Positions 1 to 64,000 of a DNA stretch of 64,000 bases are shown piece after piece. The notes beneath the pieces were generated by a model. That model was not told the DNA's origin, made no database searches, and was given only the letters and a program-made list of their open reading frames with translations. Numbering within the stretch: position 1 is the stretch's first letter; each line of letters begins with the position of its first letter. The stretch lies in the NCBI GenBank assembly GCA_949130485.1, contig OX422205.1, positions 3,020,415 to 3,084,414 of the forward strand, given 5' to 3'. The position numbers and the translations under genes are program-made. This DNA is from Agelas oroides (taxonomy: Eukaryota; Porifera; Demospongiae; Agelasida; Agelasidae).

Positions 1-2
1 TA

Positions 3-2281
3 AATGACATTGCCGATGATTTATGGCATTCACATTGGACAGAAATGGGCATGAGCCCAACTGAGCCAGTTCAATCCATGCGATCAACAATGGGAGACTA
101 CTCAATTGATGTGCTAGATGCTGCTGTAGCTAAAGCAGGAGACAAACTAGTCAATATAGCACCAAGCATTCGAAATTTCATGCAAGTTCATGGAAGTGGA
201 CACTACTTGATTTCAACCCCAGAAATACTGCGTGACAGTATTGTTACACCTGAGCAGAATCTAACTATGCTGCTCTTAAAGCATGTTAGTTATCACTATA
301 CACGTCTTCAAATTGAAAGTTGTGGTTCAATGTGGTGGCTGGACTCGAGAAGAAATGAACCTGTCAGTTTGTCACCATTATACTTGCATACAATACTGAA
401 AAAGGAATTCAGTAAGTGTACCACTTCTGCTGCTCTCTTCATACTGGAGAGGCATGATGTGGCACATACCTCACTGCAAATTCAGTTGCATGCTGCAGGT
501 AATTGCATCTGCCTTTTAAATGTGTTTTAGTAATTATGTAGCCAGTATTCATATTTCACTCACATACAGATAAAGCAGAATGCAATTCACACCATGAGAA
601 TGGTAAGACAGTGTTTGTGGTACAACCTACTTTCTACAAGGGTAAATTTTACTTCACATTAATGTAACATGCAGGAAATAAAGATGCTCCTATTGAAATA
701 GAACACTCAACCTCCAACAGTGCTATTTCATATTCAAACAAAAAGGATATGTAGTCATCTCAATATGTCACCTAAATGTTACATGATGCATCTTTTTTTT
801 TTTTATTAATTGTAGTTCTGATACTTCATCCACCAAACCATGGTGAGTATGATTTGACAACAGATGATGTCAGAAAGGTTACATCTGGAATCTGGCTAAA
901 TGACAAAGTAAGTGAAATTTTAACTAGCTAAATACATGCACAGAGCAATTTCGTATGCTCACAGTAGGGAATATCAACTTGCAGGTTATCAACTTCTTTT
1001 TACAACTTCTGAATCAAGAAGAATGTGACAGAGTGGCGAAGGTAGACCATGCATTGCTCAAAGTGGCATTACAGTTAACTTAATCACGTTATTTTACACT
1101 TCAAAATATATAGCTTTCACTTGTGAAGAGATCCTTTGCAAAGAAAGTGGTCTGTACCTCATCCTTCTTCTATGAGGCTGTGCAAAGGTGGAAGCGTTGG
1201 GGTAAAGCTTCAAACACATTAGCTGCATACGTCAAGGTCAGTTCATAATTATTGCTTAAAACTTCACAACACTCAAATTCAAATCCTTGTAAGAATTTCA
1301 GTAGGAGTGGTAGGTCTGCATGTCATTGCCTGCTGAGTGCCAGCATGTATCCTGCTTGTCTTCCACAGGATATCACGAGCATTCGAAAGCTACTGATTCC
1401 CGTGAACTTGAGATATCACTGGATATTGTTGGTAGGATATAATTCTTTGATCTTAATATTTTGTATTTTCAAAAAATGCATTTGTAAATGTGTACAGGTG
1501 TATGACATTGAAAGGAAAACTATATACTCATATGACTCTTATATGGGTGACTGGACTTCTTCAAGAAGTCCATACACCAATGTCATGGCAATGATCGGGT
1601 GCGTATATGTATAGTATGTTAATTGTGAAATGCCATATGATTTGGCTTATATTTTATACTTATAGGGAAGTACTATGCTTGATCTACAAGGAAGAAGGTT
1701 ACGTACAGAATCCTTGCAGTTGGCGAATACAAGCAAAGCTGGTGTGTATATACGTATTTGTAAGGCTATGCCTTCAGTCTAAAGCTACACTTCTTAAACA
1801 TTTTTAGAGCCTACCCCAGCAACAGAATAGTGATGACTGTGGAGTGTTTATCTGCAAGGTAATTAGGTAATACTGTTGCAGATCTCAACAACACTTGCAG
1901 TTATGTATTCCTCTACAGTTTGCAGCATGCATAACTCGCGGTGAAAAGATTGCTTTTGAGGTACACACTTTGTATAAGCTTTTCGGGACGCTTTTGCATG
2001 AATACTAATATTTCACTGTTCTTTAGCCAACTCAGGCATATGTCAGACGGTGGTTACTGAAAGAGATAATAATGAGGTATACAGACATGCAGTTAACTAT
2101 GTACAACATACACTACCAGCTCATGTTCCTTCTGTACAGCCCAGTCACTAAGCCTGAAATGGTTCAGGCAGAGAATGGATATGAGAAGCTGGAGGCAGAG
2201 TTGTCCACAAACCTGACAATTACTTTTACCAAAACATTAGCCACAACCAAATTGATAATAGAGTTAAATTGTTTCACATGA
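3..2281 (+). CDS. Ulp1/SENP-like C48 cysteine protease, 12 exons, 5' end outside window
   Basis: Proposed exons: <3-498, 570-602, 816-907, 985-1041, 1114-1236, 1369-1431, 1498-1598, 1666-1741, 1808-1858, 1919-1960, 2027-2076, 2140-2281. All introns are GT-AG (60-213 bp) and phases agree at every junction, giving 441 residues and a TGA stop. The frame is open to the left edge, so the true start lies upstream; the ATG at 45 is internal. The C-terminal half matches Ulp1 proteases: GIWLNDKVINFF (about residues 201-212), RYHWILL with the catalytic His near 284, YDSY with Asp near 301, and PQQQNSDDCGVF with Gln near 352 and Cys near 358. The His-Asp spacing of 17 and Gln-Cys spacing of 6 are those of Ulp1. 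Such enzymes cleave SUMO or other ubiquitin-like proteins at an isopeptide bond or C-terminus. The N-terminal 165 residues are not recognised. Ulp1 domains also occur in transposon-encoded proteins, so host gene versus domesticated or mobile origin is open. Confidence 0.85.
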
Positions 2282-2790
2282 TTGAAAGCACAACAGTTAT
2301 AAGTGTTAACACTTTGCAGCAAAAACTATTTCTGGTTTTTGGCATAGTGCATGCTTGCTGTTAAGACTATGGTTTTAGTCTCAATAGCTATCACAAATAT
2401 AAAAGCATGTTGTTCTGACCTGCTACATACATCACTACCCTTACAGTCTTTATAGTGACATGAAGACATAGTAAGAAAGTAGATTGTAACATCAAAGCTA
2501 AGCCAAAGCATTATAATTTCCTAATATGCCATAGATTAGTAGAATTTCACGGACATAATAATTGTTTCCTTTCTTCACATGCAACCCTGATCAGCTCATC
2601 TTGTGTTGGAATCCAGACACTTTGAATTGAATATTAACATTAGGCTCATCCTATACAGCTTGTCCCCAGCTTTTGTTGCATCCAGTATGCAAAAACTGGG
2701 GAGGAGCCTAAATATGCGGATAATTTTCAATTTATTACTTCTAATTACCATTTTCATTTAATCAGACTGTACTCTCTGCCTTTTTTGTAG

Positions 2791-3814
2791 GATGGAGAAA
2801 TGCAGGACAGTAATGGTATTACTACTACATTGACTTTTTAGAAAAGTTATCTACAATTAATAATAATTTGATATCCTGATTTGCACCCACAGGAGGTGAT
2901 TGTGACATGGATACATACACTGATACCTCTGAATCAAATGGAAGCAGTGACAATGAGGGAGGGCATTCATTGGAAGGTTATTCACAATCTAAAACTTCCG
3001 TCAACATAATTATGCATTGATTTGCAGACATATTTGTACACTTTATTATCTGTAGATATACCTATGCTAATACCTGAGTTTTCAGAGGAGGCCAAAATAG
3101 TTCCCAGTGATGAGCAATTGTTCCACTTCACAACTCGAAAAAGATGCTACATTCACACAATGCAGCAGCTAGTCACTTCAAGTCTTGGACCTCCACAAAA
3201 GTATGGAACAAGTAATAATGTCTATAGCATCACTCACAATTGAATTCATGTTACTGTAGGGATGGTGATATTCCAAGGGCTGTGATACACAAAGCCTTAA
3301 AGTACGCTGAGGTATTGAAGTTCATGTCATTGTGTGCATGTGTTCTGTACTAAACTTGACAATCTAATACAGATTCAACTCAGAATACTGGCAGCTCAAC
3401 CGATGAAAAGTCCTTATGGGCCATCATTGAACATCTGCAAAACTCTTAAAGAGATATCCCTGCCAGAAAATCCATGGCCCTTTACAAATTCAATCATTGT
3501 AAGCTCTATAGCACGGACTCATTACCTTGTATTAGAGTGATCCAGACACTCTCTTCCCATGCAGATAAATGAAGTTTTTCTATATCTCTGTGCAATTGTA
3601 GAAGATGTCAAATGTGGGCACTCATATCCACATTCCAGAGTTGCTAAGATGGTGCTCTGGCCTGAGGTACATTAGAAATTACAGCCTGTGTTTCACTTTT
3701 TCATACTATGCCTATTCTTTCCTATACTTGCAGGCCATGATCTCAGTAATAGTTGAAGCATACAATATTGACTGGTACATGGGAAAAGCTATGTATGACG
3801 AGAAGACTCTTTGA
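2791..3814 (+). CDS. Unrecognised multi-exon coding unit downstream of the Ulp1-like gene
   Basis: Proposed exons: 2791-2815, 2893-2976, 3056-3200, 3260-3311, 3373-3498, 3565-3666 and 3734-3814, with GT-AG introns of 59-79 bp and consistent phases, ending at TGA 3812-3814. The product is about 204 residues. The N-terminal part is acidic and Ser/Thr-rich (DTSESNGSSDNEGG). The rest is a mixed, globular-looking sequence with no motif I recognise, including NPWPFTNSII and a C-terminal segment with WPEAMISVIVEAYNIDWY. It lies 0.5 kb after the Ulp1-like stop on the same strand, and no convincing first exon with an initiator was found (an in-frame ATG lies at 2800). It may be the 3' part of the same transcription unit through alternative splicing, or a separate gene. 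The exon structure rests only on open frames, splice consensus and phase, which agree across six junctions. No function is assigned. Confidence 0.6.
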
Positions 3815-4510
3815 TACGCATGTGCATGCATGCAGGAATACAATCAATTAGCAATCATGACTGTAATGAATAACAAAATACATAAATTGCCCATTAAATT
3901 TGAGGTACTAGTCATGAATGAATAATATATGACACTATCATTCTGATGATTTATAGTAATGATTATGTTCCCACAAACTTAAACCAGTCATCTGCTATAT
4001 CACTGTTTTTCTATACTTATTGTATCACTGTTCATCATGTGCATATCAATTACATTTCTTGACAACCAGCAAAAGAAATTATAGTTGTACACAAGTTGCA
4101 TGCAGAAGGGATTCCCAAGGATTGTGGCCATAATGTATAAGGAAAAGTAGTCACAAGGAAGCTGCACTTTTTGCTTTGTGCAAGGCTCTTATTTACCCAT
4201 GTAATTTCTTGCAACAGATAAAGGCACTTGCAGATGACACACCGGCAAAGATTTTCAGAAGACAAAGATAATGCAGTACTAAGCCAGTACACCGTGTACA
4301 TCAACTTCATATATAGGTATAGACAAACTTCACAAATCAACAGAAAAAAGAATACCGAAGCACGGTGCAGCGAACCTTGGCGCAACTGGACCGCGCATTG
4401 CACGCTGCGCAAACCGGAAATGAGTGGTGCCTTCGGACTAATCGTACGCCCACGCTCAATTTATATCGCTCCACTCACCGCCACATCCAATAACGGACAC
4501 ACTACACCAC
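3815..4510. other. Intergenic stretch between coding units and satellite
   Basis: AT-rich sequence after the stop at 3814, becoming GC-richer from about 4360 to the array edge. An ORF of about 120 codons on the minus strand (4050-4412) has no recognisable motif. Nothing else could be supported here. Confidence 0.5.
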
Positions 4511-4714
4511 GGAAGTGAGGAAAGCAATTTTCTCTAATGTTGAGTTCCTGTGAAGCACATGCAGGCCTGTTAAAGTGCCAGCAAAGACGGAGATAGCAGT
4601 TTTCACCACTGTGGAGGTGTTGTGAGGCTCGTGCAACCCTGGTTTGGTACCAGGAAAGATTGAGAAAGCAATTTTCATCACCGTGGAGATGCTTTGAATC
4701 ACGTGCAGGCCTGT
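4511..4714 (+). repeat. 72-bp satellite array, first block
   Basis: The array starts abruptly inside a monomer (GGAAGTGAGGAAAGCAATTT) and continues for just under three monomers before a TTAA element interrupts it. Monomers share the core GCAGGCCTGTTTAAGTGCC followed by GGAAAGA-CGAGAAAGCAG and CACTGTGGAGGT. I call this orientation plus throughout. Confidence 0.9.
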
Positions 4715-4718
4715 TTAA

Positions 4719-5225
4719 CTCTTTAACAACCGTAGGCTATTTACTGGAAGTGTTTATTAGGCTATGGATACCTTCCATGGTCCGTATTTTCACATCTGCT
4801 TGGAGCTAGCACTGGAAACTTGACTCAAAGCTTTATTGACACATTCTCTGTAGGTTCATGACCTTGGACACACCCACTCATTAGCGAGCGTTCAATAGTC
4901 AGGGCCCTCCAACCAGAGAACGCTCCTCCAGGCTAAAAGTTGCCTAAAATGCCAGAAATGGAGTCCCTACAAGGTGAAAGGAGCGTTTTCTATGCCCGTT
5001 TGTGCAAGAAAGCAGACAAATGGCCTACCCGGCATTGACCAAGGCTTTTCTACAGGCAGCTACAACCGCCGCCATGCACTGTCAGCAAGAGCGGTGCACC
5101 CACCCACCTCCCCCTCTCCCACCCTTTCTGCTAGCGCAGAGCCTATCTTCAAAACGGATTGCGCCAACCGATAACATGCGGCCAAAATCTAACGACGCCA
5201 TATGGCGTCATTGATTGGTAAAGGG
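4719..5225. mobile_element. TTAA-flanked MITE (piggyBac-like) in the satellite
   Basis: A 507-bp non-repeat segment is flanked by TTAA at 4715-4718 and 5226-5229. Its ends form imperfect terminal inverted repeats: CTCTTTAACAACC on the left, and the reverse complement of GATTGGTAAAGGG on the right. Deleting the element and one TTAA restores a normal monomer (CTGTTTAA joined to GTGTCAGGAAAG). TTAA duplications with CCCTTT-like ends are typical of piggyBac-type elements. No transposase ORF is present; the ORFs of 66-70 codons inside have no recognisable domain. Confidence 0.82.
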
Positions 5226-8200
5226 TTAAGTGTCAGGAAAGATCGAGAAAGCAATTTTCACTACTGTGGAGGTATTTTAAAGCTCGTGCTGGCCTGGTTG
5301 GGTACCAGGAAAGACCGAGAACGCAGTTTTCACCACTTTGGAGGTCTGATAAACCTCGTGCAAGCCTGTTTAAGTGCCAGGAAAGTTCGAGAAAGCAATT
5401 TTCACGACTGTAGAGGTGCTGTAAAGCTCGCGCAGGCCTGTTTAGATATCAGGAAAGATTGAGAAAGCAGTTTTCATCGCTGTATGAGCTGCATATTACG
5501 TGCAGGCCTGTCTAAGTACATGCAAGGACGGAGAAAGCAGTTTTCAAGACTATAGAGGTATTGTGAAGCTCGTGCAAGCCCATTTCAGTGCGAGGAAAGA
5601 GCAAGAAAGCAGATTTCATCACCTCCATAGTCTTCAAAACTGCTTTCTCCGCCCTTGCAAGTTCTTAAACAGGCCTGCACGTGCTTCACAGCACCTACAC
5701 AGTGATCAAAACAGCTTTCTCGATCTTTCCTGGCACTAAAATAAGCTTACATGAGCTTCAGCAGACCTCCACAGTAGTGAAAACTGTTTTCACTGTCTTT
5801 TTTGGCACTTAAACAGGCCTGCAGGTGTTGCGAAGCTTGCGCAAGCCCATTTCCTTGCCAGGAAAGAGCGAGAAAGCACTTTTCATCACTGTGGGGGTGC
5901 TGAGTAACTAGTGCAGGTATGTTTAAGTGGCTGGAAGGTCGGACAAAGCCATTTTAACCACTGTGGAGGTCCTGTGAAGCTCGTGCAGGCTTCTTGATGT
6001 GCGGGAAGGAGCGAGAAAGCCATTTTAACCACTGTGGAGGTGGTGCAAGCCTGTTTCAATGCCAGGGGAGATGAGGAAAGCATATTTTCTCTAGTGTGGA
6101 GGTCCTGTGAAGCTCGTGCAGGCCTGTTTAAGTGTCAGGAAGACAGAGAAAGCAGTTTTCACCAGTGTGTAGGTGTTGTGAAGCTCGTGCAAGCATGTTT
6201 AAATGCCAGGGGAGATGAGGAAAGCATATTTTATCGAGTGCGGAGGTGATGTGATGAACGTGCAGACCTGTTTTAATATCAGGAAGTATCGAGAAAGCAG
6301 TTTTCATCACTGTGTATGTACTGGGTAGTACGTGCAGGCCTGTTTAAGTGCCGGGACGGTTCGACAAAGCCATTTTAACCACTGTGGAAGTCCTGTGAAG
6401 CTCGTGCAAGCCTGGTGAATGTCAGGGAAGATGAGGAAAGCAATTTTCTCTAATATTGAATTCCTGTGAAACACGTGCAGGCCTGTTAAAGTGCCATAGA
6501 CGGAGACAGCAGTTTTAACAAATGTGGAGGTGCTGTGAGGCAGCCTCGTTTGGTACCAGGAAAGGTCGAGAAAGCAATTTTCATCACCGTGGAGGTGCTG
6601 TAAACCACGTGCAGGCCTGTTTAAGTGCCAAAAAACACGGTGAAAGCAGTTTTTACTACTGTGGAGGTTTGCTGAAGCTCGTACAAGCTTATTTTAGTAC
6701 CAGGAAAGATCAAGTAAGCAGTTTTGATCACTCAGTAGGTGCTGTGAAGCACATGCAGGGCTGTTTTAAGTACCTGCAAGGACGGAGAAGGCAGTTTTCA
6801 AGACTATGGAGGTATTGTGAAGCTCGTGCAAGCCCATTTCAGTGCTAGGAAAGAGAGAGAAAGCAGTTTTCATCACCGTGAAGGTGCTGTGAAACACGTG
6901 CAGGCCTGTTTAAGTGCCAAAAATGACGGTGAAAGCAGTTTTCACTACTGTGGAGGTCTGCTGAGGCTCGTGTAAGCTTATTTCAGAACAAGGAAAGATC
7001 GAGAAAGCAGTTTTGATCACTGAGTATAGGTGCTGTGAAGCACGTGCAGGCCTGTTTAAGTACCTGCAAGGGTGGAGAAAGCAGTTTTGAACACTATGGA
7101 GGTGTTGTGAAGCTCGTGCAAGCCCATTTCCGTGCCAGGAAAGAGCGAGAAAGCACTTTTCATCACTGTGGGGGTGCTGAGTAACTCGTGCAGGTATGTT
7201 TAAGTGGCTGGAAGGTCAGAGAAAGCCATTTTAACCAGTGTGGAGGTCCTGTGAAGCTCGTGCAAGCCTGTTGATGTGCGGGAAGGAGCGAGATAGCCAT
7301 TTTAAAATATGGAGGTCATGTGAAGCTGGTGCAAGCCCGTTTAAATGCCAGGGGAGATGAGGAAAGCATATTTTCTCTAGTGTGGAGGTGCTCTGAAGCT
7401 CGTGCAGGCCTGTTTAAGTGCCAGGAAAGACGGAGAAAGCAGTTTTCACCAGTGTGTAGGTCTTGTGAAGCTCGTGCAAGCATGTTTAAATGCCAGGGGA
7501 GAAGAGGAAAGCATATTTTCACTACTGTGGAGGTCTGCAGAGGCTCGTGTAAGCTTATTTTAGTACCAGGAAAGATCGAGAAAGCAGTTTTGATCACTGA
7601 GTATAGGTGCTGTGAAGCACGTGCAGGCCTGTTTAAGTACCTACAAGGGTGAAAAAGCAGTTTTGAGCACAATGGAGGTGTTGTGAAGCTCGTGCAAGCC
7701 CATTTCCGTGCAAGGAAAGAGCGAGAAAGCACTATACATCACTGTGGGGGTGCTGAGTAACTCGTGTAGGTATGTTTAAGTGGCTGGAAGGTCGGACAAA
7801 GCCATTTTAACCAGTGTGGAGGACCTTTGAAGCTCGTGCAAGCCTGTTGACGTGCGGGAAGGAGCGAGATAGCGATTTTAACCACTGTGGAGGTCATGTG
7901 TAGATGGTGCAAGCCTGTTTAAATGCCTGGGGAGATGAGGTAAACATATTTTCTCTAGTGTGGAGGTCCTGTGAAGCTCGTGCAGGCCTGTTTAAGTGCC
8001 AGGAAAGACGGTAGGTCTTGTGAAGCTCGTGCAAGCATGTTTAAATGCCAGGGGAGATGAGGAAAGCATATTTTCTCTAGTGTGGAGGTGATGTGATGGA
8101 CGTGCAGACCTGTTTAGATATCAGGAAGTATCGAGAAAGCAGTTTTCATCACTGTGTATGTACTGGGTAGTACGTGCAGGACTGTTTAAGTGCCGGGACG

Positions 8201-8870
8201 GTTCGACAAAGCCATTTTAACCACTGTGGAAGTCCTGTGAAGCTCGTGCAAGCCTGGTGAATGCCAGGGAAGATGAGGAAAGCAATTTTCACTAATATTG
8301 AATTCCTGTGAAGCACGTGCAGACATGTTAAAGTGCCAGCATAGACGGAGATAGCAGTTTTAAGCAGTGTGGAGGTGTTGTGAGGCAGCCTGGTTTTGTA
8401 CCAGGAAAGATCGAGAAACCAATTTTCATCACTGTGGAGGTGCTGTAAAGCACGTGCAGTCCTTTTTAAGTGCCCAAAAAGACGGTGAAAGCAGTTTTTA
8501 CTACTGTGGAGGTTTGCTGAAGCTCGTATAAGCTTATTTTAGTACCAGGAAAGATCAAGAAGTAGTTTTGATCACTGAGTAGGTGCTGTGAAGCACGTGC
8601 AGGGCTGTTTTAAGTACCTGCAAGGACGGAGAAGGCAGTTTTCAAGACTATGGAGGTATTGTGAAGCTCGTGCAAGCCCATTTCAGTGCGAGGAAAGAGA
8701 GAGAAAGCAGTTTTCATCACCGTGGAGGTGCTGTGAAGCACGTGCAGGCCTGTTTAAGTGCCAAAAAAGACGGTGAGAGCAGTTTTCACTACTGTGGAGG
8801 TCTGCTGAAACTCGTGTAACCTTTTTTTAGTGCCAGGAAAGATCGAGAAAGCAGTTTTGATCACTGTGTA
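5226..8870 (+). repeat. 72-bp satellite array, second block
   Basis: About 50 monomers of 70-73 bp in plus orientation, with one inverted patch at 5623-5823. Diagnostic types recur in order: GAGTAACTCGTGCAGGTATG, then GTTGATGTGCGGGAAGG, AAATGCCAGGGGAGATGAGG, GCACGTGCAGGCCTGTTAAA, TGGTTTGGTACCAGGAAAG, GTGCCAAAAAAGACGG, AAGCTTATTTTAGTACC, AAGTACCTGCAAGGACGG and AAGCCCATTTCAGTGCC. The recurring order marks a higher-order repeat. Stops and 70-73-bp length changes break reading frames, so ORFs here are not annotated as genes. Confidence 0.92.
5623..5823 (-). repeat. Inverted patch of satellite monomers
   Basis: About 2.8 monomers (the CTGCAAGGACGG, AAGCTTATTTTAG and GTGCCAAAAAAGACGG types) read on the minus strand, with sharp joints to plus-strand monomers on both sides. 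The order within the patch is the normal higher-order order reversed, so this is a true inversion or inverted insertion and not divergence. Confidence 0.88.
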
Positions 8871-10064
8871 GATGTAGCGTGTCCAAACAAAACATTAAAT
8901 TTTGCAATGGAAAAAATTTAGTAATACAGGCTTAAAGAGCAGCCTGAGAGTAATTGAACGATATGCATATTGCCTGGGTTACCTATATTTTACCCCAAGG
9001 TATTGCTTTCCGAAGTCAAGTGGTACTGTACCCACTTTTTACAACAAAATTCAATGGAGAGGGTGGCACCACGCAACCTCATTTAAAGATCAAGTACATA
9101 CAACACCTCATCCAGTTTTAAATTTTCTGCGGATCTAAATGGGTCCTGTGCTATGATATCCTACCCTTTGTTTGGAGCACAACAGCTCACAGCAGTGGTA
9201 TCAGTGTATATTATGGTAGATGTTTAAAGTTTGTTTCTTTGAAGAGCTGGCTATGGGGATGACTCTGCATGATGATGAAAATGATGTTTGTTTTGGCTAA
9301 TGAGTCTAAGTGTAGCTACCAGTGAGTCCCCAAACCTGCAGACAGGAGTCACCAACATGCATGGTCATCATAATCTGCACCTTAGTGCCTGGAATCTCTA
9401 TAGGAAGGGCAGTATGGCTTGTCCACCTATTCCCTTCAACCCAGTCACTGGTCATTCACCATCACATTCTTGTTTGTGGATCTCTTAATAGTCCTTCTTT
9501 TTTGTAACTGCAAACGCTTTCTTCTCTCCTTCACCATTCTGTGGGCCCACTTATCTCCCAGCAGCTACAGCTGTGGATTTCATACTCTCTTTAGCTCTAT
9601 TATGCATGAACAGACTTGCTACCACACACACAAGCATATGCAGTTCTTATGTCAGTAAACAGCCTCCACCACTCAGGTATCAGGAGTTAAATGTTTGTTT
9701 CCAAGATCAGCTGAGGTCCTTTGGTAATCCTAACGGGAATAAAGTAATTTGCAGCAGTAAATGACTGTACTGGAGTGACACTCGCTTGCAATGTCCTGAG
9801 CTTTTGCTAATTGCCACAGTAGTGTGCCAGTTTCGACGGCAAATACAACCCAAATACAACCCAAATAATTGAAATGTGCACCCCAAGAAACCTATTTCCC
9901 ATGGTAAGGGTTGCATATACCTTAGAAGTCCAGTGAAATTTGTAAACAGTGGCTAAAACACCAAACAAAAGGTAGAGTTTAAAAAAAATGATTGTCCTTA
10001 CCAGCAGAATTGAAAAGAAGAACGAAAGCGCTTCCATTTGATGTGCGTTGCAAGGCTATTGGCC
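8871..10064. other. Non-satellite island inside the array
   Basis: About 1.2 kb with no 72-bp homology. Satellite similarity ends after CACTGTGTAG and resumes at GAAAGTGCTGTAAAGTTCG. No terminal inverted repeats or target duplication were found, and the monomer types on the two sides are not neighbours in the usual order, so the island accompanies a deletion or rearrangement. It contains a small run of AAATACAACCC repeats near 9841-9867. ORFs of 60-79 codons show no recognisable domain. Confidence 0.7.
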
Positions 10065-11279
10065 GAAAGTGCTGTAAAGTTCGTGAAGGCCTGTTTAAAA
10101 GAGTTTTGCAAGCTCGTGTATCAGGAAAGATCAAGAAAGCAGTTTTCATCACTGTGTATGTGCTGGGTAATACGTGCAGGCCTGTTTAAATGTCGGGATG
10201 GTTCAACAAAGCCATTTTAAACACGGTGGAAGTCCTGTGAGGCTCGTTCAAGCCTATTTAAATGCCAGGGAAGGTAAGGAAAGCAATTTTCTCTAGTGCT
10301 GACTTTCTGTGAAGCACGTACAGGCCTGATAAAGTGCCAGCAAAGACGGAGATAGCAGTTTTCACCACTGTGGAGGTGTTGTGAGGCTCGTGCAATCCTG
10401 GTTTGGTACCAGGAAAGATCGAGAAAGCAGTTTTCGTCACTGTGGAAGTCCTGTGAAGCTCCTTCAAGCCTGGTGAATGCCAGGGAAGATGAGGAAAGCA
10501 ATTTTCTCTAATATTGAATTCCTGTGAAGCACATGCAGGCCTGTTAATGTGCCATCATAGACGGAGATAGCAGTTTTAACCACTTTGGAGGTGTTGTGGG
10601 GCAGCTTGGTTTGGTACCAGGAAAGATCGAGAAAGCAATTTTCATCAACGTGGAGGTGCTGTAAACCACGTGCAGGCCTGTTTAAATGCCAAAAACGACG
10701 GTAAAAGCAGTTTTTACTACTGTGGAGGTATGCTGAAGCTCGTATAAGCTTATTTTAGTACAAGGAAAGATCAAGAAAGCAGTTTTGATCACTGGGTAGG
10801 TGCTGTGAAGCACCTGCAGGGCTGTTTTAAGTACCTGCAAGAACGGCGAAGGCAGTTTTCAAGACTATGGAGGTGTTGTGAAGCTCGTGCAAGCCCATTT
10901 CAGTGCCAGGAAAGAGCGATAAAGCAGTTTTAATCACTGTGGGGGTGCTGAGTAACTCGTGCAGGTATGTTTAAGTAGCTGGAAGGTCGGACAAAGCCAT
11001 TTTAACCACTGTGGAGGTCCTGTGAATCTCGTGCAAGCCTGTTGATGTGCGGGAAGGTGCGAGAAAGCCATTTTAACCACTGTGAAGGTCATGTGAAGCT
11101 CGTGCAAGCCTGTTTAAATGCCAGGGGAGATGAGGAAAGCATATTTTCTCTAGTGTGGAGGTCCTGTGAAGCTCGTGCAGGCCTGTTTAAGTGCCAGGAA
11201 AGACGGACAAAGCAGTTTTCACCAGTGTGTAGGTCTTTTGAAGCTCGTGCAAGCATGTTTAAATGCCAGGGTAGATGAG

Positions 11280-13663
11280 GAAAGCTTATTTTCTCTACTG
11301 TGGAGGGGATGTGATGCACGTACAAGCCTGTTTATGTGCCAGGAAGGATGGAAAAGGAGTTTTCACCACTGTGGAGGTCTTGTGAAGCTCTTGCAGGGCG
11401 GTTTATCAGCCAGTAAAAATAGAGAAAAGAATTTTCACCACTGCGGAAGTGCAATAAAGTTCGTGAAGGCCTGTTTAAATATCAGGAAAGATCGAGAAAG
11501 CAGTTTCCATCACTGTGGAAGTCCTGTGAAGCTAGTGCAACCCTCGTGAATACCAGGGAAGATGAGGAAAGCAATTTTCTCTAATATTGAATTCCTGTGA
11601 AGCACGTGCAGGCCTGTTAAAGTGCCAGCATAGACGGAGAAAGCAGCTTTAACCACTTTGGAGGTGTTGTGAGGCAGCCTGGTTTGGTACCAGGAAAGAT
11701 CGAGAAAGCAATTTTCATCACCGTGGAGGTGCTGTGAACCACGTCATGGCCTGTTAAAGTGCCAAAAACAACGGTGAAAGCAGTTTTTTCTACTGTGGAG
11801 GTATGCTGAAGCTCGTATAAGCTTATTTTAGTACCAGGAATGATCAAGAAAGCAGTTTTGATCACTGAGTAGGTGCTGTGAAGCACGTGCAGGGCTGTTT
11901 TAAGTACATGCAAGGACGGAGAAGGCAGTTTTCAAGACTATGGAGGTATTGTGAAGCTTGTGCAAGCCAATTTCAGTGTCAGGAAAGAGAGAGAAAGCAG
12001 TTTTCATCACCGTGGAGGTGCTGTGAAGCACGTGCAGGCCTGTTTAAGCGCCAAAAAAGACGGTGAAAGTAAGAGTAGTGATAGTATAGATTTAATGCCA
12101 GGAAAGATCTAGAAATCAGTTTTGATCACTGTGTAGGTGCTGTGAAGCACGTGCAGGCCTGTTTAAGTACCTGCAAGGGCGGAGAAAGTAGTCTTGAACA
12201 ATATGGAAGTGTTGTGAAGCTCGTGCAAGCCAATTTCCGTGCCATGAAAGAGCGAGAAAGCACTTTTCATCACTGTGGGAGTGCTGAGTAACTCGTGCAG
12301 GTATGTTTAAGTGGCTGGAAGGTCGGACAAAGCCATTTTAACCACTGTGGAGGTCCAGTGAAGCTCATGCAGGCCTGTTTAAGTGCCAGGAAAGACGGAG
12401 AAAGCAGTTTTCACCAGTGTGTAGGTCTTGTGAAGCTCGTGCAAGCATGTTTAAATGCCAGGGGAGATGAGGAAAGCTTATTTTCTCTACTGTGGAGGGG
12501 ATGTGATGCACGTACAAGCCTGTTTATGTGCCAGGAAGGATGGAAAAGGAGTTTTCACCACTGTGGAGGTCTTGTGAAGCTCTTGCAGGGCGGTTTATCG
12601 GCCAGTAAAAATAGAGAAAAGAATTTTCACCACTGCGGAAGTGCAATAAAGTTCGTGAAGGCCTGTTTAAATATCAGGAAAGATCGAGAAAGCAGTTTCC
12701 ATCACTGTGGAAGTCCTGTGAAGCTAGTGCAACCCTCGTGAATACCAGGGAAGATGAGGAAAGCAATTTTCTCTAATATTGAATTCCTGTGAAGCACGTG
12801 CAGGCCTGTTAAAGTGCCAGCATAGACGGAGAAAGCAGCTTTAACCACTTTGGAGGTGTTGTGAGGCAGCCTGGTTTGGTACCAGGAAAGATCGAGAAAG
12901 CAATTTTCATCACCGTGGAGGTGCTGTGAACCACGTCATGGCCTGTTAAAGTGCCAAAAACAATGGTGAAAGCAGTTTTTTCTACTGTGGAGGTATGCTG
13001 AAGCTCGTATAAGCTTATTTTAGTACCAGGAATGATCAAGAAAGCAGTTTTGATCACTGAGTAGGTGCTGTGAAGCACGTGCAGGGCTGTTTTAAGTACA
13101 TGCAAGGACGGAGAAGGCAGTTTTCAAGACTATGGAGGTATTGTGAAGCTTGTGCAAGCCAATTTCAGTGTCAGGAAAGAGAGAGAAAGCAGTTTTCATC
13201 ACCGTGGAGGTGCTGTGAAGCACGTGCAGGCCTGTTTAAGCGCCAAAAAAGACGGTGAAAGTAAGAGTAGTGATAGTATAGATTTAATGCCAGGAAAGAT
13301 CTAGAAATCAGTTTTGATCACTGTGTAGGTGCTGTGAAGCACGTGCAGGCCTGTTTAAGTACCTGCAAGGGCGGAGAAAGCAGTCTTGAACAATATGGAA
13401 GTGTTGTGAAGCTCGTGCAAGCCAATTTCCGTGCCATGAAAGAGCGAGAAAGCACTTTTCATCACTGTGGGAGTGCTGAGTAACTCGTGCAGGTATGTTT
13501 AAGTGGCTGGAAGGTCGGACAAAGCCATTTTAACCACTGTGGAGGTCCAGTGAAGCTCATGCAGGCCTGTTTAAGTGCCAGGAAAGACGGAGAAAGCAGT
13601 TTTCACCAGTGTGTAGGTCTTGTGAAGCTCGTGCAAGCATGTTTAAATGCCAGGGGAGATGAG
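11280..13663 (+). repeat. 1,192-bp near-identical tandem duplication of one higher-order unit
   Basis: Bases from about 11280 to 12471 are repeated at 12472 to 13663 with an exact 1,192-bp offset. I noticed only a few single-base differences (near 11402/12594, 11768/12960 and 12188/13380). Neighbouring higher-order units differ far more. The copy carries the same idiosyncratic run GTAAGAGTAGTGATAGTATAG (in two parts, near 12068 and 13260), so it is a recent unequal-crossover product. Confidence 0.9.
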
Positions 13664-16600
13664 GAAAGCATATTTTCTCTACTGTGGAGGGGGATGTGAT
13701 GCACGTACAAGCCTGTTTATGTGCCAGGAAGGATGGAAAAGGAGTTTTCACCACTGTGGAGGTCTTGTGAAGCACGTGCAGGGCTGTTTATTGGCCAGTA
13801 AAGATAGAGAAAAGAATTTTGACCACTGCGGAAGTGCTGTAAAGTTCGTGAAGGCCTGTTTAAGTATCAGGAAAGATCGAGAAAGCAGTTTTCATCACTG
13901 TGTATGTGCTGGGTAATACGTGCAGACCTGTTTAAATGCCGGGATGGTTCGACAAAGCCATTTTAACCACGGTGGAAGTCCTGTGAGGCTCGTTCAAGCC
14001 TATTTAAATGCCAGGGAAGGTAAGGAAAGCAATTTTCTGCAGTACTGAGTTGCTGTGAAGCACGTGCAGGCCTGTTAAAGTGCCAGCAAAGACGGAGATA
14101 GCAGTTTACACCACTGTGGAGGTGTTGTGAGGCTCGTGCAATCCTGGTTTGGTACCAGGAAAGATCGACAAAGCAGTTTTCGTCACTGTGGAAGTCCTGT
14201 GAAGCTCGTTCAAGCCTAGTGAATTGCAGGGAAGATGAGGAAAGCAATTTTCTCTAATCTTCAATGCCTGTGAAGCACGTGCAGGCCTGTTAAAGTGCCA
14301 GCACAGACGGAGATAGCAGTTTTAACCACTTTGGACGTGTTGTGAGGCAGCCTGATTTGGTACCAGGAAAGATTGAGATAGCAATTTTCATCACCGTGGT
14401 GGTGCTGTAAACCTCGTGCAGGCCTGTTTAAGTGCCAAAAACCACGGTAAAATCAGTTTTTACTACTGTGGAGGTATGCTGAAGCTCGTATAAGCTTATT
14501 TTAGTACCAGGAAAGATCAAGAAAGCAGTTTTGATCACTGGGTAGGTGCTCTGAAGCACGTGCAGGGCTGTTTTAAGTACCTGCAAGGACGGAGAAGGCA
14601 GTTTTCAAGACTATGGAGGTATTGTGAAGCTCGTGCAAGCCCATTTCAGTGCCAAGCACGTGCAGGCCTGTTTAAGTACCTGCAAGGGCGGAGGGAGAAA
14701 GCAGTTTTGAACACTATGGAGGTGTTGTGAAGCTCGTGCATGCCAATTACCGTGCCAGGAAGCAGCGACAAAGCACTTTTCATCACTGTGGGGGTGCTGA
14801 GTAACTTTTTCAGGTATGTTTAAGTGGCTGGAAGGTCGGACAAAGCCATTTTAACCACTGTGGAGGTCCTGTGAAGCTCGTGCAGGCCTGTTAATGTGCG
14901 GGATGGAGTGTGAAAGCTATTTTAACCACTGTGGAGGTCATGTGGAGCTGGTGCAAGCCTGTTTAAATGCCACGGGGGATGAGGAAAGCATATTTTCTCT
15001 AGTGTGGAAGTCCTGTGAAGATCGTGCAGGCCTGTTTAAGTGCCAGGAAAGACGGAGAAAGCAGTTTTCACCAGTGTGTAGGTCTTGTGAAGCTCGTGTA
15101 AGCATGTTTAAATGCCAGGGGAGATGAGGAAAGCATATTTTCTCTAGTGTGGAGGTGATGTGATGCACGTGCAGACCTGTTTAAATATCAAGAAGGATCG
15201 AGAAAGCAGTTTTCATCACTGTGTATGTACTGGGTAGTACGTGCAGGCCTGTTTAAGTGCAGGGACGGTTCGACAAAGCCATTGTAACCACTGTGGAAGT
15301 CCTGTGAAGCTCGTGCAGGCCTGTTTAAGTGCCAGGAAAGCGGAGAAAGCAGTTTCCACCAGTGTGTAGGTCTTGTGAAGCTCGTGCAAGCATGTTTAAA
15401 TGCTTGCACTGCGAAAGTGCTGTAAAGTTCGTGAAGGCCTGTTTAAGTATCAGGAAAGATCGAGAAAGCAGTTTTCATTACTGTGTATGTGCTGGGTAAT
15501 ACGTGCAGGCCTGTTTAAGTGCCGGGACGGTTCGACAAAGCCTTTATAACCACGGTGGAAGTCCTGTGAGGCTCGTTCAAGCCTATTTAAATGCCAGGGA
15601 AGGTAAGGAAAGCAATTTTCTCTAGTGCTGAGTTTCCGTGAAGCACGTGCAGGCCTGTTAAAGTGCCAGCAAAGACGGAGATAGCAGTTTTCACCACTGT
15701 GGAGGTGTTGTGAGGGTCGTGCAATCCTGGTTTGATACCAGGAAAGATCGCGAAAGTAGTTTTCGTCACTGTGGAAGTCCTGTGAAGCTCGTTCAAGCCT
15801 GGTGAATGCCAGGGAAGATGAGGAAAGCAATTTTCTCTAATATTGAATTCCTGAAGCACGTGCAAGCCTGTTAAAGTGCCAGTATAGACGGAGATAGCAG
15901 TTTTAACCACTTTGGAGGTGTTGTGAGGCAGCCTGGTTTGGTACCAGGAAAGATTGAGAAAGCAATGTTCATCAACGTGGAGGTGCTGTAAACCACGTGC
16001 AGGCCTGTTTAAGTGCCAAAAACGACGGTAAAAGCAGTTTTTACTACTGTGGAGGTATGCTGAAGCTCGTATTAGCTTATTTTAGTACCAGGAAAGATCA
16101 AGAAAGCAGCTTAGGTCACTGGGTAGGTGCTGTGAAGCACGTGCAGGGCTGTTTTAAGTCCCTGCAAGGACGGAGAAGGCAGTTTTCAAGACTATGGAGG
16201 TATTGTGAAGCTTGTGCAAGCCAATTTCAGTGTCAGGAAAGAGAGAGAAAGCAGTTTTCATCACCGTGGAGGTGCTGTGAAGCACGTGCAGGCCTGTTTA
16301 AGCGCCAAAAAAGACGGTGAAAGCAGTTTTCACTACTGTGGAGGTCTGCTGAAGCTCGTGTAAGCTTATTTTAGTGCCAGGAAAGGTGAAGAAAGCAGTT
16401 TAGATCACTGAGTAGGTGCTGTGAAGCACGTGCAGGACTGTTTTAAGTACCTGCAAGGACGGAGAAGGAAGTTTTCAAAACTATGGAGGTGTTGTGAAGC
16501 TTGTGCAAGCCCATTTCAGTGCCAGGAAAGAGAGAGAAAGCAGTTTTCATCACCGTGGAGGTGCTGTGAAGCATGTGCAGGCCGGTTTAAGTACCTGCAA

Positions 16601-16740
16601 GGGCGGAGAAAGCAGTTTTGAACACTATGGAGGTGTTGTGAAGCTCGTGCTAGCCCATTTCCGTGCCACGAAAGAGCGAGAAAGCACTTTTCATCACTGT
16701 GGGGGTGCTGAGTAACTCGTGCAGGTTTGTTTAAGTGGCT

Positions 16741-16849
16741 ACACTAGAGAAAATATGCTTTCCTCATCACCCCTGGCATTTAAACAGGCTTGCACCAGCT
16801 TTACATGACCTCCACAGTGGTTAAAATGGCTTTCTCACTCCTTCCCGCA
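16741..16849 (-). repeat. Inverted patch of satellite monomers
   Basis: About 1.5 monomers on the minus strand (the AGGGGTGATGAGGAAAGC and CGGGAAGGAGTGAGAAAGCC types) are joined directly to plus-strand monomers on both sides. The joints fall in mid-monomer. Confidence 0.85.
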
Positions 16850-18666
16850 TATCATTACCGTGGAGGTGCTGTGAAGCACGTGCAGGCCTGTTTAAGTGAC
16901 AAAAAACACGGTGAAAGCAGTTTTTACTACTGTGGAGGTTTTCTGAAGCTCGTATAAGCTTATTTAAGTGCCAGGAAAGATCGAGAAAGCAGTTTTGATC
17001 ACTGAGTAGGTGCTGTGAAGCACCTGCAGGCCGGTTTAAGTACCTGCAAGGGCGGAGAAAGCAGTTTTGAACACTATGGAGGTGTTGTGAAGCTCGTGCA
17101 AGCCCGTTTCAGTGCAAGGAAAGAGCGAGAAAGCAGTTTTCATCACTGTGGGGGTGCTGAGTAACTCGTGCAGGTATGTTTAAGTGGCTGGAAGGTCGGA
17201 CAAAACAATTTTAACCGCTGTGGAGGTCCTGTGAAGCTCGTGCAAGCCTGTTTAAATGCCAGGGAAGATGACGAAAGCAATTTTCTCTAGTATTGACTTC
17301 CTGTGATGCACGTACAGGCATGTTGAAGTGCCAGGGAGATAGCAGTTTCCACCACTGTGGAGGTGTTGTGAGGCTCGTGCAAGCCTGGTTTGGTACCAGG
17401 AAAGATCGAGAAAGCAATTTTCTTCACCGTGTACCTGTTGTGAAGGATGTGCAGGCCTGTTTAAGAACCTGCAAGGACGGAGAAAGCAGTTTTCAAGACT
17501 ATGGAGGTATTGTGAAGCTTGTGCAAGCCTATTTCAGTGAAAGGAAAGAGCGAGAAATCAGTTTGCATCACTGTGGGGGTGCTGAGTAACTCGTGCAGGT
17601 ATGTTTAAGTGGCTGGAAGGTCGGACAAAGCCATTTTAACCACGGTGGAGGTGATCTGAAGCTGGTACAAACCTGTTTAAATGCCACGGGAGATGAGGAA
17701 AGCATATTTTCTCTACTGTGGAGGTCCTTTGAAGCTCGTGTAGGCCTGTTTAAGTGCCAGGAAAGACGGAGAAAGCACAACTGTGTAGGTCTTGTGAAGC
17801 TCGTGCAAGCATGTTTAAATGCCAGGGGTGATGAGGAAAGCATATTTTCTCTACTGTGGAGGTGATGTGATGCACGTACAAGCCTGTTTATGTGCCAGGA
17901 ACGATGGAAAAGGAGTTTTTACCACTGTGGAAGTCTTGTGAAGCTCGTGCAGGGCTGTTTATGGGCTAGTAAAGATAGAGAAAGGAATTTTCACCACTGC
18001 GGAAGTGCTGTAAAGTTCGTCAAGGCCTGTTTAAATATCAGGAAGGATCGAGGAAGCTGTTTTCATCACTGTGTATGTACTGGGTAATACGTGCAGGCCT
18101 GTTTAAGTGCCGGGACGGTTCGACAAAGCCATTTTAACCACTGTGGAAGTCCTGTGAGGCTCGTGCAAGCCTGGTGAATGCCAGGGAAGATGAGGAAAGC
18201 AATTTTCTCTAATGTTGAATTCCTGTGAATCACGTGCTGTTAAAGTGCCAGCATAGACGGAGATAGCAGTTTTCACCGCTATGGAGGTGTTGTGAGGCTC
18301 GTGCAAGCCTGGTTTGATACCAGGAAAGATCGAGAAAGCAATTTTCATCACCGTGGAGGTGCTGTGAACGACGTGCAGGCTTGTTTAAGTGCCAAAAAAG
18401 AGGGTGAAAGCAGTTCTAACTACTGTGGAGGCTCGTCTAAGCTTATTTTAGTGCCAGGAAAAATCGAGAAGGCAGTTTTCATCACTGAGTAGGTGCTGTG
18501 AAGCACGTGCAGGGCTGTTTAAGTGCCAGCAAAGACGGAGATAGCAGTTTTCACCACTGTGGAGGTGTTGTGAGGCTCGTACAAGCCTGGTATGGTACCA
18601 GAAAAGGTCGAGAAAGCAATTTTCATCACCGTGGAGGTGTTGTAAACCACATGCAGGCCTGTTTAA

Positions 18667-19655
18667 GGTGGCAGGGAACCCTGTATTTTCAAGGTCAACA
18701 AACCTGGAATCCAAGCTGATAGAATTCTTTGTCTTTGTAAACTTTAGTCCGTTTTGGGAGTCTTCATCCGCTCACGGTCCGTAAAATTGGGGATTTTCCC
18801 CACTTCCTGTCGGCATTGACATCCAATAATCAGTTTATAATTAAGTTAGTTAAGATGTGGCCTGGCGGTACCCTTCATGTGGTGGTCGGAACTTTGAAGA
18901 TAAGCTTAGATCGACTAAAAAAAAAGAAGGAGTTTAGTAGAGTGCTGTAGTGTCAGTAGCTGTGAGTAGTACGTAGTGCCTGCTTGTGAAAGCAAGCATG
19001 CGTCTAGAAGCAGCAGAAAGGCCACAGTGGCCAAGACTGTACTCATTGGGCAGGCCCAGGTCTTGCGATCGTATGCCTAGCCTAGTTGGTGACCGTGGCC
19101 AGGTGCTTCGAGTGCTTGGCTGGGCTTTAACTAGAATACGCAATTTATCGTTGGTGCTACACTCTGGTACCCAAGGGAGCTGAACGGTGGTTGTGTGTGG
19201 AACAGAGCCGTGAGTTGTTTAGCGACATAAGGGGGAGAGGTGGGGCTAGTAATGCTTGCTTGCACTCGTGAATGAGCCCCTCCCGTAGACAAGCTGTGAA
19301 TTTTTTGAAACGTGCATTCATTTTGGTGCAGTCAAAGTTGTCCATTCCAAGAGTAGTGACAAACATGAGTCTAGCCTGACTTTGGGAGTAGCTCTGAACA
19401 AAAGCTGGCACACACTGATTTGAGATACATTGGTGGTTAGGACGCTACCTACAGTGAGCGTGTAGATGCGTCCATCGAGTGGCAATTTTGGTTTATGAAT
19501 ATATTAATGAGCTACTAAAACCCTTTTTTAAAATTAGGGAAAGCAAGATTGCCCTAAACCAAACCCTAACCCTGAAACTAGGAGTAACACTGGTCCTGAC
19601 TGTAACCCAGGCTTATGTTTTCGTTAACCTCCGCCGAGTGACTTCCCCCGCCACC
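18667..19655. mobile_element. TTAA-flanked non-autonomous element in the satellite
   Basis: A 989-bp insertion is flanked by TTAA at 18663-18666 and 19656-19659. The ends are inverted: GGTGGCAGGGAA on the left, and the reverse complement of TTCCCCCGCCACC on the right. Excision restores the monomer GCCTGTTTAAGTGCCAAAAAAG. The G-rich ends are unlike the element at 4719, so this is another family using TTAA (piggyBac or Kolobok type; not resolved). It contains a short run of CCCTAA-like units near 19553-19579 and no recognisable transposase. Confidence 0.82.
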
Positions 19656-22600
19656 TTAAGTGCCAAAAAAGACGGTGAAAGCGATTTTCACTACTGTGGA
19701 TGACTGCTGAAGCTCGTGCAAGCTTATTTTAGTGCCAGGAACGATCGATAAAGCAGTTTTGATCATTGTGTAGGTGCTGTGAAGCACGTGCAGGCCTGAT
19801 TAAGTACCTGCAAGGACGGAGAAAGCAGTTTTCAATACTATGGAGGTATTGTGAAGCTCGTGCAAGCCCATTTCAGTGCCAGGAAAGAGCGAGAAAGCAG
19901 TTGTCATCACTGTCGGGGTGCTGAGTAACTCGTGCAGGTGTGTTTAAGTGGCTGGATGTTTGGACAAAGCCATTTTAACCACGGTGGAGGTCCTGTGAAG
20001 CTCGTGCAGGCCTGTTGATGTGTGGGAAGGTGCGAGAAAGCCATTTTAACCACTGTGGAGGTAATGTGAAGCTCGTGCAAGCTTGTTTAAATGCCAGGGG
20101 AGATGAGGAAAGCATATTTTCTCTACTGTGGAGGTGATGTGATGCACGTACAAGCCTGTTTAGGTGCCATGAAGGATGGAAAAGTAGTTTTCACCACAGT
20201 GGAGCTCTTGTGAAGCTCGTGCAGGGCTGTTTTGGGGTCAGGAAAGATCGAGAAAGGAATTTTCACGACAGTGGAAGTGCTGTAAAGTTCGTGCAGACCT
20301 GTTTAAGTGTCAGGAAACATCGAGAAAGCAGTTTTCATCACTGTATGTGCTGGGTAATACGTGCAGGCCTGGTTAAGAGCCGGGACGGTTCGACAAAGCC
20401 ATTTTAACCACTGTGGAAGGTCCTGTGAATCTCGTACAAGCCTGTTTAAATGCCAACGAAGATGAGGAAACCAATTTTCTCTAGTGTTGAGTTCCTGTGA
20501 AGCACGTGCAGGGCTGTTAAAGAGCCAGCAAAGACGGAGATAGCAGTTTTCACCACTGTGGAGGTGTTGTGAGGCTCGTGCAAGCCTGGTTTGGTACCAG
20601 GAAAGATCGAGAAAGCAATTTTCATCATCGTGGAGGTGCTGTGAACCACGTCCAGGCCTGTTTACGTGCCAAAAAAGACGGTGAAAGCAGTTTTAACTAC
20701 TGTGCATGTGTGCTGAAACTCGTGCAAGCTTATTTTAGTGCCAGGAATGATCGAGAAAGCAGTTTTGATAATTGTGTAGCTGCTGTGAAGCACGTGCAGG
20801 CCTGTTTAAGTACCTGCAAGGACGGAGAAAGCAGTATTCAATACTATGGAGGTATTGTGAAGCTCGTGCAAGCCCATTTCAGTGCCAGGAAAGAGCGAGA
20901 AAGCAGTTGTCATCACTGTGGGGGTGCTGAGTAACTCGTGCAGGTATGTTTAATTTGCTGGAAGGTCGGGCAAAGCCATTTTAACCACTGTGTAGGTCTT
21001 GTGAAGCTCGTTCAAGCCTGTTTAAATGCCAGGGGAGATGAGGAAAGCATATTTTCTCTAGTGTGAAGGTCCTGTGAAGCTCGTGCAGTCCTGGTTAAGT
21101 GCCAGGAAAGACGGAGAAAGCAGTTTTCACCACTCTGTAGGTATTGTGAAGCTCGTGCAAGCATGCTTAAATGCCAGGGGAGATGAGGAAAGCATATTTT
21201 CTCCTCTGTGGTGGTGATGTGATGCACGTACAAGCCTGTTTAGGTGCCATGAAGGATGGAAAAGTAGTTTCAACCACTGTGGACCTCTTGTGAAGCTCGT
21301 GCAGGGCTGTTTTGTGGCCAGGAAAGATCGAGAAAGGAATTTTCACGACAGTGGACGTGCTGTAAAGTTCGTGCAGGCCTGTTTAAGTATCAGGAAAGAT
21401 CGAGAAAGCAGTTTTCATCACTGTATATGCTGGGTAATACGTGCAGGCCTGTTTACGTGCCGGGACGGTTGGAGAAAGCCATTTAACCACTGTGGAAGGT
21501 CCTGTGAAGCTCGTGCAAGCCTGTTTAAATGCCAAGGAAGATGAGGAAAGCAATTTTCTCTAGTGCTGAGTTCCTGTGAAGCACGTGCAGGCCTGTTAAA
21601 ATGCCAGCAAAGACGGAGATAGCAGTTTTCACCACTGTGGAGGTGTTGTGAGGCTCGTGCAAGCCTGGTTTGGTACCATGAAAGATCGAGAAAGCAGTTT
21701 TCATAACCGTGGAAGTGCTGTGAACCCCGTGCAGGCTTGTTTAAGTGCCAAAAAAGAGGGTGAAAGCAGTTTTTACTAGTATGGAGGCTCGTCTAAGCTT
21801 ATTTTAGTGCCAGGAAAAATCGAGAAGGCAGTTTTCATCACTGAGTTGGTGCTGTGAAGCACGAGCAGGGCTGTTAAAGTGCCAGCAAAGGCGGAGATAG
21901 CAGTTTTCAACACTGTGGAGGTGTTGTGAGGCTCGTGCAAGCCTGGTTTGGTACCAGGAAAGATCGAGAAAGCAATTTTCATCATCGTGGAGGTGCTGTG
22001 AACCACGTGCAGGCCTGTTTAAGTGCCATAAAAGACAGTGAAAGCAGTTTTCACTGCTGTGGAGGTCTGCTGAAGCTCGTGTAAGCTTATTTTAGTGCCA
22101 GCAACGATCGAGAAAGCAGTTTTGATCATTGTGTAGGTGCTGTGAAGCACGGGCAGGCCTGTTTAAGTAACTGCAAGGACGTAGAAAGCAGTTTTCAATA
22201 CTATGGAGGTATTGTGAAGCTAGTGCAAGCCCATTTCAGTGCCAGGAAAGAGCGAGAAAGCAGTTGTCATCACTGTGGGGGTGCTGAGTAACTCGTGCAG
22301 GTATGTTTAAGTTGCTAGAAGTTCGGACAAAGCCATTTTAACCACTGTGGAGGTGATGTGAAGCTCGTGCAAACTTGTTTAAATGCCAGTGGAGATGAGG
22401 AAAGTATATTTTCTCTAGTGTGGAGGTCCTCTGAAGCTCGTGCAGGCCTGGTTAAGTGCCAGGAAAGACGGAGAAAGCAGTTTTCACCACTCTGTAGGTA
22501 TTGTGAAGCTCGTGCAAGCATGTTTAAATGCCAAGGGAGATGAAGAAAGAATATTTTCTCCACTGTGGAGGTGATGTGATGCACGTACAAGCCTGTTTAG

Positions 22601-25600
22601 GTGCCATGAAGGATGGAAAAGTAGTTTTCACCACTTTGGATCTCTTGTGAAGCTCGTGTAGGGCTGTTTTGGGGCCAGGAAAGATCGAGAAAGGAATTTT
22701 CACGACAGTGGAAGTGCTGTAATGTTCGTGCAGGCCTGTTTAAGTATCAGGAAAGATCGAGAAAGCAGTTTTCATCACTGTATGTGCTGGGTAATACGTG
22801 CAGGCCTGTTTAAGTACCGGGATGGTTCGACAAAGCCATTTTCACCACTGTGGAAGGTCCTGTGAAGCTCGTGCAAGCCTGTTTAAATGCCAAGGAAGAT
22901 GGGGAAAGCAATTTTCTCTAGTGTTGAGTTCCTGTGAAGCACGTGCAGGGCTGTTAAAGTGCCAGCGAAGGCGGAGATAGCAGTTTTCACCACTGTGGAG
23001 GTGTTGTGAGGCTCGTTCATTCCTGGTTTGTAACCAGGAAAGATCGAGAAAGCAATTATCATCATCGTGGAGGTGCTGTGAACCACGTGCAGACCTGTTT
23101 AAGTGCCAAAAAAGAAGTTGAAAGCAGTTTTCACTACTGTGGATGTCTGCTGAAGCTCGTGCAAGCTTATTTTAGTGCCAGGAACGATCGAGAAAGCAGT
23201 TTTGATCATTGTGTAGGTGCTGCGAAGCACGTACAGGCCTGTTTAAGTACCTGCAAGGACGGAGAAAGCAGTTTTCAATACTATGGAGGTATTGTGAAGC
23301 TCGTGCAAGCCCATTTCAGTGCCAAGAAAAACAGCGAGAAAGCAGTTGTCATCACTTTGGGGGTGATGAGCAAGTCGTGCTGGTATGTTTAAGTGGCTGG
23401 AAGGTCGAACAAATCCATTTTAACCACTGTGGAGGTCCTGTGAAGCTCGTGCAAGCCTGTTGATGTGTGCGAAGGTGCAAGAAATCCATTTTAACCACTG
23501 TGGCGGTCATGTTAAGCTCGTGCAAGCCTGTTAAAGTGCCAGGGGAGCTGAAGAAAGCATATTTTCTCTAGTGTGGAGGTCTTGTGAAGCATGTGCAGGC
23601 CTGATAAAGTGCCAGGGAGATAGCAGTTTTCACCACTGTTGAGGTGTTGTGAGGGTTGTGCACGCCTGGTTTGGTGCCAGGAAAGATCGAGAAAGCAATT
23701 TTCATCACCGTGGGGGTGCTGTGAAGCACATGCAGGCCTGTTTAAGTGCCTGCATGGACGGAGAAAGCAGTTTTCAAGACTATGGAGGTATTGTGAAGCT
23801 CGTGCAAGCCCATTTCATTGCCAGGAAAAGAGCGAGAAAGCAGTTTTCATCACTGTGGGGGTGCTGAGTAACTCGTGCAGGTATGTTTAATTGGCTGGAA
23901 AGTCGGACAAGCCATTTTAACCACTGTGGACGTCATGGGAAGGTCGTGCAAGCCTGTTTAAATTCCAGGGGAGATGAGGAAATCAATTTTTCTCTAGTGT
24001 GGAGGTCCTGTGTTGCTCGTGCAGGCCCGTTGAAGTGTCAGCAAAGACGGAGGTAGCAGTTTTCACCACTGTGAAGGTGTTGTGAGGCTCGTGCAAGCCT
24101 GGTTTGGTACCAGGAAAGACCGAGAAAGCAAATTTCATCACCGTGGAGGTGCTGTGAAGCTTGTGCAGGCCTGTTTAAGTGCCAGGAAGGACGGAGAAAG
24201 CAGTTTCACCGCTGTGTAGGTCTTGTGAAGCTCGTGCAAGCCAGTTTAAATCCCAGGGGAGATGAGCAAAGCATATTTTCCCTAGTGTGGAGGCGGTGTG
24301 ATGCACGTACATGCCAGTTTAAGTGCCACGAAAGATGGAGAAAGCAGTTGACACCACCGTGGAGGTCTTGTGAAGCTCGTTCAAGACTGTTTAAGTGCCA
24401 AGAAAGACGGTGAAAGTAGTTTTCACTATTGTAGAGGTTTGCTGAAGCTCGTATAAGCTTATTTTAAGGCCAGTAAAGATCAAGAAAGCAGTTTTGATCA
24501 CTGTGTATGTGCTGTGAAGCACGTGCAGGGCTGTTTAAGGGCCAGCAAAGACGGAGATAGCAGTTATCACCACTGTGGAGGTATTGTGAAGCTCGTGCAA
24601 TCCCATTTCAGTACCAGGAAAGAGCGAGAAAGCAGTTTTCATCACTGTGGGGGTGCTGAGTAGTTCGTGCAGGTATGTTTAAGTGGCTGGAAGGTCGGAC
24701 AAAGCCATTTTAACCACTGTGGAGGTCCTGTGAAGCTTGTTCAAGCCTGTTGATGTGTGCGAATGTGCAAGAAATCCATTTTAACCTCTGTGGAGGTCAT
24801 TTGAAGCTCGTGCAAGCCTGTTTAAATGCCAGGGGAGATGAGGAAAGCAAGTTTTCTTAAGTGTGGAGGTCCTGTGAACCTCGTGCAGGCCTGTTTATGT
24901 GCCAGGAAAGACGGAGAAAGCAGTTTTCACCAGTGTGTAGGTCGTGTGAAGCACGTGCAAGCATGTTTAAATGCCAGGGGAGATGAGGAATTCATATTTT
25001 CTGTACTGTGGAGGTGATGTGATGCACGTACAAGCCTGTTTAGGTGCCATGAAGGATGGAAATGTAGTTTTCACCACTCTGGAGCTCTTGTGAAGCACGT
25101 GCAACGCTGTTTTGGGGTCAGGAAAGATCGAGAGTGGAATTTTCACGACTGTGGAAGTGCTGTAAAGTTCGTGCAGGCCTGTTTAAGTCTCAGGAAGATC
25201 GAGAAGGCAGTTTTCATCACTGCGTATGTGCTTGGTAATACATGCAGGCCTGTATAAGTGCCGGAGCGGATCAACAAAGCCATTTCAACGCTGTGGAAGT
25301 CCTGTGAAGCTCGTGCAATCCTGTTTAAATGCCAGGGAAGATGAGGAAAGCAATTTTCTCTAGTGTTGAGTTCCTGTGAAGCACGTGCAGGCCTGTTAAA
25401 GTGCCAGCAAAGACGGAGATAGCAGTTTTCACCAGAGTTGAGGTGTTGTTAGGCTCGTGCAAGCCTGGTTTGGTACCAGGAAAGATCGAGAAAGCAATTT
25501 ACATCACCCTGGAGGTGCTGAGTAACTCGTGCAGGTGTGTTTAAGTGGCTGGAAGGTCGGACAAAGCCATTTTAACCACTGTGGAAGTCCTGTGAAGCTC

Positions 25601-28600
25601 GTGCAGGCCTGTTGATGTGCGGGAAGGTGTGAGAAAGCCATTTTAACCACTGTGGAGGTCATGTGAAGCTCGTGCAAACCTGTTTAAATGCCAGGGGAGA
25701 TGAGGAAAGCAAATTTTCTTAAGTGTGGAGGTCCTGTGAACCTCGTGCAGGCCTGTTTATGTGCCATCAATGACGGAGAAAGCAGTTTTCACCACTGTGT
25801 AGGTCTTGTGAAGCTCGTGCAAGCATGTTTAAATGCCAGGGGAGATGAGGAATGCATATTTTCTGTACTGTGGAGGTGATGTGATGCACGTACAAGCCTC
25901 TTTAGGTGCCATGAAGGATGGAAAAGTAGTTTTCACCACTCTGGAGCTCTTGTGAAGCTCGTGCAAGGCTGTTTTGTGGTGAGGAAACATCGACAGACGA
26001 ATTTTCACGACTGTGGAGATGCTGTAAAGTTCGTGCAGGCCTGTTTGAGTGTCAGGAAAGATCGAGAAGGCAGTTTTCATCACTGTGTATGTGCTGGATA
26101 ATACATGCAGGCCTGTATAAGTGCCGGGGTAGTTCGACAAAGCCATTTCAACGCTGTGGAAGTCCTGTGAAGCTCGTGCAAGCCTGTTTAAATGCCAGGG
26201 AAGATGAGGAAAGCAATGTTCTGAAGTGTTGAGTTCCTGTGAAGCACGTGCAGGCGTGTTTAAGTGTCAGCAAAGCCGGAGATAGCAGTTTTCAACAGAG
26301 TTGAGGTGTTGTGAGGCTCGTGCAAGCCTGGTTTGGTACAAGGAAAGATCGAGAAAGCAATTTTCATCATTCTGGAGGTGCTGTGAAGCACGTGCAGGCC
26401 TGTTTAAGTGCCAAAAAAGACGGTGAAAGCAGCTTTAACTACTGTAGAGGTCTGCTGAAGGTCGTGAAAGCTTATTTTTGTGCCAGGAAAGATCTAGAAA
26501 GCGGTTTTGATCAGTGTGTAGGTGCTGTGAAGCACGTGCAGGCCTGTTTAAGTACCTGCAAGGACAGAGAAAGCAGTTTTCAAGACTATGGAGGTATTGT
26601 GAAGCTTGTGCAAGCCCATTTCAGTGTCAGGAAAGAGCGAGAAAGCAGGTTTTCATCACTGTGTATGTGCTGGGTAATACGTGCAGGCCTGTTTAAGTGC
26701 CATGACGGTTCGACAAAGCCATTTTAACCCCTGTGGAAGTCATGTTAAGCTCGTGCAAGCCTGTTTAAATGCCAGGGGAGATGAAGAAAGCAAATTTTCT
26801 CTAGTGTGGAGGTCCTGTGTAGCTCGTGCAGTCCTGTTAAAGTGCCAGCAAAGACGGAGATAGCAGCTTTCACCACTGTGGAGGCGTTGTGAACCTCGTG
26901 CAAGTCCATTTCAGTGCCATGAAAGAGCAAGAAAGCAGTTTTCATCACTGTGGGGGTGCTGAGTAACTCGCACAGGTATGTTTAAGTGGCTGGAAGGTCG
27001 GACAAAGCCATTTTAACCACTGTTGAGGTCCTGTGAAACTCGTGCAGGCCTGTTGATGTGCGGGAAGGTGCGAGAAAGCCACTTTAACCACTGTGGTGGT
27101 CATGTGAAGCTCGTGCAAACCTGTTTAAATGGCAGGGGAGATGAGCAAAGCAAATTTGCTTAAGTGTGGAGGTCCTGTGAACCTCGTGCAGGCCTGTTTA
27201 TGTGCCAGGAAAGACGGAGAAAGCAGTTTTCACCACTGTGTAGGTCTTGTGAAGCTCGTGCAAGCATGTTTAAATGCCAGGGGAGATGAGGAATGCATAT
27301 TTTCTGTACTGTGGAGGTGATGTGATGCACGTACAAGCCTGTTTAAGTGTCACGAAGGATGGAAAAGTAGTTTTCACCACTCTGGAGCTCTTGTGAAGCT
27401 CGTGCAAGGCTGTTTTGGGGTCAGGAAAGATCGAGAGAGGAATTTTCACGACTGTGGAAGTGCTGTAAAGTTCGTGCAGGCCTGTTTAAGTGTCAGGAAA
27501 GTTCGAGAAGGCAGTTTTCATCACTGCGTATGTGCTGGGTAATACATGCAGGCCTGTATAAGTGCCGGAGCGGTTCCACAAAGCCATTACAACGCTGTGG
27601 AAGTCCTGTGAAGCTCGTGCAAGCCTGTTGAAATGCCAGGGAAGATGAGGAAAGCAATTTTCTCTAGTGTTGAGTTCCTGTGAAGCACGTGCAGGCCTGT
27701 TAAAGTGCCAGCAAAGCCGGAGATAGCAGTTTTCACCACTGTGGAGGTGTTGTGAAGCTCGTGCATGTCCATTTCAGTGCCATGAAAGAGCAAGAAAGCA
27801 GTTTTCATCGCTGTGTATGTGCTGGGTAATACGTGCAGGCTGTTTAACTGCCGGTACGGTTCGACAAACCTATTTTAACCGCTGTGGAAGTCTTGTGATG
27901 CTCGTGCAAGCCTGTTTAAATTCAAGGGAAGATGAGGAAAGCAATTTTCTCTAGTGCTGATTTTCTGTGAAGCTCGTGCAAGCCTGTGTAAATGCCAAGG
28001 GAGATTAGGAAAGCATATTTTCTCTAGTGTGGAGGTCCTGTCAAGCACGTGCAGGCCTGTTTAAGTGCCAGGAGAGACGGAGAAAGCCGTTTTAAAAACT
28101 GTGGAGGTCTTATGAAGCTGATGAAAGGCATTGTTTGGTCCAGGAAAGATCGAGAAAGCAAGTTTCGTCACCGTGGGGATGCTTTGAAGCATGTGCAGGC
28201 CTGTTAAAGTGCCAGGAAAGATCAAGAAGGCAATTTTCACGACGGTGGAAGTGTTGTAAAACTCGTCCTGGATTGTTTGAATACCAGGAAAGACGTAGAA
28301 CGCAGTTATTACCACTGTGGAGGTCTGGTAAACCTCGTGCCAGCCTGTTGAAGTGCCAGGAAAGACGGTGATCAAAACTGCTTTCTCGATCCTTCCGTGA
28401 GCTTCAGCAGACGTCCACAGTAGTCTTTTCAGGCACTTAAACAGGCCTGCACGTGCTTCACAGCACCTGCATGGTGATGAAAATTGCTTTCTAGATCTTT
28501 CCTGGTACCAAACCAGGCATGCACGAGCCTCACAACACCTCCATCTCTGTGTAGGTGCTGTGAAGCACGTGCAGGTCTATTTAAGTACCTGCAAGGACGG

Positions 28601-31600
28601 AGAAAGCAGTTTTCAACACTATGGAGGTGTTGTGAAGCTCGTTTAAGCCCATTTCAGTGCCAGGAAAGGGCGAAGAAAGCAGTTTTCATCACTGTGGGGG
28701 TGCTGAGTAACTCGTGCATGTATGTTTAAGTGGCTGGAAGGTCGGACAAAGCCATTTTAACCACTGTGGAGGGCATGTGAAACTCATGCAAGCTGCCATG
28801 GGAGATGAGGAAAGCATATTTTCTATAGTGTGGAGGTCCTGGGATGAACGTACAGGCCTGTTTAGGTGCCTGGAGAGATGGAGAAAGCTGTTTTCACCAC
28901 TGTAGAAGTCTTGTGAGGCTCGTGCAAGCCTGGTTTGGTACCATGAAAAGAGCGAGAAAGCAGTTTTCATCACTGTGGGGGTGCTGAGCAACTCGTGCAG
29001 GTATGTTTAAGTGGCTGGAAGGTCGGACAAAGCCATTTTAACCACTGTGGAGGTCCTGTGAAGCACGTGCAAGCCTGTTGATGTGTGCGAAGGTGCAAGA
29101 AATCCATTTTAACCACTGTGGCGGTCATTTTAAGCTCGTGCAAGCCTGTTAAAGTGCCAGGGGAGCTGAAGAAAGCATATTTTCTCTAGTGTGGAGGTCT
29201 TGTGAAGCATGTGCAGGCCTGTTAAAGTGCCAGGGAGATAGCAGTTTTCACCACTGTTGAGGTGTTGTGAGGCTTGTGCACGCCTGGTTTGGTACCAGGA
29301 AAGATCTAGAAAGCAATTTTCATCACCGTAGAGTTGCTGTGAAGCACGTGCAGGCCTGTTTAAATGCCTGCATGGACGGAGAAAGCAGTTTTCAAGACTA
29401 TGGAGGTATTGTGAAGCTCTTGCAAGCCCATTTCAGTGCCAGGAAAGAGCGAGAAAGCTGTTTTCATCACTGTGGGGGTGCTGAGTAACTCGTGCAGGTA
29501 TGTTTAATTGGCTGGAAAGTCGGACAAGCCATTTTAACCACTGTGGAGGTCATGTGAAGGTCGTGCAAGCCTGTTTAAATGCCAGGGGAGATGAGAAAAG
29601 CAATTTTTCTCTAGTGTGGAGGTCCTGTGTAGCTCGTGCAGGCCCGTTGAAGTGCCAGCAAAGACGGAGGTAGCAGTTTGCACCACTGTGGAGGTGTTGT
29701 GAGGCTCGTTCAAGCCTGGTTTGGTACCAGGAAAGATCGAGAAAGCAATTTTCATCATCGTGGAGGTCCTGTGAAGCTTGTGCAGGCCAGTTTAAGTGCC
29801 AAGAAGGACGGATTCACCGCTGTGTAGGTGTTGTGAAGCTCGTGCAAGCCAGTTTAAATCCCAGGGGAGATTAGGAAAGCATATTTTCTCTAGTGTGGAG
29901 GCGGTGTGATGCACGTACATGCCAGTTTAGGTGCCAGGAGAGATGGAGAAAGCAGTTGTCACCACGGTGGAGGTCTTGTGAAGCTCGTGCAAGGCTGTTT
30001 AAGTGCCAAAAAAGACGGTGAAAGTAGTTTTCACTATTGTACTGAAGCTCGTATAAGCTTATTTTCATGCCAGGAAAGATCAAGAAAGCAGTTTTGATCA
30101 CTGTGTAGGTGCTGTGAAGCACGTGCAGGGCTGTTAAAGGGACAGCAAAGACGGACATAGCAGTTTTCACCACTATGGAGGTATTGTGAAGCTCGTGCAA
30201 GCCCATTTCAGTACCACGAAAGAGCGAGAAAGCAGTTTTCATCACTGTGGGGGTGCTGAGTAACTCGTGCAGGTATGTTTAAGTGGCTGGAAAGTCGGAC
30301 AAAGCCATTTTATCCACTGTGGAGGTCCTGTGAAGCTCGTGCAAGCATGTTGATGTGTGCGAAGAAATCTATTTTAACCACTGTGGCGGTCATGTTAAGC
30401 TCGTACAAGCCTGTTAAAGTGCCAGGGGAGATGAAGAAAGCATATTTTCTCTAGTGTTGAAGTCTTGTGAATCACGTGCAGGCCTGTTAAAGTGCCAGGG
30501 AGATAGCAGTTTTCACCACTGTTGAGGTGTTGTGAGGCTTGTGAACGCCTGGTTTGGTACCAGGAAAGATCGAGAAAGCAATTTTTCATCACGGTGCAGG
30601 TGCTGCGAAGCACGTGCAGGCCTGTTTAAGTGCCACAAAAGACGGTGAAAGCAGCTTTCACTATTGTGGAGGTCTTCTGAAGCTCGTGTAAGCTTATTTT
30701 AGTGCCAGGAAAGATCGAGAAAGCAGTTTTGGTCACTGTGTAGGTGCTGTGAAGCACGTGCAGGCCTGTTTAAGTACCTGCAGGGACGGAGAAAGCAGTT
30801 TTCAAGACTATGGAGGTATTGTGAAGCTCGTGCAAGCCCATTTCCGTACCTAGAAAGAGCGGTGCTGTTCATGTGCCAGGAAAGATCGAGAAAGGAATTT
30901 TCACGACTCTGGAATTGCTATAAAGTTCGTGCAGGCCTGTTTAAGTATCAGGAAAGATTGAGAAAGCAGTTTTACTCACTGTGTATGTGGTGGGTAATAC
31001 GTGGAGGCCTGTTTAAGTGCCGGGACGGTTCGACAAAGCCATTTTAACCACTGTGGAAGTCCTGTGAAGCTCGTGCAAGCCTGTTTAAATGCCAGGGAAG
31101 GTGAGGAAAGCAATTGTTTCCAGTGTTGAGATCCTGTGAAGCATGTGCATGCCTGTTAATGTACCAGGGAGATAGAAGTTTTCACCACTGTAGAGGTGTT
31201 GTGAGGCTCGTGCAAACCTGGTTTTGTGCCAGGAAAGATCGAGAAAGCAATTTACATCACCGTGGAGGTGCTTTGAAGCACGTGCAGCCCTGTTTAAATG
31301 CCAGGGAAGGTGAGGAAAGCAATTGTTTCTAGTGTTGAGTTCCTGTGAAGCATGTGCATGCCTGTTAAAGTACCAGGGATATAGAAGTTTTCACCACTGT
31401 AGAGGTGTTGTGAGGCTCGTGCAAACCTGGTTTTGTGCCAGGAAAGATCGAGAAAGGAATTTTCATCACCGTGGAGGTGCTGTGAAGCACGTGCAGGCCT
31501 GTTTAAGTGCCAAAAAAGGCGGTGAAAGCAGTTTTGGAGGTCAGCTAAAGCTCGTGCAAGCTTATTTTAGTGCCAGGAAAGATTGAGAAAGCAGTTTTAA

Positions 31601-33472
31601 TCACTGTGTAGGCTGTTTAAATGCCAGGAAAGATCGATAAAGCCATTTTCATCACCGTGGAGGTGCTGTGAAGCATGTCCAGGCCTGTTTAAGTACCCGC
31701 AAGGATGGAGAAAGCAGTTTTCAAGACTATGGAGGTATTTTGAAGCTCGTTCAAGCCCATTTCTGTGCCAGGAAAGAGCGAGAGAGCAGTTTTCATCAAT
31801 GTGGGAGTGCTGAGTAACTCATGCAGGTATGTTTAAGTGGCTGGAATGTCGGAGAAAGCCATTTTAAGCATGTGGAGGTCCTGTGAAGCTCGTGAAGGCC
31901 TGATTATGTGCTGGGACGGTTCGAGAAACCCATTTTAACCACAGCGGAGGTCATGTGCAGGTCGTGTAAGCCTGTTTAAATGCCAGGGGAGATGAGGAAA
32001 GCAAATTTTTTCTACTGTGGAGGTGATGTGATGCACGTGCAGGCCTGTTTAAGTGCCAAAAAGGACGGTGAAAGCAGCTTTCACAACTGTGGAGGTCTGC
32101 TGAAGGTCGTGAAAGCTTATTTTTGTGCCAGGAAAGATCTAGAAAGCGGTTTTAATCAGTGTGTAAGTGCTGTGAAGCACTTGCAGGCCTGTTTAAGTAC
32201 CTGCAAGGACGGAGAAAGCAGTTTTCAAAACAATGGAGGAATTGTGAAGTGTCAGGAAAGAGCGAGAAAGTAGTTTTCATCACTGTGGGGGTGCTGAGTA
32301 ACTCGTGCAGGTATGTTTAAATGGCTGGAAGGTCGGACAAAGCCATTTTAACCACTGTGGAGGTCCTGTGAAGCTCGTGCGGGCCTGTTGAGGAAAGCAT
32401 ATTTTCTCTAGTGTGGAGGTCATGTGATACACATACAAGCCTGCTTAGGTGCCATGAAGGATGGAAAAGTGGTTTTCACCACTGTGGTAGGGCTGTTTTT
32501 TGGCCAGGAAAGATCGAGAAAGGAATTTCACGACTGTGGAAGTGCTGAAAAGTTCGTGCAGACCTGTTTAAGTATCAGGAAAGATCGAGAAAGCAGTTTT
32601 CATCACTGTGTATGTGCTGGGTAATACGTGCAGGCCTGTTTAAGTACCGGTATGGTTCGACAAACCCATTTTAACCGCTGTGGAATTCATGTGATGCTCG
32701 TGCAAGCCTGTTTCAATGCAGGGGAAGATGAAGAAAGCAATTTACTCTAGTGCTGTGTTTCTATGAAGCTCGTGCAAGCCTGTGGTAAGCATATTTTCCC
32801 GCTCGTGCAGGTGCCAGGACAGACGGAGAAAGCCATTTTTTAACCACTGTGGAGGTCTTATGAAGCTCATGCAAGGCATTTTTTTGTCCAGGAAAGATCG
32901 AGAAAGCAATTTTTGTCACCGTGGGGATGCTTTGAAGCATGTGCAGGCCTGTTAAAGTGCCAGGAAAGATGAAGGCAATTTTCACGACGGTGGAAGTGTT
33001 GTAAAACTCGTGCTTGACTGTTTGAGTACCAGGAAAAGACGTAGAACGCAGTTATTACTACTGTGAAGGTCTGGTAAACCTCGTGCCAGCCTGTTTAAGT
33101 GACAGGAAGGACGGAGACAGCCACTGTGGAGGTGTTGTGAGGCTCGTTCATGCAGGTGCTGTGAAGCCCGTGCAGGCCTGTTCAAATGCCTGTGGACGTC
33201 TACTGAAGTTCGTGGAAGGATCGAGAAAGCAGTTTTGATCACTGTGTAGGTGCTGTGAAGCACGTGCAGGTCTGTTTAAGTACCTGCAAGGACTATGGAG
33301 GTGTTGTGAAGCTCGTGTAAGCCCATTTCAGTGCCAGGAAAGGGAGAAGAAAGCAGTTTTCATCACTGTGGGGGTGCTTGAGTAACTTGTGCAGGTATGT
33401 TTAAGGGCCAAGAAAGCCGGAGAAAGCAGTTTTGACCACTTTGGAAGTCATGTGCACGCCTGTTTCACTGAA
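19656..33472 (+). repeat. 72-bp satellite array, fourth and longest block
   Basis: About 190 monomers in plus orientation, with the same type order repeated about every 1.1-1.2 kb (for example the GAGTAACTCGTGCAGGTATG type near 19924, 20930, 22291, 23868 and 25520). An inverted patch lies at 28371-28545. Monomers become more truncated and irregular after about 30.8 kb, and the array ends in degraded sequence near 33470, as expected at the edge of a satellite where homogenisation is weak. Confidence 0.9.
28371..28545 (-). repeat. Inverted patch of satellite monomers
   Basis: About 2.4 monomers on the minus strand (the TTGATCACT, GTGCCTGAAAAGACTACTG and TTTGGTACCAGGAAAG types) lie between plus-strand monomers, with abrupt joints at GACGGTG/ATCAAAACTG and CTCCATC/TCTGTGTAGG. 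Confidence 0.85.
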
Positions 33473-34304
33473 GAGGACTGCACCATCTTTACAGCATGAC
33501 AATTGATTTTTCAATCTTTCCTTGCACGAGGAATGCAGTTTTGTCCACTGTGGAGGTCTGGTGCGTTGTATGTGAACTTGAATAAGGCTGTTACACAACT
33601 TGTCAGAATCACTTGAGGTTCCGCTTGTATCATTTCTAGTGTTGCCTTCCTCAGCAGTCGCTCCAGATCTTGGATTCATAAAGCATACCAGCAAGCTAGC
33701 CTCCCAAGGTGAAATTCTACATCAAAAGTGCTGTGTCTGAGGCATTATGAAACCTATGTGACAATCAAGGTGGTGCAATTCGCATCACAAATTACTTTCT
33801 CAAGCAACAAAGTTGGATCCAGGTGGAGGCACGGACGTGAGGCTTTTAAATACTTAAGTGTCCAATGCAGATCCCACTTCTGCACTAGCTATATCTGGAC
33901 CTAACATGTCGGCATGGACTTTCATCCAAGACTCTCAGCAAAATTTTATGCAAGAGTCTGTCTCTACCTAAAAAATGAAGAACTGAATCTAAGTGGTACA
34001 CTGACCTCGTCCAGTGACTTCGTAGCTCTTCTGTACAAAGTAGTGCGCCCCCTTCACGGTACACGCATAACGCCTTCCACTTACGTCTTTCCACAAGTCT
34101 AAGGCATGAAATACAGGCAAAACGACGTGCATGGAAGTATATTGCCGACTGAAGGTACTAAAACTGGTTGTTTCTGCGTACATACGCGTGTCCACGGCCG
34201 GTAAGCCCCCAATGTCGTTGAGAGTGCTAAAGCGCGCGTCGTTTGCGCTTAACGAAGATGCTTAGTTTACTATTCACTTCACGGAAATGCTTTAAAACAG
34301 CACA
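33473..34304. other. Array edge and unique sequence before the foldback element
   Basis: A relic monomer fragment is seen at 33531-33563 (GAATGCAGTTTTGTCCACTG and TGGAGGTCTGGTG). From about 33570 the sequence is non-repetitive up to the element at 34311. ORFs of 60-97 codons on both strands have no recognised domain. Confidence 0.5.
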
Positions 34305-34350
34305 GAAGCATATGGGGCGCCGTCTGTAACTAAACTGTGTTTTCAGGGCT

Positions 34351-34840
34351 ACTTTATAAACTATGATGCTACTTTATAAACTATGTTGTTACTTTATAAA
34401 CTATGATGCTACTTTATATAAAGTACGATGCTACTTTATAAACTACGATGCTACTTTATAAACTATGATGCTACTTTACAAAGTACGATGCTACTTTATA
34501 AACTACGATGCTACTTTATAAAGTACGATGCTACTTTATAAAGTACGATGCTACTTTATAAACTATGACCCTACTTTATAAAGTACGATGCTACTTTATA
34601 AACTATGACCCTACTTTGTAAACTATGACCCTACTTTATAAACTAGGATGCTACTTTATAAACTATGACCCTACTTTATAAACTATGACCCTACTTTATA
34701 AACTAGGATGCTACTTTATAAACTATGACCCTACTTTATAAACTATGACCCTACTTTATAAACTATGACCCTACTTTATAAACTACGATGCTACTTTATA
34801 AACTATGACCCTACTTTATAAACTATGATGCTACTTTGTG
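34351..34840. repeat. 20-bp subrepeat block, left arm
   Basis: About 24 copies of a 20-bp unit, CTACTTTATAAACTATGATG and variants (CTACGATG, CTATGACC, AAGTACGATG). Some copies contain the perfect 14-bp palindrome TACTTTATAAAGTA. The block is part of the left inverted arm of the foldback element. Confidence 0.95.
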
Positions 34841-35302
34841 AACTGACCAATGGCATCTCCCGCGCTGCGCCGCGCCGGGGCGTTGGCCGCGCCGACCGCA
34901 AGGAGTATCACGTGATCTTCGTCGCTCGCAGCGCAGGAATCTCTGACTTGCTCATGAGGAAAAAATTACGGGTTTATCCCAAATTTAGATTTTAACCCTT
35001 TCCCTACGAGATTTAACTTCGCCTGCAAGCATGCATTCAGTGAGTATGCAGCACATCAAGGGAGGAGAGAACAAGTAAGCATGGTATCAGTATGGTATTA
35101 AAACTAGTCAGTATTGAATATCAGAAAAATGATGCATTTCTGGCAGCTGTGTAGCTAGGGGGAAACAGAGCGACATTTCAGAGCAGCCTCCGAGCAAAAA
35201 AGCTTGAATTATATTTTCTGTTTCTATCCATAAGCCTTGACTGGTCAACACTCTTGTGTTTGGCGCATAGCAAACCTGCTGTGCAATGTTGTGGTGTGTG
35301 TT

Positions 35303-36969
35303 TGTCCGGGTATACAGTTTATGAACATGACAGAATGGACAAAATAAGAGTTGACTCCACATGGCAGCATGTGCACATGCAGACATTTTGCATGTGGGAT
35401 CAGGGCTCTGAGGTTGATCTACTTGTTCACACTAAGTCTTGTCAAAACTGTGCATGCTAGCTGCCATGTTCGATGATAGAACATACAAAGAATCCAAAGG
35501 AGCAAGTTGAACACTGCTTCATAAGTGCCAGGAAGATAGTTTGAGGTAGTGCTCTATACCGGTAGGGGGATAGTTTATCTGTCAGTGTAGCCACACACTA
35601 CAAGCTCTGGGCAGGTAAGGCAAAGTGGTTACTGAAAAATACAAACCTGCAATGCAGCATTTATCGAAAAAGTGAATATCAGTCAAATGCAAGCTTTATC
35701 CAGCTTGGAGATGATAGCAAAGAATTACGGATGCAATACCTAACACTTGAAGTAAAGTATACCCAGCCTCTCTTTGATTATGCTGTCTTTTCCAGTGCTC
35801 AAAGAGAAGGATGCTAGGGGAAGGTTCATCTGTACGCAGTGTGCCTGAGAAGCATGTCTGTATTCACTGCTGTTTGCGTTGACCTTGCAAAATACAAACA
35901 AAAAAGCTGTGAAATGAATTATTATAGTTATTTTCCTATTTAGCCTGTAAAGACATTTACCACATAATTATATTCATATGCACAGCTTGTAAATAAATTG
36001 GGGAAGTGTATCATAGCCTCCTACCCAGGCTGTCCTCCCACCCTGAGGTTGCAGTGTGAGACTGGTTTGCTTGATATGTAAAATAAGAACAGTATTAATG
36101 GTGCAATCGAACTAGGTAAGGATTTTATGTATATTAAGACATTGCACAAGGTATACATAATTTTAATATGTGCATGCATAGTGAGGGTTCAATTTGAAGC
36201 TCTAAAGTGTGCACAATTTCATAATTTCTGCTAAGTCTGCCACTAGAAATTTGTCACATGCATGGATTACACAAATATAAAGGGCTTCGTCGAATTTACA
36301 GATAGAGGGATTAATTAATGCTCGGACACTTAAACGTTGCACTCTTGTTGCGTGCACAGAGGTCCAGCAGACATAAGAACTGTAGGATAGTTTGGCTAAT
36401 GTTTAATAGTATATTCAACTCCAAACGGTCTTCTACCTGGGATTATCAAAAGAAATACTACATCTGTTCAAGCACCTATCCTCGGAAAAGGGTTCTACTG
36501 GCGGAGAAGTCTGATAATCATGTATTATACCGGTATCACATTGCTAGCCAAATTTGGCAACTGCTGCAGCATGGTATGGGCTCATAGGCAAGGCCAATGG
36601 AAAGGCATTTTCAGAGGAGGCAGCAAAGAAGTTACGCATTGTTTTACAATGTATTTTAGGGATTTTATTTTCTATCCCCGCGTACTACAATAGCTTCGGG
36701 TGTTGAAACTATCCCACCCCCAGCATGTCTTGTTGCTCTGATGATCTGGCACAGTTGCTACCGTGCTTAGACCTTTGAAGTCTTGAGTTCCAAAAATATA
36801 TCAGTCCGAGAATAAATTTTTGCCTCTAGCATAGAAACATGAACACATTGAACAGACATAAAACAGCTTCATTTTTAAGCCTGATTTCAACACACAGCGT
36901 CAACGATTTCAACAATGTTTGACCCTTGGTGCATAGTTAGATTGCAGTGTACAGCAACGTAGTGCACAA
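35303..36969. other. Central region of the foldback element
   Basis: AT-rich single-copy sequence between the two arms. The longest ORF (36318-36587, 89 codons) shows no transposase motif, and no DDE/D signature or other domain was seen, so the element looks non-autonomous. Confidence 0.6.
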
Positions 36970-37440
36970 ATGCACACCACAACATTGCACAGCAGGTTTG
37001 CTAATTATGCACCAAACACAAGAGACCAGTCAAGGCTCATGGATAGAAATAGAAAATATAATTCAAGCTTTTCTGCTGCCGGAGGCTGCTCTGAAATGTC
37101 ACTCTGTTTCCGCCTAGCTACACATCTGCCAGAAATGCATCCCTTTTCTGATATTCAATACTGACTAGTTTTAATACTATACTGATACCATGCTTACTTG
37201 TTCTCTCCTCCCTTGATGTGCTGCATACTCACTGAATGCATGCTTGTAGGCAGAAATTCGGTTAAGTTAAATCTCGTAAGGAAAGGGTTAAAATCTAAAT
37301 TTGGGGTAAAGCCGTAATTTTTTTTCTCATGAGCAAGTCCGAGATTCCTGCGTTGCGCATGCGAGCGACGAAGATCACGTGATACTCCTTGCAGTCGGCC
37401 GAGGCCCGGCGCGGCGCAGCGCCGCAGATGCCATTGGTCA

Positions 37441-38073
37441 GTTTACAAAGTAGCATCATAGTTTATAAAGTAGCATCGTAGTTTATAAAGTAAGGTCATA
37501 GTTTATAAAGTAGGGTCATAGTTTATAAAGTAGCATCGTACTTTATAAAGTAGCATCGTAGTTTATAAAGTAGCATCGTAGTTTATAAAGTAGGGTCATA
37601 GTTTATAAAGTAGCATCGTAGTTTATAAAGTAGCATCGTACTTTATAAAGTAGCATCATAGTTTATAAAGTAGGGTCATAGTTTATAAAGTAGGGTCATA
37701 GTTTATAAAGTAGCATCGTAGTTTATAAAGTAGCATCGTACTTTATAAAGTAGCATCGTACTTTATAAAGTAGCATCATAGTTTATAAAGTAGCATCGTA
37801 GTTTATAAAGTAGGGTCATAGCTTATAAAGTAGGGTCATAGTTTATAAAGTAGCATCGTAGTTTATAAAGTAGCATCGTACTTTATAAAGTAGGGTCATA
37901 GTTTATAAAGTAGCATCGTACTTTATAAAGTAGCATCGTACTTTATAAAGTAACATCATAGTTTATAAAGTAGCATCGTAGTTTATAAAGTAGCATCGTA
38001 CTTTATATAAAGTAGCATCATAGTTTATAAAGTAGCAACATAGTTTATAAAGTAGCATCATAGTTTATAAAGT
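37441..38073. repeat. 20-bp subrepeat block, right arm
   Basis: About 31 copies of the reverse complement of the left-arm unit (CATCATAGTTTATAAAGTAG and variants). The copy number differs from the left arm (about 24), so the two arms have changed length independently since the element formed. Confidence 0.95.
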
Positions 38074-38501
38074 AGCCCTGAAAACACAGTTTAGTTACAG
38101 ACGGCGCCCCATAGAAGCAAGTATACAAAAACACGAATATGGAAAGTACTTACAAAGTGTTAGCTTACTTGGTGTCGTCTTTTCTGACCTCCGTGACACG
38201 TCTACCCGCTTCCCCAACCAGCAAGCAGTCTACTAAGCATCGACAACGAACTTGTGGTGCAGGACATCAATTTGAGCGGCAGCCCTTGCGCTCCTGACAC
38301 GAATCCAGCAGTCGTTTGGCCGCTGCCATGTCTATAAAACAGCTCTCAATGTTCTATCTGTTTGCTTAGTGATAACACGACGTACAATTGCCTTCGAGCG
38401 ATGTACACAACAGCTTCCTCAAATTCGCGAACGTTTGGAATGACTCAGCAACAAACCCGCCACCTGATTTGGCTGAAGGTCACGTGATCAGCAATAAATT
38501 C

Positions 38502-38682
38502 TTTATAACACACTTAGCTAACCTCACGTGTTTTAATTTGGCGCACTCGGATGATGCAATTAACAGTCTCGGTTACGTATTGCACTCGCCTTCAGCTCGT
38601 GCATTACGTAACCTCCACCGTTATTGCGTCGTCCTCGCGAGCGCAAAATAAAACACTTATGGTTAGCTAAGTGTGTTATAAA
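38502..38682. mobile_element. 181-bp palindromic MITE
   Basis: The two halves are inverted copies of each other, with about 80-bp arms. The ends are TTTATAACACACTTAGCTAA on the left and the reverse complement GGTTAGCTAAGTGTGTTATAA (in two parts, 38661-38682) on the right. A TA duplication is possible within the terminal TTTATAA, but the exact TSD is ambiguous. The arms have diverged by scattered substitutions. The element has no coding capacity. Confidence 0.8.
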
Positions 38683-39619
38683 TAATTGTATTGCACGGGT
38701 AAACCTGTGTGAATGTGTACCATCTATTCTGCTGTGGCAGTGACTTGATGGTTGCAGTTTGACCAGATTCTTCCCCATATTGTGAAGGTGTGGTGTGGAA
38801 GACTAACTAGGGATATGGGCTCATAAGGAGTGCAGTGTATCCACTATGGCAAATAAATAGCATCATTGTCTGACTTTGAAAATCAGAAAATGTCCTTAAA
38901 ATGTCTCTGCAGTTGATTCACATCTTCAACATCAAACAATGACTTTGGGATGAAGGGACAATTTTCTTGTCTAATTGTTCATCCAAGAGAAATAGAAAAG
39001 GACAGCAATTTGGTGTGACAATAGGAACTTCTTGCGCAGGTTCATATCGGCAAAAATAAGACATTTTTGTGATTAGGTTTAAATCTCCTTCATCTTTAGA
39101 GGGCGGCCTAGGAGATTTTCCCCATCAGAAAGGTACTTGTACACAAACTTCAAACACAGTCCGGTGGTAGATCTCATCAGGTATAGACAAAATGCAGTCA
39201 CACAGTGGGCGGTACTCGATCGTTACAATATACTTGGTTGTGCTGACTGTACCAAAGCAGTGCATGAAACAATCCCATGTTATGACATTTTCAGGGCTGT
39301 ATAATATATACAAATACTGCATGTAGACATTGAAGATTGGCTACTTTCGTCAATTTGTAGAAACTAAATGGTCGAACTTTTGTCTTTACTGTGACCATTA
39401 AAAAATAACAGCGGTTGACCAACAATTGCTTTTGTTAACCACAACACCACCTTTGCCAGATATTGTAGGGTTCATGGATACAACTCCACCCACTCACGCT
39501 TGTGTAGTTTGCTTCCTGAACTTCGGTGCAGAGACTTAAGTTCGAAAAGGGTGCATCAGATAGAAATTCGGCATATTTACCTTCGGTTTGGGTTCACAAT
39601 AATACACGGGAGCGGAAGA
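38683..39619. other. Unassigned sequence between two mobile elements
   Basis: AT-rich, apparently single-copy. A 65-codon minus-strand ORF (39125-39322) has no recognisable motif. The 38120-38501 stretch on the other side of the small MITE is likewise unassigned. Confidence 0.4.
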
Positions 39620-39623
39620 CCGG

Positions 39624-40689
39624 TGTAAGCGTGATATGGGGCCCCCCGCGATATGGGTCCCCGGGCCCAAATCGCTAGTGATATGGGGACCCCCCAGGCC
39701 CCAAATCGCTAGCGATCTGGGGCACCCTCTGCGGTATAGGGCTGCCCCTAAAACATGAACGCTCCATTTTGATAGGAGGACGTCGGCTACGTCATTAGGG
39801 TGCTGTATTAAGCCCACTCCAAGTTGTATTCTGGTTTCTGGTCCACCGCCCGCATCAGATTTCGGACTTTGCTAATTTTGGCAATTATTGGTAGTGCGCA
39901 TGCGCAGAAGAGTAAACTAAGCATGTTCTGTGCACAGATCACGTCGTGCCTTCGAAACTGTTACAGGTGAGTTATATCTAGTGCTCATTTTGTCCCTCAA
40001 GCGATTGCGAAACTTTCATTTGTCATAATATACTTATTTTTGGTCTCGGTCAAAGTTCTGTTCTACGGAAGGAGAGCTGAACGCACGCCCAGAAATGAGG
40101 TATACACGACTAAGTGTCATAGTGACATTAATGATATAACCCGCCCGCCTGCCTCTTGTCAGCAATAAAGCAATGAAACGCAGCAAATTTTTCACAGCAG
40201 ATGATGGGAGACTCAACGAAAGGTAATGTATATGCTATTTGAGTGGAATTGGACAATCCCGACTAAGTACCAACCCCTCAGTGAAACCTATAGTTGTATC
40301 CTAGTGCATAACTATCTTGCTTGTTACTGCGCAATATGATTTGTTATCTGATACTTAGGCCCTCAATCGAGAGCAAATACATTTAGCGACCTACAAGACG
40401 AATCCTACACATGCAGACATATAGACTACAGCCGCAGGGAGAATAATAGGTAGCATCTGGGCATGCAGAAACAAGAATTTGCTTCCAGAGTCTTATCAGT
40501 ACTGACTGGTCTGAGATGTACGTTCGGTTGTCTTGTACTTAGCTTTTCATTTGAGTACAGAGGGGCAGATTTTTGGGGCCCCCAAGGCCCCATATCACTA
40601 AGGTATTTGGGCCCCCTGGGCCCCATATCTCTAGAGATATGGGGCCCGGGGGCCCCGATTTGGGGGGCGGGGTCCATATCACGCTGACA
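39624..40689. mobile_element. CCGG-flanked Ginger-like non-autonomous element
   Basis: CCGG occurs at both borders (39620-39623 and 40690-40693). The termini are inverted repeats TGTAAGCGTGATATGG and TGTCAGCGTGATATGG (reverse complement on the right). Each TIR extends about 140 bp as GC-rich subrepeats of the form GATATGGGGCCCCC. Ends beginning TGTNR with 4-bp, often CCGG, target duplications are, as I recall, the hallmark of Ginger1 elements. The 0.8-kb interior has no integrase. Gly-Pro-rich ORFs at 40426-40687 are by-products of the subrepeats. Confidence 0.75.
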
Positions 40690-40810
40690 CCGGGTATTCC
40701 GAACGCAAACGGAAGGTAAAAACGGGGAGGCATGGGAACGAGGAGTGAAGAGTACCCAGTGGGCGTTAATGTGTTCGAGAAAGCAGGTTCGACGCCAGAC
40801 GAATCAAAAT

Positions 40811-41767
40811 GGGAGGCTGTCTTTTCACCCAATCCCATGTGGTACCGCCCTAATTGGTCATGTGTCTTCCGGTGCAACTTAGCCTGCAGTACAGTGAAGT
40901 CGTAGCGTCGTTCCCGGGCTCCGCCCAGCTTTCCGTCGCTTACAGAACGGAAAAGCCACTAATAAGCGACGGAAAGCTGGGCGGGGCCTGGAAACGAGGC
41001 TAGTGAAGTCAGGCGAGTTCACTAGCGCTCTTGTGAGTTTGCCTACATCTAACTAGATGACTTTCAGCGTCAGTACATGACGTTATAATTATGTTCTTTA
41101 CTAAAGTAGCCTGCCTTAACTGTAAGTTGTTCAGCTGAAATTCAACCATGCAAGTTGATGCAAAACAAGAACAACTTGCAGTATGAAGTTCCTGAGCTTT
41201 AAATGTGACGTTAGTCTTGTGAATCTCCGTTTCTTGGCGTTCGGAAGCTCCGAGAAGGATGATCCCTGTCTCTTTTGAGTTCTTTCATAGTTTCAAGCTT
41301 TGTGCGACGTCACGTATAAAGACGTTGCGTCGCCGTTTATGCTTCTGTCTGCATTTTTGGCTCTTACACTTTTAAAAACACTTGTGTGATGTGTTGGGGA
41401 CAAAGACACATTTTAGCACAAATGCACACCCAGTCACCCACACACTCACAATCTACCAGGAGGTTTGAAGAGCAGACAAAAGTGGCGAGATGTGATAAGA
41501 AGTCTCTTCTATTCATACACAAGAGACTTCCTACCACATTTGGCCACTTTCAGGAGTCAATCCTTGTCCCTATCCCAGTATATCCAATAAGCTACCCTCT
41601 ACTAAAGTAAAACATCACTAAATCTATAAGCTGCCTTACCTGTTGAGAACACGCTGCTCCTGTCGTTCGCAAGCGCAGTGTCCAACACATCTGCCTTTAT
41701 CAATGACCTTTCGTCCTGGAGGCCTATCACGTAATCCGTACGGGATTGGGTGAAAAGACAGCCTCCC
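40811..41767. mobile_element. 957-bp element with 26-bp TIRs and 10-bp TSD
   Basis: Perfect 26-bp inverted ends (beginning GGGAGGCTGTCTTTTCAC, at 40811-40836 and 41742-41767) are flanked by the perfect direct repeat GAATCAAAAT at 40801-40810 and 41768-41777. A 9-11-bp duplication suggests a Mutator-like (MULE) element, but no transposase is present to confirm it. A smaller hAT-like MITE is nested at 40902-41002. Confidence 0.85.
40902..41002. mobile_element. About 100-bp hAT-like MITE nested in the 957-bp element
   Basis: A near-perfect hairpin: TAGCGTCGTTCCCGGGC and CCGCCCAGCTTTCCGTCGC on the left are inverted on the right as GCGACGGAAAGCTGGGCGGG and GGAAACGAGGCTA. It is flanked by the 8-bp direct repeat GTGAAGTC (40894-40901 and 41003-41010). 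The 8-bp TSD and the TAGCCTCGTT-type end fit hAT MITEs. The ends resemble those of the element at 55860-56468. Confidence 0.85.
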
Positions 41768-41950
41768 GAATCAAAATAGACGTGCGAGAAGTCGGTCCAG
41801 ACGCTTGCTGCTACGATTAACCAGCTGACTTGGGCGAGCTGCGCGTATCCATATCGCTCAACTGTCTTGCTACATGATATATCCCACTGTCAGTGCCTTT
41901 CATCTTATGGCTTCCAATGTGACAAGCATGTTGCGTCCTCAGCCCACTCG

Positions 41951-42083
41951 ATTTTTCCTGGCACCTAAATCGCCTTCCATCAAGACATCCACATTGGTAA
42001 AACTGCTTTCACACACCTCCACAGCTTTACAAGATCTTGACACTTGTTGAAACCTCGTTGTCGGAACTTCCCCACACTTAAAC
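41951..42083 (-). repeat. Degenerate relic of the 72-bp satellite
   Basis: Recognisable minus-orientation monomer pieces (TTTCCTGGCACCTAAA, ACTGCTTTCAC, ACCTCCACAG, CACTTAAAC) with many substitutions. It ends exactly where a GGGAGGTTGACTTTTCAC terminus begins. It shows that satellite sequence once extended into the central mosaic. Confidence 0.7.
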
Positions 42084-42147
42084 GGGAGGTTGACTTTTCA
42101 CCCAATCCAATGTGGTACCGCCCTAATTGGTCATGTGACTTCCGGTG
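42084..42147 (+). mobile_element. Solo left end of the 957-bp element family
   Basis: About 64 bp closely matching 40811-40873 in direct orientation, including the terminal GGGAGG-TG-CTTTTCACCC and the following GTGGTACCGCCCTAATTGG. No matching right end was found downstream, so this is a truncated or rearranged copy. Confidence 0.7.
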
Positions 42148-43294
42148 TACACGGCAAGTTTGATCGAGCGAATCACGGGCGCGCGTCTTACGTCAATCTC
42201 TTGGTGGACCTAGGCTAGACTCTTAACAACTGCAGCATGGATGACTTCGTTTAGCTACATGACGTTATAATTATTAAGTAGACTGCCTGCATAAAGGCTG
42301 ACAATTCAACCATGCAAGTTACTGCAGATCGTAAAATTTGACCAACCATACTTACAAATAAACATCCTTATAAAACAGGCCTTCTAATCATGCGTTTACT
42401 AGGTACAAAAATGACTACAAACAGCATCATCTATTTTGTCTTCACGTGCGAGGATACGATTGAATGAAGCTTCTGCACTCCTATCAACGCCTGGATACGT
42501 GTCATAATAACGTAGCAACTGGGTGGATGGATAATTAGCCATGGCTACAATTTGAGGGCGGTGTCTGACCAACAGTCAACAGTATGCATGATGTTATGAA
42601 GAGGGGGAGAGGGGGGTCACTAGTCTCGTGCCCAGAAGGGGTATTGGCAAGAGATCGTGAAGCTCAAAGCGCTAGAGCTTTGTTATTGTCCAAACAATTA
42701 TTCCCATTGTAGGAATAGAACGGTTTGATCGGCCACAGTTTTTAATTGTAGAACGTGTTTCTCGCAGTTCAAGCCATATCCTCGCAACAATATGTGGAAA
42801 TGTATCCTAGCTGATCGGAAACTGACGAATGTAACTCTCCTATCTCCCTTCGCTTCAGCAACAACGATTATGAACCAATTAACGTGACATAACTGAACTC
42901 TGCAAACTGATTGGCGCGCACTGTACAGACTGCGTGAACAAAGCAATGTAGAGAATTATGTCAGCAATGCAGTGTACATCTGAGCGTAATACATGCAGTG
43001 AAGATACGTGTTTAAATACGCTCTTATGCTGCATGCATGTGTTGTAGTGTCCATTTTTGATATTCACATGCATTTGCAAACAACATTACAGCAGACAGGA
43101 ACACAACTTCATAGCTTCTTCAATCCAGCTACTTTCTGGCTTATTCCCAGCCTGCCTCAGTGTTTGTCATGTCTGTGTGGCCCTCTAATCTTGCTTTTTT
43201 GGGGCCTCGAAAGCCATGTGATAACAAAACTCTCCCTCAAGTTCGCAAAACCTAGTGTCTGAGTATGAATATGGATTAGATCACGTGGCACCAG
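42148..43294. other. Unassigned sequence
   Basis: Mixed-composition sequence with no recognised gene. An ORF of 82 codons (42698-42946, minus) has no motif. TAGTCTCGTGCCCAGA at 42621 resembles a hAT-like end, but no convincing partner was confirmed. Confidence 0.4.
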
Positions 43295-43705
43295 GCGTTG
43301 TGAAAGCAGGCCCCACCCAAAAATCTGGAAAGGGGCCTGGTGTTACTTGCACAAATTCCCGTATGTGCTGTGTCAGCAGTCTTCGTTAGTCCATTACCAA
43401 TTACTAAATTCTTGACACGTGAAAGTAGTAGACTCGTTCCAAGACCATTTGAAAATGGGAATGGGGCAAGCAGACTTTTTATAAACCTCAGATTTCAGAA
43501 ACTTGGAGCGCAGTTAGGCTACTGCTCTTGCCTCACAGGATTTTCTGTAGTCGCTCCGTTGTTCATCTACTCTGTAATGCCATCGACGTGATCACGTAAG
43601 GCATGTAATTCTTACATAATGTGCTGACTCAGCACATACGGGAAAGTTAGCAAGTGACGCCAGGCCCCTTTCCCGATTTTTGGGTGGGGCCAGGGGACGA
43701 GGCTA
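43295..43705. mobile_element. hAT-like MITE with degraded left terminus
   Basis: Inverted arms at about 43307-43380 and 43621-43693 share GGCCCCACCCAAAAATC, GGAAAGGGGCCTGG and CCCGTATGTGCTG. The right end terminates GGGGACGAGGCTA, which resembles the other TAGCCTCG-type ends here. The corresponding left 12-15 bp are diverged, and no target duplication could be read. Confidence 0.65.
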
Positions 43706-45255
43706 AAAGTAACGAATCCCGTCCTGCCACATCCTCTTTGTACTTAGACGAATGGCCATGATGACAGCAGAGTTTTGATAAAACAACGACGCCAGCAAGA
43801 CTCCAGATTGAAAGAGAAACTCCCGGCGATTGTTAACAACAAAGAACTTCAACCTATCTTGCTAGGCATGAAGGCACTGCCGCTGAAATGAACAAGAAAT
43901 CAGTAATCATTTCAGCCACCGTTCTGTTAGGGTGCACTCGTTATATTTCAGCATCCTGGTATTAAAATCGCAAGGAAAAGGTTTGTGAAGCAATCAGAAC
44001 TTCAAGCTTATGCAGTAGAAATGGCCCAAAGACTAGGACAGGACAGATCCCAACAAGACCGCAGCTTCAAGCACAAACCACAATGCCATATCCTTTCAAC
44101 CTATGACATCATGGACAATTACAAGAGTCTGGTGAACTGCGTATACAAGCCGTGTCCCACCGGAATGCAATTAGTTGGATGAATAATGCACTTTCGAATT
44201 ACCTGTTGCGGAGTAAGCACGCTCCCCAAGAAGTAAAGTCGAAGTGTTTTTACAGCTTCTGCAGTAGCGGAAAAGATGCCCTAGCTCATGTTCACCGTTT
44301 TCAAGACAGCTATTGCTAGTCAAACAGTGACGTAATGCATCATGTGGCAAAATACTGGAATCTGATTGTACCTCACTGTACAGGACACGGCTTGTATACG
44401 CTGTTCACCAGACCCTCTCTCTTCTCTAGCGGAAGTGGGTCGGGCCTGCGAGACTAGGTCAAAATGCACTGCAGCACTCAAACTTGCCAGATGAAGAAGA
44501 CTGGGTTTGCTGATGAAAACACTCAGCCACTGCCTGGAAACAACTTAGTGTCCTGACTGATGAATGTACGTTCTAAACAAACTACACTGTCAAAGTGTAC
44601 ATGATGATACACCGAAAGGTTGACAACTTGTACTATGGTAAATATCGCCCCGTCCAGCCTGGATAGTTACTTGTATGCATAGAAAACGTACCAATACAGG
44701 GCCACTAGGAGAAAGTTGTGGAGTATGAGGCTGTTGGGTAAAATGCATGGGGAAAACTGACTTTTAGATCTACATTTTAGAGTCTCATTGAACTTAATAC
44801 AGGTAGAGATAGGTACTTAAAACCTGAAGGTTCCCATGTACTATATACAGCTAATCTACCCGAATTTAGTCCGGGAACCATAAGATGCGCATAAATCGCA
44901 CCAAGTTGGGCAAGTCGGCTGGAAAAAAATCTGGCCATGGTCTGACAAGCCATACCAGTTCCAGTGGCTACATATAACTTTAAGTCGGCTAGCCTTGTTC
45001 TCAGGCCACCCTCAGATTTACAGATGTCAGATCAAAGTTCCATTCAGAAACCTGTACCATACCATTGACTAAATCATTTTTATGCAGAAATGGTATTTCC
45101 TTGTGAAATTTTGCCATCATAACTTCTTGGAAATTACCAAAAACGTGCATGTATTCTTGATCAGCAAATAGTCTTTATGTCGAGCCATCCAGGTCTCCCA
45201 ATGAAAAATTTCTGGTGGATTGATTCAAATTCCTGTAGTCAAGAAGACTCGTAAA
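43706..45255. other. Unassigned sequence containing one arm of an 81-bp inverted repeat
   Basis: No intact gene recognised. An open stretch on the plus strand ends at a TGA near 43890 and includes the peptide VNNKELQPILLGMKALPLK, but has no known domain. Another ORF (43985-44182) is also unrecognised. TAGCCTTGTTCTCAGGCC at 44998 resembles the left end of the hAT-like family without a confirmed partner. Confidence 0.4.
43848..43928 (+). repeat. 81-bp inverted repeat, arm 1
   Basis: This arm is identical, base for base by eye, to the reverse complement of 46321-46401. It begins TTCAACCTATCTTGCTAGGC and ends CAGCCACCGTTCTGTT. Homology stops abruptly on both sides in both copies. Confidence 0.92.
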
Positions 45256-45314
45256 CTATATAGTATCTATGTCAGGTCCGCATGCCATGCGGACCTGACA
45301 TAGATACTATATAG
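45256..45314. repeat. 59-bp near-perfect palindrome (29-bp arms, 1-nt centre)
   Basis: Left arm CTATATAGTATCTATGTCAG then GTCCGCATG, a single C, then the exact reverse complement ending at 45314. It can form a cruciform or RNA hairpin with essentially no loop. No T-tract or gene end lies next to it, so it is not called a terminator. Confidence 0.93.
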
Positions 45315-45361
45315 GGCCAGAATACTATGAGAAGTCAACAGTAGGAACCCTATGGCACCCG

Positions 45362-45461
45362 TTGATACCCCGGATCGAATCCGCTGAGGTAGGATCGAAA
45401 CCGCAAGCATATCTGATCCGGCCCGGATCGGATTTTCGGGGGGATCGGATCCGCTGTGACA
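45362..45461. mobile_element. Ginger-like terminus A (GGATCGGATCCG-rich), CCGG border
   Basis: About 100 bp of GGATCSGATCCG-type subrepeats end in CGCTGTGACA, followed by CCGG (45462-45465), where satellite resumes inside a monomer (CCGGGACAGTTCGACAAAGC). The end reads TGTCACAGCGGATCCGATC on the other strand, that is TGTNR-type. The element body lies to the left; its other end was not found. Confidence 0.7.
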
Positions 45462-45673
45462 CCGGGACAGTTCGACAAAGCGATTTGAACCACTGTGGAA
45501 GTCCTGTGAAGCTCGTGCAAGCCTGCTTAAATGCCAGGGAAGATGAGGAAAGCAATTTTCCTGTCAAGGTGTTGTGAAGCTAGTGCAAGCCTGGATTGGT
45601 ACCAGGAAAGATCGAGGAGTTTTGTTCACTGTGTAGGTGCTGTGAAGCACGTGCGGATCTGTTTAAGTACTAC
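45462..45673 (+). repeat. Isolated plus-orientation satellite island
   Basis: About three monomers in plus orientation, from CCGGGACAGTTCGAC to GATCTGTTTAAGTAC, isolated from both main arms by 12 kb on the left and 1.9 kb on the right. Its middle is internally deleted (GCAATTTTC joined to CTGTCAAGGTGTTG). Confidence 0.85.
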
Positions 45674-46645
45674 ATCGGGCAATGACACTGTACTACTACA
45701 CAATTGGTTAGTTGTAAAATACACTTTTGTTTGCATTACCCTTCTCTGATGAGGAAACCAACTATATGCTGACAAAGTATATGCACATACTCGAAGAATT
45801 GTCTCACTTAGCTATTAAACTGTTGAACATTTACCTCAATTATAAATCACACTGACATGCACAGTAATTATATCAAATGCTGTCTGATCTCCACAGAGCT
45901 GGTGTGTGTATCCACTGAAGAATGACTGCAAACATGCGTTTGTCATATAGGTTTTTAAATAATAGTGCTGCATAATATGTGAAACAAATATGTATTATGT
46001 GGCTCCAATGAAGCAAGAAGAGTCAAAATGAATCATTGTAGAAAGGTATGAGTGATTCACGAATTTAAAGAAACCAATAAGCTGCCAAAATTGAAGTACT
46101 AGCTTGCCGACCATGATGCAATATTCAATGCTGTTGTATACGTATATACCCCTTTGGTGCAAACTGTAAGGTATAGATGATCCTCGCAATAAATGCTGGA
46201 TGGACAAACTTTCTCATCACACGATGACTGCAGTAACAAAATTTCAGCAATTTGCTGAGTAAAATGCGATGTGCTTTCCGCAGTTTTCATCTCTGGCAGT
46301 TAAATGCTTCTAGTGGAGACAACAGAACGGTGGCTGAAATGATTACTGATTTCTTGTTCATTTCAGCGGCAGTGCCTTCATGCCTAGCAAGATAGGTTGA
46401 ACAGTAGATGTCAGTCTCCAGATGTATGCTTCTCCACAATGTCTGATTCAATGTTATTGTCATTAGGATGCTTTCCAACTGGAATATCGGATGGCCAACA
46501 AAATCAAGGAGTGTATAATCAAATAGGGAACTGTATTGCTAGAGTATTCCTTGACTCAGAGTCAGACTTGACTAACAGGTATAACAAATATCCATGTCAA
46601 ATGGTTTGGTCTGAAATTCCATTGCTCTTGTTTGATGGTGGTCTT
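45674..46645. other. Unassigned sequence, includes arm 2 of the 81-bp repeat
   Basis: AT-rich. A plus-strand ORF (46397-46693, 98 codons, containing GCFPTGISDGQQNQG) and minus-strand ORFs of 63-70 codons were examined; none has a recognisable domain. Confidence 0.4.
46321..46401 (-). repeat. 81-bp inverted repeat, arm 2
   Basis: Exact reverse complement of 43848-43928, 2.4 kb away. It is read through on the minus strand by a 63-codon ORF (46287-46478), but the flanks of the two arms are unrelated. Confidence 0.92.
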
Positions 46646-46833
46646 TCAAGTCCTACACACTCCATGTGGTACAAGTCCCAACACTTGTCGTAACTCTGGT
46701 GAAGCGGGGCTGTCCGGGTTCAGTGGGAATGGCTGCCTTTCCTTCTTCTGAAAGCAACTCTGTATATGCATCCATTCCTTGGCTATGTAGTGTAAAACGC
46801 CATCCTTGATGACAAACATTTTCGCCTTGTTCC

Positions 46834-47207
46834 GGGATTCGCGTTTTTCACAGCTGTTCATGTTGCATTACGTCATCATTACGCCTTCTGTTGAATATTC
46901 ATAAGTAATTCGTTTCACAGCGGTTCATGCGTGTTGAATATTCATAATCAATTCGTTTCACAGCATACATTAGACCGAACAGTGTGTTGGTCGTCTGTTG
47001 TGGCTTCTTGGCTAAATGGTTAAAGGTTAGGGTTAGGGTTAGGGCTAGGGTTAGGGCTGGGGCCAGGGATTGCACTAGGTGTGTTTCTTTTTTTTTTCTG
47101 TAGTGTTATAAGTGTGGTGAACACATTTGTCTTCGTTGGTACGGTAAGGGCGCGACGGAGTGCGCACGACGGGTTACTTAAGAACCGCTGTGAAAAAAGC
47201 GAATCCC
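46834..47207. mobile_element. 374-bp MITE with TTAGGG repeats, inserted in the integrase remnant
   Basis: Inverted ends of about 26 bp: GGGATTCGCGTTTTTCACAG on the left, and the reverse complement of CTGTGAAAAAAGCGAATCCC on the right. A 43-bp direct repeat inside (46890-46921 and 46933-46964) repeats the TIR-like motif TTCGTTTCACAGC. The target duplication is unclear (possibly TTC). The interior includes a telomere-like run at 47025-47062. The element splits an otherwise continuous integrase-like reading frame. Confidence 0.75.
47025..47062 (+). repeat. Interstitial telomere-like repeats (TTAGGG)n
   Basis: Six or so units: three perfect GGTTAG-type units, then GGGCTAGGG and GGGCTGGGG variants. 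The run lies inside a MITE and not at a chromosome end. TTAGGG is the usual metazoan telomere unit. Confidence 0.9.
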
Positions 47208-47399
47208 TTCTGGTTTACACCCGTTCGTGCTGGACACTTCCCGCAGTGGAGATAGTCATAGATTGTCTGGTAGTCGATTTCCATGAGTCCCAAAGCTCTG
47301 TAAAATGTTCTAGAAGTGTTGAGAAATCGTACATCATCATGACAGCTAGTAATTTGCTTGACAGAACACTTACACCAAAGACGGATCGTTCTCGCAGCG

Positions 47400-47534
47400 A
47401 AGGATCGAATCCGCTTGTAAAATTGATCCGGGGGCGGATGGGATCCGTAAGCGAATCCGATCCGACGGATTGATTCCGCGAGCGGATCCGATCCGCCCGG
47501 ATCGATATAGGCCCAGATCGGATTTCCTGTAAAA
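47400..47534. mobile_element. Ginger-like terminus B (GGATCGGATCCG-rich), CCGG border
   Basis: Similar in layout and orientation to the terminus at 45362-45461: GGATCGAATCCGCT near its start, GATCCG/CGGATC subrepeats, and the end GATCGGATTTCCTGTAAAA, followed by CCGG (47535-47538). Satellite resumes inside the same monomer type but in the opposite orientation (CCGGCACTTAAACAGGGC). It is positioned as the 5' TIR of the integrase-like remnant. Confidence 0.7.
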
Positions 47535-50500
47535 CCGGCACTTAAACAGGGCTGCACGTATTACCCAGCACATACACGGTGCAGAAAACTGCTTTCTCGA
47601 GCCTTCCTGATATTTAAACAAGCCTGCACGAAGTTTACAGAACCTCCACAGTCGTAAAATTCCTTTCTCCTCAGCCTGGCACGAGCTTGACAAGACCTAC
47701 ACAGTGGTGAAAACTGCATTCTCCGTCTTTCCTGGCACTTAAACAGGACTGCACGAGCTTTACAGGACCTCCACACTAGAGAAAATATGATTTCCTCATC
47801 TCCCTACAGGTTTGCACCACCTTCACATGACCTCCACAGGGGTTAAATGGCTTTGTCAGACTTTCCAGCTACTTAAACATAACTGCATGAGTTACTCAGC
47901 AGCCCCACAGTGATGAAAACTGCTTTCTCGCAATTTTTTGGCACAGAAATGGGGTTGCACGAGCCTCACAACACCTCCATCGTGGTGAAAACTGCTTTCC
48001 TCATCCTTACAGGTACTTAAACAGGCCTGTACGTACATTACAGCACCTACTCATTGATAAAAACTACTTTCTTGATCTTTCCTGACACTAAAATAAGCTT
48101 GTACGAGCTTCAGCAGACATCCACAGTAGTGAAAACTGCTTTCACCGTATATTTTGGCACTTAAACAAGCATGCACGAGCTTCACAGCACCTCAACGGCG
48201 ATGCAAATTGCTTTCTCGATCTTTCCTGGTACCAAACCAAGCTTTCACGAGCTTCACAGGTCTTCCTCAGTGGATAAAATGACTCTATCGAACCGTCCCA
48301 GCACTTAAACAGACCTACACGTATTACTCAGCACCTACACAGTGATGAAAATTGCTTTCTCCATCCTTCCTGGCACCTAAACAGGCCTGTACGTGCATCA
48401 CATCACCTCTACACTAGAGAAAATTAGCTTCCCTCATCTCCCCTTGCATTTAAACAGGCTTGAAAGAGCTTCACAAGACCTCCACAGCAGTGAAAACTGC
48501 TTTCACCGTCTTTTTTGGCACTAAAACAAGCCTGCACGTGCTTCACAGCACCTCCACGGTGATGAAAATTGCTTTCTAGATCTTACCTGGCATTTAAACA
48601 GGCTTGCACGAGCTTCACTGCACTTCCACAGTGGTTAAAATGGCTTTGTCGAACCGTCCTGGCACTTAAACAGGGCTGCACGTATTACCCAGCACATACA
48701 CAGTGATGAAAACTGCTTTCTCGATCCTTCCTGATATTCAAACAGGTCTGCAAAAACTTTACAGCACCTCCACAGACGTGAAAATTCCTTTCTCAATCTT
48801 TCCTGGCCCAAAAACAGCCTTGCACAAGCTTCACAAGACCTACACAGTGGTAAAAACTGCTTTCCCCGTCTTTCCTGGGACTTAAACAGGCCTGCACGAG
48901 CTACGCAGGACCTCCACACTAGACCAAATATGTTTTCCGCATCTCCCCTGGCATTTAAACAGGTTTGCACCACCTTCACATACCCTCGACAGACGTTAAA
49001 ATCGCTTTGTCCGACCTTCCAGCCACTTAAACATACCGGCACGAGTTACTCAGCACCCCCACAGTGATGAAGAGGGCTTTGATGCTCTTTCCTGGCACTC
49101 AAATGGGCTTGCACGAGCTTCACAACACCTCCACAGTGGTGAAAACTGCTTTCTCCATCTTTCCTGGTACTTAAACAGGCCAGCACGTGCTTCACAGCAC
49201 CTACACAGTGACCAAAACTGCTTTCTCAATCCTTCCTGGTACTAAAATAAGCCTGCACGAGATTCAGCAGACATCAACAGCAGTGAAAACTGCTTTCACC
49301 GTCATTTTTGGCACTTAAAGCCTGCACGTGCTTCACACCACCTCCACAGCGATGCAAATTGCTTTCTCGATCTTACCTGGTACCAAATCAGGCTTTCACG
49401 AGCTACACAGGACTTCCACAGTGGATAAAATGTCTCTGTCGAACCATCCCAGCACTAAAACAGGCCTACACGTATTACTCAGCACCTACACAGTGATGGA
49501 AACTGCTTTCTCGATCTTTCCTGATATTTAAACAGGCCTGCACGAGCTTTACAGCACCTCCACAATCGTCAAAATTCCTTTCTCGATCTTCCCTGGCATT
49601 TAAACAGGCTTGCACGAGCTTCACAGGACCTCCACAGTGATTAAAATGGCTTTGTCGAAGCGTCCCGGCATTTAAAAAGGGCTGCACGTATTACCCAGCA
49701 CAAACACAGTGATGAAAACTGCTTTCTTGATCCTTCCTGACATTTAAACAGGCCTGCACGAACTTTACAGCACCTCCACAGTTGTGAAAATTCCTTTCTC
49801 CATCTTTCCTGGCCCAAAAAACAGCCTTGCACGAGCTTCACAAGACCTCCACAGTGGTGAAAACTCCTTTCTCCATCCTTCCTGGCACCTAAACAGGCCT
49901 GTACGTGCATCACATCATCTCCACACTAGAGAAAATATGCCTTCCTCACCTGACCTCGCATTTAAACAGGCTTGCACGAGCTTCACTAGACCTACACAGT
50001 GGTGAAAACTGCTTTCTCCATCTTTCCTGGCACTTAAACAGGCCTATACGTGCATCACATCACCTCCACACTAGAGAAAATATGCTTTCCTCATCTCCCC
50101 TGGCATTTAAACAGGCTTGCACCAGCTTCACATGACCTCCACAGTGGCTAAAATGGCTTTCTCGCACCTTCCCACACATCAATTGGCCTGCAGGAGCTTA
50201 ACAGGCCTCCACAGTGATTAAAAATGGCTTTGTCCGACCTTCCAGCAACTTAAACATACCTGCACGAATCACTCAGCACCCCCACAGCAATGAAAACTGC
50301 TTTCTCACTCTTTCCTGGCACTAAAATGGGCTTGCACAAGCTTCAGAACACCTCCATAGTGTTGAAAACTGCTTTATCCGTCCTTGGAAGTACTTAAACA
50401 GGCCTGCACGTGCTTCACAGCACCTACACAGTGATCAAAACTGCTTTCTCGATCTTTCCTGATATTTAAACAGGCCTGCACAAGCTTTACAGCACCTCCA

Positions 50501-53500
50501 CTGTCATGAAAATTCCTTTCTCAATCTCTCCTGGCCGAAAAACAGTCTTGAACGAGCTTCTCAACACATCCACAGTTGTGAAAACTCCTTTCTCCATCCT
50601 TCCTGGCACCTAAACAGGCCTGTACGTGCATCGCATCACCTCCACACTAGAGAAAATATGCTTTCCTCATCTTCCCTCGCATTTAAACAGGCTTACACCA
50701 GCTTCCCATGACTTCCACAGTGGTTAAAATGGCTTTCTCGCACCTTCCCACACATCAATAGGCCTCAAGGAGCTTCACAGGACCTCCACAGTGATTAAAA
50801 TGGCTTTTCCGACCTTCCAGCAACTTAAACATACCTGCACGAATCACTCACCACCCCCACAGCAATGAAAACTGCTTTCTCACTCTTTCCTTGCACTAAA
50901 ATGGGTTTGCACGAGCTTCAACTGAAAACTCCTTTCTCCGTCCTTGCAGGTACTTAAACAGCCCAGGACGTGCTTCACTGCACCTACACAGTGATCAAAA
51001 CTGCTTTCTCGATCTTTCCTGGCATTAAAATAAGCTTGCACGAGTTTCAGCGGACCTCCACAGCAGTGAAAATTGCTTTCACCGTCATTTTTGGCATTTA
51101 AACAAACCTGCACGTGCTTCACAGCACCTCCACGGTGATGAAAATTGCTTTCAAGATCTCACCTGGCATTAAAACAGGCTTGCACGAGCTTCACAGGACT
51201 TCCACAGTGGTTAAAATGGCTTTGTCGAACCGTCCCGGCACTTAAACAGGGCTGCACGTATTACCCAGCACATACACAGTGATGAAAACTGCTTTCTCGA
51301 TCTTCCTGATATTTACACAGGCCTGCAAAAATTTTACAGCACTTTCACAGTCGTGAAAATTCCTTTCTCCATCTTTCCTGGCACAAAAACAGCCGTGTAC
51401 GAGCTTCACAAGACCCCCACAGTGGTGAAAACTCCGTTCTCCATCCTTCCTGGCACCTAAACAGGCCTGTATGAGCTTCACAGGGCCTCCACACTAGAGC
51501 AAATATGCTTTCCTCATCACCCCTGGCATTTAAACAGGTTTGCACCACCTTCACATGCCCTCCACAGTAGTTAAAATGGCTTTGCCCGACCTTCCAGCCA
51601 CTTAAACATGCCTGGACGAGTTACTCACCACCCCCACAATGATGAAAAGCGCTTTCTCGCTCTTTCCTGGCACTGCAATGGGCTTGCACGAGCTTCACAA
51701 CACCTCCACAGTGGTGAAAACTGCTTTCTCCGTCTTTCCTGGTACTTAAACAGGCCTGCACGTGCTTCACAGCACCTACACAGTGATCAAAACTGCTTTC
51801 TCGTTCCTTCCTGGCACTAAAATAAGCTTGCACGTGCTTCAGCAGACCTCCACAACAGTCCAAACTGCTTTCACCGTCTTTTTTGGCACTTAAACATTCC
51901 TGCACGAGTTACTCAACACCCCCACAGTGATGAAAAGTGCTTTCTCGCTCTTTTCTAGCAGTGAAATGGGCTTGCACGAGCTTCACAACACCTCCACAGT
52001 GGTGAAAACTGCTTTCTCCGTCTTTCCTGGTACTTAAACACGCCTGCACGTGCTTCACAGCATCTACACACGATCAATACTGCTTTCTCGATCCTTCCTG
52101 GCATTAAAATAAGCTTCCACAAGCTTCAGCACAGCAGTGAAAACTGCTTTCACCGTCTTTTTTGGCACTTAAACAAGCCTGCACGTGCTTCACAGCACCT
52201 CCATGGCGATGAAAATTGCTTTCTCGATCTTTCCTGGTACCAAACCAGGCTTTCACGAGCTTCACAGGACTTCCACAGTGGATAAAATGTCTCTGTCGAA
52301 CCGTCCCAGCACTTAAACAGGCCTACACGTATTACTCAGCACTTACACAGTGATGAAAACTGCTTTCTCGATCTTTCATGATATTTAAACAGGCCAGCAC
52401 GAGCTTCACAGCACCTCCACACTCGTGAAAATTCCTTTCGCCTCAGCCTGGTACGAGCTTGACAAGACCTCCACAGTGGTGAAAACTCCTTTCTCCATCA
52501 TTCCTGGCACCTAAACAGGCCTGTACGTGCATCACATCAAATCTACACTAGAGAAAATATGCTTTCCTCATCTCCCCTCGCATTTAAACAGGCTTGGAAG
52601 AGCTTGGAAAGTCTGACAAAGCCATCTTAACCCCTGTGGAGGTCATGTGAAGGTGGTGCAAACCTGTAGGGAGATGAGGAAAGCATATTTTCTCTAGTGT
52701 GGAGGTCCTGTGAAGCTCGTGCAGGCCTGTTTAAGTGCCAGGAAAGACGGAGAATGCAGTTTTCACCACTGTGTAGGTCTTGTGAGCCACTTAAACATAC
52801 TTGCACGAGTTACTCAGCAGCCGCACAGTGATGAAAACTTCTTTCTCGCCATTTCTTGGCATTGAAATGGGCTTGCACGAGCCTCACAACACCTCCATAG
52901 TGGTGAAAACTGCTTCTTCCGTCCTTGCAGGTACTTAAACTGGCCTGCACTGGCTTCACAGCACTTACACAGTGATCAAAACTGCTTTCTCGATCTTTCC
53001 TGGCACTAAAATAAGCTTGCACGAGCTTCAGCAGACCTCCACAGCAGTGAAAACTGCTTTCACCGTCTTTTTTGGCACTTAAACAGGCCTGCACATGCTT
53101 CACAGCACCTCCACGGTGATGAAAATTGCTTTCTCCATCTTTCCTGGCACCAAACCAGGCTTTCATGAGCTTCACAGGACTTCCACAGTGGATAAAATCT
53201 CTCTGTCGAACAGTCTCAGCACTTAAACAGGCCTACACATATTAATCAGCACCTACACAGTGATGAAGACTGCTTTCTCGATCATTCCTGATATTTAAAC
53301 AGGCCTGAACGAGCTTAACAGCACTTCCACAGTTGTGAAAATTCCTTTTTCCTCAGCCTGGCACGACCTCCACAGTGGTGAAAACTACTTTCTCCATACT
53401 TCCTGGCACCTAAACAGGCCTGTACGTGCATCACATCACCTCTACACTAGAGAAAATTAGCTTTCCTCATCTCCCCTCGCATTTAAACAGGCTTGGAAGA

Positions 53501-55859
53501 GCTTCACAAGACCTACACAGTGGTGAAAACTGCATTCTCCGTCTTTCCTGGCACTTAAACAGGCTTGCATGAGCTTCACAGGACCTCCACACTAGAGAAA
53601 ATATGCTTTCCTCATCTCCCTACAGGTTTGTACCACCTTCACATGACCTCCACAGGGGTTAAAATGGCTTTGTCAGATTTTCCAGCCACTTAAACATACC
53701 TGCACGAGTTACTCAGCAGCCCCACAGTGATGAAAACTGCTTTCTCACCATTTCTTGGCATAGAAATGGGCTTGCACGAGCCTCACAACACCTCCATAGT
53801 GGTGAAAACTGCTTTCTCCTTCCTTGCAGGTACTTAAACAGGCCTGCACGGGCTTCACAGCACCTATACAGTGATCAAAACTGCTTTCTCGATCTTTCCT
53901 GGCACTAAAATAAGCTTGCACGAGCTTCAGCAGACCTCCACAGCAGTGAAAACTGCTTTCACCGTCTTTTTTGGCCCTTAAACAGGCCTGCACATGCTTC
54001 ACAGCACCTCCACGGTGATGAAAATTGCTTTCTCGATCTCTCCTGGTACCAAACCAGGCTTTCACGAGCTTCACAGGACTTCCACAGTGGGTAAAATGTC
54101 TCTGTCGAACAGTCCCAGCACTTAAACAGGCCTACACGTATTAACCAGCACCTACACAGTGATGAAAACTGCTTTCTCAATCTTTCCTGATATTTAAACA
54201 GGCCTGCACGAGCTTTACAGCACCTCCACAGTTGTGAAAATTCCCTTCTCGATCTTCCCTGGCATTTAAAAAGGCTTGCACGAGCTTCACTGGACCTCCA
54301 CAGTGATTAAAATGGCTTTGTCGAACCATCCCGGCACTTAAACAAGGTTGCACGTATTACTCAGCACAAACACAGTGATGAAAACTGCTTTCTTGATCCT
54401 TCCTGATATTTAAACAGGCCTGCACGAACTTTACAGCACCACCACAGTGGTGAAAATTCCTTTCTCCATCTTTCCTGGCCCAAAAACACGCCTGTACGTG
54501 CATCACATCACCTGCACACAGGAGAAAATATGCTTTCCTCATCTCCACACGCAATTAAACAGGCTTGCAAGAGATTCACAAGAACCACACAGTGGTGAAA
54601 ACTGCATTCTCCGTCTTTCCTGGCACTTAAACAGGCCTGCACGAGCTTCACAGAACCTCCACACTAGAGAAATTATGCTTTCCTCATCTCCCTACAGGTT
54701 TGCACCACCTTCACATGACCTCCACAGGGGTTAAAATGGGTTTGTCAGACTTTCCAGCCACTTAAACATACCTGCACGAGTTACTCAGCAGCCCCACAGT
54801 GATGAAAACTGCTTTCTCGCCTTTTCTTGGCACAGAAATGGGCTTGCATAAGCCTCACAACACCTCCATAGTGGTGAAAACTGCTTTCTCCGTCCTTACA
54901 GGTACTTAAACAGGTCTGCACTGGCTTCACAGCACCCACACAGTGATCAAAACTGCTTTCTCGATCTTTCCTGGCACTAAAATAAGCTTGCACGAGCTTC
55001 AGCAGACCTCCACAGCAGTGAAAACTGCTTTCACCATCTTTTTTGGCACTTAAACAGGCCTGCACATGCTTCACAGCACCTCCACGGTGAGGAAATTTCT
55101 TTCTCGATGTTGCCTAGTACCAAACCAGGCTTTCACGAGCTTCACAGGACTTCCACAGTGGATAAAATGTCTCTGTCGAACAGTCCCAGCACTTAAACAG
55201 GCCTACACGTATTACTCAGCAACTACACAGTGATGAAAACTGCTTTCTCGATCTTTCCTGATATTTAAACAGGCCTGCACGTGCTTCACAGCACCTACAC
55301 AGTGATCAAAACTGCTTTCGCGATCCTTCCTGGCACTAAAATAAGCTTGCACGAGATTCAGCAGACCTCCACAGCAGTGAAAACTGCTTTCACCGTCTTT
55401 TTTGGCACTTAAACAAGCCTGCACGTGCATCACATCACCTCTACACTAGAGAAAATTAGCTTTCCTCATCTCCACTCGCATTTAAACAGGCTTGGAAGAG
55501 CTTCACAAGACCTACACAGTGGTGAAAACTGCATTCTCCGTCTTTCCTGGCACTTAAACAGGCCTGCAGGAGCTCCACAGGACCTCCACACTAGAGAAAA
55601 TATGCTTTCCTCATCTCCCTACAGGTTTGCAACACCCTCACATGACCTCCACAGGGGTTAAAATGGCTTTGTCAGACTTTCCAGCCACTTAAACATACCT
55701 GCACGAGTTACTCAGCAGCCCCACAGTGATGAAAACTGCTTTCTCGCCATTTCTTGGCACAGAAATGGGCTTGCACGAGCCTCACAACACCTCCATAGTG
55801 TTGAAAACTGCTTTCTCCGTCCTTGCAGGTACTTAAACAGGCCTGCGCGGGCTTCACAA
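47535..55859 (-). repeat. 72-bp satellite array, opposite orientation, first block
   Basis: About 115 monomers whose core reads on the minus strand (plus strand shows GGCACTTAAACAGGCCTGC). The same monomer types occur as in the left arm, in the same relative order when read on the minus strand. A plus-orientation patch lies at 52606-52785. Units near 52.8, 53.7, 54.8 and 55.7 kb repeat with spacings of about 0.9-1.04 kb, so the higher-order unit here is shorter than in the left arm. Confidence 0.92.
52606..52785 (+). repeat. Inverted (plus-orientation) patch in the minus-orientation array
   Basis: About 2.5 monomers in plus orientation (from GGAAAGTCTGACAAAGCC through AGGGAGATGAGGAAAGC to GTGTAGGTCTTGTGA) between minus-orientation monomers. 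It is the reciprocal of the three inverted patches in the left arm. Confidence 0.87.
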
Positions 55860-56468
55860 TAGCCTTGTTCCCAGGCCTTCCCCGGCTCCAGTTTTTGATC
55901 GCTTGCAGTGTGCAAAAACGGAGGAAGAAGGCCTGGTGAATCTTACCACGTGATCCACGGCACACATGACGTCACAGGTTCTAGACACGAAGACATATTC
56001 ACATTTATATCTCCAGCTACAGAGAAGCTAGAGAAACAAGACAAGTTCCAGCCGAAAGAGAAGTCCTACCTCTAGAACATACCCGAGTCTGAAGCAGAAC
56101 CGCTGAAGGATGGTTCCGCTGCAAGCGTTGCAAATCCAAAAGCGGCTGCTTTTTCGCCACGTTAGCTAAATTTTGTCACTGCAGATATTTCACACATGTC
56201 GTTCGGCAACCCTTCGGAGTTATTCCTTCTAGCTGGGATATGTTGTTTACGCTTGATGTTGTTCTCCGTCAGCGCTTGTCTCGTCTTCGTAGCTAGCACA
56301 GAACGCAAGATCGGTCCTCTCCCTAGCATGGCTGTACATATATGCGTGACGACATGTGACGCCTTTGCCGCGGATCACGTGGTAAGATTCAGCAGACCTT
56401 TTCCCTCCGTTTTTGCATACTGCAAGCGATCAAAAACTGGAGCCGGGGAAGGCCTGGGAACGAGGCTA
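55860..56468. mobile_element. 609-bp hAT-like non-autonomous element in the satellite
   Basis: Inverted arms of about 120 bp: TAGCCTTGTTCCCAGGCC on the left, and GGCCTGGGAACGAGGCTA on the right. The arms continue through CCCCGGCTCCAGTTTTTGATC and CTTACCACGTGATCC. The flanks CTTCACAA and CTTTACAG each differ by one base from the CTTCACAG expected in the monomer, consistent with an 8-bp target duplication that has since mutated. A 145-codon ORF (56196-56633) runs out into the satellite and is not a transposase. Confidence 0.85.
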
Positions 56469-58226
56469 CTTTACAGCACCTACACAGTGATCAAAACTGC
56501 TTTCTCGATCTTTCCTGGCACTAAAATAAGCTTGCACGAGATTCAGCAGACCTCCACAGCAGTGAAAACTGCTTTCACAGTCTTTTTGGCACTTAAACAG
56601 GCCTGCACATGCTTCACAGCACCTCCACGGTGATGAAAATTGCTTTCTCGATCTCTCCTGGTACCAAACCAGGCTTTCACGAGCTTCACAGGACTTCCAC
56701 AGAGGATCAAATGTCTCTGTCGAACAGTCCCAGCACTTCAAACAGGCCTACACGTATTACTCAGCACCTACACAGTGATGAAAACTGCTTTCTCGATCTT
56801 TCCTGATATTTAAACAGGCCTTCACGAGCTTTACAGCACCTCCACAGTTGTGAAAATTCCCTTCTCGATCTTCCCTGGCATTTAAACAGGCTTGCACGAG
56901 CTTCACAGGACCTCCACAGTGATTAAAATGGCTTTGTCGAACCATCACCGGCACTTAAACAGGGCTGCACGTATTACTCAGCACAAACACAGTGATGAAA
57001 ACTGCTTTCTTGATCCTTCCAGATATTTAAACAGGACTGCACGAACTTACAGCACCTCCACAGTCGTGAAAATTTCTTTCTCCATCTTTCCTTGCCGAAA
57101 AACAGCCTTGCACGAGCTTCTCAACACATCCACAGTGGTGAAAACTCCTTTCTCCATCCTTCCTGGCACCTAAACAGGCCTGTACGTGCATGGCATCACC
57201 TCCACACTAGAGAAAATATGCTTTCCTCATCTCCCCTCGCATTTAAACAGGTTTGCATGAGCTTCACAAGACCTACACAGTGGTGAAATCTGCTTTCTCC
57301 GTCTTTCCTGGCACTTAAACAGGCCTGTACGTGCATCACATCACCTCCACACTAGAGAAAATATGCTTTCCTCATCTCCCCTGGTATTTAAACAGGCTTA
57401 CACCAGCTTCACATGACCTCCACAATGGTTAAAATGGCTTTCTAGCACCTTCCCACACATCAATAGGCCTGCAGGAGCTTCACAGGACTTACACACTAGA
57501 GAAAATATGATTTCCTCATCTCCCTACAGGTTTGCACCACCTTCACATGACCTCCACAGGGGCTAAAATGGCTTTGTGAGACTTTCCAGCCACTTAAACA
57601 TACCTGCACGAGTTACTCAGCAGCCCCACTGTGATGAAAACTGATTTGTCGCCATTTCTTGGCACAGAAATGGGCTTGCACGAGCCTCACAACACCTCCA
57701 TAGTGGTGAAAATTGCTTTCTCCGTCCTTGCAGGTACTTAAACAGGCCTGAACGGGCTTCACAGCAACTACACAGTGATCAAAACTGCTTTCTCGATCTT
57801 TCCTGGCACTAAAATAAGCTTGAACGAGCTTCAGCAGACCTCCACAGCAGTGAAAACTGCTTTCACCGTCTTTTTTGGCACTTAAACAGGCCTGCACATG
57901 CTTCACAGCACCTCCACGGTGATGAAAATTGCTTTCTCGATCTTTCCTGGTACCAAACCAGGCTTTCACGAGCTTCACAGGACTTCCACAGTGGATAAAA
58001 TGTCTCTGTCGAACAGTCCTAGCACTTAAACAGGCCTACACGTATTACTCAGCACCTACACAGTGATGAAAACTGCTTTCTCGATCTTTCCTGATATTTA
58101 AACAGGCCTGCACGAGCTTCACAGCACCTCCGCAGTTGTGAAAATTCCCTTCTCGATCTTCCCTGACATTTAAACAGGCTTGCACGAGCTTCACAGGACC
58201 TCCACAGTGATTAAAACGGCTTTGTC
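56469..58226 (-). repeat. 72-bp satellite array, opposite orientation, second block
   Basis: About 24 monomers in minus orientation between two transposon insertions, with the same monomer types and order as the preceding block. Confidence 0.92.
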
Positions 58227-59507
58227 CAGTCGTTCCGCCAGTGACAAGTATACGGGGAATTATTGAAAAACAGGAAGTTAAAACGCAGGCGCATTCCAGC
58301 GTTTAATTAACGGCACCTTGTCTTTCGGTGCGCTTTCAAAGTCTCTTGCCAACAAACAGGAAGCTTTAGGCGCCTACTTTGCCAGCGGTTTTATAGACCA
58401 ATGAGTCTACTATCGAGATCCAACGTTTCAAGTTGTAGCCTCTTACCGCTTTGTGTAGGGAAGCCGTTGTACACAAACGGTTCGATCGCACCGCGTGCAA
58501 GAGGGGTGCGGTTTTTTGTTGCACGTTTTTGTTCGCCCCCCCTGAGCTGCATGAAACAGGTAGTATTCGAAAGCACTGGAATACGGCTACAAAATATGCA
58601 AACACGCCTACTCCCGTACACGAACTAGGGTAGGGGATATACGCGCTGGTATGCGGACCCAAAAATTGTAAAACCACGTGGTGAGGATATGTCGGCCAAC
58701 GAAGCCAGCGTTCGTAAAAGCACTTGTAACGACACTCAGAGTCGCTGTGCTCTGGGCTAAGAGCATCTGAAGGACGTGCAAAGCCATCCTGGGCAGTGGC
58801 AAGGTGATTTGCAGCAGTTATTTCAGCGGTAAGCCTCTGAGCCTCTGTAAATTACTAGTTGAGTGCGTTTAGCATGATGAGTTTAGGCTTAAAAGGGAGA
58901 AATACGTCGAGTTGGGAAGCTGTAAAGCTGGGAAACATAAAGACCGAGTTTATTTATAAAGGACAAAGCCACAGAAGCGAAAGCCTAATGATTTTGTGTG
59001 TTACTTTTTTTTTTTGCTATTACCTGGCACTGAAACATACTGCCATTTTCTGAGGCTCTTTACAGCTTTTGTCACATTTGAGTACAAGTCAAGTCCAAAG
59101 GCGAAGGCCTGGGAACAGAATCACTTGTTCTTTGTCCCAAACAATAATTCACTTAATATAACTGTAAATACTTTATCTTCTGGCCTTTGGACGAACATTG
59201 CCAATCCATGCCTCAAGATGCTTTGGAGTTCCTGCCTGTAGACACTTTGAACATGCATGCGATAAAATCTTCCAGGCATTTCCCCTCCGTTCTTGCATAC
59301 TATCAGTTGGGTACATTTTGCATACCTAGGAAAAGAAATTGTGATTCTGTGACTGTTTGCAAATTTGGCGGTGCAAGATCCTTTCAATGCTCTGTCATGC
59401 TCTAGGAACTTGCTGTGGATGGAGTAGCTATGGAGAGGAGACCAGTGATGGCACCTACAAATCAAGAGTAGAATTATAAACATGTAGATGCTCCCCCCTC
59501 CCCCACC

Positions 59508-59624
59508 CACATGCACTCACACACGCACGCACACATGCACACACACATGCACACACACACGCATGCACGCACACACACACATGCACACACACATGCACAC
59601 ACACATGCACACACACATGCACAC
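59508..59624. repeat. CA/ACACATGC microsatellite
   Basis: A run of CACACATGCACA-type units inside the 2.3-kb element. A related CA run continues at 59996-60060 on the other side of a nested element, so both belonged to one microsatellite. Confidence 0.95.
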
Positions 59625-59995
59625 CAGAGGCGGAGACAGCTACCAAGAAGTGGGGGGGCTCATGGTCCAAGCTGAATTACGGTGAAGCTTACTCTAATTA
59701 ATGCTACCTGAGTAAAAGGGTGGGGCCCGAGGTTGCACCAGCATAATTAGACCGCATGAGAGCAAACTATACGCTTAGTCTAGTGGGATCTGGGCGAGAC
59801 TGCTATACGCTGTCGTGGGAGAGCCGCAGACCAAAACTAGTGGCAGTGTAGCCCAGTTTATCCCGAATCCTGGAAACAAGATGATATTGTATTTCTCTGT
59901 ACAACAACTAGTAGAAAAATTGGGGGGGCTCAGCCCCCCAATCTGAAAAGTGGGAGGGCCTAAGCCCCCCTGCCCCTCCTATATCTCCGCCCCTG
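59625..59995. mobile_element. 371-bp hAT-type element inserted in the CA microsatellite
   Basis: The ends CAGAGGCGGAGACAG and (reverse complement on the right) CAGGGGCGGAGATATAGG are of the common hAT type CAGRGGCGGA. G-runs follow (GTGGGGGGGCTC on the left; GGCTTAGGCCCTCCCAC on the right, reversed). The flanks lie in CA repeat, so the 8-bp duplication cannot be read. Third level of nesting: hAT in microsatellite in 2.3-kb element in satellite. Confidence 0.75.
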
Positions 59996-60554
59996 CACAC
60001 ACACATGGACACACACACGCACACACACACACGAACACACACACGCACACACACACACAGCATTGTATTTTCACTCAGACAGTTTCCATATGGCAAGACT
60101 GTATGTATCTTTACTGCAATTTTTCAGTCCGCATATCAGCGCGTATATCCCAGACCCTAGTTTGTGTACACGCCTAGTTTTTGCATATTTTGTAGCCCTA
60201 TTCCAGTGCTTTCGAATGGTACCTGTTTCATGCGCCTCAGGGGGGGCGAACAAAAACGTGCAACAAAAAACCGCACCCCTCTTGCACGCGGTGCGATCGA
60301 ACCGTTCGTCTACAACGGCTTCCCTACACAAAGCGGTAAGAGGCTACAACTTGAAACGTTGGATCTCGATAGTAGACTCATTGATCTATAAAACCGCTGG
60401 CAGAGTGAGCGCCTACAGCTTCTCCCTTGTTGGTAGGAGTCCTTGAAAACTTACCGGAAGACAAGGTGCCATTAATTAAACGTTGGAATTTCTGCACGTA
60501 TACACTTTCCGTTTTTCAATAATTGTCCGTATATTGTCACTGGCGGAACGACTG

Positions 60555-63500
60555 TGTCGAATCATCCCGGCACTTAAACAGGGCTGCACGTATTACTCAG
60601 CACAAACACAGTGATGAAAACTGCTTTCTTGATCCTACTTGATATTTAAACAGGCCTGTACGAACTTTACAGCACCTCCACAGTGGTGAAAATTCCTTTC
60701 TCCATCTTTCCTGGCCCAAAATCACGCATGTACGTGCATCACATCACCTGCAAACTAGAGAAAATATGATTTCCTCATCTCCCCTGGCATTTAAACAGGC
60801 TTGCACCAGCTTCACATGACCTCCACAGATTTTAAAATAGCTTTCTCGCACTTTCCCACACATCACTAGCTCTGCAGGGGCTTCACATGCCCTCCACAGT
60901 GGTTAAAATAGCTTTGTCCCACCTTCCAGCCACTTAAACATACCTGCACGAGTTACTCAGCACCCCCACAGTGCTGAAAAGTGCTTTCTCACTCTTTCCT
61001 GGCACTGAAATGGGCTTGCACGAGCATCACAACACCTCAACAGTGGTGAAAACTGCTTTCTCCGTCTTTCCAGGTACTTAAACAGGCCTGCACATGCTTC
61101 ACAGCACCTACACATTGATCAAAACTGCTTTCTCGATCTTTCCTGGCACTAAAATAACCTTGCACGAGCTTCAGCAGACCTCCACAGCAGTGAAAACTGC
61201 TTTCACCGTCTTTTTTGGCACTTTAACAAGCCTGCACGTGCTTCACAGCACCTCCACGGCGATGCAAATTGCTTTCTCGATCTTTCCTGGCATTAAAACA
61301 GGCTTGCACGAGCTTCACAGGACTTCCACAGTGGTTAAAATGGCTTTGTCGAACCATCCCGGCACTTAAACAGGGCTGCACGTATTACCCAGCACATACA
61401 CAGTGATGAAAACTGCTTTCTCGCTCCTTCCTGATATTTACACAGGCCTGCAAAAATTTTACAGCACTTCCACAGTCGTGAAAATTCCTTTCTCCATCTT
61501 TCCTGACACAAAAACATCCTTGCACGAGCTTCACAAGACTTCCACAGTGGTGAACACTCCGTTCTCCATCCTTCCTGGCACCTAAACAGGCCTGTACAAG
61601 CTTCACAGGGCCTCCACACTAGAGCAAATATGCTTTCTTCATCTCCCCTGGCATTTAAACAGGTTTGCACCACCTTCACATGCCCTCCACAGTAGTTAAA
61701 ATGGCTTTGTCCGACCTTCCAGCCACTTAAACATACCTGCACGAGTTACTCACCACCCCCACAATGATGAAAAGCGCTTTCTCGCTCTTTCCTGGCACTG
61801 AAATGGGCTTGCACGAGCTTCACAACACCTCCACAGTGGTGAAAACTGCTTTCTCCGTCTTTCCTGGTACTTAAACAGGCCTGCACGTGCTTCACAGCAC
61901 CTACACAGTGATCAAAACTGCTTTCTCGTTCCTTCCTGGCACTAAGATAAGCTTGCACGAGCTTCAGCAGACCTCCACAACAGTGCAAACTGCTTTCACC
62001 GTCTTTTTTGGCACTTAAACATACCTGCACGAGTTACTCAGCACACCCACAGTGATGAAAAGTGCTTTCTCGCCCTTTCCTGGCAGTGAAATGGGCTTGC
62101 ACGAGCTTCACAACACCTCCACAGTGGTGAAAACTGCTTTCCCCGTCTTTTCTGGTACTTACACAGGCCTGCACGTGCTTCACAGCACCTACACAGTGAT
62201 CAATACTGCTTTCTCGATCCTTCCTGGCATTAAAATAAGCTTCCACGAGCTTCAGCAGACCTCCACAGCAGTGAAAACTGCTTTCACCGTCCTTTTTGGC
62301 ACTTAAACAAGCCTGCACGTGCTTCACAGCACCTCCACGGCGATGAAAATTGCTTTCTCGATCTTTCCTGGTACCAAACCAGGCTTTCACGAGCTTCACA
62401 GGACATCCACAGTGGATAAAATGTCTCTGTCGAACCATCCCAGCACTTAAACAGGCCTACACATATTACTCAGCACTTACACAGTGATGCAAACTGCTTT
62501 CTCGATCTTTCCTGATATTTAAACAGGCCAGCACGAGCTTCACAGCACCTCCACAGTCGTGAAAATTCCTTTCTCCTCAGCCTGGTACGAGCTTTACAAG
62601 ACCTCCACAGTGGTGAAAACTCCTTTCTCCATCATTCCTGGCACCTAAACAGGCCTGTACGTGCATCACATCACCTCTACACTAGAGAAAATATGCTTTC
62701 CTCATCTCCCCTCGCATTTAAACAGGCTTGGAAGAGCTTCACAAGACCTACACAGTGGTGAAAACTGCATTCGCCGTCTTTCCTGGCACTTAAACAGGCC
62801 TGCACGAGCTTCACAGGACCTCCACACTAGAGAAAATATGCTTTCCTCATCACCCTACAGGTTTGCACCACCTTCCCACAGGGGTTAAAATGGCTTTGTC
62901 AGACTTTCCAGCCACTTAAACATACCTGCACGAGTTACTCAGCAGCCCAACAATGATGAAAACTGCTTTCTCGCCATTTCTTTGCACAGAAATGAGCTTG
63001 CACGAGCCTCACAACACCTCCATAGTGGTGAAAACTGCTTCTTCCGTCCTTGCAGGTACTTAAACTGGCTTGCACAGGCTTCACAGCACTTACACAGTGA
63101 TCAAAACTGCTTTCTCGATCTTTCCTGGCACTAAAATAAGCTTGCACGAGCTTCAGCAGACCTCCACAGCAGTGAAAAGTGCTTTCACCGTCTTTTTTGG
63201 CACTTAAACAGGCCTGCACATGCTTCACAGCACCTCCATGGTGATGAAAATTGCTTTCTCCATCTTTCCTGGCACCAAACCAGGCTTTCATGAGCTTCAC
63301 AGGACTTCCACAGTGGATAAAATCTCTCTGTCGAACAGTCTCAGCACTTAAACAGGCCTACACATATTACTCAGCACTTACACAGTGATGCAAACTGCTT
63401 TCTCGATCTTTCCTGATATTTAAACTGGCCAGCACGAGCTTCACAGCACCTCCACAGTCGTGAAAATTCCTTTCTCCTCAGCCTGGTACGAGCTTTCCAA

Positions 63501-64000
63501 GACCTCCACAGTGGTGAAAACTGCTTTCTCCGTCTTTCCTGGTACTTAAACAGGCCTGCACGTGCTTCACAGCACCTACACAGTGATCAAAACTGCTTTC
63601 TCGTTCCTTCCTGGCACTAAGATAAGCTTGCACGAGCTTCAGCAGACCTCCACAACAGTGCAAACTGCTTTCACCGTCTTTTTTGGCACTTAAACATACC
63701 TGCACGAGTTACTCAGCACACCCACAGTGATGAAAAGTGCTTTCTCGCCCTTTCCTGGCAGTGAAATGGGCTTGCACGAGCTTCACAACACCTCCACAGT
63801 GGTGAAAACTGCTTTCCCCGTCTTTTCTGGTACTTACACAGGCCTGCACGTGCTTCACAGCACCTACACAGTGATCAATACTGCTTTCTCGATCCTTCCT
63901 GGCATTAAAATAAGCTTCCACGAGCTTCAGCAGACCTCCACAGCAGTGAAAACTGCTTTCACCGTCCTTTTTGGCACTTAAACAAGCCTGCACGTGCTTC
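60555..64000 (-). repeat. 72-bp satellite array, opposite orientation, third block (runs off window)
   Basis: About 48 monomers in minus orientation continuing past the end of the window. From about 61827 to 62325 and from about 63502 to 64000 the sequence repeats with a 1,675-bp offset without a difference that I could see. Bases 61.3-63.4 kb also resemble 51.2-53.25 kb closely. Confidence 0.92.

What the first reader, a model, noticed from the sequence alone, without database searches (positions are those of the whole stretch)
4511..33472. 72-bp satellite organised as a multi-type higher-order repeat
At least 16 distinguishable monomer types follow each other in a recurring order with a period near 1.2 kb, for roughly 360 monomers (array length divided by 72, insertions removed). 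Neighbouring monomers differ far more than same-type monomers in successive units. This is the alpha-satellite style of organisation, here in an apparent invertebrate and next to genes.
Basis: seen in the sequence. Interest (0 to 1): 0.8.

Follow-up and report, generated by a model that had tools for sequence, protein, structure and literature searches.

The report
Convergent centromere satellite with ordered monomers
This stretch is very probably the middle of a chromosome's centromere in an early-branching animal (probably a freshwater sponge): 72-letter repeats follow each other in a recurring order, as in primate centromeres, and lie in two arms that point at each other, a layout that recurs on many other chromosomes of the same genome.

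Summary
In detail: 364 monomers of a 72-bp satellite in the left array, 17-18 main types, successor type predictable in 78% of cases (22% shuffled), same-type identity 89% against 69% for neighbours. A fixed 1.2-kb period does not hold; units gain and lose monomers.

Missed by the finding: the satellite resumes on the other strand at 47.5 kb, so the window holds a 14-kb, nearly satellite-free centre between two converging arms.

In the genome the satellite was found on all 23 chromosome-size contigs (thinly on C2, C8, C18); on the 20 mapped by exact words, 636 of 640 listed sites lie within 300 kb of the contig's median site. Copies are homogenised by chromosome (0.97 against 0.85). This is the pattern of a centromeric satellite; CENP-A could not be tested.

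Convergence recurs on 9 of 10 well-sampled chromosomes (p=0.02) and on both chromosomes found by evenly spaced probes. C14 is a clear exception and several chromosomes carry extra flips.

Ordered satellites are known and inverted satellite arms are described in Tribolium; this genome-wide layout looks like a new variant. Species inferred, not known.

The parts
4513..8875 (+). left arm, outer edge: 72-bp satellite blocks 4513-4704, 5225-5622 and 5820-8875, with a 520-bp insert and a short inverted piece (5617-5820)
   Evidence: nhmmer blocks
10067..18677 (+). left arm satellite, 10067-16720 and 16852-18677, short inverted piece at 16741-16847
19656..33455 (+). left arm satellite, inner part, 19656-28386 and 28542-33455, short inverted piece at 28365-28543
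33460..47534 (.). centre between the arms, about 14 kb, nearly free of satellite (stray hits near 33.5, 41.9 and 45.5 kb); made of a foldback element and repeats also found on other chromosomes
47535..55844 (-). right arm satellite, same types read on the other strand, 47535-52595 and 52772-55844, short inverted piece 52598-52789
56469..63989 (-). right arm satellite, 56469-58235 and 60547-63989, reaching the end of the window; interrupted by an inverted-repeat element at 58236-60546

Best explanation
The 72-bp repeat is the centromeric (or closely pericentromeric) satellite of this animal, and the window lies inside the centromere array of its smallest chromosome, across the point where two arms meet. 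Each array evolves by unequal exchange and gene conversion within its own chromosome, which amplifies blocks of several ordered monomer types, loses and gains members, and makes types specific to a chromosome and even to an arm. An inversion or inverted duplication in the array has produced arms that converge on a centre with little satellite; the kinetochore forms on the arms or at their meeting point. Shown here: type order, chromosome-specific homogenisation, satellite on all 23 chromosomes, one narrow cluster per mapped chromosome, convergence on most well-sampled ones. Inferred: kinetochore function, the exchange mechanism, the inversion history, any benefit of the symmetry.
For: Ordered types. 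Exact-word searches: 636 of 640 distinct sites within 300 kb of the contig's median site on 20 chromosomes; 19 of 20 medians lie between 0.35 and 0.66 of contig length. Probes on the other three: C17 and C22 hold it in 4 of 40 evenly spaced probes, one place each, C8 in 1 of 9. Same-chromosome best match 0.972 against 0.847 size-matched elsewhere, same better in 98%. One word is found 33 times, all on C23 and one strand. Arms of the window share types and order but each is more alike within itself: best match 0.958 own arm, 0.889-0.903 other arm, 0.861 other chromosomes. Convergent order in 9 of 10 chromosomes with at least 4 sites on each strand, and on C17 and C22. No coding signal: substitutions spread 0.36/0.30/0.35 over codon positions, only 26 of 201 length changes are multiples of three.
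Against: No CENP-A, Hi-C or cytology. C1's cluster is at 0.82 of its length. C2 and C18 show only two listed sites each, and the C2 piece read holds 180 bp of satellite in 601. C12 and C13 do not show the chromosome-specific excess (0.875 against 0.889; 0.903 against 0.903). C14 is mainly divergent, C15, C16 and C18 are divergent on few sites, C7, C11, C19, C20 and C23 have extra flips. No CENP-B box core in the window and short dyads not clearly enriched over shuffles or over the flank.
Confidence: 0.78

Rival explanations
1. The satellite is only pericentromeric padding. The kinetochore sits on the satellite-poor centre between the arms, as on the central core of fission yeast; the arms serve as heterochromatin.
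For: Arms and centre are present in the window (14 kb), on C6 (about 9.8 kb) and on C9 (2.3 kb).
Against: The three centres share nothing beyond 31 bp, and the window's centre is a mosaic of repeats also found elsewhere. On C7, C14, C19 and C23 there is more than one strand switch, so no single centre is marked.
Confidence: 0.17
2. The inverted layout has no meaning: inversions arise at random in satellite arrays and the excess of inward-pointing arms is chance plus uneven sampling by exact words.
For: The statistics are modest: p=0.021 (9 of 10), p=0.077 (12 of 16 untied), p=0.029 (19 of 26 end runs); 14 of 18 with the two probed chromosomes, p=0.031. C14 is a clear counter-example. Sites are not independent: overlapping words hit the same monomer twice, and three listings were cut at 100 rows.
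Against: Long single switches on C1 (19 sites + then 35 -), C6 (27 then 45) and C5 (18 then 39 after two - sites at the edge), and both C17 and C22, found by evenly spaced probes, are convergent.
Confidence: 0.35
3. The inverted layout is an assembly artefact, two arms or haplotypes joined head to head.
For: Long inverted repeats are hard to assemble; reads were not available.
Against: No N in the window nor in the 18 pieces. Some types are confined to one arm (O and T right; P, Q, S, V and W left) and the arms are separated by 14 kb of other sequence. The same polarity recurs on other contigs with different centres.
Confidence: 0.06
4. The repeat is protein-coding (72 bp is 24 codons, and one frame of the consensus is open).
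For: Frame 0 of the consensus is open, and ORFs of up to about 170 aa occur in the window.
Against: No third-position excess; most length changes break the frame; 101 of 235 full-length monomers have a stop in that frame. Two of the satellite ORFs have no Pfam match.
Confidence: 0.02

Closest known systems
Primate alpha-satellite higher-order repeats (recalled)
   Same: Monomer types in recurring order; similarity between units rather than neighbours; chromosome-specific homogenisation; one cluster per chromosome.
   Different: 72-bp monomer, about 47% GC, no CENP-B box core in the window, no uniform unit length, same-type copies only about 89% alike.
Macro-dyad satellite arrays of Tribolium beetles (PMC13081366; passages read)
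   Same: Putative (peri)centromeric satellite arrays that switch strand to give inverted subarrays tens of kb long; its authors write that this had been documented only in Tribolium.
   Different: There the subarrays meet within the satellite at conserved inversion sites, in many repeats along megabase regions. Here three switches that were read have 2.3-14 kb of unrelated, mostly non-satellite sequence between the arms, and several chromosomes show one main switch.
Inverted-repeat regional centromeres of yeasts (recalled) and the GC-skew switch at Candida albicans centromeres (PMC2924309; passages read)
   Same: A centre flanked by inverted arms; base skew changes sign at the middle.
   Different: The arms are satellite arrays. 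The skew runs from + to - (left arm +0.237, centre 0.007, right arm -0.231), the opposite of the - to + pattern described for C. albicans centromeric origins, and it belongs to the monomer itself.

Membership tests
Higher-order-repeat centromeric satellite (alpha-satellite style) | Different monomer types in recurring order | tested here: met
   Successor predictability 78% against 22% shuffled; collinear pairs 34% against 2.7%
Higher-order-repeat centromeric satellite (alpha-satellite style) | Unit of constant length, successive units nearly identical | tested here: not met
   Lags differ between blocks; same-type spacing 14-18 monomers in 25% of 288; same-type identity 0.892
Higher-order-repeat centromeric satellite (alpha-satellite style) | Chromosome-specific homogenisation | tested here: met
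   0.972 same against 0.847 other, size matched; C12 and C13 do not show it
Higher-order-repeat centromeric satellite (alpha-satellite style) | One main site per chromosome, on all chromosomes | tested here: met
   20 chromosomes by exact words, 636 of 640 sites near the contig's median; C17, C22, C8 by probes covering part of each contig
Higher-order-repeat centromeric satellite (alpha-satellite style) | Carries CENP-A nucleosomes | not testable with these tools
   No ChIP, Hi-C or cytology available
Alpha satellite itself | 171-bp AT-rich monomer, CENP-B box in a subset (recalled) | tested here: not met
   72 bp, about 47% GC, no box core on either strand of the window
Tribolium-type macro-dyad satellite | Array divided into inverted subarrays | tested here: met
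   Window, C6, C9; many chromosomes by strand of sites
Tribolium-type macro-dyad satellite | Conserved inversion site within the satellite | tested here: not met
   Three centres unrelated and mostly non-satellite; other centres not read
Centromere DNA rich in short dyad symmetries (idea cited in PMC13081366) | Short inverted repeats above expectation | tested here: not met
   z 0.8 to 2.0 in four satellite stretches, 2.2 in the centre, 2.9 in the left flank, 10 shuffles each
Yeast-type inverted-repeat centromere | Kinetochore on a central core between inverted arms | not testable with these tools
   Arms and centre present; no CENP-A data

The most novel reading that the evidence does not exclude
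In this early-branching animal the inward-pointing direction of the satellite arms is itself a kept mark of the centromere: whatever sequence lies where two converging arms meet becomes the kinetochore core, and fork or transcript direction through the strand-biased monomer keeps the arms facing inward. Centromere identity would then be carried by array direction rather than by sequence.
Probability: 0.2. Interest if true: 0.88.

Novelty: new variant of a known kind. Interest (0 to 1): 0.64.

Why it matters
If the animal is a freshwater sponge, this gives candidate centromeres for a whole chromosome set in a group for which the papers I could open describe none. It would show chromosome-specific, ordered satellite types far outside primates and a second lineage besides Tribolium with inverted satellite arms. 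The shared inward direction makes an open question testable: does the orientation of centromeric repeats matter for where the kinetochore forms or how the region replicates?

Tried and rejected
Protein-coding reading of the 24-codon repeat: rejected. Regular 1.2-kb unit: rejected as a general description. Conserved central core: looked for between the window, C6 and C9 centres, one 31-bp match only; the 38.15-47.4 kb part gave 153 matches over many chromosomes, 40 of 5353 candidates scored. Short-dyad model: no clear enrichment. CENP-B box core: none in the window. RNA families and tRNAs: none in the window. A weak two-monomer (144-bp) signal exists (even lags 0.713, odd 0.700; TRF rows of 144 bp), perhaps an old dimer near nucleosome length, but it is small and the pairs are not independent.

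Species: not named. 23 chromosome-size contigs, 256.6 Mb, sizes 32.7, 26.2, 19.4, 12.6 ... 6.8 Mb resemble Spongilla lacustris (23; 31.14, 22.15, 17.78, 13.56 ... 6.79 Mb; PMC12141999, passages) and Eunapius fragilis (23; PMC12616128, passages); neither total (248.7, 218.91 Mb) equals this one. Inference only. A protein search with the left ORF returned eight unnamed proteins.

Absence in print: ten searches of an open-access library, of which I saw the listings; no listed title is about a sponge centromere satellite. Passages opened: Ephydatia muelleri (PMC7385117: one mention of a centromere, as a probable scaffold break, and no use of the word satellite); PMC10232365 (Hi-C centromere estimates for Capsaspora and Creolimax); PMC10280926 (only CENPJ). 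The Spongilla and Eunapius papers do not use the word centromere. Subscription journals and preprint servers were not covered.

Rows dropped before counts: only the 59 exact places were used; the one-mismatch rows in its list (all on C1, all +, isolated ones among them at 24.02 and 26.36 Mb) were left out. Listings were cut at 100 rows (of 130; of 672; of 376); some searches were listed whole. The 640 sites include 9 midpoints of window blocks, and overlapping words can count one monomer twice. Strand order uses only sites within 400 kb of each contig's median.
Full report
What was claimed and what is there. This is right. I decomposed the arrays against a 72-bp consensus. The left array gave 364 monomers; 347 of 55-84 bp were typed. 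Depending on the cut, 17 to 24 types have at least four copies. The commonest successor type follows 78% of the time, against 22% (maximum 25.5%) in 200 shuffles; same-type copies are 89% alike, neighbours 69%. With both arms (530 monomers), a pair at least 88% alike is followed by another such pair in 34% of cases, 2.7% in shuffles. The order reads like C E B F D G (N) H A I L M J K H A C, with parts skipped or repeated.

What does not hold is one 1.2-kb period. The 1192-bp lag is prominent only in 10.1-16.7 kb; elsewhere lags such as 1080, 1357, 1441, 1842, 2437 and 7183 bp appear. The next same-type copy is 14-18 monomers away in a quarter of 288 cases. The array preserves order while its units gain and lose members.

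A second array. From 47,535 to the right end the same satellite runs on the other strand: of 579 nhmmer hits in the window 203 are on the minus strand, and 190 of those are here. Read on that strand, the same types follow in the same order, but some are confined to one arm. The arms converge on a centre of about 14 kb with only a few stray satellite hits. GC skew is +0.237, 0.007 and -0.231 in left arm, centre and right arm.

Where the satellite lies. The window is part of contig C23 (6.76 Mb) of a 259-Mb genome with 23 chromosome-size contigs (sum 256.6 Mb); C24 is 89 kb. Of eight chromosome-contig ends sampled, five carry TTAGGG-type repeats (left of C17, C20, C22; right of C3, C23) and three do not (left of C8, C18, C23). 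Exact-word searches placed the satellite on 20 of 23, with 636 of 640 listed sites within 300 kb of the contig's median site; 19 of 20 medians lie between 0.35 and 0.66 of the contig's length, C1 at 0.82. For the other three I took small probes over part of each contig. On C22 (2.40-4.68 Mb) and C17 (2.60-5.07 Mb) 4 of 40 probes held satellite: C22 at 4.32 and 4.44 Mb, C17 at 4.16 and 4.42 Mb (the probe between, 4.29, did not). On C8 1 of 9 did, at 6.2 Mb. So the satellite is on all 23 chromosomes. On C2, C8 and C18 only small amounts were seen, so an array of full size there is not shown.

Chromosome-specific evolution. Among 2839 monomers from 19 chromosomes (1286 of them from C23) the best same-chromosome match is 0.972 and the best size-matched match elsewhere 0.847; same is better in 98% (chromosomes with at least 20 monomers). 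C12 (19 monomers) and C13 (50) do not show the difference. One word occurs 33 times, all on C23 and all on one strand.

Direction. The satellite is + on the left and - on the right on C1 (19 sites then 35), C6 (27 then 45), C10 (18 then 4), C3 (6 then 2), C9 (6 then 13, one stray + far right) and C5 (18 then 39, two - hits at one place on the left edge). Turning a contig round keeps this pattern, so contig orientation does not matter. Of 10 chromosomes with at least 4 sites on each strand, 9 are mainly convergent (p=0.021). Of 17 with both strands, 12 are, 4 are not, 1 is tied (p=0.077). Of 26 end runs, 19 point inward (p=0.029; all). The two chromosomes found by evenly spaced probes are both convergent, giving 14 of 18 (p=0.031). 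Against it: C14 (101 convergent, 448 divergent pairs), C15 (one - site among 32), C16 and C18 (divergent, 4 and 2 sites), and extra flips on C4, C7, C11, C19, C20 and C23. I regard convergence as a strong tendency, not a law.

The centres. Three switches were read: about 14 kb (window), about 9.8 kb (C6, with two stray satellite hits) and 2.3 kb (C9). The only similarity between them at E 1e-5 is one 31-bp match. The window's centre holds a foldback element of about 3.8 kb with 20-bp repeats in its arms (34.3-38.1 kb) and repeats found on other chromosomes.

How it probably works. Presence on every chromosome, one narrow cluster where mapped, chromosome-specific homogenisation and the lack of a coding signal point to the centromeric satellite. 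Ordered types with changing unit length are what unequal exchange and gene conversion within an array would give (established knowledge of satellites; not shown here). Convergence could come from an old inversion in each array that is hard to reverse, or from selection; the data do not decide. The sign of the skew is the opposite of that described for C. albicans centromeric origins, so if G-rich strands mark leading strands, forks would meet at the centre rather than start there. This is only a prediction.

Relation to what is known. It is organised like alpha-satellite higher-order repeats but is not a member of that family (size, base composition, no CENP-B box core in the window). Inverted satellite arms are described for three Tribolium species; those authors write that the pattern had been documented only in that genus (PMC13081366, passages). 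In the open-access papers I could search, I found no report of a sponge centromere satellite (searches under Tried and rejected).

Noticed in passing
window 34296-38113: A foldback element of about 3.8 kb: arms of about 1 kb at 89% identity, with an identical outer tip, filled with a 20-bp tandem repeat (34348-34837 and 37440-38076, inverted to each other) and flanked by GAAGCA on both sides.
   Followed up: partly
window 58236-60546: An inverted-repeat element inside the right arm, with end repeats of about 435 bp at 88% identity.
   Followed up: partly
window 55845-56468: A short element with inverted ends of about 120 bp (88% identity) between two right-arm blocks.
   Followed up: no
window 44124-45246: A dispersed repeat of about 1.1 kb with copies of 82-89% identity on many chromosomes; also near the C3 array.
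   Followed up: no
window 18678-19431: An insert in the left arm that is 88% identical over 780 bp to DNA beside the C3 satellite cluster (L002).
   Followed up: no
window 3-530: Exon-like ORF with a weak Josephin match just outside the array; relatives at up to 93% identity in public data, unnamed.
   Followed up: partly
G000 C1 18.21 Mb (L001) and C20 3.05 Mb (L080): Isolated short satellite pieces (about 5 and 4% of the stretch fetched) far from the main cluster of their chromosome.
   Followed up: no
L081 (C9 5.4448-5.4517 Mb): On C9 two monomer kinds alternate, one with a CCTCCGAGGAGG motif, giving a clear 144-bp dimer; a word from the second kind occurs 376 times in the genome, the listed places being on C5 and C6.
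   Followed up: partly
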